Origin: Tsuneonella dongtanensis
Lineage (GTDB): Bacteria > Pseudomonadota > Alphaproteobacteria > Sphingomonadales > Sphingomonadaceae
Direction of reading: 5' to 3'
Assembly (NCBI RefSeq): GCF_001698205.1
Contig: NZ_CP016591.1
Location: 806,001 to 870,000 of the forward strand
Length of the DNA: 64,000 nt
Numbering within the stretch: the first letter of the stretch is position 1; the number at the start of each line of letters is the position of its first letter. This document shows, in pieces, positions 1-64,000 of the stretch. The notes below the pieces were generated by a model. The model had not been told where the DNA came from. It saw nothing but the letters and a program-made list of their open reading frames with translations, and made no database searches. A program made the position numbers and the translations under genes.

Positions 1-1079
1 TCTTGGCCGGATTGGCCAATCCGGCGAATGCGCGCGACCGATGGACCGAGCAGAAGGCTAACGAATGGTACGCGACCCAACCCTGGTTGGTGGGGGCGAA
101 TTACGTGCCATCGAGCGCCATAAATCAACTCGAGATGTGGCAGGACGAGACTTGGGACCCCAAGCGCATTCACGAGGAATTCGGCTGAGCGCGAGCAATA
201 GGCATGAACACGATGCGAGTGTTCCTGCACGACCAGTTGTGGACCGCCGATCCGGTCGGGTACCGCAAACGCATCGACGAATTCCTGACGATCGCGGAGC
301 GACACGAGATCCGGCCGATGTTCGTGCTGTTCGACAGCTGCTGGGATCCCGATCCGAAGCTAGGACCGCAGCATCCGCCGATCCCCGGCGTGCATAATTC
401 GGGCTGGGTGCAGGGGCCTGGCGTACCAGGATTGCGAGACAAGTCCCGGTATCCCGCATACCGCGAATATGTCCAAGGCGTGGTGAAGGCTTTCGGCAAG
501 GACGACCGCGTACTTGCGTGGGACATTTGGAACGAGCCCGATAATTTTGCTCTCCAGTACAAGGGTCAGGAAGGCAAGATCGCCCTGGTCGAGGGAATGC
601 TGCCACAGGCTTTCGAATGGGCTCGCGCCGCCAATCCGAGCCAGCCGATCACATCGGGTGTGTGGCTGGGGCCGGATTGGTCGCCGGCGGCCAAGAAGCT
701 CAACAAAACTCAAACGATACAGCTTGAGATGTCGGACGTGATCTCATTTCACGATTACGGTTGGCCAGAGCAGTTCGAAGCGCGGATTGCGCAGTTGAGG
801 CCATACGGGCGACCGTTGCTGTGCACGGAGTACATGGCGCGCGGCAACGGCTCCACATTCGACACAATCCTGCCGATCGGAAAACGCGAAAAGGTGGCCA
901 TGATGAATTGGGGCCTCGTCGACGGGCGGACCCAGACGCGCCTGCCGTGGGACAGTTGGGACAAACCGTACACGCAAAAAGAGCCGACGATCTGGTTTCA
1001 TGAGATTTTCCACACCGATGGTCGACCGTACCGGAAAGCGGAAACGGATCTTTTCACCACTTTGACTAAAGGGAACTGA
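1..1079 (+). pseudogene. Clan GH-A (GH5-like) glycosidase, interrupted by a stop codon
   Basis: The gene enters from the left edge, where the first residues look like the end of a signal peptide (LANPANA). The frame then encodes a TIM-barrel glycosidase with IWNEPDN, holding the likely acid/base Glu, and CTEYMARG, holding the likely nucleophile Glu. A TGA at 186-188 splits it. Reading through the stop gives EEFG-stop-ARAIGMNTMRVFLHD, and relatives as I recall them carry Trp at that position, so TGG probably became TGA. The rest of the frame is open to 1079. An internal start at 204 would give a protein lacking its export signal and first barrel strand. The next gene starts three bases downstream, so the two were probably co-transcribed. 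Confidence 0.75.
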
Positions 1080-1081
1080 CC

Positions 1082-2260
1082 GTGACCTTTTCGCTTACGA
1101 TTCCGCGCACCATTTGGGTCGTCCTTGCCCTCACATTGTCTTCTGTGGGTTGGTAGGCGACGGCGAAGGACAAGCCCGTGGCCAATGGTGCTCTTGGTGC
1201 AAATTTCAACGAGAATTTTGAAGATTACAACCCGCGCGAACTCGACGCGGCCGGGTCGCGATGGGTGCGCATGTTCGTGGCTTTGCCGCAGATCGACAAA
1301 CTGGGTTCGGAGACGGGGGCAATCCCCACCATTCTCAACGCGGACGCTGCGGGTTATGGCACGATACTATCGGTGAAGTTCCGCTACATGCGGACTGCAC
1401 TGCCCACGCAGGGTAATACCGAATGGGCGCGTGCTGAAAAGCGGCTCGATACCGTTCTGGCCGCCACGATGGGCAAGATCGATATGCTCGTGATAGGGAA
1501 CGAGCCGTTTATCGAAACGCGGGAGGAGGATCGCGGGGCGGCGCTCAACGCTTTTTATGAAGCGATGGCGCGGCGCGCCATCGATTATCGGGCGACGCAC
1601 TGCTCCAGTCCGTGCCGCACGCAGATCTTCATGGGATCACTGACCAGGCTCGACCTGCCCAAGAATCGGACCGAGACCACTGCTCGGTGGCTCGAATTCG
1701 TGCGCGAAACGCCGGAGATCGCGGGGGTCGACATTCATCCACACCTACCCGCCATCGAGGCTTCGCAGCAATTCCTCGACTATGTCCTGCCCAGGATGCG
1801 CCCGGATCAGAAATTCCTCGTCACCGAATTCTCGCTGGTCTGGCATTGGCAGTCCCACATGAAAGATTCGGTCTCGGAACCCTTCGCCAAGGCGAACAAC
1901 ATGAAGCGAAACGTGCAGGTCTGGCAGGTCATCGATGCGTCCTTGAAGACCCCGTTCCCGCAACCGCTGTGGGACTCGTTCTTGTCCAATGAACCATGGT
2001 TCGAAAGCCGAAAAGGCTATCTGCGCAACCAGATGGCGATGTTCCGCAAGACCGGAAAGTTGGCCGTCGCGACGTACGGTTTCCGCCAAGATTCCTCGAT
2101 GACGAAAGGTGGATTCACCGCCGAGCGCACGCCGTGGCTGCTCAACAGCGTCTGGGCCCCAGCCACGGTCGCGCCGGCCGCCAACGGATTGCCGGGTCGC
2201 AATCCCTACTGGTTCAAGCAGTTCAAGGCGCTGCAGGACTACTCGCCGCCGACCAACTAA
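1082..2260 (+). pseudogene. Clan GH-A-like secreted glycosidase with a stop in its signal peptide
   Basis: A GTG at 1082 with GGGAA upstream opens a typical signal peptide (TIWVVLALTLSS) that is cut by an in-frame TAG at 1154-1156. Beyond it the frame is open for about 360 codons. It carries IGNEPFIET (candidate acid/base Glu) and VTEFSLVWH (candidate nucleophile Glu), the usual Glu pair of clan GH-A hydrolases. I do not recognise the exact family. A GTG at 1178 could restart translation, but the product would stay in the cytosol, unlike the enzymes around it. Its 3' end lies two bases from the convergent phosphatase gene. Confidence 0.65.
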
Positions 2261-2262
2261 TT

Positions 2263-4657
2263 TCAGACGTCATCGAACGAAAGGGTGTAAGGCCAGCCTG
2301 CATATTGCGCCGCATCCCCATCGCTCGGTCCCTTGTCCCACGGCCAGCATTCGAACACGAAGGTCCGGGACGGATCGTCGACGCGCAGGATGCCGTACCC
2401 TTCGGATTTCAGCGCCCGATCGTTGATCGCCTGGCTGCGACCGCGGTTATGCTTGCGGAAATCGGCGAACGATATCTTCGGGTTGGCGACCGCGAGAACC
2501 CGGATCTTGTTGCCGAACGCGTCGATCCAGTCGCCGGTCCGATCCTCCATCCCGGCGCGTGCGCCATCGAGCCGATCCGCCGGTTCGAACCAGCGCTGCC
2601 AGAAGCTGCCGCCGGCCGGGCCGACGAATTGGACCGGCCCGTCGGTGTGCGTGTCGATACCCATCCGCACGAGTGAAGGCAGGTGCTGGTCGTTGGCCAG
2701 CATCACGCAGCCCGCCGCCTTGGCGAGCGCGGTCGCGCGGTAGCGCGCAAGCGGCGGGTAGCCATTCGAATCGAAGTCGGTCAGTTCGCGTCCCTCGGGA
2801 TCGGTCTGCAGGCAGACCCAGCTCGACTGGCTCAACAAGACCTTGGGCTTGCCAGGGTGCATGTCCTTCCACGTCGCGAGGAACGCTTCCTGTCGTGGCC
2901 CCAGTAACTCCGCGCGGTGGACGTTCATGTCCTCGCCCTGCACGGCGCTGGTTTTCCACTTGCGGTCCTCGACCACCGCGATCGACGCACCGCCATAAGT
3001 GAATGCGGTGTAGGACACCGGCAGGTCGTTATCGATGGGAGTGGGGTCGACCGCGTCGGGGTTGTGGCCGCATTGCATGCGGTACACCATCTGGGTCAGC
3101 GGGATGCCCCAGACGTAACCGCCCCGGTTCTGGTCCCTCTCCGGCGCGACGCGACCGCCGTTGCCCCAGAGATTGCCTTGAAGCACGTCGTGATCGTCGA
3201 TCAGCAGCACGCTCGGCCGGTCACGCACCAGGTCGCGGAAGCTCACCAGCCACTGTTGCCAGCGATACAGCGTGTCGAGGTCGGCATCCGGTGTGTCGCG
3301 CGCTACACGGGTGGGGTTCTGCTCGTAGTACTGGTCACCGGCCACGAACACGAAGTCCGGGTCGTGCGCGATCGTGTTGGCGACGATGTCGGAGTGGGGG
3401 AAGTTGAAATTCTCCGGTTCGTAGCGCCCGAAACGCCGTTCCTGCGGCACGACTCGATTTATAATGTTGTCTTCGAGAGCGTGCTGGGTCGACAGGACGC
3501 AGCCCAGCAACGCGATCGACAGCGGCTTGCCGACTTCCGCCGGATCCTGCCGGATCGTGCCCTCGTAAACCGGCTGCGGCTTGCCGTCCAAGGCGTAGAG
3601 CACGCGATACCGGACGGCTCGCGATGTATCCCAATCGCTTACCTTGAAGATTGCGCACGAGCCGAGACCGATATTCGCGGTCGCCGCGCGTCGCCATCCC
3701 CCCCCCGTGATCCACCTCGAGGTGCGCCGCCTTCGGATCGCCATCTGCGAGTACGCCGAAATGCGCCGCCAGCTTGAGCGTCCCACCGGCCACCGAATGC
3801 AGTGTCGCCAGGCAGGGACCGAGTCGTCGCTCCGGGTGGAGCCGGATGCGCGGTCCGGCGTTCTCGAGGTTCGCGAACCGGAACCGCGCACCGGCCGCGC
3901 CGGTCGGCGGAGACGAGACCAGCGCGATCCCGCTCGAGACGGTGGAAGATGGCACTCCGCTCAGCGTGGCTTGCGCAAGCGCGCGACCGTCGGTGCCGAA
4001 CACGGTGAGCACCAGTTTGCAGCTACCGCCGGCATCCTCGATGTCGAGTGCCAACCGACGTGGCTCGGTGCCGAGATCGGTTGCGGAGCCGAAAATCTCG
4101 TTGTCGCTGTCGAGCATCGCGAAGGCAAGCGGCGCGCTTTCGCTGGCGTGTTCGCGGAAATGTGGGCGACCTTGCGTATCGACAACGGCCATGATCCCTC
4201 CCCCTGCGCCAGAGCCGCGCTGCGCGAGCGCGGCGGCAAGGGGATGGAGCCGGCCGGCCCCGACACCGAGCAGCCAGCCGCCAAACCCACCTGCTCCGGA
4301 TGCGGTGTCGGCCGCGACCGTCATCGCCATCGAGCCGTTGCCGCTGGCCGCCAGCTCGCGGCTGAGGAGCGCCGCAGTGCGGACCTCCATCGTCGCTTCG
4401 CCGGTCGTGCATTTGATCCAGTCGCCCGCGCGGCGCCAGTCCTGCAGGCGATTTGCCCACCAGTCGGGGCCGAGCCAGCGTCGCGAGCCCTTCGACTTTC
4501 GCTCCTCGACGGGCACGAACTGCGCCTTCGCAACCGACGATATACCCAATCCGCCCGCAGCAAGTCCGGCCAGGATGGGGCGCCGCGCAAGCTTGATGCC
4601 GCCGATCAGGCTCTCGTTCTGGCCCTTCGCGATTTCTCTATCTCGCGATCTCCTCAC
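2263..4657 (-). pseudogene. PhoD-like metallophosphatase with a frameshift
   Basis: Two overlapping reading frames form one protein of about 800 residues. The upstream part has a Tat-like leader (ARRPILAGLAAGG) and a beta-rich N-terminal region. The downstream part is PhoD-like, with VFVAGDQYYE and LLIDDHDVLQGN supplying probable metal-binding Asp and His residues. The frames meet at a run of nine C (3698-3706, nine G on the coding strand); removing one base fuses them cleanly as HGGGWRRAATANIG. The start is uncertain. The in-frame GTG at 4657 is the longest choice, but an ATG at 4664 preceded by CAGGGAG is out of frame, hinting at a second lesion. PhoD-like proteins are phosphodiesterases or phosphomonoesterases; the role in a glycan locus is unknown. 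Confidence 0.75.
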
Positions 4658-4719
4658 GATCCATCTCCCTGACGCGGAACTGTGGGTTGACCGCGGCCCA
4701 GTATAAATATTATCAATAG

Positions 4720-6899
4720 CGCCAAAGCAAGGTTTTTGGGAGATCGTTCAAGCGTAATATCCGTGTAGCCCTTAGCGTTGGGGCCGCTTCCATCGCATTC
4801 GCCGCGGCTCCGACCGCCGCGCAAACCACCGACCCAGGGGGATCGGACCCCGCTGCGGCTTCCGATCAGGAAGAGGGTAGTATCATCGTCACCGGCATCC
4901 GCCGCAGCATTGAGACCGCCGCGGCGATCAAGCAGAATTCCGATGCCATTGTCGATTCGGTCGTGGCCGAGGACATCGGCAAACTGCCCGACATCACCGC
5001 GGTCGAATCGCTCGCGCGGATCACCGGCGTCCAGGTCAATTATGGCGAGGGTGGCGCCGACGGGACGCGCGTGCGCGGCCTCCCGGACCTGACGACGACC
5101 TACAACGGTCGCGAAATCTTCACTGCCCAGGGGCGCGCGGTGGCTTTGCAGGATTTTCCCACGAGTGGTGTGGCGCGTATCGATGTCTACAAATCGGCAA
5201 CCGCGAACCTCGTTGAGCCTGGCATCGCCGGTTTGATCGATGTTCGCTCGCGTCGGCCGCTCGACTTCAGGGGCGACCGGATCGCCGGAGCCATAGGCGG
5301 CGCGCATTGGTACCAGTCTCAACGGTTGGGGATCGAAGCGAACGTGCTCGTCAGCAAGCGCTGGGAAACCGGCGTCGGCGACATGGGGCTGCTGGTCGAG
5401 GGATCCTATACCGACATCAACTTTCTCGATTCGCTGCGGATCAATGCGCTGAATGTCATTTCAAAGAACCAGCCCGGTCTCGGCACCATCTATTTTCCCG
5501 CCTTCGTCAACGTTAAATACCCCACCGCCGATCGTTGGCGGCCGGCTGTCAACTCGTCCTTCCAGTGGAAGCCGAACAGCGACCTCGAATTCTATGCCGA
5601 CTTCCTGTTCCAGGGTTTCCGTGGGCGCGGCAACGGCAAGAACTTCCTCGTCAACTCGGGGGTGCAGGCGAACCTCAGCAACGTCGTGCTGTTACCCGAC
5701 AGCAACCTCGTTCAGAGCATGACTGCCCAGGCCGGTGGCCAGACGAACGGCAACCGCTCCGTCATCACCGCCAAGACCGACACCTACCAGGCGGGCTCCG
5801 GGCTTATCTACACGAGCGGCCCGCTGCGTCTGTCGGGTGATGTCGCCTGGACGGATTCGACGTACACGCAAAAGAACATCAACTTCAATTACCAGATCAA
5901 TCGGCCGATCCGCGACTTCACGTTCGACAGTGATGTCGGCGAGGGCGGCGGCGCGGTCCTGATCCAGGACATCGACCTGTTTGACCCGTCCAATTACTAC
6001 ATTACGGCGCTGCGCGAAAACGGCGATCGCAATCACGGGCGCGACCTGCAGGGGCGGCTCGATGCTTTTTACAGCCTTAGACGAGGACTCGACCAAACTT
6101 TCCGGACCTCAGCCCGTCGATCACGATCAATTCGCCAGGCGCGTCGTGCGACCCTACGGTGCCGAATGACGATGCATGTATTCGCCGCGCGAACGGCGGC
6201 AACCCTAACCTGGGGCCGGTCAACTCGACGAATTACGACGCCTCGCTCGATTGGTATTTTATGCGAGGCGGCAATGCGAGCGTCGCGCTGTTCCAACGCA
6301 ATGTGAATGGCTTCATTTCCACTCTGACCAGCGATGTACCCGATGGGGAGTTCGGCACGCTTCGCCTCACACGGCCATTCAACAGCGGTCGAGGGCGCAT
6401 CCGCGGGTTTGAGGCAGGATTCCGTACTTTCTTACGTGCGTCATTCCTGTCGGATTTCCTGGACAATTTCGGCGTGCTTGCAAACTATACGTATATCGAT
6501 GCGACCAATGAATTACCGGCCTTGGCCGCGGGAGACCAACCCGGTCGCCAAGCCTTTACCAACGTGTCGAAGCACATCGCAAACGCCGCGGTTTTCTACG
6601 AAAACAAGGTGATGTCGCTGCGCGCGGCGTACAATTATCGTTCGAGCTTCGTATCCGAGTACTCGAGCACCAACGCGGACCCGGTTTTCCGTCCGCTGGT
6701 GGAGGACGGTCGCGGATCGCTTGATGTCAATGCCACGCTGAGCCCGGTCGAGAACATCACGCTCTACGCCAGCGCCACCAACATCCTGGGCGAGGCGGCA
6801 CAGAATCGGCGTGCGTTCAACGACGCCGGCGACAGCTTCCCGTTCCAGACGCGCTTCCTCGAAAGCGTCTATCGACTGGGAGTACGGTTCCGCTTCTGA
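4720..6899 (+). pseudogene. TonB-dependent receptor, degraded
   Basis: From 4741 one frame gives a signal peptide (NIRVALSVGAASIAFAAAPTAAQ), a TonB-box-like SIIVTGIR, the plug (EDIGKLPDITAVESLARITGV) and the first part of a barrel. No ATG, GTG or TTG exists in this frame between the stop at 4717 and position 4963, so the start codon is lost. Near 6080 the coding sense passes to the second frame (LDEDSTKL) and ends at a TGA at 6167. The C-terminal part (GGNPNLGPVNSTNYDASLDWYF to YRLGVRFRF) is in the third frame. The whole is roughly 720 codons against about 950 for relatives, so part of the barrel is also deleted. It probably imported oligosaccharides for the two damaged glycosidases upstream. 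Confidence 0.85.
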
Positions 6900-6926
6900 T
6901 GGACGGGGAAAGGGTTGCAACGGGGG

Positions 6927-6954
6927 CGCCCCGGAGCCTTCGGGTTCCGGGGCG
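6927..6954. terminator. Hairpin with UUCG loop between convergent genes
   Basis: CGCCCCGGA (6927-6935) pairs with TCCGGGGCG (6946-6954). Inside are a G-T pair, two C-G pairs and a TTCG tetraloop, giving a stem of about 12 base pairs. No long T run follows. It lies between the 3' ends of the degraded receptor gene and the convergent GH43 gene and could end transcription from either side. Confidence 0.6.
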
Positions 6955-6983
6955 AACTTGTATCTCGTTGCCCGAGGTACCGT

Positions 6984-8006
6984 TCAGTTCGTTGGCGCGG
7001 CCACGGCTCCGTAATGTGCGACGAGCCGGTCGTATTCGGCGCGGGTGATCGGGATCATTCCTCCGTGGCGGTTCGCAGGCGCCATGGTCTGCTTATTAGC
7101 GAAGGTCTGCCACCACGGCCCCGCCATGCTGTCGGCGGTCTGCAGCGTGTAGCCCTGGCCGGTGTAGCGTTCGGCCCAGATGTACCAGCCGCTGCCGTCG
7201 GGGCGCGGCAGCAACTGCGGTGCTTCGTGGAAGTTCGGGCTGATCTTGCCAGAGGGCTTGCTCCACGGCCCGGTGGCGGTGGGACCATGGGCAAGTCGAA
7301 TGGACTTGCCCGTCGGCACGTCCGAAGAGGGATGGCGCTCGTCCTTGAAGATAGCCCACCATTCGCCATCGGCCTTGCGCAGGATGGTGTCGATCGTCGC
7401 GACGTCGTCCCACGGGAAGAGCCGCCGCGCGGTGGTCCAGGTCTTGCGATCCTTCGACGTGGTGTAGAACGTCCGCATCGAAGACCAGAATTCCTCGTCG
7501 ACTTCGCCCGGAGGCATCGCACGCTTTTTCCGGTTGGCCGAATGAAAGGTCATGATCCAGCGATTGCCGTCCGGGTCGTAGGTCATCTTCGGGGCACCGA
7601 ACCAGTCGTCGCCGGGCATCACGCCGGGCAGCGCCGACAGGTCGTAGGAAAAGTCGCTCTCAAGCTGCCAGTCGATCAGGTCGGTCGAGCGCCAGATGCG
7701 GATGTGCGGCCCCGGCTCCATCCGGTTGCCGACGAGGTAGAATGCGCCGTCGGGTCCCCGCGTGATGTCGGCGTGGCCGCGATAGTCCGGCTTCACCCGC
7801 TTGCCGTCGTTGAGCTCGCTCCAATTCGCTCCGTCGATGCTGACCGCGTAATACAGACCGCCATAATCGGGCGTGGTCATATGCGCGAAGAGATAGGCTT
7901 CGGCTTTGGGTATCGGCGCGGCGGCCAAGGGCGGTGCCGCCTGTGCCGAAACGCAGCCGGGCAGGGCGCCCGCCAGGGCAAGCGCCGCGAAAATCGCGCG
8001 CGTCAT
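6984..8006 (-). CDS. GH43-like lipoprotein glycosidase
   Basis: 340 residues starting at ATG 8006, which overlaps the GH27 stop by four bases (ATGA). The leader MTRAIFAALALAGALPGC ends in a lipobox, so the enzyme is probably anchored to a membrane. The body shows the repeating propeller pattern of GH43-like enzymes (WRSTDLIDW, GPDGAFYLVGNR, GEWWAIFKDER, GSGWYIWAERY). GH43 and related five-bladed propellers remove arabinofuranose or xylose residues, or hydrolyse related glycosidic bonds; the specificity cannot be read here. It is the last gene of a four-gene minus-strand unit with GH27 and two sulfatases. Confidence 0.7.
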   Translation of the reverse strand: MTRAIFAALALAGALPGCVSAQAAPPLAAAPIPKAEAYLFAHMTTPDYGGLYYAVSIDGANWSELNDGKRVKPDYRGHADITRGPDGAFYLVGNRMEPGPHIRIWRSTDLIDWQLESDFSYDLSALPGVMPGDDWFGAPKMTYDPDGNRWIMTFHSANRKKRAMPPGEVDEEFWSSMRTFYTTSKDRKTWTTARRLFPWDDVATIDTILRKADGEWWAIFKDERHPSSDVPTGKSIRLAHGPTATGPWSKPSGKISPNFHEAPQLLPRPDGSGWYIWAERYTGQGYTLQTADSMAGPWWQTFANKQTMAPANRHGGMIPITRAEYDRLVAHYGAVAAPTN

Positions 8007-9538
8007 TGGTTCTGCACCCGGCCTTTCTCGTCGCGCGGCACCCAGTTCTGGTCGCTGCCCGGCACCGGCGAGAGCCGCAGTAGCGTGGCTCCGTGCGAAG
8101 GCAGTGTCCGCGTGATCTCGCGCGTGGCGGTTCCCTCGTCCGTCCGGGTCCACAGGTTGCGGACTTTGTAGGCACCGCGAAGGTCCTCGTCGTCGAAGCG
8201 GAAGGTCACGGCCTTTTCCGCAGGGCCGAGGTTGAACAGCGCCACGAACCGGTCGTCGTTGGCCTCGTCATGCGAAATCCACACCGCGTAATACTTCGAA
8301 GTGTCGCTGCCGCCGCGTTCATCGTCGATGCGGACTACCTGATGCGGATCGCGTCCGTGCTGGTTGACGTAGAGAACCTCGTCGTTGCCGAAGAAGGTAT
8401 CGACCGTCTCGCGCGGGGTGCTCAGCAGTTCGCTGCCGATCATCAAAGGTGAGCGGGCGATCGAGAACAGGCTCATCAGCGTGTAGTGCTCGTCGCGGCT
8501 GAACTTGCTCATCCGGTCGGGGCCGTGCGGTCGGTTGTCGAGCGATAAGTGGCCGAACGGGATCATGTCGGCATCGGGCCAGCGATGCTCGCCACCCCAG
8601 GCCGACCATTTGTCGAGCAACTGGAAACTGCGGGCGAGATGGTCCCACTCGTCCCAGAAATCGCCCGAGACGCGCCACATGTTGGCGTTGGCGTGCAAGT
8701 GGTCCGCGCGGCCGGTCGGCGCTTCGCCGCACGACAGGCTGAGCACCATCGGCCGTCCCGAATTATCTATGGCTTTTCGCATCATGGCGATCTCGCCGGC
8801 GGAATACCCGAAGTTGGGACCGCCGCAGTCGCCCATCATGTCGTCGGCCTTGATGTAGTCCACGCCCCACTCGGCATAGAGCTTGAAGATCGAATCGTAG
8901 TACGCCTGCGCCCCGTCCTGCCGCCAGTCGACGCCGAACATGTTGTTGAGCCACGCCGCATGGTCACCGACCTTGGCGATGTCCCGTGCGGTCGCCTTGC
9001 TGCCGAGAATGGGTGCGTTGCGATAATAGGCTTCGCGGTGGACGCCGCGCATGATGTGGATGCCGAACTTGAGGCCCTTCGAATGGACCCAGTCGGCCAG
9101 CGGCTTGAACCCCTTGCCCCCTGCGGCCGAAGGGAACCGTTCGACCGACGGCAGCAGGCGGCCGTACCGGTCCATCGTGACTTCGCGCTTGTCGAGCAGC
9201 GACCCGTCGGGCGCGAGGCGGACGTTCGGGTGACCGACCCGCCGCTCGAAGTTGCCGGGCACGTTGTGGCCGCCGGGAGTCGGGTTCCACCAGATGTAGT
9301 CGATGACCGCATAATCCCACCCGTGCGGCTTCAGGGTGTCGGCCATGAATTCCACGGTCTTGCGATATGTCGCCTCGTCGATCCGACTGTCCCACGCATC
9401 GAAGCTGTTCCAGCCCATCGGCGGGCGCGCCGCGACCTGCTCGATCAAGGTCGGTGGCGCGCTCGCCGGTGGTTTGGCCGCCGCGGCGCAGGCAGACAAC
9501 GTCAGAGCGGCTAGGATTGCGATTGTCGTCTTCGGCAT
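8003..9538 (-). CDS. GH27 glycosidase, lipoprotein (alpha-galactosidase or beta-L-arabinopyranosidase)
   Basis: 511 residues with leader MPKTTIAILAALTLSAC and lipobox Cys17, preceded by a strong GGGAGGGGA site. PPMGWNSFDAWD opens the GH27 barrel. The likely nucleophile is Asp232 in YIKADDM and the likely acid/base is Asp293 in WRVSGDFWDEW. A C-terminal beta domain follows (FVALFNLGPAEKAVTFRF). GH27 enzymes are retaining alpha-galactosidases, alpha-N-acetylgalactosaminidases or beta-L-arabinopyranosidases. The arabinose-type catabolic genes downstream make the last a real possibility. It sits 15 bases after a sulfatase and overlaps the GH43 gene, so desulfation and trimming are co-expressed. 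Confidence 0.88.
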   Translation of the reverse strand: MPKTTIAILAALTLSACAAAAKPPASAPPTLIEQVAARPPMGWNSFDAWDSRIDEATYRKTVEFMADTLKPHGWDYAVIDYIWWNPTPGGHNVPGNFERRVGHPNVRLAPDGSLLDKREVTMDRYGRLLPSVERFPSAAGGKGFKPLADWVHSKGLKFGIHIMRGVHREAYYRNAPILGSKATARDIAKVGDHAAWLNNMFGVDWRQDGAQAYYDSIFKLYAEWGVDYIKADDMMGDCGGPNFGYSAGEIAMMRKAIDNSGRPMVLSLSCGEAPTGRADHLHANANMWRVSGDFWDEWDHLARSFQLLDKWSAWGGEHRWPDADMIPFGHLSLDNRPHGPDRMSKFSRDEHYTLMSLFSIARSPLMIGSELLSTPRETVDTFFGNDEVLYVNQHGRDPHQVVRIDDERGGSDTSKYYAVWISHDEANDDRFVALFNLGPAEKAVTFRFDDEDLRGAYKVRNLWTRTDEGTATREITRTLPSHGATLLRLSPVPGSDQNWVPRDEKGRVQNQ

Positions 9539-9553
9539 AAAGTCCCCTCCCGC

Positions 9554-11068
9554 TCAGCCGAGCGGCTTGTATCCCTGTTGCGGGTTGGTAACTGCCGGGA
9601 TGTGCGCGCGCAGGCTGGCGCGCAGCGCGTCGTAGCGGGCTCCGTCCTTCGCCAGCAGGTTGGTGTATTCGTGGGGATCGGCCGAGAGGTCGTAGAGTTC
9701 CTCGCTGCCGTCGCGGTAACGGATGTAGTTCCAGTTCCTCCAGCGCACCCCGTTGTTGCCCTGCTGGTACGTCGTCACCACCGGTTGGTCCCAAGCGGAC
9801 GCAGGCGCGCGCAGCAGCGACATCATGTCGTTGCCTTCGACGAAACCGGGGCGCTCGAACCCGAGCGCGCTCACCAGCGTCGGGTAGAGGTCGAGAAACG
9901 ATACGGGCTTGCCGACCACTCCGCTCTCGCCTGGCAGGCGCATGACCAGGGTAGTGTGCCCCCCCAGGTCCCACAGCGTGAACTTTTCCCAGCGGTCCTT
10001 CTGGCCCACCTGAAAGCCATGATCGCCAAGCAGGACCACGATCGTATCCTTGGCGCGGCCCGATCGTTCGAGAGAATCGAGGATCTTGCCCACCGCCGCA
10101 TCGGCAAAGCTGGTGCTGGCGTAGTAGCCCCGGATCGCCCGACGCCATTCGTCGGGCTGGCTGCGCAGCTTGCGGGTGAAGCTGGTCGACCAGTTCTTCT
10201 GCGCGAACTTTGGTACGTCGACCATGTCGTCGGCTCGCGTGTCAGGGTAGGGAACCTGGGCTTCGGGATAGAGGTCGAAGAATTCCTGCGGCGCCAGTTG
10301 AGGTGAGTGGGGCCGCGACAGGCCGCAGGCGAGGAAGAACGGCTGGTCGTGTCGCTGGCTCAGATAGTCAGCGCAATACCGCGCGGTCTGGAAATCGCCG
10401 GTCTCTTCCGCCTTCTGCGAGATCGGGCCCCAGATGCCGAACTTGCGGATGTACTCGCTAATCGGAACGCCTTCGTACTCGCCCGCGCCGTCGAGCCACT
10501 TGGCCCAGCCGTCCTTGTCGAGATAGTCCTCCATCCCGCCGGTTCCGGTGGCGACCTTCCCTTGGTTGTCCCAACTTTGCGGGTCCGAGACCGGGTCCGC
10601 CTCTCCTGAGCGCCCGCGCGGCTTGTGGAAGATCTTGCCCGCGGCGACCGCTTCATAGCCCTTGCCGCGGAGGAACTGGGGCAGGGTGATCCGGCTTTCG
10701 CCGCCCGGCTTTTCGCGGAAGTCGCCTTCGTTGAGGTACTGGCCATTCGTTTCCGGCCGCTGTCCGGTGAGAAGCGCCGTGCGCGACGGATTACAGGCCG
10801 GGACGACGGAGTAGGCCTGGTCGAACCGCGTGCCGCTCGCGGCCAGCCGGTCGATGTTCGGTGTCAATGCGTTGCCGCCATAAGCGGTGATGTCGGTGTT
10901 TAGATCGTCGAGCGCGATCAGCAGCACGTTGTAGCCGCGCCAGCCGCCATCGGGCGCGCCCGCGACGACTTTCGGCGCCGGAGCAACAGGGATGGAGGAC
11001 GGCGGCGCACTCGCGGCTGCGCATCCGCAGAGGGCGAGCGCGAACGTCCCTGTCAGGGCGGCCCTCAC
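9554..11068 (-). CDS. Cys-type S1 sulfatase, iduronate-2-sulfatase-like, lipoprotein
   Basis: 504 residues from GTG 11068, which overlaps the stop of the preceding sulfatase (GTGA). The leader MRAALTGTFALALCGC ends in a lipobox. LLIALDDLN (Asp54, Asp55) and LLGDHGFQVGQKDRW provide the calcium site, and Cys92 in ACNPSRTALLTG is the residue converted to formylglycine. The overall pattern matches the choline/iduronate-sulfatase-like branch of family S1. It would hydrolyse sulfate esters on glycan fragments in the periplasm or at the cell surface. A cytosolic maturase is needed, and none is encoded in this window. Confidence 0.88.
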   Translation of the reverse strand: MRAALTGTFALALCGCAAASAPPSSIPVAPAPKVVAGAPDGGWRGYNVLLIALDDLNTDITAYGGNALTPNIDRLAASGTRFDQAYSVVPACNPSRTALLTGQRPETNGQYLNEGDFREKPGGESRITLPQFLRGKGYEAVAAGKIFHKPRGRSGEADPVSDPQSWDNQGKVATGTGGMEDYLDKDGWAKWLDGAGEYEGVPISEYIRKFGIWGPISQKAEETGDFQTARYCADYLSQRHDQPFFLACGLSRPHSPQLAPQEFFDLYPEAQVPYPDTRADDMVDVPKFAQKNWSTSFTRKLRSQPDEWRRAIRGYYASTSFADAAVGKILDSLERSGRAKDTIVVLLGDHGFQVGQKDRWEKFTLWDLGGHTTLVMRLPGESGVVGKPVSFLDLYPTLVSALGFERPGFVEGNDMMSLLRAPASAWDQPVVTTYQQGNNGVRWRNWNYIRYRDGSEELYDLSADPHEYTNLLAKDGARYDALRASLRAHIPAVTNPQQGYKPLG

Positions 11069-12582
11069 TGCAGCCCCGCTTCGTTCGAACCCATGACCGG
11101 GTACTTGCGCATCCACGCGTCGAATTCCGAACCGCGTCCCATTGCGCGAGGGTCTTCCCGCCGCACCAGTTCGCGCTGCAACCGGGCCGAAAGCTCCTTG
11201 CGGACCGCAGCATACTTGGGATCGGCGGCGAGGTTGACGTACTCGGTCTTCCCGTCGCGCACCGCGTAGAGTTCCTCGGCGGGCCTCTTGCCGAAGGCGC
11301 GGTCGTACCACTGGGCCAGGCGCGCGCGGTCCTTGACGATCAGCGTCTTGGTCGGACCGCCATCGACGTCGCCGAACCCTCCGGTCGGGTCGTCCTCCGG
11401 CCAGACGTCACTTTGCGGATTGCCCGCCGGATAGGCGTCGGGCGTGTAATTGCGGACGAAGAGCCATTCGGCAGTGCGCAAAGCGCGGCTCGGATAGCCG
11501 GCACCGTCGGGTCGCCCGCCGGGAAAGTGCCGCTCCATGCCCATCACCGCCTCGTCGCGCAGGGTCTGGACCTGCCCGCGCAGCATGGGCAGCAGGTCGT
11601 GTCCGTTCATTTCCGTCGGGATCGGCAGCCCTGCCGCCGCCATGATGGTCGGGCCGAAATCGGGCATCTGGACGAACTGCGCGCTACGTCGGCCACCCGC
11701 GAATCCGGCAGGCCAGGCTATGGCCATCGGCATGTGCGCGCCCGAAGCGTAAAGCATGCCCTTGGCGCGTGGGAACGGCATGCCGTTATCGGAGGTGAAT
11801 ACGATCAGCGTGTTCGACAGCTCGCCGCGCTTCTCGAGCGTGTCGAGAATCTCGCCGAGTTCCCCGTCGGCCCACTCGATCTCGTAGGCATAGTCGGCCA
11901 CGTCGCCGCGCGCCGCGGGTTCGTCAGGCACATAATCGGGGACCTCGCCGGGCTCGACCACCTTGCCGTTCAGCTTGCCGACGCCCTCGAAGTAGGGCCG
12001 GTGGGGCTCGTTGATGCCTACCCAGAACAGAAAGGGCTTGTCGCCGGCACCCTTCAGGAAGTCGTCGAAATTGGCCGAATAATCGACCTTCGAGACCTTG
12101 CTTCCCGGCTGCGCGATGCGATGCGCGTTGAAACCGGGTCCGGTCGGCGATTCGGTGCGGCCGGCGACCTTGTAGTTGCCCGGCGCCCAGCCCTTGCCGG
12201 TGAAGCCCGTGGCGTATCCGGCACGAGCCAGGTGATCGAACACCGTCTCGGTCCCTGCCTGCCAGATCGTGTGATTCATCGCGGCAGGTCCGAGCCGCCA
12301 GAAATCCTGCCCGGTAATCAGGGACGCGCGCGACGGTCCGCAACTCGGCGCCGAGACCCAGCCATTGTCGAGCAGCACGCCGGAGCGCGCGATCCGGTCG
12401 AATGCAGGCGTGTCCACCAGGTCGGAACCGTAAGCCGACGCATGCGGCCAGCTCTGGTCGTCGGTCATCACGATGAGGATATTGGGGCGATCGGCTGAAG
12501 GCGCACCTTTACCCAAGCGAGGTGTGCCGGTGCACCCGGCCAATGCGATCGCGGCCAGCACGGCCAATCCGGACAAGCGCAC
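11065..12582 (-). CDS. Cys-type S1 sulfatase, N-sulfoglucosamine-sulfohydrolase-like, lipoprotein
   Basis: 505 residues from GTG 12582, with GGGAGAGAAGG just upstream. The leader MRLSGLAVLAAIALAGC ends in a lipobox. NILIVMTDDQSW (Asp41, Asp42) and FTSDNGMPFPRAKG form the metal site, and Cys81 in SCGPSRASLITG is the formylglycine residue. The sequence resembles the heparan-N-sulfatase-like branch, but in algal-glycan loci such enzymes act on O-sulfates, so the name does not fix the substrate. It is the first gene of the four-gene unit running to 6984, transcribed from the divergent region at 12583-12670. Confidence 0.88.
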   Translation of the reverse strand: MRLSGLAVLAAIALAGCTGTPRLGKGAPSADRPNILIVMTDDQSWPHASAYGSDLVDTPAFDRIARSGVLLDNGWVSAPSCGPSRASLITGQDFWRLGPAAMNHTIWQAGTETVFDHLARAGYATGFTGKGWAPGNYKVAGRTESPTGPGFNAHRIAQPGSKVSKVDYSANFDDFLKGAGDKPFLFWVGINEPHRPYFEGVGKLNGKVVEPGEVPDYVPDEPAARGDVADYAYEIEWADGELGEILDTLEKRGELSNTLIVFTSDNGMPFPRAKGMLYASGAHMPMAIAWPAGFAGGRRSAQFVQMPDFGPTIMAAAGLPIPTEMNGHDLLPMLRGQVQTLRDEAVMGMERHFPGGRPDGAGYPSRALRTAEWLFVRNYTPDAYPAGNPQSDVWPEDDPTGGFGDVDGGPTKTLIVKDRARLAQWYDRAFGKRPAEELYAVRDGKTEYVNLAADPKYAAVRKELSARLQRELVRREDPRAMGRGSEFDAWMRKYPVMGSNEAGLQ

Positions 12583-12638
12583 CCTTCTCTCCCGCTCGCG
12601 GCGCGTTTGTCACGCCTCCGTTTGCATACTCATATTAT

Positions 12639-12649
12639 TTGCCATACAA
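12639..12649. promoter_or_regulatory. Putative FadR-type operator, divergent sulfatase/GH43 promoter
   Basis: TTGCCATACAA inside ATTATTTGCCATACAAAT is one mismatch away from TNGT-N3-ACNA. It sits in an 88-base AT-rich divergent promoter region. The 15-mer ATATTATTTGYCATA recurs at 47421, upstream of the AraD1 gene. Confidence 0.5.
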
Positions 12650-12670
12650 ATGGTCAACCGGGAGAGGTAT

Positions 12671-14155
12671 ATGCGGTACGGGTTTCTGGCGGCGATGCTG
12701 ATGGGCGCGACGACAGCGTCGGCGCAGCCACAGCAGGCGGACAAGGCCAACGTAAATCGGGAACCCTATCCGCTGGGCAATCCGGTCGTTACCCACATGT
12801 ACACTGCCGACGCCGCCCCGCACGTCATGCCCGATGGCAAGGTATGGATGGTGACTTCGGTCGATAGCGAAGCGGGTGGCGGTTATTCGACGATGGCCGC
12901 GTACCACGCGTTTTCTTCTTCCGACATGAGGCATTGGACGGATAACGGCGCGGTGCTGACCGTCGATCAGGTGAGGCCAGCCGACACATCAGGTCGCCGT
13001 TACGCGCTGTGGGCGCCCGACATCATCTATCGGAATGGGCGGTACTATCTGTACTATCCAGTTTGGAGCGGCTTTCCCGGCTCATCACCCGAAGAACGCA
13101 AGGTCGAAAGCTGGATCGGCGTCGCGGTCGCAGACAGTCCCGCCGGGCCGTTTCGCGTTGCCGTTCCGCGGCTCGAGGGTACTCGCGGCATCGATCCGGC
13201 GGTATTCGTCGACGACGACGGGACGGCCTATCTGTTCTGGGGCAGCCGCATGGCCGCGCGCCTGTCCGACGACATGCTGTCGCTGGCGGATGAGCCGCGC
13301 AAGATAGACGTCGGGACGGACCGTTTCATGGAGGCGAGCTGGCTGCACAAGCGCGACGGTCGCTATTACTTTTCGCACCACAGTACCTATGACCATTTCC
13401 GCAAGATCGACGCCGCGAACGCGCTCGATCCGGAGCGACGTCAGTCCGAACTATGGTGGAGCGTGGGCGATTCGCCGCTGGGGCCCTTCCGCCACGGCGG
13501 CGTGCTCAATTACGAACCCGGCGCCGGAGTAGCGGGAGGACCGCGTAGCTCCGACGGCGATTATCCACCTTGGCGGCTGACCCTTTCGAACCATGGGGGG
13601 ATCGTGGAGTTCCACGGGCAGGACTACCTGTTCTACCACACCTCCGCCCTGTCCTCGTGGCGGCAGGATCGCTTTCAGGGCGCGGGTACATGGACGCAGC
13701 GATCCGTCGCGATCGACCGTATCGATTACGACACGGACGGGGCGCCGCTGCCGGTCGTGCAGACCGTGGAAAGCGTCCCCGCGGTGGAGGTCAATCAACC
13801 ATCCGAGCGGGTCCTCGACCGCCGCTGCCGCACGGTCCGCGGTTCGCGCACCGTTGCGCTCGGTCCAGTCGACCTCGGCAGTGGTTACTACTATTTCGAC
13901 ACGAAGGTTTTGTGGCGCGGGAGCGCCTTCCGGCTCGGACTGCGCGCCGATCGTCCCGACGGTCCGCTTATCGGAACGCCCACCGTGCGATGGCAGGATC
14001 GGGCGTCGGGAAAGAGTATTGCCGAGACCTTCCTGCGCGGGGCCAGCGGAACCCGCGCCCTTTTCGTCGAAATCGAACAACCAGCAAGCGCCCGCATGAC
14101 CCTTTGCCGTCCGCGCGTTTTCGCGGGGTCCCCGCGGAGCGGGGCCCATGACTGA
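12671..14155 (+). CDS. GH43 glycosidase with C-terminal accessory domain, secreted
   Basis: 494 residues from ATG 12671, with GGGAGAGG at 12659. MRYGFLAAMLMGATTASAQ is a signal peptide. The GH43 propeller shows the usual triad: Asp47 in TADAAPHV (base), Asp175 in GIDPAVF (pKa modulator) and Glu221 in MEASWLH (acid). After about residue 400 a separate beta-rich domain (SGYYYFDTKVLWRGSAFRLGLR) resembles a carbohydrate-binding or concanavalin-like module. Relatives act as alpha-L-arabinofuranosidases, beta-xylosidases or exo-galactanases. It heads a three-gene operon with eight- and four-base overlaps. Confidence 0.85.
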   Translation: MRYGFLAAMLMGATTASAQPQQADKANVNREPYPLGNPVVTHMYTADAAPHVMPDGKVWMVTSVDSEAGGGYSTMAAYHAFSSSDMRHWTDNGAVLTVDQVRPADTSGRRYALWAPDIIYRNGRYYLYYPVWSGFPGSSPEERKVESWIGVAVADSPAGPFRVAVPRLEGTRGIDPAVFVDDDGTAYLFWGSRMAARLSDDMLSLADEPRKIDVGTDRFMEASWLHKRDGRYYFSHHSTYDHFRKIDAANALDPERRQSELWWSVGDSPLGPFRHGGVLNYEPGAGVAGGPRSSDGDYPPWRLTLSNHGGIVEFHGQDYLFYHTSALSSWRQDRFQGAGTWTQRSVAIDRIDYDTDGAPLPVVQTVESVPAVEVNQPSERVLDRRCRTVRGSRTVALGPVDLGSGYYYFDTKVLWRGSAFRLGLRADRPDGPLIGTPTVRWQDRASGKSIAETFLRGASGTRALFVEIEQPASARMTLCRPRVFAGSPRSGAHD

Positions 14156-15107
14156 CGGGTCGCCACAAATCGCTCGCCGCGATCTGATGCGCGGTGCGAG
14201 CGCGGCCATGGTGACGCTCGCATATGCCGGTAAAGCCCACGCGATAGCGCCGAGCGCGCCGCCTTTCGCAACCCGCTTCGCCCCCGCGCTGAACGCCTTT
14301 CGCGAACTGGGCGGCCCCGATATTCCCGGACGGCTCCAATGGATGAAAGCGCACGGGTTTCGCGCGATCGAAGACAATCCGTGTCGTCGCCGCCCCGTCG
14401 CCGAACAAGAGCTGATCGGCCAAACGCTCGCCGACCTTGGGATGGAGATGGGCGTCTTCGTCGCCGGTCGCTGGGCGGGGGAACATCGCGGCGAAGGGCC
14501 CGACGTGCCGCCGCTGACCGGGGGCGGCGAGGACGCCATGAAGGCCTTCGTCACAGGTATCCGCGAAAGCCTGCCTGTTGCCGCGCGTACCGGGGCCAAG
14601 CGGATGACGGTCTTCCCGGGAGTCAAGTCGCCGCAGTTGTCTCACGACCGCCAGATGGCAAACGTCATCGAGGGGATGAAGCGCGCCGCCGACGTCTGCG
14701 CGGCGGCGGACGTGACGATGGTGCTCGAGCCGCTCAACACGCGCGTTGCCTATTCATTGTCGTTCATGACCTCGCCCGACGAGGCTTATGCGATCTGCAA
14801 GGCGGTCGGCAGTCCGGCGTGCAAGATCCTTTTCGATTTCTGGCACGTGCAGATCGAGCACGGCCACCTTCTGGCCACTCTCGACAGCGTGTGGGACGAG
14901 GTCGGATACGTTCAGTACGGCGACAATCCCGGTCGCAAGGAGCCGGGAACGGGCGAGATCAATTACGCCACGATCACCCGGCATCTCTGGTCCAAGGGGT
15001 ATCGCGGAATCATCGGCATGGAGCACGGCCAGTCGATCCCCGGCGCCGAGGGTGAGCGGGCCGTGATCGCCGCATACGCAGCGCTGGATGACGAGGCTAG
15101 GAAATGA
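14148..15107 (+). CDS. Secreted sugar isomerase/epimerase-like TIM-barrel protein
   Basis: 319 residues with a twin-arginine-type leader (ARRDLMRGASAAMVTLAYA). It belongs to the xylose-isomerase-like TIM-barrel superfamily, close to hydroxypyruvate isomerase: VTMVLEPLNTR, KILFDFWHVQIEHG and YRGIIGMEHG supply the expected Glu, Asp and His metal ligands. Its start overlaps the GH43 gene by eight bases, and its end overlaps the DUF1080 gene. In bacterial 3-keto-glycoside pathways such barrels act with 3-keto-glycoside cleaving enzymes, so a role in an oxidative glycoside-cleavage route is likely. Export, rather than cytosolic location, is notable. Confidence 0.7.
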   Translation: MTDGSPQIARRDLMRGASAAMVTLAYAGKAHAIAPSAPPFATRFAPALNAFRELGGPDIPGRLQWMKAHGFRAIEDNPCRRRPVAEQELIGQTLADLGMEMGVFVAGRWAGEHRGEGPDVPPLTGGGEDAMKAFVTGIRESLPVAARTGAKRMTVFPGVKSPQLSHDRQMANVIEGMKRAADVCAAADVTMVLEPLNTRVAYSLSFMTSPDEAYAICKAVGSPACKILFDFWHVQIEHGHLLATLDSVWDEVGYVQYGDNPGRKEPGTGEINYATITRHLWSKGYRGIIGMEHGQSIPGAEGERAVIAAYAALDDEARK

Positions 15108-15916
15108 GTATCGTTCGGCTGACCGCGACGACTTTCGCTGCCTCAGTAACGCTCTCTGCCGCGATTGCCGCCGCGCAGGAAACCGGACGACCGGGCTTCA
15201 CCGATACGCCCATGCTTCCGGGTGGCGAATGGCACGTTCACGATCCGGCTCGTCCCTACCCGGAGCGGATAATGCCTGGGTCCACCGATGCTGCGCCGCC
15301 TTCGGATGCGAAGGTCCTGTTCGACGGTAGTGGCTTGGGCTCATGGGAAATGCTCGATGGCGGGCCCATCGATTGGCAGATAGACGAAGGCGTTCTCACC
15401 GTCACCCCGAGCGCCGAGCGCAAAGGCTTCCACGCGCTGCGCACCCGGGAAGGGTTCGGCGACATCCAACTCCATGTCGAATACCGCACTCCTGTCGGCG
15501 CGACCGGCGAAGGGCAAAAGCGCGGGAACAGCGGCATATACGTGATGTGTCTCTATGAGGTGCAGATTCTGGATTCCCACGCCGTCGATACATATGCCGA
15601 CGGTCAAGCCGGTGCGATCTATGGCCAGTATCCCCCGCTCGTGCAGGCGAGTCGGCCGGCAGGAGCATGGCAAAGCTTCGACATCGTTTTCGAAGCACCC
15701 CGACGCGAGGAGGACGGTGTGCTGTTGGAGCCCGCCTACATGACAGTGCTCCACAACGGGGTGCTGGTGCAGAACCGTCGCGCCCTGCTCGGCCCCACGG
15801 TCTGGCGCCAGTTGGCGACATACGACGAGCCGCACGCGGATCGCCTGCCGCTGTGCCTTCAGGATCACGACGACCCCGTGCAGTTTCGAAACGTTTGGCT
15901 TCGCGAGATCGACTAG
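15104..15916 (+). CDS. DUF1080 / 3-keto-disaccharide hydrolase family protein, secreted
   Basis: 270 residues with a signal peptide (MSIVRLTATTFAASVTLSAAIAAA). The concanavalin-like DUF1080 fold is shown by AKVLFDGSGLGSWEM, WQIDEGVLTVTP, FGDIQLHVEYRTP, GNSGIYVMCLYEVQILDS and the C-terminal LQDHDDPVQFRNVWLREI. The family includes 3-keto-disaccharide hydrolases and 3-keto-glycoside lyases. It is coupled to the isomerase-like gene by an ATGA overlap. Its last four bases overlap the end of the convergent lipoprotein gene, leaving no room for a terminator. Confidence 0.82.
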   Translation: MSIVRLTATTFAASVTLSAAIAAAQETGRPGFTDTPMLPGGEWHVHDPARPYPERIMPGSTDAAPPSDAKVLFDGSGLGSWEMLDGGPIDWQIDEGVLTVTPSAERKGFHALRTREGFGDIQLHVEYRTPVGATGEGQKRGNSGIYVMCLYEVQILDSHAVDTYADGQAGAIYGQYPPLVQASRPAGAWQSFDIVFEAPRREEDGVLLEPAYMTVLHNGVLVQNRRALLGPTVWRQLATYDEPHADRLPLCLQDHDDPVQFRNVWLREID

Positions 15917-17814
15917 CTGAAGCCGCGGGTGTCGGTCTCGTCTTGCAGTGCCGGCACGGCGTTGCGGGCGATGACGATGTCCGCGTCGGCGGCCGCCTGC
16001 AGCTTCGTCCACGACACTGCGAAATGCGAAGGCAGCGGGACCGGGTCGACGTTGTAGCGGTGGACCGCCTCGGCCAGTTTCGCCCAGGCTTGCGAGGCGG
16101 CGGTGAGCCGCATGATCGCCTCGTCCTGGAAGTTGACCTTGCCGGTCTTGCGGAACCGGACCAGCGCGACCGCGCCGGCGAGCTGGTGGCCGAAATGGCG
16201 ACCGTGCCAGCTCCATGCCTCGAGATCGGCGAGCTCAGGCTCGAGAAGTTTCGGCGTAACTCCGTGAACCGCCCGCACTTTCTCTACCAGCCCCATGATC
16301 CGATCTGCCCGCCGGTCGAGCGCGGCGGCGAATTGCAAAGGGGTCTGCCGGGTGCCGCCAACGGGCTCTCCCGCCTCGACCCATTCGCGCGCACCCCACA
16401 AGGAATCGGTGTCGAGGACGGGGCGATTGATCAATCTGTCGACCGAAATGAATTCGACGTCGGGCCTGTTTTCGAACCAGCTGAAGTGACCCTCGGTGTA
16501 GAGCGAGGGGTCGTTGGTGCCCTTGTAATAGCGCGCGAAATCGAGCGGCATGCGGCTGGCGAGCCGCCAGGCGTCGAACAGGTCCTGCGCGCGGGCCGCG
16601 CCGAAGCGTTCGGCGAACATGTCGATGAATACATGAATCGGGGTGTTCGGATCGTATAACAGGCGCCCCCAGACCGCATAGAACAACCACTGCCGCTCGA
16701 ACGCCCAGCGCCAGTCCTTCGGTACACCCGGTTTCGTGAAATAATCGGTCGCGGGAATGTACGCCTCTGACCCGACGATGTAACCTCCGACGTATTCTGG
16801 CGTGTTGCGCGCGATGTGTTCGCGCACGAAGTCCGGATCGCCCCACCTGAGCGTGAAAAAATCCTCGTTCCGGATCGTCCAGAGCACGTCGTGACCGGTC
16901 GGCGGCGGGTTCCAGTAGGCGTCGGACAGTTCGCCACCGTGGACGTGATAGAGCTTGGTCGCGCTATGCCCGTGCGACCAGTTGAACTTGCAGCTGACGT
17001 GCACCGGCCGGACGACGTTCTCGAGCCGCTCGATCTGCGCGCGGGTGGCGCGATCGTTGTCGATGCTGGTCGACCCGCCCGACTTGGTGTCGGCCGACAG
17101 CGGCGCACGGTAGAGGAACTCGATCGGCCGCGGCGCGGCGGCGATCGCGGCGAAGAACGTCTCGTCGAGCCACTGGCGCCGTTCCTCGGCGGTCTGCCCG
17201 CCCATCCGCTCGCCGAGCGTTATGCCGAGCCCGGTGAGGTCCGGGTATTCGGCGATCGTCCGCCCGACAACCTCGCGAGTGTAGTCCTTGACCAGCTCGC
17301 TGTCGGTGCCGGGGCCGAAGTGCGACCAGTCGATCGACCACTTCGCCACGTCGTGCGCCTCGGCGAATTGCGGCGACACGAAGGTGTTCCAGTTGACGAG
17401 GAACGTGCGAATCCCGCGCACCTTCGCCTCGCCGAACAGCTCGGTCCAGAAGCCGTGCCAGTCGGCCATCTCACCATCGGAGAAGGGCGAGGCCTCGGGG
17501 TACTTCGCGGTCTTCACCAGATAGTGGAACGGGTGCAGGCTCCACAGCGTCAGCGCGTTGAAACCGTTGTCCGCCATCATCGACAGGAACGCGCGCCAGT
17601 AGGCTGGGTCGCGGATCGTCGCGTCGTGCAGCGACAGCGAGCCGCCTTTGCGATAGCTCATGTACGGCAGGTTGAACTTGATCGCCCGCAGCGGGACGGC
17701 GGGTTCAGCAGGAGCTTGCGGGCTCGGCGCGGGCACCGTCGCACACCCCGGCACCAGCCCGAGCGCGGTTCCGGCCCCGGCGCCACCCAGAACCTCGCGG
17801 CGCCGCATCGTCAT
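15913..17814 (-). CDS. Tat-type lipoprotein, TIM-barrel-like, family not recognised
   Basis: 633 residues with a twin-arginine leader that also ends in a lipobox (RRREVLGGAGAGTALGLVPGC). The body reads like a glycosidase barrel: FNALTLWSLHPFHYLV, GIRTFLVNWNTFVSP, LTGLGITLGERMGG, RPVHVSCKFNWSHGH, VGGYIVGSEAYIP. The last 200 residues look helical. It recalls alpha-glucuronidase-like or GH20-like barrels, but I cannot place it in a named family, and catalytic residues are guesses (Glu in LGERM, Glu in GSEAY). It is translationally coupled to the upstream Kelch-GH43 gene (ATGA) and ends the minus-strand unit that starts at the sulfatase at 21367. Confidence 0.6.
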   Translation of the reverse strand: MTMRRREVLGGAGAGTALGLVPGCATVPAPSPQAPAEPAVPLRAIKFNLPYMSYRKGGSLSLHDATIRDPAYWRAFLSMMADNGFNALTLWSLHPFHYLVKTAKYPEASPFSDGEMADWHGFWTELFGEAKVRGIRTFLVNWNTFVSPQFAEAHDVAKWSIDWSHFGPGTDSELVKDYTREVVGRTIAEYPDLTGLGITLGERMGGQTAEERRQWLDETFFAAIAAAPRPIEFLYRAPLSADTKSGGSTSIDNDRATRAQIERLENVVRPVHVSCKFNWSHGHSATKLYHVHGGELSDAYWNPPPTGHDVLWTIRNEDFFTLRWGDPDFVREHIARNTPEYVGGYIVGSEAYIPATDYFTKPGVPKDWRWAFERQWLFYAVWGRLLYDPNTPIHVFIDMFAERFGAARAQDLFDAWRLASRMPLDFARYYKGTNDPSLYTEGHFSWFENRPDVEFISVDRLINRPVLDTDSLWGAREWVEAGEPVGGTRQTPLQFAAALDRRADRIMGLVEKVRAVHGVTPKLLEPELADLEAWSWHGRHFGHQLAGAVALVRFRKTGKVNFQDEAIMRLTAASQAWAKLAEAVHRYNVDPVPLPSHFAVSWTKLQAAADADIVIARNAVPALQDETDTRGFS

Positions 17815-19739
17815 TTGACCTTCGCGACGCCATCCCTAGTCTGCACGATCGGGCGGATCGTGCCGTCGGGGTCGAAGTACATGTATTCGACCGCGACGTT
17901 GCGGCGATTGCCGCGACCGGGAAAACCATAGGGGCTGGTGAAGTTGCCCCAGTGGTAAAAGTAATACCACCGGCCCTTGAACTCGACCATCGAGTGATGG
18001 TCCTGCGCCCCTTCGGGCTTGGCATTGATCGCGCCCTTGAACTCGAACGGGCCGTAGGGGCTCTTGCCCATGGCGTAGTAGCCCTGGTTCTCGCGGTCCT
18101 CGAAGTCGGTGTAGCTGTAGTAATAGACGCCGTTCCGCTTCGCCATGTAGGCGCCTTCGCGAAAATTCTCGGCCCCGTAGTTTATGTCGTACGGCGCTTC
18201 GGCCAGGCTCAGCATGTCGTCGCTGAGCCGCGCGACCTTGTGGATGCCGAAATAGAGGTACGCCTTGCCGTCGTCGTCGATGAAGCACATCGGGTCGATG
18301 CCCGACGTGCCCGGTATCGGACGGCCGCTTTCCTTGAACGGTCCCCACGGATTGTCGCCGGTGGCGACCCCGATGACCCAGTTCTTCCGCATGTCCTTGA
18401 TCGGGAAATAGAGGAAGTACTTGCCGTTCTTGCGGCAGGCACCGGGCGCCCACAGGAACTTGCCGCTGTCGGTGGACCACGGCACCATGTCGGCGTTGAA
18501 GATTTCGCCATGGTCGGTCCAGTCGACCATGTTCGCGCTGGAGATCAGGTGCGTGCCGTCCATCGCGGCATAGCCGCGCTCGCCTTCGGGCGGGTCGTGA
18601 TCCTGGCTGGTGTAGACCCAGACCCGCCCGTCCCACACGTGCGCGTCGGGATCGGCGCCGCGATAGGTTTCGACGATCGGGTTGCCGGGGGTCGGGTTGG
18701 GATTGGGCCAGCTGCCGTCAGGCAGGCGTTGGAGGAACGGCTCCTTTGCCGCGGGCGCGGCGCTGTCCAGCGGCAGGCGTTCCATCGTGGTGGTTTCCGC
18801 GCCCCCGCCGCGCATATTGTTGCCGCTGGCGGTCCACAGGTAGCCGCCCCACGCGATCAGCCCGGTGCCGTGGCGTTCCTGCACCAGCGCGGTCGCCGTC
18901 TCCCAGGGGCGGAAATCGCCGGCCAGGGTTTCGGTTTCGGCCAGCGCGCGCGGGCGTTCGCCGCTCTCTCCGCCGACCAGCCAGAACTTGCGGTCGGCGA
19001 AGGCGCCCATCGCCCCGGCGCGCTGGGTGATCAGCCGCTGCGGCAGCACGGTCCAACTGTCGGCAGCCAGGTCGAAGCGATCGACTTCGGCCACGGTCCG
19101 GTGGAAGGTATCGGGATCGGGGCCGGTTATGCGCCCGCCATAGGCATAGATCGCGTTGCCGTCGGTCACCGCCTGGAAATGGTCGCGAAAGTGCGGCACG
19201 TCCTTGAGAACGGTCCACGCCTTCGTGGCGAAATCGTAGCGATCGGCCCAGCGCACCTGCCCGCCGAGGTGACCCTTCGTCGCGCCCGCGATCAGGTAGA
19301 GCGAACGTCCGACGACGACCGCTCCGGCCGCGCCGCGCACGCGGCCTTCGGGCAGTTTCGGACCCAGGCTCCAGCGATCTGTGGTGGGGTCGTAAACGTG
19401 CACCGTATCGACCGGGGTCTCGTTGGGGAATTTCCCGGTAAACGCACCCACCACCCAGATCTTGCCGTCGTGCACGACCGGCTGGAAATGGTTGAGCTCG
19501 ATCGGCGGCGGCGACCCTTGCTTCCACACGTTCGCCCTGGGGTCGTAGATGCTGACCGGCCGGATGCCGCGCCCGCCGAGAAGGTAGAACTTGTCACCCA
19601 CCGCCACGAAGCCCGCCTCGTGCCGGGCGACAGGTTGCGAGCCATCGGCGCTTTCGACCGTCTGCCACTGCGCCGCGAGAGGGGCGGCGAGTACCAGCGC
19701 GATGGCGCTGAACGCGCCGCGGATCGCCCCCTTGCGCAT
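17811..19739 (-). CDS. Kelch propeller fused to GH43 glycosidase, secreted
   Basis: 642 residues from ATG 19739, two bases after the sulfatase stop. After a signal peptide (to about residue 23), residues 30-320 are Kelch-type repeats (FYLLGGRGIRPVSIYDP, IWVVGAFTG, LYLIAGATKG, IYAYGGRI, FWLVGGESG). Residues 355-642 form a GH43 domain with Asp365 in ADPDAHVWDG, Asp482 in GIDPMCF and Glu528 in FREGAYM, the complete catalytic triad. A Kelch propeller may bind carbohydrate or partners. The fusion could be a dockable exo-enzyme. It is very likely co-expressed with the upstream sulfatase. Confidence 0.83.
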   Translation of the reverse strand: MRKGAIRGAFSAIALVLAAPLAAQWQTVESADGSQPVARHEAGFVAVGDKFYLLGGRGIRPVSIYDPRANVWKQGSPPPIELNHFQPVVHDGKIWVVGAFTGKFPNETPVDTVHVYDPTTDRWSLGPKLPEGRVRGAAGAVVVGRSLYLIAGATKGHLGGQVRWADRYDFATKAWTVLKDVPHFRDHFQAVTDGNAIYAYGGRITGPDPDTFHRTVAEVDRFDLAADSWTVLPQRLITQRAGAMGAFADRKFWLVGGESGERPRALAETETLAGDFRPWETATALVQERHGTGLIAWGGYLWTASGNNMRGGGAETTTMERLPLDSAAPAAKEPFLQRLPDGSWPNPNPTPGNPIVETYRGADPDAHVWDGRVWVYTSQDHDPPEGERGYAAMDGTHLISSANMVDWTDHGEIFNADMVPWSTDSGKFLWAPGACRKNGKYFLYFPIKDMRKNWVIGVATGDNPWGPFKESGRPIPGTSGIDPMCFIDDDGKAYLYFGIHKVARLSDDMLSLAEAPYDINYGAENFREGAYMAKRNGVYYYSYTDFEDRENQGYYAMGKSPYGPFEFKGAINAKPEGAQDHHSMVEFKGRWYYFYHWGNFTSPYGFPGRGNRRNVAVEYMYFDPDGTIRPIVQTRDGVAKVK

Positions 19740-19741
19740 CG

Positions 19742-21367
19742 TCAGTAGTCCCCGCGCCGCTCGCCCGCTTCGACCGGAGGCGCGCTGCGGCGCCGCTCCT
19801 CGCGGGCCTTCTTGCGCCTTTCGAGCTCTTCGGGGCTCACCGGCTTGCGGCCTTTCCTGCCACCGGCTCCGGCGCCGTCGCCGGCGGCACCCTGCGCCTG
19901 CGCCGGCTTCAGCGGCTCGCGCGCAGAAAAGTCCTTGGTCGCGGCGCGGAACTGGGCCGCGACCTTGGCATAGGCCGGGTCGGCGATCAGGTTTTTCCAC
20001 TCATTGGGGTCGGCCTTCTCGTCGTAGAGCTCCTCCGAGCCGTCCTTGTAGAAGGTGTAGCGCCAGCGGTCGCCGCGCAGCGAGCTGCCGAAGTCCATCG
20101 AGGTGAGGACGTATTCGCGCTCGAGCTTTGCGGTATCCGCATTCTCGAGCACGGGCACCAGGCTCTTGCCGTAGATGTCCTGCGGGTCGGGCAGGCCGGC
20201 CAGCGCATCCATCGTCGGGAAAATGTCGAGAAGAGAGACCGGCTGGCCGAAGCGCTTGCCGTCGTCCTGCTTGCCCGGCAGCGCGATCACCATCGGGATG
20301 CGGCCCGACCGCTCCCACAGGGTGACCTTGCGCCAGGCGTCCTTCTCGCCGAGGTGCCAGCCGTGGTCGCTCCACAGCACAATTACCGTGTTGTCGGCGT
20401 ACTTGCTCGTCTCGAGCGCATCGAGCAGACGACCGAGCTGGTCGTCGACGAAATTGATGCTGGCGAGATAGGCGCGGATCGCCTCGTGCCACTTGGCCTC
20501 GCCGTTCTCGGTGATGATCTCCTGCTCGCGGGTGCCGTGGTTCGCCGCCCAGCCAGTCAGGTCGTCCTTGTCGGTCTTGAGGTAGGGCGGCAGCGCGGGG
20601 TTGGCGTTGATCCGGTCCCAGTTCGCGCGCGGCATGTACCAGGTGAGATGCGGCAACTGGTACCCGATCGCCAGCACGAATGGCGCGTCGTGATCTTTTT
20701 GCAGGAAGTCGATGCCGAAGCTCGACATCTTGTATTCCATGAAATCCGACGCCGGGGCATCGACCGGGCCCCAGTCGAATGCCGGCAGGAACTTGGTCAG
20801 CTTGGGCAGGCCGTTCAGCGGCAGCTTGTCTGCGGCTGGCTTGGGATGGCCGCCGGCCTTGAAATACTGGTCCCACCGCTGGTGCACGTTGTCGGGGTTG
20901 TGGAACAGCTTGCCCGTGCCGGCGACGTGGTAGCCGGCGTCGTCGAAGTGTTCGAACAGCGTCTTCCGGTTCGGCATGTACTTGCGCAGCGGTTGCTGAT
21001 TGTTGCCGTAGATGCCGGTGCGCGACGGGTGTACGCCGGTCAGCAGCGCGATGCGCGACGGATTGCACACGGTCGCCGCCGTTTGCGCATTGTCGAACCG
21101 CACGCCCTTGGCGGCGAGCCGCGCGAAGTTGGGTGTGATCGTATCGGGGTGACCGGGCTCGAACGGCTTCACCCAGTCGTTCAGATCGTCGACCGCGATG
21201 AACAGGAAATTGGGTTTGCCGGTTTGCGGCCGGTCGGGCTTGCCGGGGATCGGTTGTCCGCGCTCGCCGGCGGGAACCGCGTCGTCGTCTTCCTGGGCTA
21301 TGGCGGGCTGCGCCAATGCGGTCAGGGCAAGCAGTGTCGCTCCCCACGCGGCTCGAATGGTCGTCAA
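19742..21367 (-). CDS. Cys-type S1 sulfatase, iduronate-2-sulfatase-like, secreted
   Basis: 541 residues from a TTG at 21367. GGGAGAG lies five bases upstream, and the TTG directly precedes the signal peptide TTIRAAWGATLLALTALAQPAIAQ; longer starts lack a site. FLFIAVDDLNDW and LWSDHGWHLGEKDAW form the metal site, and Cys101 in VCNPSRIALLTG is the formylglycine residue. After the fold comes a charged, Ala/Gly-rich tail (GRKGRKPVSPEELERRKKAR) not typical of the family, possibly a linker or surface-binding tail. It is first in a three-gene unit with the Kelch-GH43 and the TIM-barrel lipoprotein. Confidence 0.87.
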   Translation of the reverse strand: MTTIRAAWGATLLALTALAQPAIAQEDDDAVPAGERGQPIPGKPDRPQTGKPNFLFIAVDDLNDWVKPFEPGHPDTITPNFARLAAKGVRFDNAQTAATVCNPSRIALLTGVHPSRTGIYGNNQQPLRKYMPNRKTLFEHFDDAGYHVAGTGKLFHNPDNVHQRWDQYFKAGGHPKPAADKLPLNGLPKLTKFLPAFDWGPVDAPASDFMEYKMSSFGIDFLQKDHDAPFVLAIGYQLPHLTWYMPRANWDRINANPALPPYLKTDKDDLTGWAANHGTREQEIITENGEAKWHEAIRAYLASINFVDDQLGRLLDALETSKYADNTVIVLWSDHGWHLGEKDAWRKVTLWERSGRIPMVIALPGKQDDGKRFGQPVSLLDIFPTMDALAGLPDPQDIYGKSLVPVLENADTAKLEREYVLTSMDFGSSLRGDRWRYTFYKDGSEELYDEKADPNEWKNLIADPAYAKVAAQFRAATKDFSAREPLKPAQAQGAAGDGAGAGGRKGRKPVSPEELERRKKAREERRRSAPPVEAGERRGDY

Positions 21368-21372
21368 TCTCG

Positions 21373-21379
21373 CTCTCCC
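21373..21379 (-). promoter_or_regulatory. Ribosome binding site that fixes a TTG start
   Basis: GGGAGAG on the minus strand, five bases before the TTG at 21367. The same heptamer precedes the starts at 12671, 31179 and 43701, and close variants precede 9538, 12582, 26161 and 51790, which supports the non-ATG start. Confidence 0.6.
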
Positions 21380-21419
21380 GTTGGCGACTCGAAAAACGGT
21401 CACCGGGGTTCACAAGTAT

Positions 21420-21436
21420 TATTTATGTGATAAATA
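21420..21436. promoter_or_regulatory. Inverted repeat, putative FadR-type operator between divergent sulfatases
   Basis: TATTTAT and ATAAATA are perfect inverted repeats around GTG. This is the same half-site spacing as the TTGT-N3-ACAA sites elsewhere, with A in place of G/C in the core. It lies in the 117-base gap between the divergent sulfatase genes. Confidence 0.45.
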
Positions 21437-21484
21437 GGCAAGCGAGACGAGACCCGGCGTACGGGCGCGAAAAGAGAGGGATGC

Positions 21485-22951
21485 ATGGCACTTCATCGAA
21501 AATTCCTGGCTGCGGTGGTTGCCGCGGCGGGTTTCCTCGTGGCCACCGGCGCGCACGCACAGGCAACCGCACCGAAGAAGCAGCCGAACATCATCTTCAT
21601 CATGGCCGACGATCTCGGCTATGGCGATATCGCCGCGTTCGACACCACCGAGATCGAGACGCCGAACCTTTCGCGCATGGCGGCCGAAGGGACGAAGTTC
21701 ACCCAGTTCTATTCTGGCTCGACCGTCTGCGCGCCGTCGCGCAGCGTGCTGATGACCGGCTATCACGTCGGCCACACGCGCGTGCGCGGCAACGCGGGCA
21801 AGGATACCCAGACGCTGAAGAAGGGCGACTGGACCGTCGCGAAGATCCTGCACGACGCCGGCTACCAGACCGCGCTGGTGGGCAAGTGGGGCCTCGGCGA
21901 CCAGGGGAACGAGGGGCAGCCGACCGACCACGGGTTCGACTATTTCTACGGCTTCCTGAACCAGGTCCACGCGCACAATCACTACCCGGACTTTATCTGG
22001 CGCAACAAGACCAGGGTCCCGCTCGACAACGTCGTTCAGCTCGCTCCCGAAGCCTACATGGACTTCCATGGCGGCGTCGCGCGACCGAAGGACCGCAAGA
22101 CCTACATCGAGGATGAGTTCCGGCGCGAGGCTCTGCAGTACATCGACAAGGCGGCGGCAAACGGAAAGCCGTTCTTCCTCTATTACGCGCTGATCAGCCC
22201 GCACGCGAACAACGAGGCGGAGAAGGTCGACTGGGCGCACGGACTAGAGGTACCGACGAACGACCGCTACGCGCAAAAGCCGTGGCCGGAGGAATCGAAG
22301 GGCTATGCCGCGATGGTCGGGCATATCGACCATAGCGTGGGGCTCGTGATGGACCGTCTGCGCGACCTCGGCATCGCGGACGATACGATCGTCATATTCA
22401 CTTCCGACAACGGCACCCATGCCGAGGGGGGCTACGATCCCGAGTTCCTCGATTCGAACGGCCCCTTCCGCGGCATCAAGCGCGACATGTTCGAAGGCGG
22501 CATCCACCAGCCGACGATCGCCTGGGGGCCGGGCACCGTGCCGAACGGCAAGACCAGCGAACACATCGGCTACTTCGCCGACATCTGGCCGACTTTCGCC
22601 GAGCTGGCGGGCGTCGACGCGGCGAAGCTGCCGGGCGGCGCGCGCGACGGGGTCAGCATGGTCCCATCGCTGACCGGGCGCGGGACGCAGAAGGACCACG
22701 ACTATCTCTACTGGGAATTCTACGAGCACGGCTCGGCGCAGGCGCTGCGGATGGGCAAGTGGAAGGCGGTGCGCGTGCCGATGTTGACCGGCCCGATCCA
22801 GCTCTACGACCTCTCCAACGACACCGGCGAGACCCGCGATCTCGCCACGCAGCACCCCGACATCGTCAAGCGGGTCATCGACCTGATGGCCAAGGAACAC
22901 GTTCCCGATCCCAACTGGAAACCGCAACTGGAAGCCGCCGGCAGGCTCTAG
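21485..22951 (+). CDS. Cys-type S1 sulfatase, arylsulfatase A-like, secreted
   Basis: 488 residues with signal peptide MALHRKFLAAVVAAAGFLVATGAHAQ, preceded by AAAGAGAGGGATGC. NIIFIMADDLGYGD (Asp42, Asp43), FTSDNGTHAEGGYDP and the VGKWGLGDQG segment give the metal and substrate sites; Cys82 in VCAPSRSVLMTG is the formylglycine residue. The sequence is typical of arylsulfatase-A-like enzymes in polysaccharide loci, some of which act on sulfated galactans. It is first in a plus-strand unit with GH43 and DUF5060 genes. Confidence 0.9.
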   Translation: MALHRKFLAAVVAAAGFLVATGAHAQATAPKKQPNIIFIMADDLGYGDIAAFDTTEIETPNLSRMAAEGTKFTQFYSGSTVCAPSRSVLMTGYHVGHTRVRGNAGKDTQTLKKGDWTVAKILHDAGYQTALVGKWGLGDQGNEGQPTDHGFDYFYGFLNQVHAHNHYPDFIWRNKTRVPLDNVVQLAPEAYMDFHGGVARPKDRKTYIEDEFRREALQYIDKAAANGKPFFLYYALISPHANNEAEKVDWAHGLEVPTNDRYAQKPWPEESKGYAAMVGHIDHSVGLVMDRLRDLGIADDTIVIFTSDNGTHAEGGYDPEFLDSNGPFRGIKRDMFEGGIHQPTIAWGPGTVPNGKTSEHIGYFADIWPTFAELAGVDAAKLPGGARDGVSMVPSLTGRGTQKDHDYLYWEFYEHGSAQALRMGKWKAVRVPMLTGPIQLYDLSNDTGETRDLATQHPDIVKRVIDLMAKEHVPDPNWKPQLEAAGRL

Positions 22952-23059
22952 GCCGGGGCAGGGGCCGGGGTCGGCAAAATGCGCCTTCGCAGGGTCCTGA
23001 CGGGCGCGGTCGCGGCGCTGTTCCTGGAGGCCGGGCCTTCTGGGCCGGGGAGCGGGCAA

Positions 23060-24109
23060 GTGAAGGCGCTCGCATATCTCTGTCCACTCGCCTTCGCCGG
23101 TGCGGCGCTCGCGGCGCACGCGGCACCCCCGGCGGAGGGTGCGGTACCGGTGTCCCTTCCTGCCGGCGACCTGGCGGACGGGACCTTCCGCAATCCTGTG
23201 CTCGTCGGCGCGCAGGGCGATGTGTCGGTCGTCCGCGACGGGGAAGACTTCTACGCGACCTTCGGCAAGACGCTCGACGTCTGGCATTCGCGCGACCTGG
23301 TGAACTGGGAGAAGATCGCGACGCCGAACCTGCGCGGTCTCGGCAGTCCGTGGGCACCCGACATCGTGAAGCACGCCGGCACCTGGTATATCTACACCAC
23401 GCTCGTCGACCGCTCCCGTCCGTCGGGACAGCAGTTCATGAACGTCGTGATCACCGCACCGAGGCCCGAAGGACCGTGGAGCGAGCCGGTCGATCTCGAT
23501 CGCTACAATCCGATCGATCCGGGCCACGCCACCGACGCTTCCGGCAAGCGGTACATCATGTACAGCGCCGGCCGGCTGATGCCGCTCACCGACGATGGCA
23601 AGGCGCTTGTCGGCGACATCCCGGAACGTCTGTCAACCTATGTCGGGTGGCCCTATCCCGCCGACTGGCAGGTCGAATGCTTCTGCCTCGAGGCGCCCAA
23701 ACTGCTCTGGCACGATGGATGGCTCCACATGCTGTCGGCGCAAGGTGGTACTGCCGGTCCGCCGACCGCGCACATGGCGATCAGCGCCCGCGCGCGCGAC
23801 GTTCACGGCCCGTGGCAGAATAATCCGCACAACGCGCTGGTCCACGGCATTTCCCGGACGGGACGGTTTGTGCGGATGGGGCACGGGCAACTCGTCGACG
23901 ACGCGAACGGCGACTGGTGGATGCTCTTCACGGGTTACAATCCGGCGATCGGGCCCGGCAAGATGCTGCTCGTGCTGCCCATCGCCTGGGACGCGGACGG
24001 CTGGCCGATGATCAAGCCGGGCGCCGACGTCGAAAACGTCATGGCCAAGCCCGCCGGGACCGCCGTACCGCATCAGGGCTCGCGCGCAACGATTGCATCA
24101 GGGGAATAG
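23060..24109 (+). CDS. GH43-like glycosidase, secreted
   Basis: 349 residues from GTG 23060. GGGGAGC lies upstream and the codon opens a clean signal peptide (KALAYLCPLAFAGAALAAHA). An ATG at 22979 would add a GC-rich stretch unlike a leader. GH43 features are FRNPVLVGAQGDVSVVRDG (base Asp), PWAPDIVKHAGTWYIYTT, PIDPGHATDASGKRYIMYS (second Asp) and CFCLEAPKLLWHDGWLHML (acid Glu). The fold is a single five-bladed propeller with no accessory module. It lies 108 bases after the sulfatase and five bases before the next glycosidase, so all three are probably one transcript. Confidence 0.8.
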   Translation: MKALAYLCPLAFAGAALAAHAAPPAEGAVPVSLPAGDLADGTFRNPVLVGAQGDVSVVRDGEDFYATFGKTLDVWHSRDLVNWEKIATPNLRGLGSPWAPDIVKHAGTWYIYTTLVDRSRPSGQQFMNVVITAPRPEGPWSEPVDLDRYNPIDPGHATDASGKRYIMYSAGRLMPLTDDGKALVGDIPERLSTYVGWPYPADWQVECFCLEAPKLLWHDGWLHMLSAQGGTAGPPTAHMAISARARDVHGPWQNNPHNALVHGISRTGRFVRMGHGQLVDDANGDWWMLFTGYNPAIGPGKMLLVLPIAWDADGWPMIKPGADVENVMAKPAGTAVPHQGSRATIASGE

Positions 24110-24114
24110 GGATC

Positions 24115-25980
24115 GTGTCTATTTTCGCGGCTTTTCTCGCGGCCGCGCCGCTCGCAGCCTCGCCTCAGCTCGACGGCGCCGGGGGCCCCAACGATCCGCT
24201 GACCGTCACGGTCAATGGACCCGCGCTCGACGAGGCGCAGGGCGCGAACCCGTTCGCCGACTATCGGCTGGACGTGACCTTTTCCGACGGCAAGGCGGCC
24301 TGGACGGTGCCAGGCTATTTCGACGGCTGCGGCACGGCAGCGGACGACGGATGTACCGGCGGCACGGTCTGGCGCGCGCATTTCCTGCCGCCTCACCCCG
24401 GCACGTGGACCTGGCGGATCGGCTTCACGCAGGGACGCGACGTCGCCGCGACCGATAATGCCACCGGGGTCCGGCTGCGCCCGGACGGAATGCGCGGCCG
24501 TTTCACCGTCGCCGCGCAGTCGCGAGATGCGGTTGGCGCGCGCGGTACGCTGCGATACACCGGCGATGCCTATTATCGCTGGTCGGGCAGCGGCGCGCCG
24601 TTCTTCAAGTTCGGTCCGGACGCGCCGGAAAACACGCTGGCCTACAGCGGGTTCGATGCCACTTCGAACGCCAAGGGCCTGCGCAAGGACTGGGCTCCGC
24701 ACGAGCGCGACTTCGATGCCGCGGCTGCGCCCTACCTGTGGCGCGACGGACAGGGGCGCGGGCTCCTGGGCATGATGCGCTACCTGGCGGACAGCAAACT
24801 CAACACCGTTTCGATGCTCCTGTTCAACGTGGGCGGCGACGATCGCAATGTCGTGCCGCAGTTGTTCGCGGTTTCCGAAGCCGAGTATGCCGAGATGAAA
24901 CCGGGCGAGCAGTGGCGTACCGGCGTGGTCCACGACCGCTACGATGTCTCCAAGCTCGCGCAATGGCGCCGCGCGCTGGCCTATGGCGACGCGCTCGGGC
25001 TCGCCCTCCACCTCAAATTGCAGGAAACCGAGAACGACCAGTTCATGGACGGCGGCGACCTCGGCCGCGAACGCCGCATCTACCTGCGCGAGATGATCGC
25101 CCGGTTCGGCGCCTTTCGCGGAGTGACCTGGAACCTGGGCGAGGAAAACACGCAGACGCCAGACCAGGTGCGCGCGATGGCGGCCTACGTCGACCGTATC
25201 GACCCATACGACCATCCGATCGTGCTCCACACTTTTCCGGAACAGAAGGAGCGTTACCGCCCGTTGCTGGGCGCGGCGAGCAGCCTGAACGGGTTCTCGC
25301 TGCAGGGGCAGAAGGACGATTTCGCAGATATCCGTCCGGACATCGTCCAGTGGCGCACCGCATCCGACCTGACCGGACGCCGTTGGCCGATCGGCTACGA
25401 CGAGCCCGGCAGCGCGGCCGGCGGGGCGGGGGTCGATCCGGGCTACCCGGACAGTCGGTTGCCGTCCAAACGCGATCTGTCGATCCCGCGCGAACGATTC
25501 CGGCGCGAGGTAATCTGGAACACGCTGACCGCCGGGGGCGACGGGGTCGAGGCCTATTACGGTTACAGGACCGGGTGCACCGACCTGAATTGCCAGGATC
25601 ACCGCACGCGCGCGGAACTCTGGCGCGACGGGGTGCGGGGGCGGGAATTCTTCGAGACCCACATCGGAGCGCGGGCAAGCGGAATGCGGGCGGAAGACGG
25701 CCTTACTGCCGACCCGACCGACTACGTGTTCGCCGAAGCGGGCAGGACGTACCTCATCTACACCACGGCAGCGGACAGGCTGCGGCTCTCGCTGCTCGGC
25801 TTTCCCGGCCAGTACACGATCGAATGGTTCGATCCTACGGGTTCATCCGGTCTCGAAAAGGGTTCGCTAGCGACGATCGACGTCGGGACCGACGCCAAAC
25901 TGGCGATGGAGGTCGCGCTCGGTGCGCCGCCGCGCAACATCGGCTCGGACTGGGTCGTTCTGCTCCGACGCGTCAACTAG
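24115..25980 (+). CDS. DUF5060-containing glycosidase (GH140-like barrel), secreted
   Basis: 621 residues from GTG 24115, with AGGGGAATAGG upstream and a short signal peptide (SIFAAFLAAAPLAAS). Residues 25-135 form a DUF5060-type beta domain (DVTFSDGKAAWTVPGYFDG, HPGTWTWRIGF). A TIM barrel follows, with FFKFGPDAPENTLAY, LHLKLQETENDQF and TWNLGEENTQTPDQ, where Glu343 or Glu344 is a likely catalytic acid; IGYDEPGSA may carry the second acidic residue. A C-terminal beta domain (YLIYTTAADRLRLSLL) follows the barrel. Relatives include exo-acting enzymes on galactan or apiose-containing chains; the specificity is open. Confidence 0.75.
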   Translation: MSIFAAFLAAAPLAASPQLDGAGGPNDPLTVTVNGPALDEAQGANPFADYRLDVTFSDGKAAWTVPGYFDGCGTAADDGCTGGTVWRAHFLPPHPGTWTWRIGFTQGRDVAATDNATGVRLRPDGMRGRFTVAAQSRDAVGARGTLRYTGDAYYRWSGSGAPFFKFGPDAPENTLAYSGFDATSNAKGLRKDWAPHERDFDAAAAPYLWRDGQGRGLLGMMRYLADSKLNTVSMLLFNVGGDDRNVVPQLFAVSEAEYAEMKPGEQWRTGVVHDRYDVSKLAQWRRALAYGDALGLALHLKLQETENDQFMDGGDLGRERRIYLREMIARFGAFRGVTWNLGEENTQTPDQVRAMAAYVDRIDPYDHPIVLHTFPEQKERYRPLLGAASSLNGFSLQGQKDDFADIRPDIVQWRTASDLTGRRWPIGYDEPGSAAGGAGVDPGYPDSRLPSKRDLSIPRERFRREVIWNTLTAGGDGVEAYYGYRTGCTDLNCQDHRTRAELWRDGVRGREFFETHIGARASGMRAEDGLTADPTDYVFAEAGRTYLIYTTAADRLRLSLLGFPGQYTIEWFDPTGSSGLEKGSLATIDVGTDAKLAMEVALGAPPRNIGSDWVVLLRRVN

Positions 25981-26047
25981 CGAGTTGGACCAAATTGGCG
26001 TAATCTGTGCAATTCAATGACTTATTAGATATCGTAAACTCCGTTGC

Positions 26048-26064
26048 AAGTCATACTTGTATGA
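26048..26064. promoter_or_regulatory. Putative FadR-type operator upstream of the TonB-dependent receptor
   Basis: AAGTCATACTT (26048-26058) is a perfect inverted repeat with the GT-N3-AC core. It overlaps a second repeat, TCATAC-TT-GTATGA (26051-26064). The sites lie about 100 bases before the receptor start in the 180-base gap after the DUF5060 gene. Confidence 0.5.
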
Positions 26065-26160
26065 TTTATTATCCCAAGGCTCGTGACGCTTGCCAGGAGC
26101 CGAACGATCAGGACAGCAGGGGGCCGAAACGATGCCCCTTCGCCTTGGGAGGGGAATATC

Positions 26161-29109
26161 GTGATCTCGACGCACCGCGTACGCACCAGCATCATCGCCA
26201 TCGCCGCATCTTCCTTTGCAAGCCCCGCGCTCGCGCAGGACGCCACCGATCCGAACGCGGGCGAGGGCGAAATCGTCGTCAGCGGCATTCGCCAGAGCCT
26301 GGAGGATGCGCTCAACACGAAAAAGAACAACAACAAGATTTCCGACGTCATCTCAGCCGAGGACATCGGCAAGCTGCCCGACCTGAACGTTGCCGAGGCG
26401 ATGCAGCGCGTGACCGGCGTGCAGATCGGCCGCGACGAAACCGGCGCCGGGTCGAATTTCCAGATCCGCGGCCTGTCGAACAACAACGTCGAGGTGAACG
26501 GGCGCCAGATCGCCAGCAACGGTGGCGACACCCGCTCGAACAGCTTCAACACGCTGGGTTCGCAGCTGTTCAAGGAGATCGAGGTCGTCAAGTCGCAGAC
26601 CGCCGACCTGATCGAAGGTTCGATCGGCGGCACCGTCAAACTCAAGACCTATCGCCCGCTCGACTTCCGCAAATTCACGATCAGCGGCCAGGCCCAGGTC
26701 AGCGACACCGAACTCACCAAGCCCGGCTACCTCTTTTCGGGCCTGATCGCCAAGCCGTTCGATACCGGCATGGGGCGCATCGGCATCCTGCTGAACGGCG
26801 CATACGAGCGCCGCAACGTTACCGCCGAGGGCGTCGCTGTCGATTGGCGCGTGATGCAAAGCCAGCAACAGACGAAGTATCCCGGAATTTCCACGACCTA
26901 CAGCACCTTCCGCCCGGGTCAGGTTCTCGTCGAGCGGCGTCCGTTCGAATTCGACCAGATCAGCCTCGACGGCATGGTGCAGTGGGAAGCCACGCCCAAC
27001 CTCGAGTTCTTCGTGCAGGGAACCTATTCCCAGTACGATCGCGACCGGGCGCAGAATCGTTTTATCTACGTCCTTACGAGCAACAACTCGGCGGGTGTGA
27101 CGTCGCCGCAGGCGCCTGTGCTGAGTACGTATACGCGGCCCGCTTTCGGGACCGAATTTACCTGCACCAACCCGAGCCAGCCGGCGACCTGCGCCAGCGC
27201 CGGGTCGACGGTTTCGCGCGACCTGCTGCTGGCCGGCGAGCTGACCCGTACGCCCGATCGCACGGCCGCGAACTTCGAGCAGTACAAGGAAACCCAGCAG
27301 GCCTACGCCGGTGGCTTCAAATACACCGGTTCACCGATCCAGGTGGAATTCCAGTACAGCTACAGCAAGGCGCGGGTCGATCGTGACGCTTTGAACCACG
27401 CGCTCAACCTCACGACCGGCCTGGCCGGTACCCTCAGCCAGCCCGGCGCCCGGTGGGATTTCACCGACGGGGCCGACCTGCCCAGCATTTCGCTGGTCTT
27501 CCCCACCGGCGCGCGCGAGGAAGACAATCCGTCGGCTTACACCCTCAACAACTTCTCCGGCCAGTTGGGCTACAGCGTCAACACCCAGAATGCCGCCGCG
27601 CTCGACTTCGACTGGGATACGGGGGCCAACTTCGTGCGCAACATCGCCTTCGGCATGCGCTGGTCGGAAAACAATATCCGCAGGTTCCAGCAGCGGATCG
27701 GCGGAGCGGGCGGCCTGACGATAGGCGGCACGAACAATCTGGGCACGATCCAGCAGAATTCACCCGACGCCGTGGGCGACATCTACCAGTTGCTGACCCC
27801 GCCCGTTCTCGATGGGTACACCGGCGATATCGTGCGCCAGTGGATCGTGCCGGTCTTTGACCAGCGGCAGGATCTGAACGACTACGCGCGCGCGACCGCG
27901 CCCGGGCTCTACTACTTCATCGATCCGTACTACCCGTACGACATCACCGAGAACGTCTTCGCGGGCTACGTGATGGCGGATTTCGAAGGCAATCTCGGAG
28001 TGCCGTTCACCGGCAACGCCGGCGTCCGGCTGGTCGAAACTTCGGTCAAGGGATATGCATGTACCCTTCCGGTGCCGGGCGACACGATCACGGCGTTCGG
28101 CCGCGAGCTGTGCCACTTCGATTCATTGCAGCAAGGCAACCCGGGCACGCCGGGGCCGATCCCGGTCACGGACAACGTCGATTCGAACAGTTATTTCAAG
28201 ATCCTGCCCAGCGCGAACATCACGTTCTCGCTTCAGCCGGACCTGTTGCTTCGTCTCGCCGCGTCGCGGGCGATGTCGCGGCCCAACCCATCCGATCTCG
28301 CGCCGTCGCGCGATATCGCGCAGGGCGGAACGACCGGCCGCCAGGGCAATCCGCGGTTGCAGCCGTTCGAATCGGACAACTTCGACGTTTCGCTCGAATG
28401 GTACGTCAACCGCTCGACCGCGTTCACCGCGGCGGCCTTCCTCAAGAAGGTGCGCAACTTCACCGAGCTCGAGCGCTTCATCTTCAGCTTTGACGAGGAC
28501 AACAGCGGCACGATCGACGACGACGAGGATTTCAGCATCACGCGTCCGGTCAATGGCGGCTCGGGCACCATTAAGGGCTTTGAACTGAACGCGCAGGTGA
28601 CGTTCGATTTCCTGCCCGGGTTCCTCGACGGGCTCGGCTTTTCGGCCAACTACACCTACACCGACAGCTCGCAGAACAGCGGGTTCGACGAACTGACGGG
28701 CGAACAATTGCCGATCCCGGGCCTGTCGAAGCATGCGTACAACCTCGTGGCGTTCTACGAGAAGTACGGCTTGTCGCTCCGCGCCGCCTACAACTGGCGC
28801 AGCCGCAATTACGAAGGTGGCGGCCCGGGCTCGAACGATCTGCGGCTGTATTCGGTGGACCAGGACCAGCTGGCGCTCGGCCGGACGGTCTACATTCCCT
28901 ATTCCGCCGCGCTGTCGAACTTCAACGCGCCGTACGCCCAGCTCGATCTCTCGGCGAGCTATCAGATCGTCAAGGGCGTGACGGTGTTCGGCCAGTGGCA
29001 GAACGTGAACAACGAATTGAAAACCCAGTACTATTCAGTACCCGAGGCGCTGGGCAACGTGACAGACACCGGCTCGATCATGCGCGCAGGTATTCGCTTC
29101 CGGTTCTAA
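26161..29109 (+). CDS. TonB-dependent receptor (outer-membrane glycan importer)
   Basis: 982 residues from GTG 26161, with GGGAGGGGAATATC upstream. The signal peptide ends at ALAQ (residue 26), followed by a TonB-box-like GEIVVSGIRQS. The plug runs from about residue 60 to 170 (SAEDIGKLPDLNVAEAMQRVTGVQI, FQIRGLSNNNVEVNGRQ, VKSQTADLIEGSIGGTVKLKT). The beta-barrel ends with the canonical aromatic C-terminus RAGIRFRF. The length and motifs fit the Caulobacter/sphingomonad TonB-receptor group that imports oligosaccharides without a SusD lipoprotein. It probably carries the partly digested glycan into the periplasm. A strong terminator follows. Confidence 0.93.
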   Translation: MISTHRVRTSIIAIAASSFASPALAQDATDPNAGEGEIVVSGIRQSLEDALNTKKNNNKISDVISAEDIGKLPDLNVAEAMQRVTGVQIGRDETGAGSNFQIRGLSNNNVEVNGRQIASNGGDTRSNSFNTLGSQLFKEIEVVKSQTADLIEGSIGGTVKLKTYRPLDFRKFTISGQAQVSDTELTKPGYLFSGLIAKPFDTGMGRIGILLNGAYERRNVTAEGVAVDWRVMQSQQQTKYPGISTTYSTFRPGQVLVERRPFEFDQISLDGMVQWEATPNLEFFVQGTYSQYDRDRAQNRFIYVLTSNNSAGVTSPQAPVLSTYTRPAFGTEFTCTNPSQPATCASAGSTVSRDLLLAGELTRTPDRTAANFEQYKETQQAYAGGFKYTGSPIQVEFQYSYSKARVDRDALNHALNLTTGLAGTLSQPGARWDFTDGADLPSISLVFPTGAREEDNPSAYTLNNFSGQLGYSVNTQNAAALDFDWDTGANFVRNIAFGMRWSENNIRRFQQRIGGAGGLTIGGTNNLGTIQQNSPDAVGDIYQLLTPPVLDGYTGDIVRQWIVPVFDQRQDLNDYARATAPGLYYFIDPYYPYDITENVFAGYVMADFEGNLGVPFTGNAGVRLVETSVKGYACTLPVPGDTITAFGRELCHFDSLQQGNPGTPGPIPVTDNVDSNSYFKILPSANITFSLQPDLLLRLAASRAMSRPNPSDLAPSRDIAQGGTTGRQGNPRLQPFESDNFDVSLEWYVNRSTAFTAAAFLKKVRNFTELERFIFSFDEDNSGTIDDDEDFSITRPVNGGSGTIKGFELNAQVTFDFLPGFLDGLGFSANYTYTDSSQNSGFDELTGEQLPIPGLSKHAYNLVAFYEKYGLSLRAAYNWRSRNYEGGGPGSNDLRLYSVDQDQLALGRTVYIPYSAALSNFNAPYAQLDLSASYQIVKGVTVFGQWQNVNNELKTQYYSVPEALGNVTDTGSIMRAGIRFRF

Positions 29110-29138
29110 TTCTCTCCAGAGAACCGGATAGTCATCCT

Positions 29139-29166
29139 GGGGGTGCCGATCGGCACCCCCTTTTTT
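29139..29166. terminator. Rho-independent terminator, usable in both directions
   Basis: A perfect 22-base palindrome (29139-29160) begins GGGGGTGCC and is followed by six T (29161-29166). It ends the receptor transcript. The T run overlaps the stop codon of the convergent beta-helix gene, so that message may end here too. Confidence 0.85.
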
Positions 29167-30130
29167 ATCGGCAATCGGGGGTGAGGAGTTCCGCCAAGCT
29201 GTCGTTCAGGCGCGTTGTTTTCGCGTCGATCTCTGCCCGCGTCGCGAAAGGCTTCGGATTACCCGAGCAGAGCCCGGTCACGGTAACCTTCGCATCGCTT
29301 ACGCGGCCGTTGCGGCGGCCGAAGGTGAACAGCGGCGGGCGTGCCATGCCGTCCGGGACCACGAGGCGGAACCCCTCGATCGTTATGTCGGTGGCGAGGC
29401 GGCCGGTGCCCTCGCGTTGCCCCGCGCGGGCGAACACGCCCTGGTTGTAGCGGGCGGGGCTGTTGGCGATCACGGTCAGGTTGCGAATAGTCGCGTCGCC
29501 CTTTTCCGCCCCCCAGCCGAACTGGATCGGCGCCCCGTTGCGGTTGTGGACGATCGTCACGTCCTCGAATAGCATGCCGCCCGAATAGACCTTCAGCGCG
29601 TCGTCGAAACTGTCGATCAGCACGTCGCGCACGATCGTCCCGTCGCCGCCGCCGACGCCGTCGGTGGTCGCCTCGCCGCGGGTCTCGCGCATCGTCACGT
29701 GCTCGACAGTCAGCGGCCCGCGCGCGAGGATGTGGAACTTGTCGGGGTCGAGCGAGGTGAGGGTGCTGACCGTCACGCGCGCCTTGCTGAAACTCATCAC
29801 CCCGCTGCGGTCGCGCACGTTGGGGTCTGTCGCGGTGTTCCGGTCCAGATCGCCCATGCCGACGAGTCGCGACGTTTCCCGGTCGGCGCCGCGGATCAAC
29901 AGCGGCTTGGCACGTGTGTCGGGAATCAGGAAACTGCCGCGCACCGTCGCGCCCGGACCGATCACGATCTCGTCCCACGCGTCGGGTACGGCGAACTTCG
30001 ACCCGACAACGGTATCGGCATCGTATCGCTGAACGATACGATTCGGTGCGGTAGGCGTACCTGCCGGGGGCGCGGCGCCGACGCAGGCCGCGCAGGCCAG
30101 CGGAAACAGCAGGATAGTTCGCACCGGCAT
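29165..30130 (-). CDS. Secreted right-handed beta-helix protein, paralogue 1
   Basis: 321 residues from ATG 30130, with AGGAG upstream. The leader MPVRTILLFPLACAACVGA is a signal or lipoprotein peptide. Repeated short beta strands (VSTLTSLDPDKFHI, LTVEHVTMRETRG, VRDVLIDSFDDALKVYSGG, ATIRNLTVIANSPARYNQGV) indicate a parallel beta-helix. The conserved motifs TTDGVGGG, DSFDDALKVYS and HNRNGAPIQFGWG resemble active-site turns of GH28/GH49-type enzymes, so an inverting glycosidase or lyase is plausible. GLCSG and the terminal PDCR may form a disulfide. Two paralogues lie at 30135 and 43790. No family could be named. Confidence 0.65.
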   Translation of the reverse strand: MPVRTILLFPLACAACVGAAPPAGTPTAPNRIVQRYDADTVVGSKFAVPDAWDEIVIGPGATVRGSFLIPDTRAKPLLIRGADRETSRLVGMGDLDRNTATDPNVRDRSGVMSFSKARVTVSTLTSLDPDKFHILARGPLTVEHVTMRETRGEATTDGVGGGDGTIVRDVLIDSFDDALKVYSGGMLFEDVTIVHNRNGAPIQFGWGAEKGDATIRNLTVIANSPARYNQGVFARAGQREGTGRLATDITIEGFRLVVPDGMARPPLFTFGRRNGRVSDAKVTVTGLCSGNPKPFATRAEIDAKTTRLNDSLAELLTPDCR

Positions 30131-30134
30131 TCTC

Positions 30135-31097
30135 CTATCGACAATCGGGCGTGACGATCTCGACCGCACCGCCCTGCAGCACTTCGGTCTCGGCATCGAC
30201 CGCGGCGCGATTCCAATAGGCGGGCATGGCTCCCGAGCAGAGTCCGGTCACGGTCACCTTGTAATCGTCGACCTCCAACCCGCTGCGGGTGCCGAACTGG
30301 AATAGCTTAGGTCGCGCCATTCCTTCGGGCACGATCACCTTCAGGCCTTCGATGACCAACGTCGATTCGAGCGGGCCGACGCCGGCCTTCTTGTTGGCGC
30401 GAGCGATGATGCCCTGGTTGTAGAGCGTCGGGCTGTTGGCGATCACCGTGAGGTTGCGGATCGTCGCGCTGCCGCGCTCGGTCCCCCAGCCGAGCTGGAT
30501 CGGCGCGCCGTTGCGGTTCATCGTGATGGTCACGTTGTCGAACGTCATGTCGGGCGAATAGACCTTCAGCGAATCGTCGTAGGTGTCGATTCGCGCATCA
30601 TCGACGCGGGTCCCGCGTCCGCCGCCAATGCCGTCGGTCGTATAGGCCTTGCGGGTATCGACGATATCGACACGCTCGGCCAGCAGCGGACCCCGGCCGA
30701 CGAAGTTGAACTTGTCGGGATCGCGCGAGGTCAGGTCGCGGATCGTGAGCGGCGCAAGCGAAAGACTGGTGATCGCGCTGTGGCTGCGCGCGAAGGCGTT
30801 GCGCTGCTGGATGTGATCATAGGTCCCGGTGCCCTTGAGGACCGACGTTTTGCGATCCTCGCCGCGGATGATCAGCGGACGGCTGCGGGTTTCCGGGATG
30901 GCGATGCTGCCGGTGATCGTCACGTCGGCGCCGATCACGATCTCGTCCCAGTCGTCGGGCGGTTCGAACCGCGAACCGATCGTCGTATCGTGGGAAAAGC
31001 GGGCGCTCGTTCCGACCGAACCATGGGACAGGTCAGCATCGACGGCAGCGCCGGAAACGCCTTGCGCCAACAGCAGCAGCGCGCCCAAGAAAGACAT
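30135..31097 (-). CDS. Secreted right-handed beta-helix protein, paralogue 2
   Basis: 320 residues from ATG 31097 with leader SFLGALLLLAQGVSGA. It shares its whole plan with the downstream neighbour: DDWDEIVIGADVTITGSI, TTDGIGGGRGT, IDTYDDSLKVYSPD, MNRNGAPIQLGWGTERG, NLTVIANSPTLYNQG, GLCSG and a terminal TPDCR. The two genes are four bases apart and are a tandem duplication. It is transcribed away from the sulfatase at 31179 from a shared promoter region. Its function is unknown; a carbohydrate-active beta-helix enzyme is the best guess. Confidence 0.65.
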   Translation of the reverse strand: MSFLGALLLLAQGVSGAAVDADLSHGSVGTSARFSHDTTIGSRFEPPDDWDEIVIGADVTITGSIAIPETRSRPLIIRGEDRKTSVLKGTGTYDHIQQRNAFARSHSAITSLSLAPLTIRDLTSRDPDKFNFVGRGPLLAERVDIVDTRKAYTTDGIGGGRGTRVDDARIDTYDDSLKVYSPDMTFDNVTITMNRNGAPIQLGWGTERGSATIRNLTVIANSPTLYNQGIIARANKKAGVGPLESTLVIEGLKVIVPEGMARPKLFQFGTRSGLEVDDYKVTVTGLCSGAMPAYWNRAAVDAETEVLQGGAVEIVTPDCR

Positions 31098-31129
31098 CGT
31101 TCGGCTTCCCACACCCGGATTTGAATGAT

Positions 31130-31140
31130 AAGTCATATGA
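31130..31140. promoter_or_regulatory. Possible degenerate FadR-type operator
   Basis: AAGTCATATGA shares AAGTCATA with the 26048 site and keeps one half-site. It sits in the 81-base divergent gap between the beta-helix pair and the sulfatase. It would lie inside the sulfatase gene if the ATG at 31125 were the start, which argues for the TTG at 31179. Confidence 0.35.
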
Positions 31141-31178
31141 AAGAACCTGCCGTTCGAGGCAAGCATCGGGAGAGCGTT

Positions 31179-32606
31179 TTGCGTCGTTTCTGGATCGTCG
31201 TACTGGCGCTCGCGCTGTTGTCCTGCACCACAGTGCCGGCCCAGCCCGAACCGTCCCGGCTCCCCAACGTAGTCATGTTCATCGCCGACGACCTGTCGCT
31301 GCGCGATGCGGGGCCGTATGGCGCGAAAGTGGTCAAGACTCCCACTCTCGACCACATGGCGAGGGAAGGGCTGACGTTCGATCAGGCCTATGTCGCTTCG
31401 CCGGCGTGCGCTCCCAGCCGCTCGGCGCTGTTCACCGGGCTGATGCCGGAAAAGAACGGGGTGACGGCGAACCACGATTTTACGCGAAAGCCGGGCGTGA
31501 CCTCGCTGATGCACGATCTCGTGGCTAAGGGCTACGAAGTCGCCATATTCGGCAAGGTGGCCCATGGGATCACCAATCCCAACGAACACTGGGACCACGG
31601 CGTCACCTATAAGGGAAAGCCGCAGCTCGATTTCGACGAACTCCACCAGTTCCTCGACAAGCGCGATCCGAAGAAGCCGTTGTTTCTGCTCGTCGGGACG
31701 CGTCATCCGCACGTTCCGTGGATCCGCGAGGGTTACCGCCTCGATCCGAAGGACGTCGATTTGCCGAACAAGGCGGTGGATACGCCGCAGACGCGCATCA
31801 ACCGGGCCCAGTACTACGAGTCCGTCGCCCGCATGGACGAGGACCTCGACAAGACGCTCGACCTCGCGGCGACCTATCTCGAACTGCAGGATACCCTGGT
31901 GCTGTTCAGCTCCGACCACGGGGCACAATGGCCGTTCGCGAAGTGGAACCTCTACGATGAGAGTGTGCGCGTGCCGCTGCTGGCGGTCTGGCCCACCCGG
32001 ATCGCGCCCGGGACGCGCACCTCCGGCATGGTAAGTTGGATCGACATCGTGCCAACGGTGATCGACCTTGCCGGGGCAAAGATGAGCGGCGCGCGGGATG
32101 GGCGCTCGTTCGCTACGGTGCTGTTCGGCAAGGCGGACGAGCATCGCGACGTGATCCTCACGACCCATACCGGCGACGGACCGATGAACGTCTTTCCAAT
32201 GCGCTCGGCGCGGACCGACTGCTTTGTCTACGTACGCAACCTCCACCCCGAGTTCGCCTACACCACGCACATCGACAAGGCGGGCGACAAGTGGACCAAC
32301 GAATACTGGCAGACCTGGCTGGAGCGAGCGAAGACCGATCCGGCCGCGGCCGAGATCGTGCGGCTCTATCGTCGCCGTCCGGCCGAGGAGCTGTACGACC
32401 TGCAGGCCGACCCCGGCCAGCGCACGAACCTGATCGCCGATCCGCGCTTTACGAGCGAACTCGCGAGATTGCGCGCGGCGGTCGATCGATACAGCCGCGA
32501 ATCGAACGATGAAAGCGAAGTCGCCGCGAAGCCGACCATGCCGGAAGAGCTGCCCGACGTGGACCGCGCGATCGCGGGCGTCGTGGGCCAGGCGCCCTTG
32601 AAATAG
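31179..32606 (+). CDS. Cys-type S1 sulfatase, iduronate-2-sulfatase-like, lipoprotein
   Basis: 475 residues from TTG 31179. GGGAGAG (31168-31174) lies four bases upstream, and the start yields the leader RRFWIVVLALALLSC with a lipobox; ATGs at 31125 and 31137 have no such site. NVVMFIADDLSLRD and LFSSDHGAQWPFAKW form the metal site, and Cys77 in ACAPSRSALFTG is the formylglycine residue. TRHPHVPW is a further conserved active-site segment. It is followed by a GH43-like gene 23 bases on. The product would desulfate fragments at the membrane. Confidence 0.87.
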   Translation: MRRFWIVVLALALLSCTTVPAQPEPSRLPNVVMFIADDLSLRDAGPYGAKVVKTPTLDHMAREGLTFDQAYVASPACAPSRSALFTGLMPEKNGVTANHDFTRKPGVTSLMHDLVAKGYEVAIFGKVAHGITNPNEHWDHGVTYKGKPQLDFDELHQFLDKRDPKKPLFLLVGTRHPHVPWIREGYRLDPKDVDLPNKAVDTPQTRINRAQYYESVARMDEDLDKTLDLAATYLELQDTLVLFSSDHGAQWPFAKWNLYDESVRVPLLAVWPTRIAPGTRTSGMVSWIDIVPTVIDLAGAKMSGARDGRSFATVLFGKADEHRDVILTTHTGDGPMNVFPMRSARTDCFVYVRNLHPEFAYTTHIDKAGDKWTNEYWQTWLERAKTDPAAAEIVRLYRRRPAEELYDLQADPGQRTNLIADPRFTSELARLRAAVDRYSRESNDESEVAAKPTMPEELPDVDRAIAGVVGQAPLK

Positions 32607-32629
32607 ACGAATCGGACGGGAGAACAGGG

Positions 32630-33676
32630 ATGATGCAGCGTCGCGCGATGATGAAGGGGATGGGTGCAGCGGTCGCGGCGGGCGCGATGCCGGACCTCGC
32701 ATTGGCCAAGGGAAACAGCTTCACCTGGCAGAATCCCATCTTCGACGGGATCACCGGCGGCATCCGCGATGCGCAGGTCCTCCGCGATGGCGGCCGCTGG
32801 CACCTCGTCGGAACGGCGCCGGAATTCTGGACGGGCCCGAACCTCGGGGTCCGCATTTTCTCGTCCGATACCCTGACGAGCTGGGGCGAGGAGCGCCTTC
32901 TGATCGACCGAAGCAAGCTCGACCCGTCGGTCTGGTACTACGATCGGTTCTGGGCGCCCGAGATTCACAGGATCGAGGGGAAGTACTGGCTGGTCGTCAA
33001 CTGCCGCAACGAGAGCGAGGCGCACAAGCACAGCCACGGCACGCTGCTCGCGCGGGCCGATGCGCTCGATGGGCCCTACGAGATATTGACCCCCAAGCAG
33101 CCGCTCGTGACCGGCAACGACATGACGATCTTCACCGACGACGATGGTCAGACCTTCGGCTACTGGAACCAGGAGAAGGTCATCAAGGGCGGGCGCCTGT
33201 GGCTCGACGGCGGCAAGTTCCTCGGCGAGCCGTGGGACTGCTTCTACGTCGGCGGGCCGCAGGCGTGGGACAAGATCGGGATCGAGGGCCCCTATGTCAT
33301 CAAACGCGATGGCCGATACTACATGTTCTACTCGAGCTGGTCGCGCGGCTACGAAATCGGTTATGCCACCGCCGACCGGCCCGAGGGGCCGTGGACGAAG
33401 TTTTCCGGCAACCCGATATACGGTGCGCAGAACGAGCGGGAGTGCGAAAAGGCCGGTCTCGCTTGCAATGTCGACACCAGAACGCCCTATCGCGCGGTCG
33501 GTCACAACGAGGTGTTCACCGGCCCCGACGGGCGGTTGTGGATCAGTTGCCACGGCATCCTGCGCGACGGGCCTCATGCGGGAATACCCTCGCTCGTGAT
33601 CGAGCCGATCGATTTCGTGAATGGCGAAATCCGTATCAAGGGCCCGACCTCGACCCCGCAGACGGTGACCTGGTAG
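32630..33676 (+). CDS. GH43/GH117-like propeller glycosidase, secreted
   Basis: 348 residues from ATG 32630, with GGGAGAACAGGG upstream. The leader MMQRRAMMKGMGAAVAAGAMPDLALA resembles a Tat signal. Propeller repeats and probable catalytic positions are GGIRDAQVLRDGGRWHLVG, RFWAPEIHRIEGKYWLVVN, GNDMTIFTDDDGQTFGYWN, IEGPYVIKRDGRYYMFYSS (likely acid Glu) and VGHNEVFTGPDGRLWIS. The last pattern also occurs in GH117-type enzymes, so the exact family is open. It forms a two-gene unit with the sulfatase upstream and ends three bases from the convergent GH43 gene. Confidence 0.75.
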   Translation: MMQRRAMMKGMGAAVAAGAMPDLALAKGNSFTWQNPIFDGITGGIRDAQVLRDGGRWHLVGTAPEFWTGPNLGVRIFSSDTLTSWGEERLLIDRSKLDPSVWYYDRFWAPEIHRIEGKYWLVVNCRNESEAHKHSHGTLLARADALDGPYEILTPKQPLVTGNDMTIFTDDDGQTFGYWNQEKVIKGGRLWLDGGKFLGEPWDCFYVGGPQAWDKIGIEGPYVIKRDGRYYMFYSSWSRGYEIGYATADRPEGPWTKFSGNPIYGAQNERECEKAGLACNVDTRTPYRAVGHNEVFTGPDGRLWISCHGILRDGPHAGIPSLVIEPIDFVNGEIRIKGPTSTPQTVTW

Positions 33677-33679
33677 CGG

Positions 33680-35548
33680 CTACCTCGCGGGTCCGACGGG
33701 GCGCGGAACGGGCTTTCCATCGGCGTCGAATTCCAGCGCGAGTACGCCCAGGCGCATGTGATAGGGCGCGGTCGTGTCGGACCCGAACATGGTGGTGTAG
33801 ACCTGCCCGCCCTTGCCTTGGAAGACCGTGGCATGCCCCGCGTGCGGGACCGCGAAGCGCCGTTCGCTCCACGGACCGGTCGGGCTGTCGGATGTCGCGT
33901 AATAGAGGTCGTAGGTACCCTCGTGGCTGCCGCTCCAGTCGGTGCCGAACAGGTAGAACCTGTCGCCGATCTTGAGCGCCGAGCAACCCTCGTAACCCAT
34001 CGCCACCCCGCCCGCCGCGCGTTGCTGGCCGTACTTATCGGCAAACCCGTTGCGCCGTGCGTTGAGCTTCTGGAGCTGGCACCCGCCGTAGAAATAATAG
34101 AGATCGGCCCCGTTCTCGAACAGGAATCCGTCGATGCCTTTTTCGACGAGAGGGCCGTCGGTGACGCTTTCGTACGGACCCTCGGCCCTGTCGGTTTTCG
34201 ACTTGAACAGCCAGGTCTGGCCCGATCCGGTCCAGATCGAGAAGGTCAGGTACCAGGCCTTGTCGTGTGCCGACCAGAAGATCTCCGGCGCCCACAGCTT
34301 GGGGTTCGCTTCGGCCGGCAGGGTGACGCCAAGATCCTTCTCCGAGAACTTCCAGGCGAAACCCCGGTATTGCCAGTCCTTCAGGTCGCGGCTGCGCCAG
34401 AGTTCAATGCCGCCTTTTGGCAGTTCCCAGCCCCATTTCTTGGTCCCGACGAGGTAGTACCAGCCGTCCGCTCCCAGCGCGATCGAAGGATCGCGGATCG
34501 CCTCGCCCGCCAGCGACGGCACGGGCAGCAACGAACCGGCGGGTCCGGCTTCCAGCACGCGGGACCCGTCGGGGCGCAAGCGCCCGGCGGCGTTCGTTTC
34601 CAACGGCACGAGGGCGGTCTTGCCGGGCAGCAAGGCGTTCTCGTCCCCAGGCGTCGCCGCGACGAGCGCGGCCAGCTTGCCGCCGGGCATCGTCACGAGT
34701 TGGCCAGCACCCCCGTGCGTCACCGCGAGATAGCGGCGCGTGTAGGGGCCGGCCGGTCCACCCTCGCTTTCCGCGACGAACATGTCGGTCGGCGTCGCGC
34801 CCAGGCGTTCGTCGGGAGCTGCGGCGACGAACAGGTACTTGCCGTCGCGCTTGAGGATTTGCCCGCCGCTCGTCCCGATGCGGTCTAGCACTGGCGGCAG
34901 GCCCCATTTCTTGGGCGGCGCATCGTGGGCGGGGACGAGGCGCTCGATCTTGCCTTCGATCTTCGTGAGGTCGGGAGAGAGCCGGGCGACCGTGCCGCCG
35001 TCGAAGGCAAGCCAGACACTCCCGTCGTCGTCCTGGAACAGCGTCGGATGCCGTCCGAACTCGGTCAGACGCGCGTGATGATGCCACGGCCCTTCGGGTT
35101 GGCCGCTGTCGCTTCTCAGCACGTGAATACCGCCGAAATCGTACGAGAAGGCGAGGTAAAGCGCCCCGCCGATCGCGTGCAGTTCGGGGGCGACGATCGT
35201 GCGCGTCTTGTCCGACAGCGTGTGCCCGGGAAGCGGCCAGGGGGCATCCGACCAGTGACCGGTCTTCTCGGTCCCGTCCCACAGATCGGGCAGCCGCCGC
35301 CACGTCTGGAGGTCGGTCGAGCGCCAGAGCGGAATCGTCACTCCCGTAGCCCCCGGGATCGTCCCGGTCAGGTACCAGAAATCCCCGATCCGGCTCATCT
35401 GCGGATCGACCAGCGGCTCCTCGACCAACGGCGTCACGGGTCGCGCATCGAACTGGAGATTGATCGCCGCCTGGTCTTGCTCGGCCGGGTCGGCGGACGG
35501 GGCCGCTGCTGCCGCCGCCAGCATCGCAAAGGCCGCGGACATACTCAT
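33680..35548 (-). CDS. Secreted protein with two consecutive GH43-like propellers
   Basis: 622 residues from ATG 35548, overlapping the lactonase stop (ATGA); the ATG at 35542 is an alternative. A short Ala-rich leader (SMSAAFAMLAAAAAA) is present. Residues 40-330 form one propeller (PLVDPQMSRIGDFWYLTGT, IVAPELHAIGGALYLAFS, GRHPTLFQDDDGSVWLAF, TSGGQILKRDGKYLFVAA). Residues 345-620 form a second (AIRDPSIALGADGWYYLVG, LWAPEIFWSAHDKAWYLTF, GIDGFLFENGADLYYFY, VAMGYEGCSALKIGDRFYLF). Both keep the Asp/Glu positions expected of GH43, so it may be a bifunctional debranching enzyme. It shares a transcript with the lactonase. Confidence 0.78.
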   Translation of the reverse strand: MSMSAAFAMLAAAAAAPSADPAEQDQAAINLQFDARPVTPLVEEPLVDPQMSRIGDFWYLTGTIPGATGVTIPLWRSTDLQTWRRLPDLWDGTEKTGHWSDAPWPLPGHTLSDKTRTIVAPELHAIGGALYLAFSYDFGGIHVLRSDSGQPEGPWHHHARLTEFGRHPTLFQDDDGSVWLAFDGGTVARLSPDLTKIEGKIERLVPAHDAPPKKWGLPPVLDRIGTSGGQILKRDGKYLFVAAAPDERLGATPTDMFVAESEGGPAGPYTRRYLAVTHGGAGQLVTMPGGKLAALVAATPGDENALLPGKTALVPLETNAAGRLRPDGSRVLEAGPAGSLLPVPSLAGEAIRDPSIALGADGWYYLVGTKKWGWELPKGGIELWRSRDLKDWQYRGFAWKFSEKDLGVTLPAEANPKLWAPEIFWSAHDKAWYLTFSIWTGSGQTWLFKSKTDRAEGPYESVTDGPLVEKGIDGFLFENGADLYYFYGGCQLQKLNARRNGFADKYGQQRAAGGVAMGYEGCSALKIGDRFYLFGTDWSGSHEGTYDLYYATSDSPTGPWSERRFAVPHAGHATVFQGKGGQVYTTMFGSDTTAPYHMRLGVLALEFDADGKPVPRPVGPAR

Positions 35549-36429
35549 CCGAGGCGAACGCACATCTCGGCCAATCCGCGCGCGCCGGGACGGGCGAAGA
35601 AGAGCTGACCCGCTTCCGGCTCCGCTGCCCGGCGGGCGTCGTCGAGATCGGTCCAGGCGCTCGTTGCGGCGAGGATATCGAGATCGGGGCCCCCGAAGGC
35701 CGGACAGGTAATTTGCGATGCGGGTAACGACACGCGGTCGATTTCGCGCCCGCTCGTGGGTTCGAGGCAGACGAGCGCCCCTCCGCCCCACAGCGCCTGC
35801 CAGATATCCCCCGCGGCATCGACACTGGCACCGTCGGGCCAGCCTTCTTCCGGCGTGAATTGCCGCACGACCCGATCGAACTCCGCCGTCTCGCCGTAGC
35901 GATAGGCGTTGAGCGCGCCGGTTGTGGTATCGGCGTGATACATCGTCGCGCCGTCGGGCGACCAGCAGAGGGCGTTGGTGATGCCGATCCCTTCGACCAG
36001 CGAGGTGAGCGAACCGTCGGCCTCGAGGCGCCACAGCGTGCCCTTGCGCTCCCCGCCCGCCTTGTCCGCATCCTCGACCATCGTGCCGGCGACGAAACGG
36101 CCCTGCCGGTCGACCCGGCCGTCGTTGAAGCGCACGCCGGGGATCGAGACGGGTTTCGCGATCCACTCGACTTCGCCGCTGGCGATCGCGAACTGCGCGA
36201 AACCCGCCTCGAACGCCGCGAGGATCACGCCGTCGATGTCGGTCAGCGCTAGCGACCCGAGCCGCTGGGGCAGGTCCGTTTCGGTCAGTTCGCGATCCGG
36301 CCACGAAAGCCTGAACAGCTTGCGCCCCTCGATGTCGGTCCAGCGGAACGACTGATCCCGCTCGTCCCAGACGATCCCCTCGCCCAGGCAGTTGGCGATG
36401 GTGACGGGCGGGAGCGAGTGATCGGTCAT
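35545..36429 (-). CDS. SMP-30/gluconolactonase-type sugar lactonase
   Basis: 294 residues without a signal peptide, so cytosolic. The six-bladed SMP-30 propeller is shown by GEGIVWDERDQSFRWTDIEG, GVRFNDGRVDRQGRFVAG, GITNALCWSPDG and GWPDGASVDAAGDIW. Metal ligands fit Glu17, Asn152 and Asp199, with Asn102 near the substrate. It would open an L-arabinono- or D-galactono-gamma-lactone made by the SDR encoded at 53865, the second step of the non-phosphorylative pentose pathway. Its coupling to an exported GH43 is unusual but suggests joint regulation. Confidence 0.85.
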   Translation of the reverse strand: MTDHSLPPVTIANCLGEGIVWDERDQSFRWTDIEGRKLFRLSWPDRELTETDLPQRLGSLALTDIDGVILAAFEAGFAQFAIASGEVEWIAKPVSIPGVRFNDGRVDRQGRFVAGTMVEDADKAGGERKGTLWRLEADGSLTSLVEGIGITNALCWSPDGATMYHADTTTGALNAYRYGETAEFDRVVRQFTPEEGWPDGASVDAAGDIWQALWGGGALVCLEPTSGREIDRVSLPASQITCPAFGGPDLDILAATSAWTDLDDARRAAEPEAGQLFFARPGARGLAEMCVRLG

Positions 36430-36510
36430 GCGCGAAAACCTATCGCACGCCGCCCGGCAGGCAAGTGCGCGATCGCTCGCACGAGCCAGGCCGGGCAGGC
36501 GCCCTCGAGA

Positions 36511-39321
36511 TCAGAACCGACCCGAGATGCCGAAGGTCCAGCGCCGCCCGGTGTCGCGGAAATCGCGCGTGATCTGCGGCAGGTTCAGGTAGCGGTGGAC
36601 GTAGCTGTTGGTAATGTTGGTCACCCCGCCGAAGACCGAAAACTGCTTGGTGATCTGGTAACTCGCATTGGCATCGAGCTGATCGTAACCGTCGTTGTAA
36701 AGGTTCAGCCCGTTCTCGGTGCCGTTGTAATACCCGTCGCGGTAGTTGTACGCGAGCCGGACGCTGAAACCGTACTTCTCGTAGAAACCGATCAGGTTGT
36801 AGCTCTTCTTGGAAAGCTGCGGCAGCGGCAGGATCTCGCCCGAGATCAGGTCGAATTGCTGTGCCGGCTGAGTGGAATCGGTGAGGGTGAAATTGGCGAC
36901 CACGCCGAAGCCGGAGAGAAACCCGGGAAGGAAATCGAACGTCGACTGCAGCCCGACTTCGAAGCCCTTGATGGTGCCGGAGTCACCGTTGTCCGGGAAG
37001 GTGATGGTGATTTCGTCCGGGAATCCGTCGTTATCGTTATCACGATCGGGAAGAACCACTGTGCGCGTGCTGTCGACGAAGAACGTGCTGACATCCTTGT
37101 AGAACGCCGCTGCGCTGAACAGGCTGTTGCGGCCGAAATACCATTCGAACGAGGCATCGTACTGCGTCGCCTTGAATGGACGGAGGTCAGGGTTGCCCGA
37201 ACGAGCCTGGAAGCTGTTTCCGGGCAAGCTGTACGATGGCGAGAGGTCCGCAGGATCGGGCAGCGCGAGAGTCTTCGCCGCGGCGAGGCGGAACAGCATG
37301 TCGCGCTGGATTTCGAAAGTGATGTTTGCCGAAGGCAGGAACTCGCCCGAACGCGAACTCTGTTGGTCGAAAATAAGGTCGTTACCCTGGATCACGTTCG
37401 CCGAGACACGCCGGTCGACCTGGACATAGCGCCCGCCGAAATTACCCCGGAACGGGATCGAGCCGAGATTGCCCGAGAAGTCCATCTGCGCGTAGCCGGC
37501 CCAGTTGTTCTCGAGGATATCGAAGCTGTACGTCTGAAGCAGCGGGAATTGCGCGGTCGGCTGGAGCGCCTCCTGCAGGTCACGATATTGTGCCTGGGAC
37601 AGGTTGACCAAAGTGAACCAGTTTTGCGGCAGCGAGGCATCATAGCGCGCGAAAATCGGGTCCTCGACATTAGTGATCAACCCCTGGAATTCGGGGATGT
37701 TGCTGATGTAGCGGTTATTTCCTTCGTTCGATGACACGCTGCCGAAGCGGCGGCCAGTGGCACCGCGACGGGCGACCCTGACACCGATCCTGAGATCGCG
37801 GAATAGTCCACTGTCGAGGTGCCAGTTGGTGTCGAAGCGGAGTTCTTTCTCGGTGACGCCGCGAAAAGTGTCACTGATGAAGAAGTTCGAGAACTGCCAC
37901 CCTGCCGGATCGGAAAAGGAATAACCCGGCGCGAAGGTCCAGTCGAACGACGGCGGATTGTTCACAGAGTCCGTGAAGTCGTAGAGCAGGCGGGTGAACT
38001 GGCGCGGGAACGTGGGATCGAGGTTGAAACCGTCAGCCACCGAGAAGTTGTTAGTGATGTTGAGCGCCTTGTTGTTGAGATCGGCGGTGCTCAGAGAAAG
38101 GTGCACATCGACGAGGTCGCTCTCGTAATCCGCGGTACCGGCGATCGAGTACTGCCGATTCGTTCCGAACGTGTTGTTCGGATTCACACGAACGAAGTCG
38201 AAATTCTTCGTGTTGTTGTTCTGGTTATCGATGCCGATGATCGACGAAAGCAGGAAGCCGAAGGTCTGCGTTCCCGTTTCGGTGCCGACCGGATCGCGAC
38301 TCACCGTCAGCAACCCGCTGTTTTCGGCGTTGGGGTTTGGCGCGTACCACTGGTTGTTGTTGTTGAGGTTGAACGCGATCTTCTGCTCGTTGTTCTCCGA
38401 ACTAAACTTCGAATAGTTGCCGGTCACGCTGAACGTCAGGCTCGACGTCGGGGCCCACTGGAATGTGCTGTCGATGCCGATGCGCTCGCGGCTGAAATCG
38501 AACTGCTGGATGCGATAGACCTGCGGGCGAAAGACGTCGTAGGTTGGGAAATTCGGATAGGTGGTCGACGCGGCGCTGCCGTTGTTCGAACGAATCTGGT
38601 TGGGGACGGCGAGCTTGGCCCAACCGTTGCTGCCGATCTGGTCGGTGCGCGAATTGTACTTCTCGTAGCTTCCGGTGATGAGGAAGCCCATCTCACCCGC
38701 GCCCGCGTCCCACTTGGCGCTGAAAAGGCCGGTCAGGCTGGGATCGATGCCCTTGCCGAGCAGCTCGGGGTACTGGCCCTGCGCGCGGAAGGTTATGAGG
38801 TTATCCTTGGTCGTCAGCGGCTTGCGCGTGACGAGGCGCACGGTCGCGCCAAGCGCGCCCTCTACATCGGAAGCCGAGGGTGACTTGACGATCTCGACCC
38901 CGGCGAAGAGCTGGGAGGAAATGCCCGAGAAATCGTTCGAGCGATTCTCGGGGTTGTCGGGCAGCAGCGAACGACCGTCGACCTCGACGCGGTTCTGGCT
39001 GATGCCGCGCACCGTGAAGCCCGCGCCCTCGCCGGCGTCGTCGCGCCCGATCTGTACGCCGGTGACGCGCTGCATGGCTTCGGCGACGTTCTGGTCTGGC
39101 AGCTTGCCAATGTCCTCGGCGGAAATGACGTCCTTGATCTGGTCGGCCGCACGCTTCTTGCTGGCGGCATCCTCAAGGCTCGCACGGATGCCCGAGACCA
39201 CGATCTCGTCCTCGGCCGGCGCGGCGTCCTGGGCGGCGACGGCCGGGGCGAAACAGGCGACGGCGAGCGAAACGATACTGGCGGTCGCGCGAAGCGACGC
39301 GGTCCGGCGTGCGGTAATCAT
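36511..39321 (-). CDS. TonB-dependent receptor (outer-membrane glycan importer)
   Basis: 936 residues from ATG 39321, with GAGGAGGAGG upstream. The signal peptide ends near VAAQDAAP and is followed by the TonB-box-like DEIVVSGIRAS. The plug carries SAEDIGKLPDQNVAEAMQRVTGVQI, FTVRGISQNRVEVDGRSLL and KSPSASDVEGALGATVRLVT. The barrel ends TFGISGRF. It is a paralogue of the receptor at 26161 within the same SusD-free group, but with different loops (an asparagine-rich stretch and DRDNDNDGFPDE), suggesting a different oligosaccharide ligand. It is probably regulated by the operator at 39390. Confidence 0.93.
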   Translation of the reverse strand: MITARRTASLRATASIVSLAVACFAPAVAAQDAAPAEDEIVVSGIRASLEDAASKKRAADQIKDVISAEDIGKLPDQNVAEAMQRVTGVQIGRDDAGEGAGFTVRGISQNRVEVDGRSLLPDNPENRSNDFSGISSQLFAGVEIVKSPSASDVEGALGATVRLVTRKPLTTKDNLITFRAQGQYPELLGKGIDPSLTGLFSAKWDAGAGEMGFLITGSYEKYNSRTDQIGSNGWAKLAVPNQIRSNNGSAASTTYPNFPTYDVFRPQVYRIQQFDFSRERIGIDSTFQWAPTSSLTFSVTGNYSKFSSENNEQKIAFNLNNNNQWYAPNPNAENSGLLTVSRDPVGTETGTQTFGFLLSSIIGIDNQNNNTKNFDFVRVNPNNTFGTNRQYSIAGTADYESDLVDVHLSLSTADLNNKALNITNNFSVADGFNLDPTFPRQFTRLLYDFTDSVNNPPSFDWTFAPGYSFSDPAGWQFSNFFISDTFRGVTEKELRFDTNWHLDSGLFRDLRIGVRVARRGATGRRFGSVSSNEGNNRYISNIPEFQGLITNVEDPIFARYDASLPQNWFTLVNLSQAQYRDLQEALQPTAQFPLLQTYSFDILENNWAGYAQMDFSGNLGSIPFRGNFGGRYVQVDRRVSANVIQGNDLIFDQQSSRSGEFLPSANITFEIQRDMLFRLAAAKTLALPDPADLSPSYSLPGNSFQARSGNPDLRPFKATQYDASFEWYFGRNSLFSAAAFYKDVSTFFVDSTRTVVLPDRDNDNDGFPDEITITFPDNGDSGTIKGFEVGLQSTFDFLPGFLSGFGVVANFTLTDSTQPAQQFDLISGEILPLPQLSKKSYNLIGFYEKYGFSVRLAYNYRDGYYNGTENGLNLYNDGYDQLDANASYQITKQFSVFGGVTNITNSYVHRYLNLPQITRDFRDTGRRWTFGISGRF

Positions 39322-39389
39322 GGCATCCTCCTCCTCGACCGCCGGGCCCAGCAATTGGTGGCACCTCGACGATCGCGGAGGAGAATAGA

Positions 39390-39400
39390 TTGTATTACAA
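39390..39400. promoter_or_regulatory. FadR-type operator upstream of the second TonB-dependent receptor
   Basis: TTGTATTACAA is an exact TNGT-N3-ACNA match with perfectly inverted TTGT and ACAA arms, extended on the right to ACAAAT. It lies 69 bases before the receptor start and just after the end of the GHL15-like gene, in the only AT-rich stretch there. Confidence 0.6.
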
Positions 39401-39411
39401 ATAATGCAATA

Positions 39412-40632
39412 CTAGCGCACGAAAATGTCTCCATCGGCCGCGCCGACTTCGAAGGTTTTCGCTCGGCGGCCGGTGGAAGCCTGCGTGCGATCCGCATCGA
39501 ACGAAACCGACACCGTCTTGTTGCCAAAGGGATTGTAGACAGCGGTGCCGTTGGTGAATTGGCGGCGCCAGCTGCCGTCCGGCGCCATCGCGCCCGCCGC
39601 GGTCGGTCTCCCGAGTTTTGTGTCCCAGAACGCGTACCAGTCGTGCAGGTGGTCGGGCGTCTTGAGCGGGTTGGGATCGGCATAGAGGACGAATGCATCC
39701 GATTGCGTGAGACCCATCGTCGTCACCGCCCGCATCCGCTTGAAATCCTTGCGATCGCCCCAGCCCTCAAGAGCATTGACCTTGGGCGAGCGGAACGCTG
39801 CTTCATAATAGCGCAGGGCGCGGCTCATCTTGTCCCAGCCGCACAGCTTGCCCGGTTCGGGGTCGCATTCCATGAACGCGCCGTTGATGAGGTGCGCGTA
39901 CTTCTCGCCGTCCTCGATATCGTCGTGGATATTGACGATGACGATCGCGTCGTCGCCCACCGATCGGCGCACTTCCTCGACGATCGGCAGGTATCCCGAC
40001 CAGTCGAGCATGACGCCATCGTATACGCCGGACTGCACCGCGATGCGCGCTTGCTCGCCCACGTGCCTGATGAAACCGGGGTTCTCGTAATTGAGCATGT
40101 AGTACGGCTCAGGCCCGCCGTCCCACCCGGCTTCGCGCGTGCCGTCGGGGTTGCGTTTCCACCACGGGCTGTCTTCCGGCAGGTAACTGCCCGGCGCATC
40201 GCGCCAGCGGATTTCCATCAGCGTGACCATCGCCGGGTTCAGGCGAAGCAGCTCGATGCGATTCTTGATCGCCTGCGCCAGAGAGGCCGACTTGAATCGG
40301 GTCGACTGGCCGGCATGGGCACCGTCCCATTCGAGGCCGAGCACGAGCGGGGTCTTGAAGCCGATCTGGCTGACCGGCTCCTCCCACAACAGATCATGCT
40401 TGGCCGCTGCGGCGATGCGCTGCGCGATCGTGTCCTGCGGGTACTGAGCCGGCATGTCGAGCGGGTTCCACGCTTGGTAGATCGACGGGAAATCGCGCAA
40501 CGCCATGCGCTCCGCCGGCGTCGGCAGCACCTTGCCGCCCAGCATCACCGGGTGCGCGCCGCTACCGGCTGGAACGGTCGCGCAGCCGGAAAGGATCAAG
40601 GCGGCGGCGAGGGCGGGAAGGGCGCTTTTCAT
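39412..40632 (-). CDS. Putative glycoside hydrolase of GHL15-like type, lipoprotein
   Basis: 406 residues from ATG 40632, with GGAGACAG upstream. The leader MKSALPALAAALILSGC ends in a lipobox. The body is a TIM-barrel-like protein: TPLVLGLEWDGAH, VTLMEIRWRDAPGSYLP, SGVYDGVMLDWSGYLPIV, VIVNIHDDIEDGEKYAHLINGAFMEC and AFVLYADPNP. Asp in MLDWSG and Glu in FMEC are candidate catalytic residues, a pattern I associate with putative GHL15 hydrolases. The substrate is unknown. It is 22 bases downstream of the cytosolic GH27 gene and likely in the same transcript. Confidence 0.6.
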   Translation of the reverse strand: MKSALPALAAALILSGCATVPAGSGAHPVMLGGKVLPTPAERMALRDFPSIYQAWNPLDMPAQYPQDTIAQRIAAAAKHDLLWEEPVSQIGFKTPLVLGLEWDGAHAGQSTRFKSASLAQAIKNRIELLRLNPAMVTLMEIRWRDAPGSYLPEDSPWWKRNPDGTREAGWDGGPEPYYMLNYENPGFIRHVGEQARIAVQSGVYDGVMLDWSGYLPIVEEVRRSVGDDAIVIVNIHDDIEDGEKYAHLINGAFMECDPEPGKLCGWDKMSRALRYYEAAFRSPKVNALEGWGDRKDFKRMRAVTTMGLTQSDAFVLYADPNPLKTPDHLHDWYAFWDTKLGRPTAAGAMAPDGSWRRQFTNGTAVYNPFGNKTVSVSFDADRTQASTGRRAKTFEVGAADGDIFVR

Positions 40633-40654
40633 GACTGTCTCCGGAAGTGGGCTG

Positions 40655-41938
40655 TCAGCCGACACGCAACAGGCGCGCGCCGTGGGGAGGGATGTCGAGC
40701 GGCGATCCGTCGGCCGTCGCGCCGGACCAAAGGTCGAAAAGCGACCCATCGCCGATGTCGATGCCTGCGTGCGCGGTGTCGACCGAAAGGGAATCTTCGC
40801 CGACGTTGAACAGCGCCACGTAGCGCCCGCCGTCCTCGGCGCCAGCCGCCCAAGCGATCAGGTTTCCATCGCGCAGGATTTCGCGTCCCCCGCTGGATCG
40901 CTGATTGACCCCGATCACCGCGTCGTTGGTGATCAGCGCCAGCGTGTCGGCATCCGTTTCGGGCAGGTGTCCGCCGAACATCAGCGGGCTGCGGGCGATC
41001 GCCCAGAGGGTCAGCATCGTCACCTGCTCGTCGCGGGTGAAGTTGGTCGACCGGGGTTCGCCCACTTCGGCCCGCAGCGAAATGCGCCCGAGCGGCAGCA
41101 TGTCGGCGTCCGGCCAGCTTTGCGGACCGGAAAAGCGCGCCCACTTGGCGCAGTGGTCGAACATGCGCCGCAGCGCCGCCCAATCGTCCCAAAAGTCGGG
41201 CGAGATCCGCCACATGTGCGCGCGATCCTGCATGTGTGCGACCTGCGCGTACTGCGCGGCACCCGGGCTGAGGCTGAGCGTCACCGGCCGCCCGGCCTTC
41301 GCGATCGCGCGGGCGAGGCCGTCGACCTCGTCGGCACGATAGGGGCTGCCGCCTTCGCCGGTCCACGAATTCATGTCGTCGGCCTTGACGAAATCGACGC
41401 CCCAGCCCGCCCACAACTCGGCGAGGCTGTCATACCAGGCCTGCCCGCCGGGATGTGCCATGTCCATGGTTCGGAAGCCGTGAAACCAGGGGCACCCTTC
41501 GAGCGGCAGACCGATGTCGGCGCAAGTGTGCTCGCTGCCCTTGATCGGGGTGGCTTTTTCGACCGCTTCCCAGGGAACGCCGCGCATGATGTGAATGCCG
41601 AACTTGAGGCCCAGTGCGTGGACCTTGTCTGCGAGCGGCTTGAAGCCCATGCCGTCCGCAGCACTCGGATGCAGGTCCGGATTGGGCATGGGTCGTCCCC
41701 ATTCGTCGAGAAGCAACGGCGGGCGCTGCATCTTGTACTGCTCGCCGAGCGCGGTCAGGCCGCGCCCGTACCATGCCAGGTCGACGACCACCGTGTCCCA
41801 ACCGTGAGAGAGCAGGTGTTCGGCCATGTACTCGGCGTTGGCCAGCACCTCGGCCTCGGTCACGTCGACGCCGAAACAGTCCCAGCTGTTCCACCCCATC
41901 GGAGGAGTTGGCGCGCTCGGAAACTTGAGGGCGCTCAC
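40655..41938 (-). CDS. GH27 glycosidase, cytosolic (alpha-galactosidase or beta-L-arabinopyranosidase)
   Basis: 427 residues from GTG 41938, overlapping the symporter stop (GTGA). No signal peptide precedes PPMGWNSWDCFG. Asp187 in FVKADDM is the likely nucleophile and Asp248 in WRISPDFWDDW the likely acid/base. A short C-terminal beta domain (YVALFNVGEDSLSV) closes the protein. It is a paralogue of the lipoprotein enzyme at 8003, but its location implies that the symporter imports an intact glycoside that is cleaved inside the cell. The order symporter, GH27, GHL15-like suggests one transcript. Confidence 0.87.
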   Translation of the reverse strand: MSALKFPSAPTPPMGWNSWDCFGVDVTEAEVLANAEYMAEHLLSHGWDTVVVDLAWYGRGLTALGEQYKMQRPPLLLDEWGRPMPNPDLHPSAADGMGFKPLADKVHALGLKFGIHIMRGVPWEAVEKATPIKGSEHTCADIGLPLEGCPWFHGFRTMDMAHPGGQAWYDSLAELWAGWGVDFVKADDMNSWTGEGGSPYRADEVDGLARAIAKAGRPVTLSLSPGAAQYAQVAHMQDRAHMWRISPDFWDDWAALRRMFDHCAKWARFSGPQSWPDADMLPLGRISLRAEVGEPRSTNFTRDEQVTMLTLWAIARSPLMFGGHLPETDADTLALITNDAVIGVNQRSSGGREILRDGNLIAWAAGAEDGGRYVALFNVGEDSLSVDTAHAGIDIGDGSLFDLWSGATADGSPLDIPPHGARLLRVG

Positions 41939-43701
41939 AGCAGCACCGAGAACACGAGCATGAAACCGAACATCAGCACGATCGCGCCGATCGACCAGAA
42001 TGGCACCGATTTGTACCACGGCCCGCCGAGCCCGCCGCCGAGGTTCATCTTCCGGAAGTTGAAAGCAAGGTCGTCGGTCACCTGCGCCGGTAGCGGGGGC
42101 GGAGTGGCGAGGCTGATCAAGGTGCACAGCACCATGCACAGCGCCCAGTTGAGCAAACCCTGGTTGGCGTACGGCACCAGCAAGTCGGGTGCCGAGCCGG
42201 TCTGCACCATTATCTTGACCGCTATGCCGAACGCGAACCCCAGGATCACGGTCCACAGTGCGCCGGTGCCGTTTATGCGTCGCCACAGAGTCCCGAGCAG
42301 GAAGATCGCCGAGAAGGGCGGGGCGAAGAAAGTGTAGAGTTCCTGGATGTAGACGAACAGGCTTTCGCCGAGCGTGCTGATCCAGATGCCGAGGCCGATC
42401 GCCAGCGCGAGGACGACCGCGGTGATGATCCGTCCCAATCCGACGAGCGAATGCTCGCTCGCCGCCGGATTGAAGAAGCGCTTGTAGAAATCGAGCGTCA
42501 GGATTGTCGAAGTGGAGTTGAGCACTGCGGCCACCGTCGACTGGATCGCCCCGAACAGCGCGGCGAGCAGCACACCCTTGATACCGATCGGGATCAGCGT
42601 CTGGATCATCGAGACGTAAGTCTGGTCGGCGACGGGCCTGACAGCATCCAGCGATTCGGCGCTCGACAGGATTTGCGGATTGAGCGCGAACCAGATCAGG
42701 CCCGGCACGACGACGATGAACGGCAACAGCAGCTTGAGGTAGCTGGCGAACGTCATCCCCATGCGGGCGTGATAGATGTCCTTCGCCGCGAAGATGCGCT
42801 GGACCAGGAACTGGTTGATCACCGTGTACCACAGTCCGATGTAGAAGAAGCTGAAGACCCAGTGCGTCCAGGGATTAGTCTGGTGGGTCAGCGGCTGGAT
42901 CACCGAGAGTCGATCGTATTCGTTACTTCCGACAATATCGGGCGCCCATTTGACGATCGCCGCGGCGTACTCCGCGCCTTTCCCCGCGTTGCGCGAAAGC
43001 ATCTCCCCGAAGCCCGCGACGATGTCGCCGCCCCCGAGCGCGGCCAGCCCGAACATCGTTACGAGCAGGCCTCCGCCGACCATGATGGCGATGGTAAGGA
43101 CGTCCATCCAGGCGACCGATTTGAGGCCTCCGTAGATCGCCCAGCCGCCCGCCAGAAGGCCGATCAGTGCGATCATCAGGTAGAGACCTGCGTTGCCACC
43201 CGCCTGCAGTCCCAGAACCTGGTCGAGCGCGATGATCTTCGAAAAGGCGAGGCCGCCGCCGTAGATCACCGGCGCGAGGAAAGCGACGATGTTGGCAATC
43301 ACCGTCACGGCCGCGAACAGAAAGCGCAGTTGCGGGTTGAATCGCCGCTCGAGGAATTCGGGTGCCGTGAAGACCTTGGCGCGCAGCAGGAACGGGATGA
43401 ACAGCCAGATCAGGAACATGAAGGCGATCACCGTGGACCACTCTCCGGTCGCGACAGCGATGCCGTAGATGAAGGCAGCGCCGATCAGCCCGATGAAGTG
43501 TTCGGTCGAGATATTCGCGGCGATGTACGAAGAGCCGACCACGTACCATGGCAGGCTGCGCCCGGCGAGGAAGTAGTCTTCCGATTCATCTGTGTCGGCA
43601 CTCCGGCGCCCGGCCCACAGACCGATCGCGCTTAGTCCGAGCAGATAGAGCGCGAAGGCGCCCCAGTCCCATCCGGTGAGCGACACCGAGGCTTCCGTCA
43701 T
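41935..43701 (-). CDS. Sodium:solute symporter (SSF/SLC5), glycoside or sugar uptake
   Basis: 588 residues from ATG 43701, with GGGAGAG at 43708-43714; an ATG at 43716 lies upstream of that site and is less likely. About 14 hydrophobic helices are visible. SSF signatures include SEDYFLAGRSLPWYVVGSSYIAANIS and AVLNSTSTILTLDFYKR, and the C-terminal part ends in a membrane helix (GAIVLMFGFMLVFSVLL). The family moves sugars or sugar acids with sodium across the inner membrane. Coupling to a cytosolic GH27 points to a galactoside or arabinoside as cargo. Confidence 0.88.
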   Translation of the reverse strand: MTEASVSLTGWDWGAFALYLLGLSAIGLWAGRRSADTDESEDYFLAGRSLPWYVVGSSYIAANISTEHFIGLIGAAFIYGIAVATGEWSTVIAFMFLIWLFIPFLLRAKVFTAPEFLERRFNPQLRFLFAAVTVIANIVAFLAPVIYGGGLAFSKIIALDQVLGLQAGGNAGLYLMIALIGLLAGGWAIYGGLKSVAWMDVLTIAIMVGGGLLVTMFGLAALGGGDIVAGFGEMLSRNAGKGAEYAAAIVKWAPDIVGSNEYDRLSVIQPLTHQTNPWTHWVFSFFYIGLWYTVINQFLVQRIFAAKDIYHARMGMTFASYLKLLLPFIVVVPGLIWFALNPQILSSAESLDAVRPVADQTYVSMIQTLIPIGIKGVLLAALFGAIQSTVAAVLNSTSTILTLDFYKRFFNPAASEHSLVGLGRIITAVVLALAIGLGIWISTLGESLFVYIQELYTFFAPPFSAIFLLGTLWRRINGTGALWTVILGFAFGIAVKIMVQTGSAPDLLVPYANQGLLNWALCMVLCTLISLATPPPLPAQVTDDLAFNFRKMNLGGGLGGPWYKSVPFWSIGAIVLMFGFMLVFSVLL

Positions 43702-43733
43702 GTGGCGCTCTCCCATTTGCGCATTTATCTTAT

Positions 43734-43744
43734 TTGTCCTACTT
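43734..43744. promoter_or_regulatory. Putative FadR-type operator between symporter and beta-helix genes
   Basis: TTGTCCTACTT inside TTATTTGTCCTACTTATT matches TNGT-N3-AC and misses only the last A. It lies in the 88-base divergent gap, 33 bases before the symporter start and 46 before the beta-helix gene. Confidence 0.5.
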
Positions 43745-43789
43745 ATTGGTTATCGAGGCGACGGTCAACGTCGGGTTGGGAAGGATTGC

Positions 43790-44818
43790 ATGAAACATCC
43801 CTTGTCGAATTGTATCGTGTTTTCAGCCCTTGCGCTGGCCGCGCAGGTGGCTTCGGCCCAAACCTACCGCGAGCCGGTCAACCATCGGGCCCGATCGGTC
43901 AAAGCTCCGATCGTCTCGGACCATGCGGGCCACCGGATCGCGCGGTTCGATCACGATGCGTGGATCGGCTCGATGTGGCAGCCGGACGACGGGGTTGACG
44001 AGGTCGTGATCGGGCGCAACGCGACCGTCACGGGGTCCATCCTTGTGCCCTCCAGCCGCACGAAGCCGCTGACGATCCGCGGCGAGGATCGCCATACGTC
44101 CCGGCTCGTCGGAACCGGTACGTTCGAGTGGAATCGCGAGGAAAGCGACCTGTCGCGCAGGCACAGCGCGATCTTCGTCGACACAACGCGGCCGGTGACG
44201 ATCCGCACGCTTACCTCGCTCAATCCGGACAAGTATCATTTCGTCGGGTACAACCACACCCAGTTGATCGTCGAGGATGCGGACATCATCGACGACCGAC
44301 TGGCGTACACGACCGATGGTATCGGTGGTGGCCGCGGGACCACCGTGCGTAACGTGTTCATCGATACATATGACGACGGCATCAAGGTCTATGCCCCGGA
44401 CATGGTGATCGAGGATGTTACGATCGTTCACAACCGCAACGGTGCCCCGCTGCAATTCGGTTGGGGGGGTGAGCAGGGTTCGGCGACGATCCGCAATCTG
44501 ACCGTGATCGCCAACGAACCGCAAATCTATAACCAGGGCGTATTCGCCCGGGCAGCCCAGCGCGGCGAGAAGAACGCGCGCCCGCTTGCCGGGAGCGCGA
44601 AGGTCGAGGGGTTTCGGCTGATCGTGCCCGAGGGCAAACGCAGCCCGCCGCTGTTCATGTGGGGGACGCCCGACGGGCAGCAGATCAAGGACTTCACGCT
44701 GACCGTGGAGGGTCTCTGCTCCGGCGCGGAACCGACCTATCGCCAACGCGGCGATTTCGACGTGGTGGAGCGCGGCAACAGCGACAAAGTCAGGCTCGTG
44801 ACGCCCGACTGCCGCTAA
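43790..44818 (+). CDS. Secreted right-handed beta-helix protein, paralogue 3
   Basis: 342 residues from ATG 43790, with GGGAAGGA upstream and signal peptide MKHPLSNCIVFSALALAAQVASAQ. It shares the family plan with the pair at 29165 and 30135: TTDGIGGGRGT (174-184), IDTYDDGIKVY (Asp192, Asp195, Asp196), HNRNGAPLQFGWGG (214-227), NLTVIANEPQIYNQGV, GLCSG and terminal TPDCR. The Asp cluster on one face of a beta-helix is what a GH28/GH49-like inverting hydrolase would show. It is transcribed divergently from the symporter and ends four bases from the convergent regulator gene. Confidence 0.65.
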   Translation: MKHPLSNCIVFSALALAAQVASAQTYREPVNHRARSVKAPIVSDHAGHRIARFDHDAWIGSMWQPDDGVDEVVIGRNATVTGSILVPSSRTKPLTIRGEDRHTSRLVGTGTFEWNREESDLSRRHSAIFVDTTRPVTIRTLTSLNPDKYHFVGYNHTQLIVEDADIIDDRLAYTTDGIGGGRGTTVRNVFIDTYDDGIKVYAPDMVIEDVTIVHNRNGAPLQFGWGGEQGSATIRNLTVIANEPQIYNQGVFARAAQRGEKNARPLAGSAKVEGFRLIVPEGKRSPPLFMWGTPDGQQIKDFTLTVEGLCSGAEPTYRQRGDFDVVERGNSDKVRLVTPDCR

Positions 44819-44822
44819 GCTT

Positions 44823-45560
44823 TCAGGCCGCCTCTTCCTGATTGCGGCGGATCAGCGCGAGCGCTTCGGTCATGAGCGCATTCGACGCCTTGCGCGCCGC
44901 TTCGGGAGCGCGGCGAGCAATGGCCTTGTAGATCGCCCCGTGGTCTGCCTGCTCGCCGACCGGGATGCCCTTTGCGCGATTGGTGAACTGGATCGCGAAC
45001 TGCAGCGCTGCTTCGACCATCGGCTTCATCGAGATGAAGAAGCGGTTGTTGGAAGCGTCGAGGATCGCGAGGTGAAATGCGATGTCGGCGCCCAGCGGAT
45101 CGTCTTCCCCGCGTTCGGCCGCGGCCATCCGCTCGAGCGCGCGCTGGATCGCGGCGTGCTGGTCCTTCGATCCGCGTTCGGCGGCTTCCGCTGCGGCAAT
45201 CGGCTCGATGGCCAGCCGCATCTGCGTGAACTCGGCCAGCAGGCCGAGTGAAAACCCTTGCTTGAGGATCCAGCGCAAGACGTCGGGATCGAGGACGTTC
45301 CAGTTCTGTTGCGGACGAACGATCGTTCCGCGGCGCGGTCGCGACGAAATGAGACCCTTGGCATTGAGAACCTTGAGCGCTTCGCGCACCGCCGTCCGGC
45401 TCGCGCCGTACTGGGAGCACAAGTCGGCCTCGACAGGGAAGGGCGCCCCGGGACGATAGCGGCCGGTAACGATCGCGGCGCCCAGCAATTCGACAATCTG
45501 CTTCGTCAGGCTGCCCAGCGATCCGTCATCGAGTGTGGAGGTGGGGAGCGCAACGGCCAT
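44823..45560 (-). CDS. FadR-subfamily GntR transcriptional regulator (FCD domain)
   Basis: 245 residues. The N-terminal winged helix holds the recognition helix ASRTAVREALKVLNAKGLI (53-71) and the wing SRPRRGTIVRP. The C-terminal FCD domain carries ADIAFHLAILDASNN, whose Asp and His, with later His residues, form the usual metal/effector site. Such proteins are repressors released by sugar acids or related metabolites. It lies 47 bases after the IlvD/Edd gene on the same strand, so it is probably co-transcribed with its own target. It is a paralogue of the regulator at 54655. Confidence 0.9.
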   Translation of the reverse strand: MAVALPTSTLDDGSLGSLTKQIVELLGAAIVTGRYRPGAPFPVEADLCSQYGASRTAVREALKVLNAKGLISSRPRRGTIVRPQQNWNVLDPDVLRWILKQGFSLGLLAEFTQMRLAIEPIAAAEAAERGSKDQHAAIQRALERMAAAERGEDDPLGADIAFHLAILDASNNRFFISMKPMVEAALQFAIQFTNRAKGIPVGEQADHGAIYKAIARRAPEAARKASNALMTEALALIRRNQEEAA

Positions 45561-45607
45561 CTCGAAGTCCTTATATCCTCAGTCGAGGTCGCGCTAGTAC
45601 CCGTCTC

Positions 45608-47332
45608 TCAATGGCTTTCGCGCTCGACGACGTCGCCCGACGAACCCTGGAGGAAGTCGAGGTCGCAGCCTTTGTCCGCCTGAAGGACGTGCTGATCGTG
45701 CATCTTGAGATAGCCGCGCAGGCGCGAGCGATCCTCGGCCGACCATTCGCGGGCGCGGCGCTCTAGCTCATCGTCCGGGACCAGCAGTTCGAGCGCGCGG
45801 TTCGGTGCATCGAGGCGGATGACGTCGCCGTCGCGGACCAGGGCCAGCGGCCCGCCGACGTCGGCTTCCGGCGTGACGTGGAGCACCACCGTTCCGAAGG
45901 CTGTGCCGCTCATCCGGGCGTCGGACACGCGGACCATGTCGCGAACGCCCTTCCCGAGCAGTTTCTTGGGAAGAGCCATATTGGCGACTTCCGGCATGCC
46001 GGGATAGCCGCGAATGCCGCAATTGCGCAGCACCATTACGCAGGTCTCGTCGATGTCGAGATCGGGATCGTCTACCCGCGCCTTGTAATCCTCGATCGTG
46101 TCGAAGACCACCGCGCGTCCTTCGAAGGACAGCAGTTCAGGGCTCGCCGCGCTGGGCTTCATGATCGCGCCGCCGGGGGCCAGGTTTCCGCGCAGTACCC
46201 AGGTGCCCGCCAGCTCCTTCGCCGGCTCAGCGAGGCTGCCGATCACCGACCGGTTCCACACCCGCGCGTCCGCGATGCAGTCGCCGATGGTCGTCCCACC
46301 GACCGTCGGCACGTCGAGATGGAGCACGCTCTCCAGCTCTTTCATGACCGCCGGAACCCCGCCCGCATAATGCAGGTCTTCCATGTGGAAGTCGCCCGAT
46401 GGCGAGATGTTCGCGAGCAGCGGGATGTCGCGGGTGAAAACGTCGAAATCGTCGAGGGTCAGATCGACCCCGCACCGACCGGCAAGGGCCAGCAGGTGGA
46501 TGATCGAATTGGTCGACCCACCCATCGCCGCGTGAACGCGAATGCCGTTCTCGAAATGCTTTCGGGTCAGGAACTGCGACATCTTGGCATCGGCACGGAC
46601 TAGATCCACGATCGCGCGTCCGGCCAGATGTCCGATGCGGAACCGGCCCGCCTCTACGCCCGGGGTCGCCGCGTTGTGCGGAAGCGCTAGCCCCATGCCT
46701 TCGGCGACGGCGGCGAAACTCGAGGCGCTGCCCATCGTCATGCAGACCCCGCGCGACCGGCTCATCGCCGCTTCGGCAGCCTTGAATTCGTCCATCGTCA
46801 TTGTTCCGGCGCGCACTTCTTCCGAGAAACGCCAGACTTCGGTGCCCGAGCCGATGTCGCGGCCCTGGAACTTGCCGGTGAGCATGGGACCGGACGAGAC
46901 GACGATCGTGGGAAGGTCGACGCTGGCGGCGCCCATCATCTGTCCCGGCGTGGTCTTGTCGCATCCGCCGAGCAGGACGACGCCGTCGATCGGATTCATC
47001 CGGATCGATTCCTCGACCTCCATTGCCAGCAGGTTCCGGAACAGCATGGCGGTCGGCCGAACCTGGGTTTCGCCGAGCGAAAGCGCGGGGAATTCGAGCG
47101 GCAGACCACCGCGTTCCCACACGCCGCGCTTCACGTAATCCGCTACCTCGCGCAAGTGCGAGTTGCAGGGAGTGATTTCCGACCACGTGTTGCAAATGCC
47201 GATGACCGGCCGCCCGTCGAACACGTCTTCGGGAAAGCCCTGCGCCTTCATCCAGCTCCTGTGGAGAAAGCCGTCTTTGTCGTCTTTGCCGTAGCTGTGC
47301 GCGCTTCGGTACGTCCGTGGCTCTTTGGCCAT
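45608..47332 (-). CDS. IlvD/Edd-family sugar-acid dehydratase (L-arabinonate dehydratase-like), copy 1
   Basis: 574 residues from ATG 47332, with GAGGGGATGAGA upstream. Cys56 (ITPCNSH), Cys124 (LGGCDKTTPG) and Cys197 (RGVCMTMGSASS) are the three iron-sulfur ligands of the family. The length and the opening SAHSYGKDDKDGFLHRSWMK match pentonate/hexonate dehydratases rather than dihydroxyacid dehydratase. It would convert L-arabinonate (or a stereochemically similar aldonate) to 2-keto-3-deoxy-pentonate. It is transcribed from the divergent operator region at 47428, with the FadR gene downstream. It is closely similar and equal in length to the copy at 52141. Confidence 0.88.
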   Translation of the reverse strand: MAKEPRTYRSAHSYGKDDKDGFLHRSWMKAQGFPEDVFDGRPVIGICNTWSEITPCNSHLREVADYVKRGVWERGGLPLEFPALSLGETQVRPTAMLFRNLLAMEVEESIRMNPIDGVVLLGGCDKTTPGQMMGAASVDLPTIVVSSGPMLTGKFQGRDIGSGTEVWRFSEEVRAGTMTMDEFKAAEAAMSRSRGVCMTMGSASSFAAVAEGMGLALPHNAATPGVEAGRFRIGHLAGRAIVDLVRADAKMSQFLTRKHFENGIRVHAAMGGSTNSIIHLLALAGRCGVDLTLDDFDVFTRDIPLLANISPSGDFHMEDLHYAGGVPAVMKELESVLHLDVPTVGGTTIGDCIADARVWNRSVIGSLAEPAKELAGTWVLRGNLAPGGAIMKPSAASPELLSFEGRAVVFDTIEDYKARVDDPDLDIDETCVMVLRNCGIRGYPGMPEVANMALPKKLLGKGVRDMVRVSDARMSGTAFGTVVLHVTPEADVGGPLALVRDGDVIRLDAPNRALELLVPDDELERRAREWSAEDRSRLRGYLKMHDQHVLQADKGCDLDFLQGSSGDVVERESH

Positions 47333-47427
47333 TCTCATCCCCTCGTGACCCTGCCGGGGCAGGTGTCGGTCCAATAACCAATTTCGACAACGATCCCTAC
47401 AAGGTTGCCGATTGCGTTAAATATTAT

Positions 47428-47438
47428 TTGTCATATTA
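47428..47438. promoter_or_regulatory. Putative FadR-type operator between IlvD/Edd and AraD1 genes
   Basis: TTGTCATATTA within ATATTATTTGTCATATTATA has one perfect half-site (TTGT) and a degenerate second. The left 15 bases match the 12632 site except for one position. It lies in the 155-base divergent gap between two catabolic genes. Confidence 0.5.
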
Positions 47439-47487
47439 TAAAACGGTGACCCTTCGCAAGCGGGTCTACACGGATTGGGAGGATCGG

Positions 47488-48489
47488 GTGCTGATTTACG
47501 CGTACCGCGATGCGGACGGCACGGAACGCCTTTGCATGCAGCGCGATGCCGAATCGGCGGCGTGCACCTTGCTCGGTAGCGGCTCTCTCTACGAACTGGC
47601 AGTCGACGCCGACCGTAAGCGAATTGCGCTGGTGGACGCCGTCGCCGCGATCGTGGACGAAACGGCGCAGGTCGACCTGGCGCAGCTTGCCCGGGACGGG
47701 CGGTTGCTCTCCCCGATCCGCCATCCCGATCCGGCGCACATGTATCTCACGGGCACCGGATTGACGCATCGGGCGAGTGCCGAAAGTCGCGACCGGATGC
47801 ATGCCGCCTCGACTGCGGGCAACGACACCGACACGATCCGCATGTACCGAATCGGCGAAGAGGGCGGGCGCTGTGACGACGATGCGCCCGGCGCGGCTCC
47901 CGAGTGGTTCTACAAGGGCGACGGCTCGACTCTGGTGGCGCCGGGCGCGGCTCTTGAAAGCCCGTGCTTCGCCCTCGACGGGGGCGAAGAGACCGAGGTC
48001 GCGGGCATCTACCTCATCGGACATGACGGCACGCCGCGCCGGATCGGCTTCGCGCTCGCCAATGAGTTTTCCGATCATGTGATCGAGAAGGCGAACTATC
48101 TCTACCTCGCGCACAGCAAGCTGCGCCCGTCCTCGATCGGCCCGGCAATCCTGCTGGGAGACCTGCCCGAGACGATCGCGGGATCCACCCGCATCCGCCG
48201 AGGTGGGGAAACGATCTGGGAAGCGCCGTTCGCCAGCGGCGAAGCCCACATGTGCCACGAGGTAGCGAACCTCGAGCATCACCATTTCAAGTACGAACTC
48301 TTCCGGCGCCCGGGAGACCTGCACGTCCACTATTTCGGCGCGGCAACCGTAAGCTTCGGCGACGGGATCACGATCGAGGCGGGCGACACGATCGAGATCG
48401 CCAGCGAGGCATTCGGCGCGCCGCTGTTCAACACGGTAACGCGGTCAGCCGCGGACTCACGGAAATTGGTGCGCGTTACGCCGCTCTAG
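47488..48489 (+). CDS. AraD1-family FAH-fold enzyme (2-keto-3-deoxy-pentonate dehydratase-like)
   Basis: 333 residues from GTG 47488, with GGGAGG at 47477-47482. Upstream in-frame starts such as 47446 lack a site and would add residues absent from relatives. It belongs to the fumarylacetoacetate-hydrolase-like AraD1 group: APEWFYKGDGSTLVAPG, SPCFALDGGEETEVAGIYLIG, IGFALANEFSDH and the acidic metal site in this core. The predicted step is dehydration of 2-keto-3-deoxy-L-arabonate to 2-oxoglutarate semialdehyde. It is followed 30 bases on by a symporter, and the two probably form an operon. Confidence 0.8.
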   Translation: MLIYAYRDADGTERLCMQRDAESAACTLLGSGSLYELAVDADRKRIALVDAVAAIVDETAQVDLAQLARDGRLLSPIRHPDPAHMYLTGTGLTHRASAESRDRMHAASTAGNDTDTIRMYRIGEEGGRCDDDAPGAAPEWFYKGDGSTLVAPGAALESPCFALDGGEETEVAGIYLIGHDGTPRRIGFALANEFSDHVIEKANYLYLAHSKLRPSSIGPAILLGDLPETIAGSTRIRRGGETIWEAPFASGEAHMCHEVANLEHHHFKYELFRRPGDLHVHYFGAATVSFGDGITIEAGDTIEIASEAFGAPLFNTVTRSAADSRKLVRVTPL

Positions 48490-48519
48490 AAGGCGGACGC
48501 TACGAGGGGATATCACGCC

Positions 48520-50151
48520 ATGATCGCATTTACCGTGCTCGACTGGATCGTCGTCGCACTGTTCCTCGCCGTTCTCGGCTATGCCGCCTGGCGCGCCGTG
48601 CGCGTCAAGGACGAAACGAGCACCGACTACTTCCTCGTCGGACGGCATGCGAGCTTCTGGCTGATCGGCACGTCGATCTTCGCCTCGAACATAGGGTCCG
48701 AGCACCTCGTGGGACTCGCCGGTTCGGGCGCGCAAACCGGCATGGCGCTCGCACACTGGGAGCTTCAGAGCTGGATCATCCTACTGCTCGGCTGGGTCTT
48801 CGTCCCGTTCTACTGGCGGTCCAAGGTGTTCACGATGCCCGAGTTCGTCGAGCGCCGCTACACCGGCTCGGCGCGGACGTTCCTTTCGTTCATCAGCCTC
48901 GTCTCGTATGTCCTGACGAAGGTTTCGGTCACCGTCTACGCGGGCGGCTTGGTGATGAAGACCGTTCTCGGCATCGACGAGATCGGCGGGATCGATTTCT
49001 TCTGGATTGCGGGCATCGGCCTCGTCGTGCTGACCGGCATCTACACCGTGCTGGGGGGCATGCGCGCGGTCATGTATACCGAGGCGTTGCAGGCGCCGGT
49101 ACTACTGATCGGCTCGATCATCCTCGTCGTGCTAGGCTTTGCCGCGGCCGGGGGCGTGGGCGAGGTTATGCGACTCAACGGCGATAACGTGCACCTCTGG
49201 CGCAGCATGAGCGATCCGGAGTTCCCGTGGCTCGGCATCGTCTTCGGCAGTTTCATCATCGGCTTCTGGTACTGGTGTACCGACCAATACATCGTCCAGC
49301 GCGTGCTTTCAGCGAAAAGCCTCAAGGATGCCCGGCGAGGCACGATCCTGGCGGGTTACCTGAAACTTGCGCCGGTATTCGTTTTCCTGTTTCCCGGCAT
49401 GATCGCTGTCGCGCTCGACGCGCAAGGGCAGATCGACCTGACCAGCCCCGACGCGGCGTTCCCGCTTCTGGTCTCGACCCTGCTTCCGGCGGGCATCAAG
49501 GGGCTCGTCATCGTCGCGCTGCTCGCCGCGCTGATGAGCAGCCTCGCGTCGCTGTTCAATTCGTCGGCGACACTCTTCACGATCGATTTCTACAAGCGCT
49601 TCCGGCCCGACACGAGCGAGGCTCAACTGGTCAAGGTCGGGCGCATGGCGACGTTCACGGTGGTTGTCCTGGGTATCCTCTGGATCCCGCTCATGAGCTT
49701 GCTAGGCGGCGCACTGTACCAGTACCTCCAGGTGGTCCAGTCGCTCGTCGCGCCGGGAATCGCGGCGGTATTCCTGCTCGGCGTGATGTCGAAGCGGATC
49801 ACGCCGATGGCGGGCTACATCGGCCTTATAGCCGGCTTCGTCATGGGCATGACGCGGCTCGTGCTGCTGATTGCCGGTTTCGACGCGGACAGCGGTGGCC
49901 TGTTCGGCCAGATCGCCGGTATGAACTGGCTGTATTACTGCACCTTGCTGTTCATCATCACGGTCATCCTGATGGTCTTGGTCAGCATGGTCACGCCGCG
50001 CGCGAGCGACGAGCAACTGGCCGGCCTGACATTCGGATCGATGAGCGACGAAGACCGCGCCGAACTCGCTGCCAGCAAGAGCGGCTGGGACGTGTTCCAT
50101 ACCGTCGTCATCATCGCCATCACGATCGCGATCTATGCCGTCTTCTGGTGA
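48520..50151 (+). CDS. Sodium:solute symporter (SSF/SLC5), sugar uptake
   Basis: 543 residues with about 14 membrane helices. SSF signatures are STDYFLVGRHASFWLIGTSIFASNIGSEHLVGLAG, GGMRAVMYTEALQ, FWYWCTDQYIVQRVLSAKS and SLFNSSATLFTIDFYKRF. The C-terminus has a final helix (TVVIIAITIAIYAVFW). It is related to SGLT-like sugar transporters and probably brings in free arabinose or galactose. Co-transcription with AraD1 ties uptake to catabolism. A strong hairpin follows the stop. Confidence 0.9.
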   Translation: MIAFTVLDWIVVALFLAVLGYAAWRAVRVKDETSTDYFLVGRHASFWLIGTSIFASNIGSEHLVGLAGSGAQTGMALAHWELQSWIILLLGWVFVPFYWRSKVFTMPEFVERRYTGSARTFLSFISLVSYVLTKVSVTVYAGGLVMKTVLGIDEIGGIDFFWIAGIGLVVLTGIYTVLGGMRAVMYTEALQAPVLLIGSIILVVLGFAAAGGVGEVMRLNGDNVHLWRSMSDPEFPWLGIVFGSFIIGFWYWCTDQYIVQRVLSAKSLKDARRGTILAGYLKLAPVFVFLFPGMIAVALDAQGQIDLTSPDAAFPLLVSTLLPAGIKGLVIVALLAALMSSLASLFNSSATLFTIDFYKRFRPDTSEAQLVKVGRMATFTVVVLGILWIPLMSLLGGALYQYLQVVQSLVAPGIAAVFLLGVMSKRITPMAGYIGLIAGFVMGMTRLVLLIAGFDADSGGLFGQIAGMNWLYYCTLLFIITVILMVLVSMVTPRASDEQLAGLTFGSMSDEDRAELAASKSGWDVFHTVVIIAITIAIYAVFW

Positions 50152-50170
50152 GCTTCGCGCATGATTGGCC

Positions 50171-50210
50171 GGGGTTGCGACGCGTGCAGAGTCACGCGCA
50201 ACGCAACCCC
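50171..50210. terminator. Hairpin terminator between convergent symporter and aldehyde dehydrogenase genes
   Basis: GGGGTTGCG (50171-50179) pairs with CGCAACCCC (50202-50210), and CGCGTG pairs with CACGCG inside. No T run follows, but the long stem sits exactly between two convergent genes. Confidence 0.65.
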
Positions 50211-50224
50211 AATGGCGATCGCTG

Positions 50225-51790
50225 CTAGGTCAGCCAGGCTCCGTCGACGCGGCGCAGTCCGGTCGCGGCTGCTTCGCGAAGTCCGTCGGGAAGCAGGCTC
50301 TCCGGCATATCCTGGTACGCGACCGGGCGCAGGAAGCGATCGATCGCCAGCGTGCCGACCGACGTGCTGCGTCCGTCGGACGTGGCGGGATAGGGTCCCC
50401 CGTGGTTCATCGCGTGCGCGACCTCCACGCCGGTCGGCCAGCCGTTGGCAATGATCCTGCCGGCCTTGCGCTCGAGCAATGGGATGAGCATCGACGCAGC
50501 CTCGTGATCCGCGGGCGACAGGTGCAGCGTCGCCGTCAGTTGCCCCTCCATGCTTTCCAGCACGTGAGTCAGTTCGTCGATGTCGGCGCAACGCACCACC
50601 ACCGAAACGGGGCCGAACACCTCCTCGGCGAAGTGCGGCTCGGCGAGGAAATCGGAAGCGGAGACGGTGTAGAGCTGCGCTTCGCCACAGGGCGTATCGG
50701 CGGCGCTGCCGCGGGCGACCAGTCTGGCCCCGGGAAGACCCGCGAGCCGTTCGGTACCTTCGACAAAGGCCCCGTGAATGCCCGCGGTGAGCATCGTCTG
50801 GCCGGCTACCCCGGCGATCGCCTCTCCGGCGGCGGCGAGAAAGCGGTCGAGCGCGTCGCCTTCGACCGCGAGCACCACGCCCGGATTGGTGCAGAATTGC
50901 CCCGCGCCAAGGGACAGCGACCCGACATAGGCCGCCCCGAGTGCTTCAGCCTGCTCGGCCAATTTGCTCGGCATCAGGATCACCGGGTTGATGCTGCTCA
51001 TTTCGGCATAGACGGGGATCGGGACCGTGCGTTCGGCGGCGATGCGCATGAGCGCGGTGCCGCCCGCCCGTGAGCCGGTAAAGCCAACCGCGGCGATCCG
51101 CGGATCGGCGACGAGGGCCGCGCCCAATTCGTTAGCCGGCCCCGCTACCATCGAGAAGACGCCCTTGGGCATTCCCGTCTTCTCGACCGCGAGAGCGATG
51201 GCCCCCGCGACAAGTTCGGAGGTGCCGGGGTGCGCCGGATGCGCTTTCACAACGACGCAGCAGCCAGCCGCGAGCGCCGCGGCGGTATCTCCGCCCGCGA
51301 CCGAGAAGGCGAGGGGGAAATTGCTCGCTCCGAATACCGCGACCGGGCCGAGCGGCACCATGCGCAGGCGCAAGTCGGGCTTGGGCGGTGTTCGAGCGGG
51401 ATCCGCGTGGTCGATGCGCAGCGCCTGCCAGCCGCCGTCCTCGACTTCGGCCGCAAACAGACGCAGCTGGCCGACAGTTCGTCCCCGCTCGCCGACGAGG
51501 CGCGCTTCGGGCAGCCCGCTTTCCGCCATGGCGCGTGCCGTAAGCGTATCGCCGAGGGCGTCGATTTCTTCGGCGCAGGCTCGCAGGAATGCCGCCCGCT
51601 CGGCTAGCGGGCGAGACGCGTACTCCCGCTGCGCTGCCTCTGCCGCGGCACAGGCGTCTTCCACGTCGGCCGCACCGGCGATCGAGAACGGCGGATCGAG
51701 GCGCGCGCCGGAGGCGGCATTGCGCCCGTGAAATTGATCGGGTGCGGAACGGTATTCGCTCGCAATCAGCAGATCGCCGGTCAGTTGCAT
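50225..51790 (-). CDS. NADP-type aldehyde dehydrogenase (2-oxoglutarate semialdehyde dehydrogenase-like)
   Basis: 521 residues from ATG 51790, with GGAGAGAGCG upstream. Catalytic residues are Asn157 (GASNFPLAFS), Glu263 (YAEMSSINPV) and Cys300 (GAGQFCTNPG). The coenzyme site lies in VKAHPAHPGTSE and VGFTGSRAGG. The sequence matches the group that includes 2,5-dioxopentanoate dehydrogenases. It would perform the last step of oxidative pentose catabolism, making 2-oxoglutarate. It is transcribed alone from a promoter that contains a perfect FadR-type site at 51820. Confidence 0.88.
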   Translation of the reverse strand: MQLTGDLLIASEYRSAPDQFHGRNAASGARLDPPFSIAGAADVEDACAAAEAAQREYASRPLAERAAFLRACAEEIDALGDTLTARAMAESGLPEARLVGERGRTVGQLRLFAAEVEDGGWQALRIDHADPARTPPKPDLRLRMVPLGPVAVFGASNFPLAFSVAGGDTAAALAAGCCVVVKAHPAHPGTSELVAGAIALAVEKTGMPKGVFSMVAGPANELGAALVADPRIAAVGFTGSRAGGTALMRIAAERTVPIPVYAEMSSINPVILMPSKLAEQAEALGAAYVGSLSLGAGQFCTNPGVVLAVEGDALDRFLAAAGEAIAGVAGQTMLTAGIHGAFVEGTERLAGLPGARLVARGSAADTPCGEAQLYTVSASDFLAEPHFAEEVFGPVSVVVRCADIDELTHVLESMEGQLTATLHLSPADHEAASMLIPLLERKAGRIIANGWPTGVEVAHAMNHGGPYPATSDGRSTSVGTLAIDRFLRPVAYQDMPESLLPDGLREAAATGLRRVDGAWLT

Positions 51791-51819
51791 CGCTCTCTCC
51801 ATCAGGGACAGGGACCTAA

Positions 51820-51830
51820 TTGTACTACAA
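51820..51830. promoter_or_regulatory. FadR-type operator upstream of aldehyde dehydrogenase
   Basis: TTGTACTACAA is an exact TNGT-N3-ACNA match with perfect inverted arms, 30 bases before the dehydrogenase start. It shares ATTGTA-N-TACAAAT with the site at 39390. Confidence 0.6.
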
Positions 51831-52067
51831 ATCGAAAATTGCAACCGCCGAGCCTCGGCAAGGTCCTTTCAGGCGCAATCGCGGGAATACGATCAGGAGA
51901 CGCTTCCCAGTAGCTGTGTCGCGTTCAGTCGATCAGCTGTTGGATGTCCATAACCGGTATGCGGAGGAAGACGTGCGTCGCTATGCCGTCGATCATGTCC
52001 GGGCCGAGAACGCCAAGGAGAAAGCCAAGCTGAGCGGGCGGCCGGCGCGCTGATCAGACGAAAAGAT

Positions 52068-52078
52068 TTGTCGTATTA
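52068..52078. promoter_or_regulatory. Putative FadR-type operator upstream of IlvD/Edd copy 2
   Basis: TTGTCGTATTA within ATTTGTCGTATTATT keeps the left half-site and differs from the 47428 site only at the central N3. A second AT-rich element, TTAGTATGATAATTA, follows at 52093. Both lie within 75 bases of the IlvD/Edd start. Confidence 0.5.
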
Positions 52079-52140
52079 TTCGACCCGGTGTATTAGTATG
52101 ATAATTAGGTTCGGCGTCTGGAAGGACGAGGTGGGGCGGT

Positions 52141-53865
52141 ATGAGCGACAAACCCAGACCATTGCGTAGCGCGCACAGTTACGGAAAACTCGACCGGGAC
52201 GGGTTCATCCACCGCTCGTGGATGAAGGCGCAAGGGTATCCGGCCGATGTGTTCGACGGGCGCCCGATCATCGGCATCTGCAACACCTGGTCGGAAATTA
52301 CTCCGTGCAATTCGCACCTGCGCGAGATCGCCGAGTACGTGAAGCGCGGCGTCTGGGAAGCCGGCGGACTGCCGCTGGAACTTCCCGCGATGTCGCTCGG
52401 CGAAACGCAGATGCGGCCCACCGCGATGCTGTTCCGCAACCTGCTGGCGATGGAGGTCGAGGAATCGATCCGCGGCAATCCCATCGACGGCGTGGTGCTG
52501 CTCGGTGGGTGTGACAAGACCACGCCCGGGCAGGTGATGGGCGCAGCAAGCGTCGACTTGCCGACGATCGTCGTCTCGTCCGGCCCGATGCTCAACGGCA
52601 AGTTCAAGGGCAAGGACATCGGTTCGGGCACGGACGTGTGGAAATTTAGCGAGGCCGTCCGTGGCGGCGAAATGTCGCCCGCCGAATTCTTCGCCGCCGA
52701 GAGCGGCATGTCGCGATCGCGCGGTACCTGCAATACCATGGGATCGGCATCGAGTTTCGCCGCGGTGTGCGAAGCTCTCGGCATCGCTCTCAAGTGGAAC
52801 GCGACGATCCCCGCGGTCGATGCGAACCGGCAGGCGATGGCGCACGCGACCGGTCGTCGCATCGTGGACCTTGTCCGCGACGGCAAGCGCCTGTCGCATT
52901 TTCTCACCCGCGAAGCATTCGAGAACGCGATCCGGGTCCATGCCGCCATCGGCGGATCGACCAACACCGTCATCCACCTGCTCGCCCTCGCCGGGCGTGT
53001 CGGCGTCGAATTGACGCTCGACGATTTCGACAGGCTGGGCGGGGACATGCCCCTGCTCGCTAACGTCAAGCCGTCGGGCGAATACCTGATGGAAGATCTT
53101 CATTACGCGGGCGGCATGCCGGCGTTGATGACCGAGCTGCAAGACCGCTTGCACACACACGTCGAGACCGTGTCCGGCCAGACGATCGCCGAACAGATCG
53201 AGGGGGGCGAGATCTGGAATTCGGATGTCATCGCCACGACGGAAAATCCGATCAAGGACAACTCCGGCATCTGGGTGCTGCGCGGCAACCTCGCGCCCGA
53301 TGGGGCGATCATCAAGCCGAGTGCCGCCTCACCCGCATTGCTGAAACATCGCGGGAAGGCAGTGGTCTTCGAGACCATCGAGGTATTCAAGGAGCGCATC
53401 GACGATCCCGAGCTCGAAGTCGACGCGACCTCGGTCCTCGTCCTCAAGGGCTGCGGCCCCAAGGGCTATCCGGGCATGCCGGAGGTCGGCAACATGCCGT
53501 TGCCGGCCAAGTTGCTGGAGCAGGGCGTGACCGACATGGTACGGATTTCGGATGCGCGGATGAGCGGGACGGCGTTCGGTACCGTCATCCTCCACGCTTC
53601 TCCCGAAACGTCGGTAGGCGGACCTCTGGGTCTCGTCCGTACGGGCGACACGATCGAACTCGATGCCGAGGCGCGAACTCTCAATGTGCTCGTCCCCGAG
53701 GAGGGGCTCGCGCGCCGGTCGACCGAGATCGTTCCGGCCGAATTCGACACGACGCGCGGATACGTCGCCTTGCATCGCCGCCACGTGCTGCAGGCGCATC
53801 TGGGCTGCGATCTCGATTTCCTTGTCGGAAAGAGCGGCGACGAAGTGAAGCGGGAGAGCCACTGA
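52141..53865 (+). CDS. IlvD/Edd-family sugar-acid dehydratase (L-arabinonate dehydratase-like), copy 2
   Basis: 574 residues from ATG 52141, after GGACGAGGTGGGGCGGT. The same three iron-sulfur cysteines as in copy 1 are present (Cys56 ITPCNSH, Cys124 LGGCDKTTPG, Cys197 RGTCNTMGSASS), and long blocks are identical. The two copies may serve different aldonates, for example arabinonate and galactonate/fuconate, or be redundant under different control. It starts an operon with the SDR (one-base overlap) and a FadR regulator. Confidence 0.88.
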   Translation: MSDKPRPLRSAHSYGKLDRDGFIHRSWMKAQGYPADVFDGRPIIGICNTWSEITPCNSHLREIAEYVKRGVWEAGGLPLELPAMSLGETQMRPTAMLFRNLLAMEVEESIRGNPIDGVVLLGGCDKTTPGQVMGAASVDLPTIVVSSGPMLNGKFKGKDIGSGTDVWKFSEAVRGGEMSPAEFFAAESGMSRSRGTCNTMGSASSFAAVCEALGIALKWNATIPAVDANRQAMAHATGRRIVDLVRDGKRLSHFLTREAFENAIRVHAAIGGSTNTVIHLLALAGRVGVELTLDDFDRLGGDMPLLANVKPSGEYLMEDLHYAGGMPALMTELQDRLHTHVETVSGQTIAEQIEGGEIWNSDVIATTENPIKDNSGIWVLRGNLAPDGAIIKPSAASPALLKHRGKAVVFETIEVFKERIDDPELEVDATSVLVLKGCGPKGYPGMPEVGNMPLPAKLLEQGVTDMVRISDARMSGTAFGTVILHASPETSVGGPLGLVRTGDTIELDAEARTLNVLVPEEGLARRSTEIVPAEFDTTRGYVALHRRHVLQAHLGCDLDFLVGKSGDEVKRESH

Positions 53866-54632
53866 TGACCCGATATGCTACCTATCCGAGCCTTGCCGGG
53901 CGGTCGGTCTTCATCACCGGAGGTGCTACCGGGATCGGTGCCGCCATGGTCGAGGCCTTCGCCGAGCAAGGGGCGGTTGTCGGCCACATCGATCTCGCCG
54001 CCGAGGAAGCCGAAGCCCTGGGCGAGTCGATCTCGGCGTCCGGACGACCGAAGCCCTGGTTTCGCCGGGTCGACGTGACCGATGTCGAGGCCTTGGCTGG
54101 CGCGGTGTCCGACTTCGCCGGTTCGGCGGGGGGGCTGCACGCGCTCGTCAACAACGTCGCCAACGATACCCGCCACAATCCGCTCGAAACGACCGCCGAG
54201 AAATGGCGGCGATGCATGGCGGTCAATCTCGACTGTGCGTTTTTCGCCTCGCAAGAGGCGATCAAGCAGATGCGCGATGGCAATGGCGGCGCGATCGTCA
54301 ATTTCTCGTCGATCAATGCGCTGCTCGGACCTGAGAACATGCCGGGCTACGTCACCGCGAAGGCGGGTCTGCTCGGCATGACCAAGGCGCTCGCGCGGGA
54401 GTACGGGCGCGATGGCATCAGGGTGAACACGATCCTGCCGGGTTGGGTCGTGACCCAGCGCCAGCTCGATCTGTGGCTGACGCCGGAGGCCGAGGCCGAG
54501 TGGATGGAGCACGTGTGCCTGAAGCAGCGGATCGAACCGCGCGACGCGGCAAACCTTGCACTGTTCCTGGCGGCCGACGACAGTCGAATGATTACGAACC
54601 AGCAATTCGTCATTGATGGCGGACGGGTGTAG
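53865..54632 (+). CDS. Short-chain dehydrogenase (sugar 1-dehydrogenase-like)
   Basis: 255 residues. TGGATGIG (18-25) binds the dinucleotide; Asn121, Ser149 (NFSSINALLG), Tyr162 and Lys166 (GYVTAKAG) are the catalytic tetrad; the C-terminus ends MITNQQFVIDGGRV. The start overlaps the dehydratase stop by one base (TGATG). Members of this SDR branch oxidise L-arabinose, D-galactose or L-fucose to lactones. In this setting it supplies the first step of the pathway completed by the lactonase, dehydratases, AraD1 enzyme and aldehyde dehydrogenase. Confidence 0.85.
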   Translation: MTRYATYPSLAGRSVFITGGATGIGAAMVEAFAEQGAVVGHIDLAAEEAEALGESISASGRPKPWFRRVDVTDVEALAGAVSDFAGSAGGLHALVNNVANDTRHNPLETTAEKWRRCMAVNLDCAFFASQEAIKQMRDGNGGAIVNFSSINALLGPENMPGYVTAKAGLLGMTKALAREYGRDGIRVNTILPGWVVTQRQLDLWLTPEAEAEWMEHVCLKQRIEPRDAANLALFLAADDSRMITNQQFVIDGGRV

Positions 54633-54654
54633 ACTGGGCTGAAGGAGACCCCGC

Positions 54655-55356
54655 ATGGCGTCGCAATTCCTCACCCGCGAACTGGTCGAGACACTCGGCG
54701 CGAAGATCGTGCGCGGCGATACGCCGGATAACGGCAGCCTGCCGATCGAGGCCGATCTCGCGAAACAGTACGATACCTCGCGCACCGTCCTTCGCGAGGC
54801 GGTGAAAATGCTTACGGCCAAGGGGCTCGTCGGGTCGCGCCCGCGGCGGGGAACTTATGTCGAGCCGGAGAGCCGGTGGAATATCCTCGATCCCGACGTG
54901 CTGCGGTGGATCTTGCAGCGACGGTTCTCGTTCGGCCTGACGCGCGATTTCCTCATCGCGCGCGAGGGCATCGAACCGAAGGCCGCCGCGGCCGCGGCGC
55001 GCGTGCAGAATCGCGAGGCCATAGCCGACGTCGCGGCGAAACTCGACGACATGCGCGAAGCCGCCGCCGGGCGGATGGATTCGCTCGAGAGCGACATCGC
55101 CTTCCACATCGCCATCCTCCATGCGAGCGGCAATCGCTTTTTCGTCCAGTTCTCGCACGTCATTGAAACAGCGCTGCGCTTCTCGATCCGCCTGACCAAT
55201 TCGGAAAAGGGTGTCCGCATGGCCAGTGTCGCGGATCACGCGGCGATCTACGAAGCGATCGAGCGGGGCGATGTCGTCGGTGCCGAGAAAGCGGCGCAGG
55301 ATTTGCTGACCGAAGCGATCCGGCTGCTCGACGAGCGTGCCAAGCGCGAGGAATAG
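54655..55356 (+). CDS. FadR-subfamily GntR transcriptional regulator (FCD domain)
   Basis: 233 residues, with GAAGGAGA upstream. The winged helix contains TSRTVLREAVKMLTAKGLV and the wing SRPRRGTYVEP, nearly the same DNA-reading segment as in the regulator at 44823, so both may recognise the same operators. The FCD domain shows ESDIAFHIAILHASGN and VADHAAIYEAIERGD, with the Asp/His metal site. It is third in the IlvD/Edd-SDR-FadR operon, an arrangement typical of autoregulated sugar-acid repressors. Confidence 0.9.
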   Translation: MASQFLTRELVETLGAKIVRGDTPDNGSLPIEADLAKQYDTSRTVLREAVKMLTAKGLVGSRPRRGTYVEPESRWNILDPDVLRWILQRRFSFGLTRDFLIAREGIEPKAAAAAARVQNREAIADVAAKLDDMREAAAGRMDSLESDIAFHIAILHASGNRFFVQFSHVIETALRFSIRLTNSEKGVRMASVADHAAIYEAIERGDVVGAEKAAQDLLTEAIRLLDERAKREE

Positions 55357-55456
55357 AGCGGTGCGGGTCATCGCGCCGGTCGTCGTGCGCGCATCGGGAA
55401 CCGGATTCTTCGCGGCCGTATCCTTGGTGATTGTTGCGCAGCCGCTGGCGCGACCT

Positions 55457-56689
55457 TCATCGGGCAGAAATTTTGGCGCGCCAGATCTCGCCGCGAGTGA
55501 GGCTTTCTTTTCCAACTTCTTTTTCGGAACTGGGAAGGATCAGCTCGGCAATCGCGTCAATGTCATCGGTGATCAGTACTGCACTCGACCAATCAGTTTT
55601 GGGCTTTTCGCCGGCGAGTGCCATCAGAAGTGGTTTTAGCGGCTTTGTCCGGCCAATCGGATCAGGCCCGTCCTCTGCCGGCCGACTCCAATACGCCTCG
55701 CCAAGCAATGCGATTGGCGTAGGTTTAGTACCCGGTTTCCTGTAGTAGTTCTGCGTCGCATCTTGAAACACTTCTTGTACAGTCCCTGCATTGCCCGGAC
55801 CAATAATTAACCCGGCTCCGGCAAGCGTTATGAGACCGTCTTCGCGTAAACTATTGTAAAACATCTTCGCTTGATGAGTGGCGAAGACATTCGGCGGCTC
55901 ATGACCGTACAACCAAGTTGGGATACCGAGGCTTTCAGAATCTGGCGAAACCGTGCCGCCGTCCAGCAGGCGTTCGCGTAGGTTCCATGCCGTAGATAGC
56001 CAATCGGGATGATTGTATTTGGGTGCGGCCCCGAGTGCCGCAACGGCTTCTGCAAGAATATCGTCCGGAAATGGCGCTAAAAAGGCGCCAAGATTAGCGG
56101 CCTCCATAAGGCCGGGCCCACCTCCGGTCAGGACGAGCTGCCCGCTGCGCGTCATGCGCCGTGCGAGCTCGGCGATGGTCGCGAACACTTGCGCATCGCG
56201 CGGCGTATCGTGACCACCCATGAAGCCAACCAAAGGCTTTCCTGTCTTCTCAATAAACCGGGCAACCGATCCTTCGATCGCAGTATCGTGGAGCCGCGCC
56301 TGCATGGCCTGACCCGTACTCAATCTTAAGGGGAGGTTCTCTTCGGGATCCATGAACCAAAGATATGCTCGATAATCGAATGAGGCCCTCCATGAAGGCA
56401 GACTGTCTTCTGGATCATAACGGTCATAGAGATCGTCAACAGTGTACAAAGTGGCTCGAGCCGGATCGAATGGCATGCCGCTTTCGCCGACAAGCACCGA
56501 TGCTCCCTGCGCTTGAGACTGTGCCCAGATGTCGCCATTCAGTACGCATCCGAGAAGAGTACAGCCGGTGAGATCCACTCCCACGACTTCTTGTGTTCGT
56601 AGTGTCAAGTCCAATCCGGAAATTGTCACAGGCATGCGCGACGGATTTGAGAGCCACTGGTCCAACTGGTCAAGCGTCAGGATATCCAT
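55457..56689 (-). CDS. LOG-family (lysine-decarboxylase-like) nucleotide-binding protein
   Basis: 410 residues. A Rossmann-like LOG core spans roughly residues 145-330: PLVGFMGGHDTPRD, LVLTGGGPGLMEAANLGAFLAP, FATHQAKMFYNSL and GLIIGPGNAGTVQEVFQDATQNYY, the last replacing the classic PGGxGTxxE motif. The first 130 residues are a separate unknown domain. LOG proteins hydrolyse nucleoside monophosphates, and SLOG relatives bind nucleotide signals in conflict systems. The gene is visibly more AT-rich than its neighbours and marks the change from the sugar locus to an accessory region, which suggests transfer. Confidence 0.75.
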   Translation of the reverse strand: MDILTLDQLDQWLSNPSRMPVTISGLDLTLRTQEVVGVDLTGCTLLGCVLNGDIWAQSQAQGASVLVGESGMPFDPARATLYTVDDLYDRYDPEDSLPSWRASFDYRAYLWFMDPEENLPLRLSTGQAMQARLHDTAIEGSVARFIEKTGKPLVGFMGGHDTPRDAQVFATIAELARRMTRSGQLVLTGGGPGLMEAANLGAFLAPFPDDILAEAVAALGAAPKYNHPDWLSTAWNLRERLLDGGTVSPDSESLGIPTWLYGHEPPNVFATHQAKMFYNSLREDGLITLAGAGLIIGPGNAGTVQEVFQDATQNYYRKPGTKPTPIALLGEAYWSRPAEDGPDPIGRTKPLKPLLMALAGEKPKTDWSSAVLITDDIDAIAELILPSSEKEVGKESLTRGEIWRAKISAR

Positions 56690-57685
56690 TTAAAGCCTCA
56701 CTTCTTCGTCATCGAAATCGCTATTCAGATCATCGGATATCCCGCACTCGAGCAAAAAAAGCAAAAGGGAAGATGCAATTAGGCTTTTTAGAGCTGACAA
56801 TTCTGGGGCCAGCTGCTCACTGTCTGCTTCCAGCGTCCGGAACTGGGAGAACCGACGCTAGGCGCGGTCGTGCGGTCAGTGATCGCTTATGACCTCAAAA
56901 ACTGAGGGCATGTTCGTGGCTATTGGGCTTCGGAATCCTTGAGGCCCTCTTTCTTCTTGTCGAGATGAGGCCAAAGTAACTCAGTCTTGCGATCCACCAT
57001 GTCTGGTCCATTCCTGCGCTGGGGTGGGCCATCGACATACAGTGCCTGCTGCATGACCCCGCTGTAGTTCAGCGCGGCGGCTCCTGCCACATCGACTTCA
57101 GCGATGAACGAATCGAGCGTGCCGCCAACAAGATCGGGTCTTTCCTTAGCGAGCAGCTTGGCGAGAATGTCGCAATGTTGAACCGAACAGGAATAATGCG
57201 AGCGCACGGCGGTGGTCGACCGCAGGGTCAGATCTACACTAACGGCTTCGACGAAGGCGAGAATCGGACGCCGACCGCCGACGTGGTCGTCGCGCTCAAG
57301 GCGGCGGTGACCGAGCGCGTCACCGTCCTGCGCCGCGCGAGCGCGCTGCCTTCGGAGCGCTGACCAAAGCAATAAATGCCACCGCGCCCGACAATTTGGC
57401 GGCGACGCTACCGATGCCGCGCGGTCTGTTCGACGTCTATACACTAGGGCTGCCACGCGGCCGCAGCTTTGGCTAGTGCTTGCCGTTCGGAGCCTGGCTG
57501 AGCCCCGATACCCATGGTTGCGCGGTCCTGACACTATACGCTGAGGACGGCAGCATTGGTCTAACTGTGATTCGTCGCCGCGAGGACATGGTCTGGACGT
57601 ATCCGCTTGGTATAAAGCGGAATAACGTATGGCAGCGGCTCAGTGTGGCTGGTCTGCCGTTTGTCACGAAGCTAAGCACGCGGGC
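56690..57685. other. Degenerate accessory stretch, gene fragments only
   Basis: No intact recognised gene. On the plus strand, short open runs such as TPTADVVVALKAAVTERVTVLRRA (to 57363), then in other frames PDNLAATLPMPRGLFDVYTLGLPRG and GAWLSPDTHGCAVLTLYAEDG, read like pieces of coding sequence broken by stops and frame changes. A small CCTCA/TGAGG hairpin lies near 56893. A possible small minus-strand gene is listed separately. Confidence 0.4.
56920..57207 (-). CDS. Small hypothetical protein, possibly a fragment
   Basis: 95 residues from a GTG at 57207. The sequence has a protein-like composition (VQHCDILAKLLAKERPDLV, FIAEVDVAGAAALNYSGVMQQALYVDG) and a charged tail (LDKKKEGLKDSEAQ). There is no ribosome binding site I can defend, and no known domain. 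The frame continues upstream without a convincing start, so it may be the 3' remnant of a longer gene. Confidence 0.3.
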   Translation of the reverse strand: MRSHYSCSVQHCDILAKLLAKERPDLVGGTLDSFIAEVDVAGAAALNYSGVMQQALYVDGPPQRRNGPDMVDRKTELLWPHLDKKKEGLKDSEAQ

Positions 57686-58186
57686 ATGGAATGGAATAAT
57701 ACCCTGCGCCTCGGCATCCACGAAGTTGGCCATATAGTTGTAGAGTATGTGCTGACCGGCACCGCCCGCGCCTGTTTTGTTTATCTGGACGCCGACGGCA
57801 GCTACAGCGCGCAGACCGACACGCTCGACGTATCGATGGCCGCGACGGCGCTGACGGCTAATGACTATCTCCACCTCGCCGCCGGCTTCCTCGGCGGCTG
57901 GGCGGCGGTCCATCTTGCGGTCAAAGCTGGAATGCTGCAGCGCGCGCCGATCAAAATCGAAGCGGTCGCGGGCGATCATGGCTATATCGGCACCGACCAA
58001 ATCTACGTACATTGGGCGGCGGTGCAGGCCGATGCGCGCGATCCCGCTTCGATCGTTGCGCAGGCGCGAGATCTGGCGCTCAAAGTGCTGCGGCCGCGGC
58101 TCGATCAGGTGCTCGAACTCGGCGAGCTCGCCGCGACTTCGGGCCTGGTCAACGAAGATGCCCTTTCTTCGACGATAGCCCGCTAG
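57686..58186 (+). CDS. Small HExGH protein, M41-like metallopeptidase fold candidate
   Basis: 166 residues from ATG 57686; the upstream part of the frame is unlikely to be coding. IHEVGHIVVEYVLTG (His12, Glu13, His16) resembles the zinc-binding helix of FtsH-type M41 peptidases, and LAAGFLGGWAAVHLAV resembles the following GG.AA segment, though the acidic residue of that segment is replaced. No AAA domain or membrane helix is attached. It could be a stand-alone peptidase-like protein or a regulator that lost activity. It stands alone inside a degenerate region. Confidence 0.5.
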   Translation: MEWNNTLRLGIHEVGHIVVEYVLTGTARACFVYLDADGSYSAQTDTLDVSMAATALTANDYLHLAAGFLGGWAAVHLAVKAGMLQRAPIKIEAVAGDHGYIGTDQIYVHWAAVQADARDPASIVAQARDLALKVLRPRLDQVLELGELAATSGLVNEDALSSTIAR

Positions 58187-58630
58187 CCGCCATGCCCATC
58201 GCTGCGGACGGATCGGTCTCCAGCATAAACGGCGGCCGCTATTCTGCAACTGGTCGCGCTTCAACACCGACATCTGCGAAGGTGAGCATCGCCTCGTCGC
58301 ATTCAATAGATGAACGAAAGGCAGCTTATGGGCCCGCTGGCTGGTCAGTTCAACTTCCGAACTTAGGGCGCAAATTGAACATTGATATACCTTGCAATCC
58401 GAAGCCGTCGTTACGATTTCGAGTCCCGAAAAAGGCATCGAACCAATGCATTAGACGGATTTTGAGGGCCTTTTGCGGGCCTTTCGGTCATCCCAAATTG
58501 CTTAAATATATGAATGCAATTACAAAAATAGGTCGTATTTGATTCCTCTTCTGGCACCATTTTACCGGATCACGCTCTCCGACACTATTTCCTATGCCGG
58601 AAGTGGTGGCCCTGATACCTCCGCGGGTCC
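58187..58630. other. Intergenic stretch before the SLOG-membrane gene
   Basis: The first 250 bases show no convincing gene. From about 58440 the sequence becomes AT-rich (for example TTAAATATATGAATGCAATT) and probably holds the promoter of the downstream two-gene unit. A direct repeat GGGCCTTT occurs twice near 58467. No tRNA or inverted repeat that I would defend was found. Confidence 0.4.
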
Positions 58631-60532
58631 GTGATCTCTGCGCCGCCGCCTCCGAAACCGATCATTTCCATTGGGGTGACAGGTCACCGCGCGCGTCATC
58701 CGGCGTGGCGGGCGAACGTGGGCGGCATGCAGGGCGCGCTCGACGCAATCTTCGACAAGGTGGAGGCAGCCTTAGGGAGGACGGGAGGTGAGGGGCCGCA
58801 CTTGCGGGTTCTGACCCTGCTTGCCGACGGAATGGACCAGCTTGCGGCAAACGAAGCGCTCAAGCGGGACTACGAACTTGTGGTCACCCTTCCATTTGCC
58901 CCCGACCTGTCGGCTGCGATTAATGATGCGGGCCAGCCCACGGAGACGCGCGAGGCCCTGGACAGGTTGCTTGCCGCATCAAGCGTCTTTGCCCTGACGG
59001 ACCACGACGCACTCGTCGAGGAGCTGATGGAGCGGCATCGCGGAGCCCCTGACGACGAGCGGATATCCTCTCTTCTCGATGCCGAGATCTCGCGGCGCGT
59101 TGCCGTGGCCGGCCAGGTGATGATCGAGCAGATCGATTTCCTGATCGCCGCGTGGGATGGCGAGACGACAGCCTTCATGGGTGGAACCGGCCACACCGTT
59201 GCCGCGGCGCTTGCGGCAGGATGCCCGGTCGTGCGCATCGATCCGGCGCGGCCGAGCAGCATCAGCGTCATTCGCTCGCTCGAGGGATTTTCCCTGGAAG
59301 GAGATTCCGGACAGCACGCGACGTCGCTGGACGAGTTGCTGCTGGAACTTTTCGCGCCGCCGCCCGGTGCCGGAGCGAGCGGCGCCGAGATGAGCGATGA
59401 GCGGTGGCATCCCACGAGCGGAATGCTGGTGCACGCCTATCGGCGGGTCGAAAGCCTGTTCGGACAAGCCGACTGGAAGGAAAAGGTGCGTCCGCTTCGT
59501 CAAAGGTACGAGCCACCTTCGACGATCGCAGAAGGTTCAGCCGCCCCTTTGATGGCAACGATCGGGGCGTTGCCCGGCGTGGACAGCAAACTGGTCGGGA
59601 GGATCGGCGCTTCCGTACTCCCGCATTTCGCGTGGGCCGACGGCATTTCGACGTTCCTGTCGGACGCCTATCGCAGCGGGATGACGGTCAACTTCGTCCT
59701 GTCGAGTCTGGCCGTCGTCGGCGGCCTGTCCTACCTTCCGTTGGTCGGGGTCGAGCACAAGTGGGCCTTTGCCTTGTTCGAACTGTGCCTGCTGGCCGCC
59801 ATCATCGCGATCACCTGGATCGGCAGGCGACAGCGCTGGCACGAGCGCTGGTTCGCGACCAGGCGAGTTGCGGAATACCTCCGTGCCGCGCCGGTACTTC
59901 TGCCCTTCGGCATCGCTCGGGCACGTGGACGATGGCCGCGTGGATCGGATACCGTCTGGCCGGAAGCATATGCCCGCCAGGTCATCCGGCAGGTCGGGTT
60001 GCCGCGGATGACGGTGACGGAGTTCTATCTGCGGGCCGCGCTGTCCGACGTCCTGCGCCCCTTCGTGGAGTCGCAACGCGCCTACCACGTTGCCAAGGCG
60101 GCGCGACTGGCGCGGGTGCATCATCGGCTCGACCACCTGTCGGAAGTGATGTTCGTTGCCGCGGTCGCCGTGGTCGCGACTTTCGTACTCCTCCACATTG
60201 CTTCGACGATGGGGGTGGTCGACCAGGGATTCGTCGCGCAGGCCGCCAAGTGGTTCACCCTTTTCGGCGTCGCTCTTCCGACCTTCGGTGCCGCCGTCGC
60301 GGGTATCCGGTATTTCGGGGATTTCGAGCGCTTCGCCGCCATCTCGCGGGTCACCGCGGAAAAGCTTGGCGTTATTGGTGACCGGATCAACATGCTCCTC
60401 CAGAATGCCGGGTCACGGCTGACCTACGAGCGCGCTGCCGCGCTGGCTCATGCCACCGAGGAAGTCATGTTCAGCGAGATCGAAAGCTGGCAGGGTGTCT
60501 TCGGCGGGAAGCGGATTTCCATTCCGGTCTGA
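58631..60532 (+). CDS. SLOG-like nucleotide-binding domain fused to a four-helix membrane region
   Basis: 633 residues from GTG 58631, the first start after an in-frame stop near 58614. Residues 10-210 form a SLOG-like Rossmann domain: IISIGVTGHR (11-20), LTLLADGMDQLAANEAL (61-77), WDGETTAFMGGTGHTVAAAL (175-194) and CPVVRIDP. Hydrophobic helices are predicted at about 351-372, 378-398, 507-526 and 541-560, in two pairs that resemble SLATT-type membrane effectors. No signal peptide is present, so the SLOG domain faces the cytosol. Such fusions are predicted to sense a nucleotide signal and act on the membrane. It is 17 bases before a secreted protease gene. Confidence 0.7.
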   Translation: MISAPPPPKPIISIGVTGHRARHPAWRANVGGMQGALDAIFDKVEAALGRTGGEGPHLRVLTLLADGMDQLAANEALKRDYELVVTLPFAPDLSAAINDAGQPTETREALDRLLAASSVFALTDHDALVEELMERHRGAPDDERISSLLDAEISRRVAVAGQVMIEQIDFLIAAWDGETTAFMGGTGHTVAAALAAGCPVVRIDPARPSSISVIRSLEGFSLEGDSGQHATSLDELLLELFAPPPGAGASGAEMSDERWHPTSGMLVHAYRRVESLFGQADWKEKVRPLRQRYEPPSTIAEGSAAPLMATIGALPGVDSKLVGRIGASVLPHFAWADGISTFLSDAYRSGMTVNFVLSSLAVVGGLSYLPLVGVEHKWAFALFELCLLAAIIAITWIGRRQRWHERWFATRRVAEYLRAAPVLLPFGIARARGRWPRGSDTVWPEAYARQVIRQVGLPRMTVTEFYLRAALSDVLRPFVESQRAYHVAKAARLARVHHRLDHLSEVMFVAAVAVVATFVLLHIASTMGVVDQGFVAQAAKWFTLFGVALPTFGAAVAGIRYFGDFERFAAISRVTAEKLGVIGDRINMLLQNAGSRLTYERAAALAHATEEVMFSEIESWQGVFGGKRISIPV

Positions 60533-60549
60533 CAAAGGGGGAGGAGAGG

Positions 60550-62493
60550 ATGGGCAGGCGGATTTCCATCAACCTTGCGCTCCCCCCGGCCATGGCCGCG
60601 ATCCTCGCCGCACTGCTCATCGTCGTATCGCCCTGGCCCGCGAACGCCATCATAACGGCCGATGAAAACCCCGACCTGGTGGCCGGCAAGATCGCTATTG
60701 GCCTCAGAGAGGAACTGGGCGAGCACAGCGCCGAGATAGAGGCGATTGCACGGGCCAATCCGAACATCCGGATCGGCTGGCCCAGCCAGTTCGAGATCAC
60801 CGCCGATCCCGACTACCCGGACAACTTCTACTTGCTGGACATGCAGAACCCCAGCGCAAGCTCGACCTATAGGCGCTGGAATGACGTGCCGCAGTCGCCG
60901 GATCCCGTGCTCGCCGAGCCGATCTTCATCGGACGGCTGGACGACGGCAGTTTCGCTCCCGGCCTCGATGCCGCGCTGCGCGCGATCCTTCGCCGCCAGG
61001 CCTTGCTGAGGCTGAACACCCTGCCCGCCTTCGAGCATGGTATCTACGCCAGGATCGACTGCGTGCCCGACGACCCATGCGACGATTCCCGCGATATTTT
61101 GGTGAACCAGCCGCTCCAGATCAGCATCACGACGGCGCCGCGAAACCCGCAGCCGCGGTTCGTTTACGCCTTGCTCCTTCGGCCCGACTACAGCCTGCAA
61201 TGGATATTCCAGTCGCCGCCAGACCGCCCGATCGATCCCGACCGTCTGGTGGTTGTGAAATACCCCGAAGATCCGCTCAAGTTCGAGCAGGAAGGGCGGC
61301 ACGACCTGATCGTGATCAGCAGCGCCAAGCCGATCGACCCGCTGCTGCTGTCATCAAGCGTTTCCGGCCAGGTCGACCAGAGCCGCTGCAGACTGCCGGT
61401 CGAGCAAGCGATCTGTCGCGCCCTGTCCGGGCTGCCCGACCCGAACCCGACCGATGAGCCGACGACGATCGCATCCGACTGGGATATCCAGTTTGCCGGA
61501 CGGTATTTCGCGGCGCGCCCGACAATCGGCTATGTCGGGGGTGGTGAGACGGCGCTTCCCGGATCGGCGCCCTGGGCCGTGCAGATCTATTCGGCGCTCC
61601 CCTATACCGAGGAGCAGAAGCAGCTCGACGCGGCGATGGCGGACACCAATCCCGACAAGAAGTTCCTCGACCAGCTCAGCACGGGACAGGAAGAGCACCG
61701 TTGCGGTGGTTCGCTCATCGCGCCCGACATCGTGCTTACAGCGGCACACTGCCTTCGACAGCCCGGTCTCGATTTCCTCGCTAACCGCCGGGTCTATGTC
61801 GGAAGCCAGAGGCTTCGCGGCGAGCGGGGGGCGAACGGGGTGGACTACCGGGTGGTCGCGGCGGTCTATCACGCAGGCTACGTTCCCTCGACAGGCGGGG
61901 TGAACGAAGCACCGCCGCGCAACGACATAGCCTTGCTCAAAATCCGCCCGATCGGTCGGCCAGTGATCCCGCGCCCCATACGCCTGCCGGGGTCGGCGCC
62001 CGCGAGTGCCGAAGCCGGTCAGTCGGATATCATCCGGGTGTACGGCTGGGGATACACCGAAGAACGGCGACCCAACCAGAGCGGGGTCATGAACGGCGGC
62101 AAGCTGTTGGCCTATGCAGAGGATCTGCAGGTGGGCGCGCTGCGGATCGTCGAGACCGCGGAATGTCGCAAGATTCCGCACTACAAGGGTGTATCGGCCG
62201 ATAACATCTGCGCAGAAACCCCGCCGCCTTCCGAGGCCACCAGGGGATCCCGGAACACCTTCAGCTGTCGGGGGGACAGCGGCGGGCCCGTGGTGCGGCT
62301 GGTCGGCCAGCGCCTCGTGCAAGTGGGCGTGGTCTCGTGGGCTTACGGCTGCGGCATCGCGGTGAGGGGTGCAAGAGGAGTCCCTATCCGGCGAAACCCC
62401 TCGGTCTTCGTCAATCTGGCGAACTACACCGGATGGATCGCGAAGGCCCGCAACAGCTTTGCGAACGGAGCGGTGCTCCCTGTGACGGAGTAG
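60550..62493 (+). CDS. Secreted trypsin-fold serine protease with large N-terminal domain
   Basis: 647 residues from ATG 60550, with GGGGGAGGAGAGG upstream. The signal peptide ends near PANA (residue 33). Residues 40-315 are an unrecognised region; the part around 165-270 (ISITTAPRNP, YALLLRPDYSLQWIF, DLIVISSAKPID) recalls DUF4384, which often accompanies bacterial peptidases. Residues 328-635 form an S1A domain with His400 (LTAAHC), Asp459 (RNDIALLKI) and Ser577 (CRGDSGGP), plus paired Cys. The residue aligned with the trypsin specificity Asp is Phe571, so basic-residue cleavage is not expected. It is the second gene of the SLOG-membrane operon. Confidence 0.85.
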   Translation: MGRRISINLALPPAMAAILAALLIVVSPWPANAIITADENPDLVAGKIAIGLREELGEHSAEIEAIARANPNIRIGWPSQFEITADPDYPDNFYLLDMQNPSASSTYRRWNDVPQSPDPVLAEPIFIGRLDDGSFAPGLDAALRAILRRQALLRLNTLPAFEHGIYARIDCVPDDPCDDSRDILVNQPLQISITTAPRNPQPRFVYALLLRPDYSLQWIFQSPPDRPIDPDRLVVVKYPEDPLKFEQEGRHDLIVISSAKPIDPLLLSSSVSGQVDQSRCRLPVEQAICRALSGLPDPNPTDEPTTIASDWDIQFAGRYFAARPTIGYVGGGETALPGSAPWAVQIYSALPYTEEQKQLDAAMADTNPDKKFLDQLSTGQEEHRCGGSLIAPDIVLTAAHCLRQPGLDFLANRRVYVGSQRLRGERGANGVDYRVVAAVYHAGYVPSTGGVNEAPPRNDIALLKIRPIGRPVIPRPIRLPGSAPASAEAGQSDIIRVYGWGYTEERRPNQSGVMNGGKLLAYAEDLQVGALRIVETAECRKIPHYKGVSADNICAETPPPSEATRGSRNTFSCRGDSGGPVVRLVGQRLVQVGVVSWAYGCGIAVRGARGVPIRRNPSVFVNLANYTGWIAKARNSFANGAVLPVTE

Positions 62494-62526
62494 CCGTTGG
62501 CGCGATCCTGAAACCGGGCCAACGGC
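62493..62526. terminator. Stem-loop between convergent protease and repeat-lipoprotein genes
   Basis: GCCGTTGGC (62493-62501, starting in the stop codon) pairs with GCCAACGGC (62518-62526) around a 16-base loop. There is no T run. Its position between convergent stops suits a two-way terminator. Confidence 0.45.
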
Positions 62527-62532
62527 AGCCCG

Positions 62533-62769
62533 TTACTGGTCGTTGGAGCCCTGGTCGTTAGAGCCTTGGTCGTTGGACCCCTGGTCGTTTGCCCCTTGAT
62601 CATTGGAACCCTGGTCATTGGAACCCTGATCGTTCGACCCTTGGTCATTCGAGCCCTGATCATTGCTCGCGGCGGGCTCCATCGGAGCCTCCGGTTCGGC
62701 AGGCTCGGCGCAGGCGTTTAGGCCGAGCGCCACAGTCAGCGCCAGACCAGTTGCCATCCACTTTTTCAT
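62533..62769 (-). CDS. Small lipoprotein with SNDQG pentapeptide repeats
   Basis: 78 residues from ATG 62769, after AAAGGGAGGAAT. The leader MKKWMATGLALTVALGLNAC ends in a lipobox (Cys20). A short acidic, Pro/Ala-rich spacer (AEPAEPEAPMEPAA) precedes eight SNDQG/ANDQG units and a final SNDQ that runs to the stop. The repeat is hydrophilic and probably unfolded, with Asp spacing that might bind calcium. No family was recognised. It is the next gene on the same strand after the TPR protein. Confidence 0.7.
   Translation of the reverse strand: MKKWMATGLALTVALGLNACAEPAEPEAPMEPAASNDQGSNDQGSNDQGSNDQGSNDQGANDQGSNDQGSNDQGSNDQ
62536..62667. repeat. Tandem 15-bp repeats inside the lipoprotein gene
   Basis: Nine consecutive 15-base units (the last lacking one codon) encode SNDQG. 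Units differ mainly at synonymous positions (CTGGTCGTTGG, TTGGTCATTCG), so the array is not newly made. Because the unit is a multiple of three, copy-number changes would keep the frame. Confidence 0.85.
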
Positions 62770-62792
62770 AGTCCATTCCTCCCTTTGTTGAA

Positions 62793-64000
62793 TCAAACGA
62801 ACCCGGCTTGCTTCAGCATCTGCTGGAACCGCGGCCGGTCGCGGATCGGGTCCATGAACGGGTCGTTGAGCAGGTAGACCAGCCCGGAATCTTGCAGGCG
62901 CCGCGCCTCTTCCAGTGTCTGCAGGGCATCGTCCGGGCGACCCCACTGGGCCAGCACCTGCGCTTTCTGGTAAAGCGCGTTGTCGCCGTGTTCCGCGATC
63001 AGCCCATCGAGGCTAGCCTGCGCTGCCTCCGGCTGGCCTTGCAGGAAATGGACGATCGCCAATCCCGTCAGGCCATTGAGCGTGTTCTTCTCGGCTTCGT
63101 AGGATGCACGCGCGGCGTCGAGATCCTTGAGCATCACGTAGGAATCGCCGATATCCCCGTTCACGCTGTTGCGTTTCGGGTTGATCGACAGCGCATGCCG
63201 GCCGGCGGCGATCGCTTTTTCGTACTCGCGCGCCGCGAAGAGAATGATGCCTTCGGTCCGGAATACCGAGGCGTTGAGCGGATCGAGCGCAGAGGCCTGC
63301 TCGATCGCCATCCTTGCTTCCGCGAAGCGACCGGTCCGCGCGCAGAAGATCGCGTAGCGGCTGAGCACGTCGATTTCGCCGTTGGCGAACTCGAATGCGC
63401 GCTCGAAGGGCTCGCGCGCGCCGCGTACGTCGAGGCGCCCATAGAACAGGGCATAGCCAAGGGCGCTGAACCCGGCGGCGTACCTCGGCGCGATCTCGGT
63501 CGCACGCCGCGCTTCGGCCACCGCCTCGTCCATCGACCGCTTTCGGTCGGCGCTGGTCTGGTACTGGTTGGCGATCACGCCGAGCGCGCGCGACCGCGCC
63601 GCGCGGGCCGCCGCGTATTGGGGGTCGATGCGGATGGCCTCGTCGAACTTGGCCAGCGCAGCGCGCTCGCTCGCTTCGTCGATGTGGAGATCGAACAGCG
63701 CGCGCCCCCTGTGAAACGCATCGAATGCGGCCACGCTTCGGGTCCCTCCCAGTTCGGGGCCCCCGCTGTTGGCAAAGTCGGCATCCATCGTCGCCTTGAG
63801 GGCCGAGGCGACGGCGGCGGCGATGGCGGATTGCAGGGCGAAGATGTCGGCGAGCGGTCGCTCGAAAGACTCGGCCCACGTGCTGGCACCTGTGGCGACA
63901 TTGATGAGCCCGGCAGTGATCTTGACGATTTCGCCCATCTTCTGGACGTTGCCATTCAGCAGAAATGCGACGCCCAGGGCCTTGCCGATGGAGTCCATCT
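62793..64000 (-). CDS. C-terminal part of a TolB-like/TPR signalling protein, cut by the window edge
   Basis: About 401 residues are visible and the 5' end lies beyond 64000. The first 70 residues (FLLNGNVQKMGEIVKITAGLINVATG, WAESFERPLADIFALQSAIA) match the TolB/FlgO-like domain seen after an adenylate-cyclase or winged-helix module. The rest is a TPR superhelix (AALAKFDEAIRIDPQYAAA, EARRATEIAPRYAAGFSALGYALF, EKAIAAGRHALSINPKRNSV). The missing N-terminus decides whether it is a cyclase, a CadC-like regulator or neither. It is followed 23 bases on by the repeat lipoprotein gene, probably in one transcript. Confidence 0.75.
   Translation of the reverse strand, partial: MDSIGKALGVAFLLNGNVQKMGEIVKITAGLINVATGASTWAESFERPLADIFALQSAIAAAVASALKATMDADFANSGGPELGGTRSVAAFDAFHRGRALFDLHIDEASERAALAKFDEAIRIDPQYAAARAARSRALGVIANQYQTSADRKRSMDEAVAEARRATEIAPRYAAGFSALGYALFYGRLDVRGAREPFERAFEFANGEIDVLSRYAIFCARTGRFAEARMAIEQASALDPLNASVFRTEGIILFAAREYEKAIAAGRHALSINPKRNSVNGDIGDSYVMLKDLDAARASYEAEKNTLNGLTGLAIVHFLQGQPEAAQASLDGLIAEHGDNALYQKAQVLAQWGRPDDALQTLEEARRLQDSGLVYLLNDPFMDPIRDRPRFQQMLKQAGFV

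Follow-up and report, generated by a model that had tools for sequence, protein, structure and literature searches.

What do three related, seemingly exported proteins do in a bacterial locus rich in sulfatase genes, and to which family do they belong? The question is raised by the window, a stretch of 64,000 nucleotides from Tsuneonella dongtanensis, in which a sequence-only reading had noticed three paralogous beta-helix genes and suggested that their products may be an undescribed family of carbohydrate-active enzymes. Passages of a review (PMC7550628) rank arabinans and galactans first in importance among the sulfated polysaccharides in the walls of Bryopsidales and Cladophorales; they place sulfated pyranosic beta-L-arabinans in both orders, freshwater members included, and describe a Codium arabinan as a strong anticoagulant. 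Our literature search, with most subscription journals outside its range, found no paper on an enzyme for the backbone of these arabinans and galactans. Here we argue, from sequence and gene context, that the best explanation overall is that the three proteins are probably exported single-domain GH49-related inverting hydrolases of sulfated pyranosic beta-L-arabinan. If this is true, it would provide a gene set, a means of marking the turnover of algal arabinan, and tools for analysing arabinan structure.

Three paralogues and their predicted catalytic residues

29165-30130, minus strand: protein A, predicted short GH49-related, 321 aa (motifs, profile search, BLASTP)
30135-31097, minus strand: protein B, predicted short GH49-related, 320 aa (motifs, BLASTP; an alternative start, ATG 31136, is possible upstream)
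43790-44818, plus strand: protein C, predicted short GH49-related, 342 aa (its Asp176, Asp195 and Asp196 fall on the catalytic triad of GH49 in the alignment)

The paralogous genes proposed at 29165, 30135 and 43790 are indeed present; A and B lie in tandem, with B upstream of A across a gap of 4 bases. Pairwise identity among the products is 48-55% (A and B, 55% over 288 residues, E=2e-110, and A and C, 48% over 341, E=3e-96, both by BLASTP; B and C, 53% over 314 columns), which at the sequence level is a similarity beyond chance. All three share TTDGxGGG, ID[TS][YF]DDx[IL]KVY, NRNGAP[IL]Q[FL]GWG and a terminal TPDCR, as had been described including the PDCR ending. Each also has a hydrophobic N-terminal stretch, judged by hydropathy maximum and by eye without a signal-peptide program, so that the claimed export of all three agrees with the sequences as a prediction.

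The acidic turn, previously likened to the active sites of inverting beta-helix glycosidases, turned out to be the GH49 catalytic triad (376/395/396 in Dex49A): Asp176, Asp195 and Asp196 in the numbering of C occur in 19 of 19 members, A, B and C among them. Together with Asn217 and Trp225, they correspond in identity and spacing to Asp420, Asp439, Asp440, Asn461 and Trp469 of DexKQ, as given in passages of PMC6723167. The triad is demonstrated at the sequence level, A, B and C are very probably active hydrolases, and the view of them as carbohydrate-active inverting-type beta-helices in a sulfatase-rich locus appears correct. That they are instead non-catalytic glycan-binding beta-helices or polysaccharide lyases is highly improbable: such a fold is also that of lyases, esterases and tailspikes, and the C-terminal part of the predicted model is poor, but the whole triad, plus Gly177, Tyr201, Gly224 and Trp225, is conserved throughout the 19-member alignment.

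Relationship to GH49

To call the family unassigned was too strong, since sequence profile and fold put A, B and C next to GH49. Profile A3, built from 10 short members with A, B and C among them, matched only GH49 chains in the PDB at E<=1 (four distinct sequences, E=1.8e-19 to 1.2e-4, with dextranase 6nzs at 1.8e-19). An identical set of four came from phmmer of C at E<=10 and from hmmsearch with A1 at E<=1, in which 6nzs scored 2.4e-9 and 4e-12, respectively. GH49 was also ranked first by Foldseek, all six matches at E<=0.001 being GH49 chains, while VIA-align left GH28 and GH49 unseparated (Z 20-23 for both) and gave tailspikes of unrelated families up to 21. The predicted model has a mean pLDDT of 74.4, with an average of 78 in the Asp176 block and values below 50 at residues 311-335; its blocks 41-240 average 66-98 and, with the Foldseek ranking, indicate the right-handed parallel beta-helix catalytic domain. 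Of the known families proposed earlier for a profile search, only GH49 appeared among these PDB chains; plain GH28 was rejected because its Pfam match stayed under the cut-off and no GH28 chain appeared in the PDB profile searches, and GH110 was unmatched. A wholly new fold or family was likewise rejected on the GH49 matches of phmmer, hmmsearch and Foldseek.

At E<=10 none of A, B and C matches PF17433, the N-terminal Ig-like domain of GH49, which is found in the long Catenovulum adriaticum protein L014; no Pfam or NCBIfam model matches the short clade above its cut-off. In the tree the short members branch apart from the long GH49 proteins, in a topology where long branches meet and where it is unsure how GH49L_Cad_573, a long protein, should be placed, and hence how the deeper branches are ordered. 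Judged by their sequences, A, B and C are almost certainly related to GH49, and their clade is a short divergent GH49-related subfamily whose fold itself is already known. The suggestion of an undescribed carbohydrate-active family is therefore arguable only in a weaker sense, for a divergent clade missed by the Pfam and NCBIfam cut-offs; its novelty beyond that yields to the GH49 ancestry seen by profile and Foldseek.

Dextranase and isopullulanase are the nearest solved relatives, which could favour an alpha-glucanase of either type. Dextranase Trp304, Tyr306, Trp507, Asn529 and Asn555, however, align with different residues (by hand count). What is more, GH13, GH15, GH31, GH66 and GH97 are absent by Pfam among 39 distinct neighbouring ORFs, a part of those in the window, and an alpha-glucanase is very unlikely.

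Gene neighbourhood and proposed substrate

8003-9538: second GH27 in the window
9554-11311, minus strand: sulfatase
11065-12582, minus strand: sulfatase
12473-14155, plus strand: GH43, 44% to C. adriaticum
17811-20000, minus strand: Kelch-GH43
19742-21403, minus strand: sulfatase
21485-22951, plus strand: sulfatase, 58% to C. adriaticum
22979-24109, plus strand: GH43
23917-25980, plus strand: DUF5060 protein, 36% to C. adriaticum
26083-29109, plus strand: TonB-dependent receptor
31125-32606, plus strand: sulfatase, CxPSR motif
32630-33676, plus strand: GH43, 41% to a C. adriaticum GH43
33680-35548, minus strand: GH43, two matched stretches
35545-36429, minus strand: SMP-30 family protein, candidate arabinonolactonase, no NCBIfam match
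36511-39354, minus strand: TonB-dependent receptor, 38% to the receptor adjoining the C. adriaticum 601-type gene
39412-40749, minus strand: GHL15-like (Pfam 26.2 bits, cut-off 27), 53% and 49% to C. adriaticum and Persicobacter homologues
40655-41932, minus strand: GH27, with Abp beta-L-arabinopyranosidase as the closest structure of named activity and a Leu in the position that sets specificity
41935-43716, minus strand: sodium:solute symporter, 66% to C. adriaticum, divergent from gene C
44823-45560, minus strand: GntR/FCD regulator, 47% to C. adriaticum
45608-47374, minus strand: IlvD/EDD dehydratase, scoring 819 bits with the L-arabinonate dehydratase model (cut-off 882) and above the cut-offs of broader dihydroxy-acid dehydratase subfamily models
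47317-48489, plus strand: GguC/AraD1 family protein (447 bits, cut-off 340)
48520-50151, plus strand: second sodium:solute symporter, 62% to C. adriaticum
50225-51844, minus strand: aldehyde dehydrogenase, best NCBIfam name 2,5-dioxovalerate dehydrogenase (128 bits, cut-off 750)
52141-53865, plus strand: second IlvD/EDD dehydratase, scoring 838 bits with the L-arabinonate dehydratase model (cut-off 882)
53865-54632, plus strand: SDR, best NCBIfam name D-xylose 1-dehydrogenase (277 bits, cut-off 400)
54655-55356, plus strand: second GntR/FCD regulator

As had been stated, A adjoins a TonB receptor, B a sulfatase and C a sodium:solute symporter. The sulfatases (five in the window), the GH43s, the Abp-like GH27, the two symporters and the candidate oxidative L-arabinose genes together suggest a sulfated arabinan as substrate. 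In the PDB the GH27 at 40655-41932 matches Abp at 1.3e-113 and the best named alpha-galactosidase at 2.8e-24; its top match overall is 3cc1 (1.5e-118), labelled putative alpha-N-acetylgalactosaminidase. By hand count it carries Leu, a non-Asp residue, at the position of Abp Ile67, as do the other four symporter-linked GH27s; passages of PMC4598101 give Asp for alpha-galactosidases and Ile or Glu for arabinopyranosidases, with Leu unnamed there. Both IlvD genes have as best PDB match 8ej0, labelled dihydroxyacid dehydratase.

On the evidence of these locus genes, A, B and C more probably than otherwise cleave beta-L-Arap bonds; an endo mode of action is somewhat short of an even chance. The general acid would be one member of the DD pair, Asp195 in C, and Asp176 and Asp196 would hold the attacking water. 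The bonds cut would be beta-L-arabinopyranosidic ones in a sulfated pyranosic arabinan (or arabinogalactan) of green algae; in its C1-C4 configuration beta-L-Arap corresponds to alpha-D-Galp (passages of PMC7550628). Sulfatases and GH43s would first remove sulfate and branches, A, B and C would then cut the chain, and the products would be imported via the TonB receptors and the two symporters; the GH27 would take off terminal beta-L-Arap, and the L-arabinose may be oxidised by the SDR, the SMP-30 protein, IlvD, AraD1 and the aldehyde dehydrogenase.

A GH110-like cleavage of alpha-D-galactosidic (or other axial) bonds in a sulfated galactan or arabinogalactan, with arabinose as a side-chain sugar only, is unlikely. 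It would suit the fold and catalytic machinery common to GH110, GH28, GH49 and GH87 (passages of PMC7939477), the second GH27 and the Asp-Asp of a GH27 in G1173 (below); against it, the symporter-linked GH27 is of arabinopyranosidase type and the catabolic genes indicate L-arabinose.

Recurrence in other bacteria

Sequence comparison demonstrates which genes make up the set and that it recurs in distant bacteria: much of the module recurs in Catenovulum, G1173 and Persicobacter, and parts of it are common to C. adriaticum, C. agarivorans, G1173 and Persicobacter. The fullest related cluster, which also carries araA/araD/araB, is that of C. adriaticum, a species for which our literature search found no paper and whose source is recorded as "algae"; for Persicobacter the recorded source is "cell culture,soil". 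In G1173 a GH27 with the alpha-galactosidase Asp-Asp lies some 8 kb away from the 601-type gene. Of the 14 short members that lie outside the window, nine have a sulfatase homologue within about 10 kb, as do A and B. C and the other five (three from C. maritimum and one each from Alteromonas KUL49 and G1173) have none, and around the C. maritimum three and the KUL49 one all eight scored gene types are absent within that distance.

Trimming of the beta-L-arabinopyranose tips of land-plant type II arabinogalactan would fit the GH43s of the locus, the Persicobacter source and the GH27 beta-L-arabinopyranosidases described for the utilisation of arabinogalactan (in passages of PMC4598101 and of PMC5853685), but the window's five sulfatases and the algal source of C. 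adriaticum make it quite unlikely.

Some observations run counter to the preferred reading: the surroundings of C and five of the 14 outside members lacking a sulfatase homologue; the SDR, aldehyde dehydrogenase and both IlvD genes falling under their best-named or L-arabinonate cut-offs, with 8ej0 as best IlvD match; 3cc1 as top GH27 match, the G1173 Asp-Asp and the Persicobacter source; and the modest pLDDT of the model. In addition, by hand count, C is identical to the GH49 dextranases at seven of the 14 residues that these conserve, with five aligned to other residues and two outside the alignment.

Among 397 genomes sampled from the host's family, such proteins occur in one, the host's own. 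A scan of genome contigs with conserved-core patterns gave three loci; an earlier one with other patterns gave zero, probably because those came from less conserved stretches. Phage origin was rejected, as protein C has no phage match at E<=0.01 and none of 85 candidate stretches of viral contigs encodes a relative.

A tentative and rather doubtful extension would make the short clade a separate family of clan GH-N, one that arose when a GH49 enzyme lost its N-terminal domain and that acts specifically on pyranosic sulfated beta-L-arabinan; the three paralogues would suit different patterns of sulfation or linkage, and the host would have obtained them in a transferable module.

Comparison with known systems

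General GH49 background is given in passages of PMC9458216 and PMC10316084; PMC8540071 does not deal with arabinan. GH49 enzymes (DexKQ/6nzs, Dex49A/1ogm, isopullulanase 1wmr) share with A, B and C the right-handed beta-helix, equal spacing of the Asp triad and the TDG, DDxxKxY, NG and GW motifs, whereas A, B and C lack the N-terminal Ig-like domain and a Pfam GH49 match, have 320-342 aa against 549-587, form a separate branch and differ in locus content. GH110 alpha-1,3-galactosidase resembles them in its triad (Asp321/344/345) and inverting chemistry (passages of PMC7939477), but is not among the PDB matches of phmmer (C) or hmmsearch (A1, A3). GH28 polygalacturonases belong to the same clan and have the same fold (VIA Z reaching 23.3), and Pfam GH28 PF00295 gives C 18.6 bits against a cut-off of 22.9 (E=0.0011) and no match to A or B; unlike GH49, no GH28 chain is found in the PDB profile searches at E<=1. 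CAZy has a sulfated arabinan endo-1,4-beta-L-arabinanase activity under GH49, with which the predicted activity and family of A, B and C would agree.

Family assignment of the three genes

The sequence-only reading had claimed three paralogous genes, and motif as well as pairwise comparison confirmed them as clear paralogues, present as described:

29165-30130, minus strand: gene A, 321 aa
30135-31097, minus strand: gene B, 320 aa
43790-44818, plus strand: gene C, 342 aa

A and B form a tandem pair with a gap of 4 bases, and C is divergently oriented to a symporter gene. Their family had been called unassigned, which holds for Pfam, where A and B gave no match and C matched only GH28 and beta-helix entries, both below threshold, and for NCBIfam, where none of the three matched. 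It does not hold for solved structures, where C as a single query and a profile built from A, B and C matched the identical four distinct sequences, GH49 throughout; the profile check against GH28 and GH49 which had been suggested thus left GH28 sub-threshold (Pfam, C only) and GH49 as the only solved-structure family matched. A profile of 10 short members (single-domain GH49-related proteins, A, B and C among them) improved the match to the dextranase to E=1.8e-19. The AlphaFold2 model from 6 input sequences (pLDDT 74.4, pTM 0.77) is a beta-helix for which Foldseek gave 6 matches at E<=0.001, each to a GH49 chain. In a slower structure aligner GH28 and GH49 tied in rank with other beta-helices close behind, a tie to be expected since the two families belong to one clan and have one fold.

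Distribution and recurrence of the module

Outside the window, 14 short members were found in five genomes.

Short members outside the window
Catenovulum adriaticum: 4, on a single plasmid
C. agarivorans: 2
C. maritimum: 3
Alteromonas sp. KUL49: 1
Alteromonadaceae genome G1173: 4

Among 295 sampled Alteromonadaceae genomes, 6 had a match at E<=1e-15, including a weak one inside a 949-aa frame (G1261) and one in two partial frames (G1329). The samples of the host family (1/397, E<=1e-10), class (1/385, E<=1e-10) and phylum (1/398, E<=1e-8) each returned the window's own genome. In the core-region tree 17 short rows stand apart from 7 long ones (long GH49 proteins; support 99/98), and in the full-length tree of the 17 short rows the window trio is a single clade (97/98), which makes duplication inside the host's lineage the probable origin of the three copies. 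In C. agarivorans, a short gene of the 509-type lies within a single open frame of 1239 aa (stretch L054, 3683-7351), which also holds a homologue of a DUF7133/discoidin/cytochrome-like protein encoded by a separate neighbour gene in C. adriaticum.

Identities of window proteins to those of C. adriaticum are 66% and 62% for the symporters, 58% for a sulfatase, 53% for the GHL15-like protein, 47% for GntR, 44% for a GH43 and 42% for GH27. On a plasmid of Persicobacter sp. (Bacteroidota), GHL15, symporter and GH27 genes are contiguous (49, 52 and 46% identity to the window), with a long GH49-like gene nearby. Symporter and GH27 are adjacent in the window and in 4/4 other loci where the pair was seen; in G1173 a short GH49-related gene and the symporter of this pair point away from each other, and GntR comes next after the short gene, as in the window except that GntR is oriented the other way. 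The GHL15-like protein (39412-40749) has module homologues in Bacteroidota and Gammaproteobacteria at 49-53% identity and gave no PDB match at E<=0.01; it is a candidate new glycosidase.

Association with a sulfated substrate does not extend to the whole clade, since a sulfatase homologue is absent within ~10 kb of C and of 5 of the 14 outside members, some flanks being shorter than that (minimum 4.5 kb). None of eight scored gene types is near the 3 C. maritimum members and the KUL49 member, in a count favouring C. adriaticum because the queries were window and C. adriaticum proteins; among these members, the genes in stretches L020 and L021 (Alteromonas KUL49, C. maritimum) are of the 601-type.

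Eight of the genome's ~13 sulfatase genes (16 matched pieces paired by hand) lie at 799-876 kb, around the window at 806-870 kb, and all 5 within the window carry CxPSR. GH43 matches in the whole genome amount to 9 pieces, all at 804-841 kb, with 1 under the cut-off. Further features were observed in and near the locus:

~7092-7766, minus strand: additional weak GH43 match (38 bits vs cut-off 32.2)
8003-9538: second GH27 (melibiase), adjoining two sulfatases
14148-15916: TIM-barrel isomerase-like gene, then a 3-keto-disaccharide hydrolase domain gene
796087-796173 of the window's own contig, G000:C1 (10087-10173 of stretch L048): tRNA-Leu near the left-hand border of the region rich in sulfatase and GH43 genes, a possible integration site

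Substrate prediction

The best PDB match of the GH27 at 40655-41932 (minus strand) is 3cc1, labelled putative alpha-N-acetylgalactosaminidase, and the second, ~295 bits over the best named alpha-galactosidase, is the beta-L-arabinopyranosidase Abp, which is the best PDB match of the C. adriaticum partner. The position of Abp Ile67, which is Asp in alpha-galactosidases (PMC4598101), is Leu in the window GH27 by hand count. A motif check of 8 GH27 rows left 2 unmatched; it read Asp-Leu in the 5 symporter-linked rows and Asp-Asp in a row whose gene lies ~8 kb from the 601-type gene of G1173.

The C. adriaticum cluster holds genes for L-arabinose isomerase, ribulokinase and epimerase. Window candidates for an oxidative route are an SDR, an SMP-30 protein, two IlvD dehydratases, GguC/AraD1 and an aldehyde dehydrogenase. 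AraD1, of a family that acts on keto-deoxy-arabinonate, scores above its curated cut-off; both IlvDs exceed broader dihydroxy-acid dehydratase subfamily cut-offs and fall below that of L-arabinonate dehydratase, and the SDR and aldehyde dehydrogenase are below every best-named cut-off examined.

GH28 enzymes cut alpha-galacturonidic bonds. GH110 enzymes cut alpha-galactosidic bonds with fold and machinery as in GH28 and GH49 (PMC7939477). The C1-C4 configuration is common to beta-L-Arap and alpha-D-Galp, and sulfated pyranosic beta-L-arabinans occur in Codium, where they are 3-linked, and in Cladophorales, where they are 4-linked and also contain Galf, Rha and Xyl (PMC7550628). These specificities and the shared configuration make a beta-L-Arap bond a plausible target of A, B and C. 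The clues from GH27, the arabinose genes and the algal arabinans are mutually consistent, and the predicted substrate is a coherent, putative guess.

Active site in comparison with GH49 dextranases

In an alignment of 19 members (17 short, A, B and C among them, and 2 long), Asp176, Gly177, Asp195, Asp196, Tyr201, Gly224 and Trp225 (C numbering) occur in 19/19 and Asn217 in 15/19. Thr175, Asp176, Gly177, Asp195, Asp196, Asn217 and Trp225 of C are the counterparts of Thr419, Asp420, Gly421, Asp439, Asp440, Asn461 and Trp469, active-site residues published for the GH49 dextranase DexKQ (PMC6723167). Judged from sequence, the clade is GH49-related, divergent, rare and domain-reduced, with ordinary fold and mechanism. 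Among further residues conserved in GH49 dextranases, 2 lie beyond the alignment with C and 5 are replaced in it (hand counts), and these five replacements, in a stretch where the alignment is weak, are compatible with an altered substrate.
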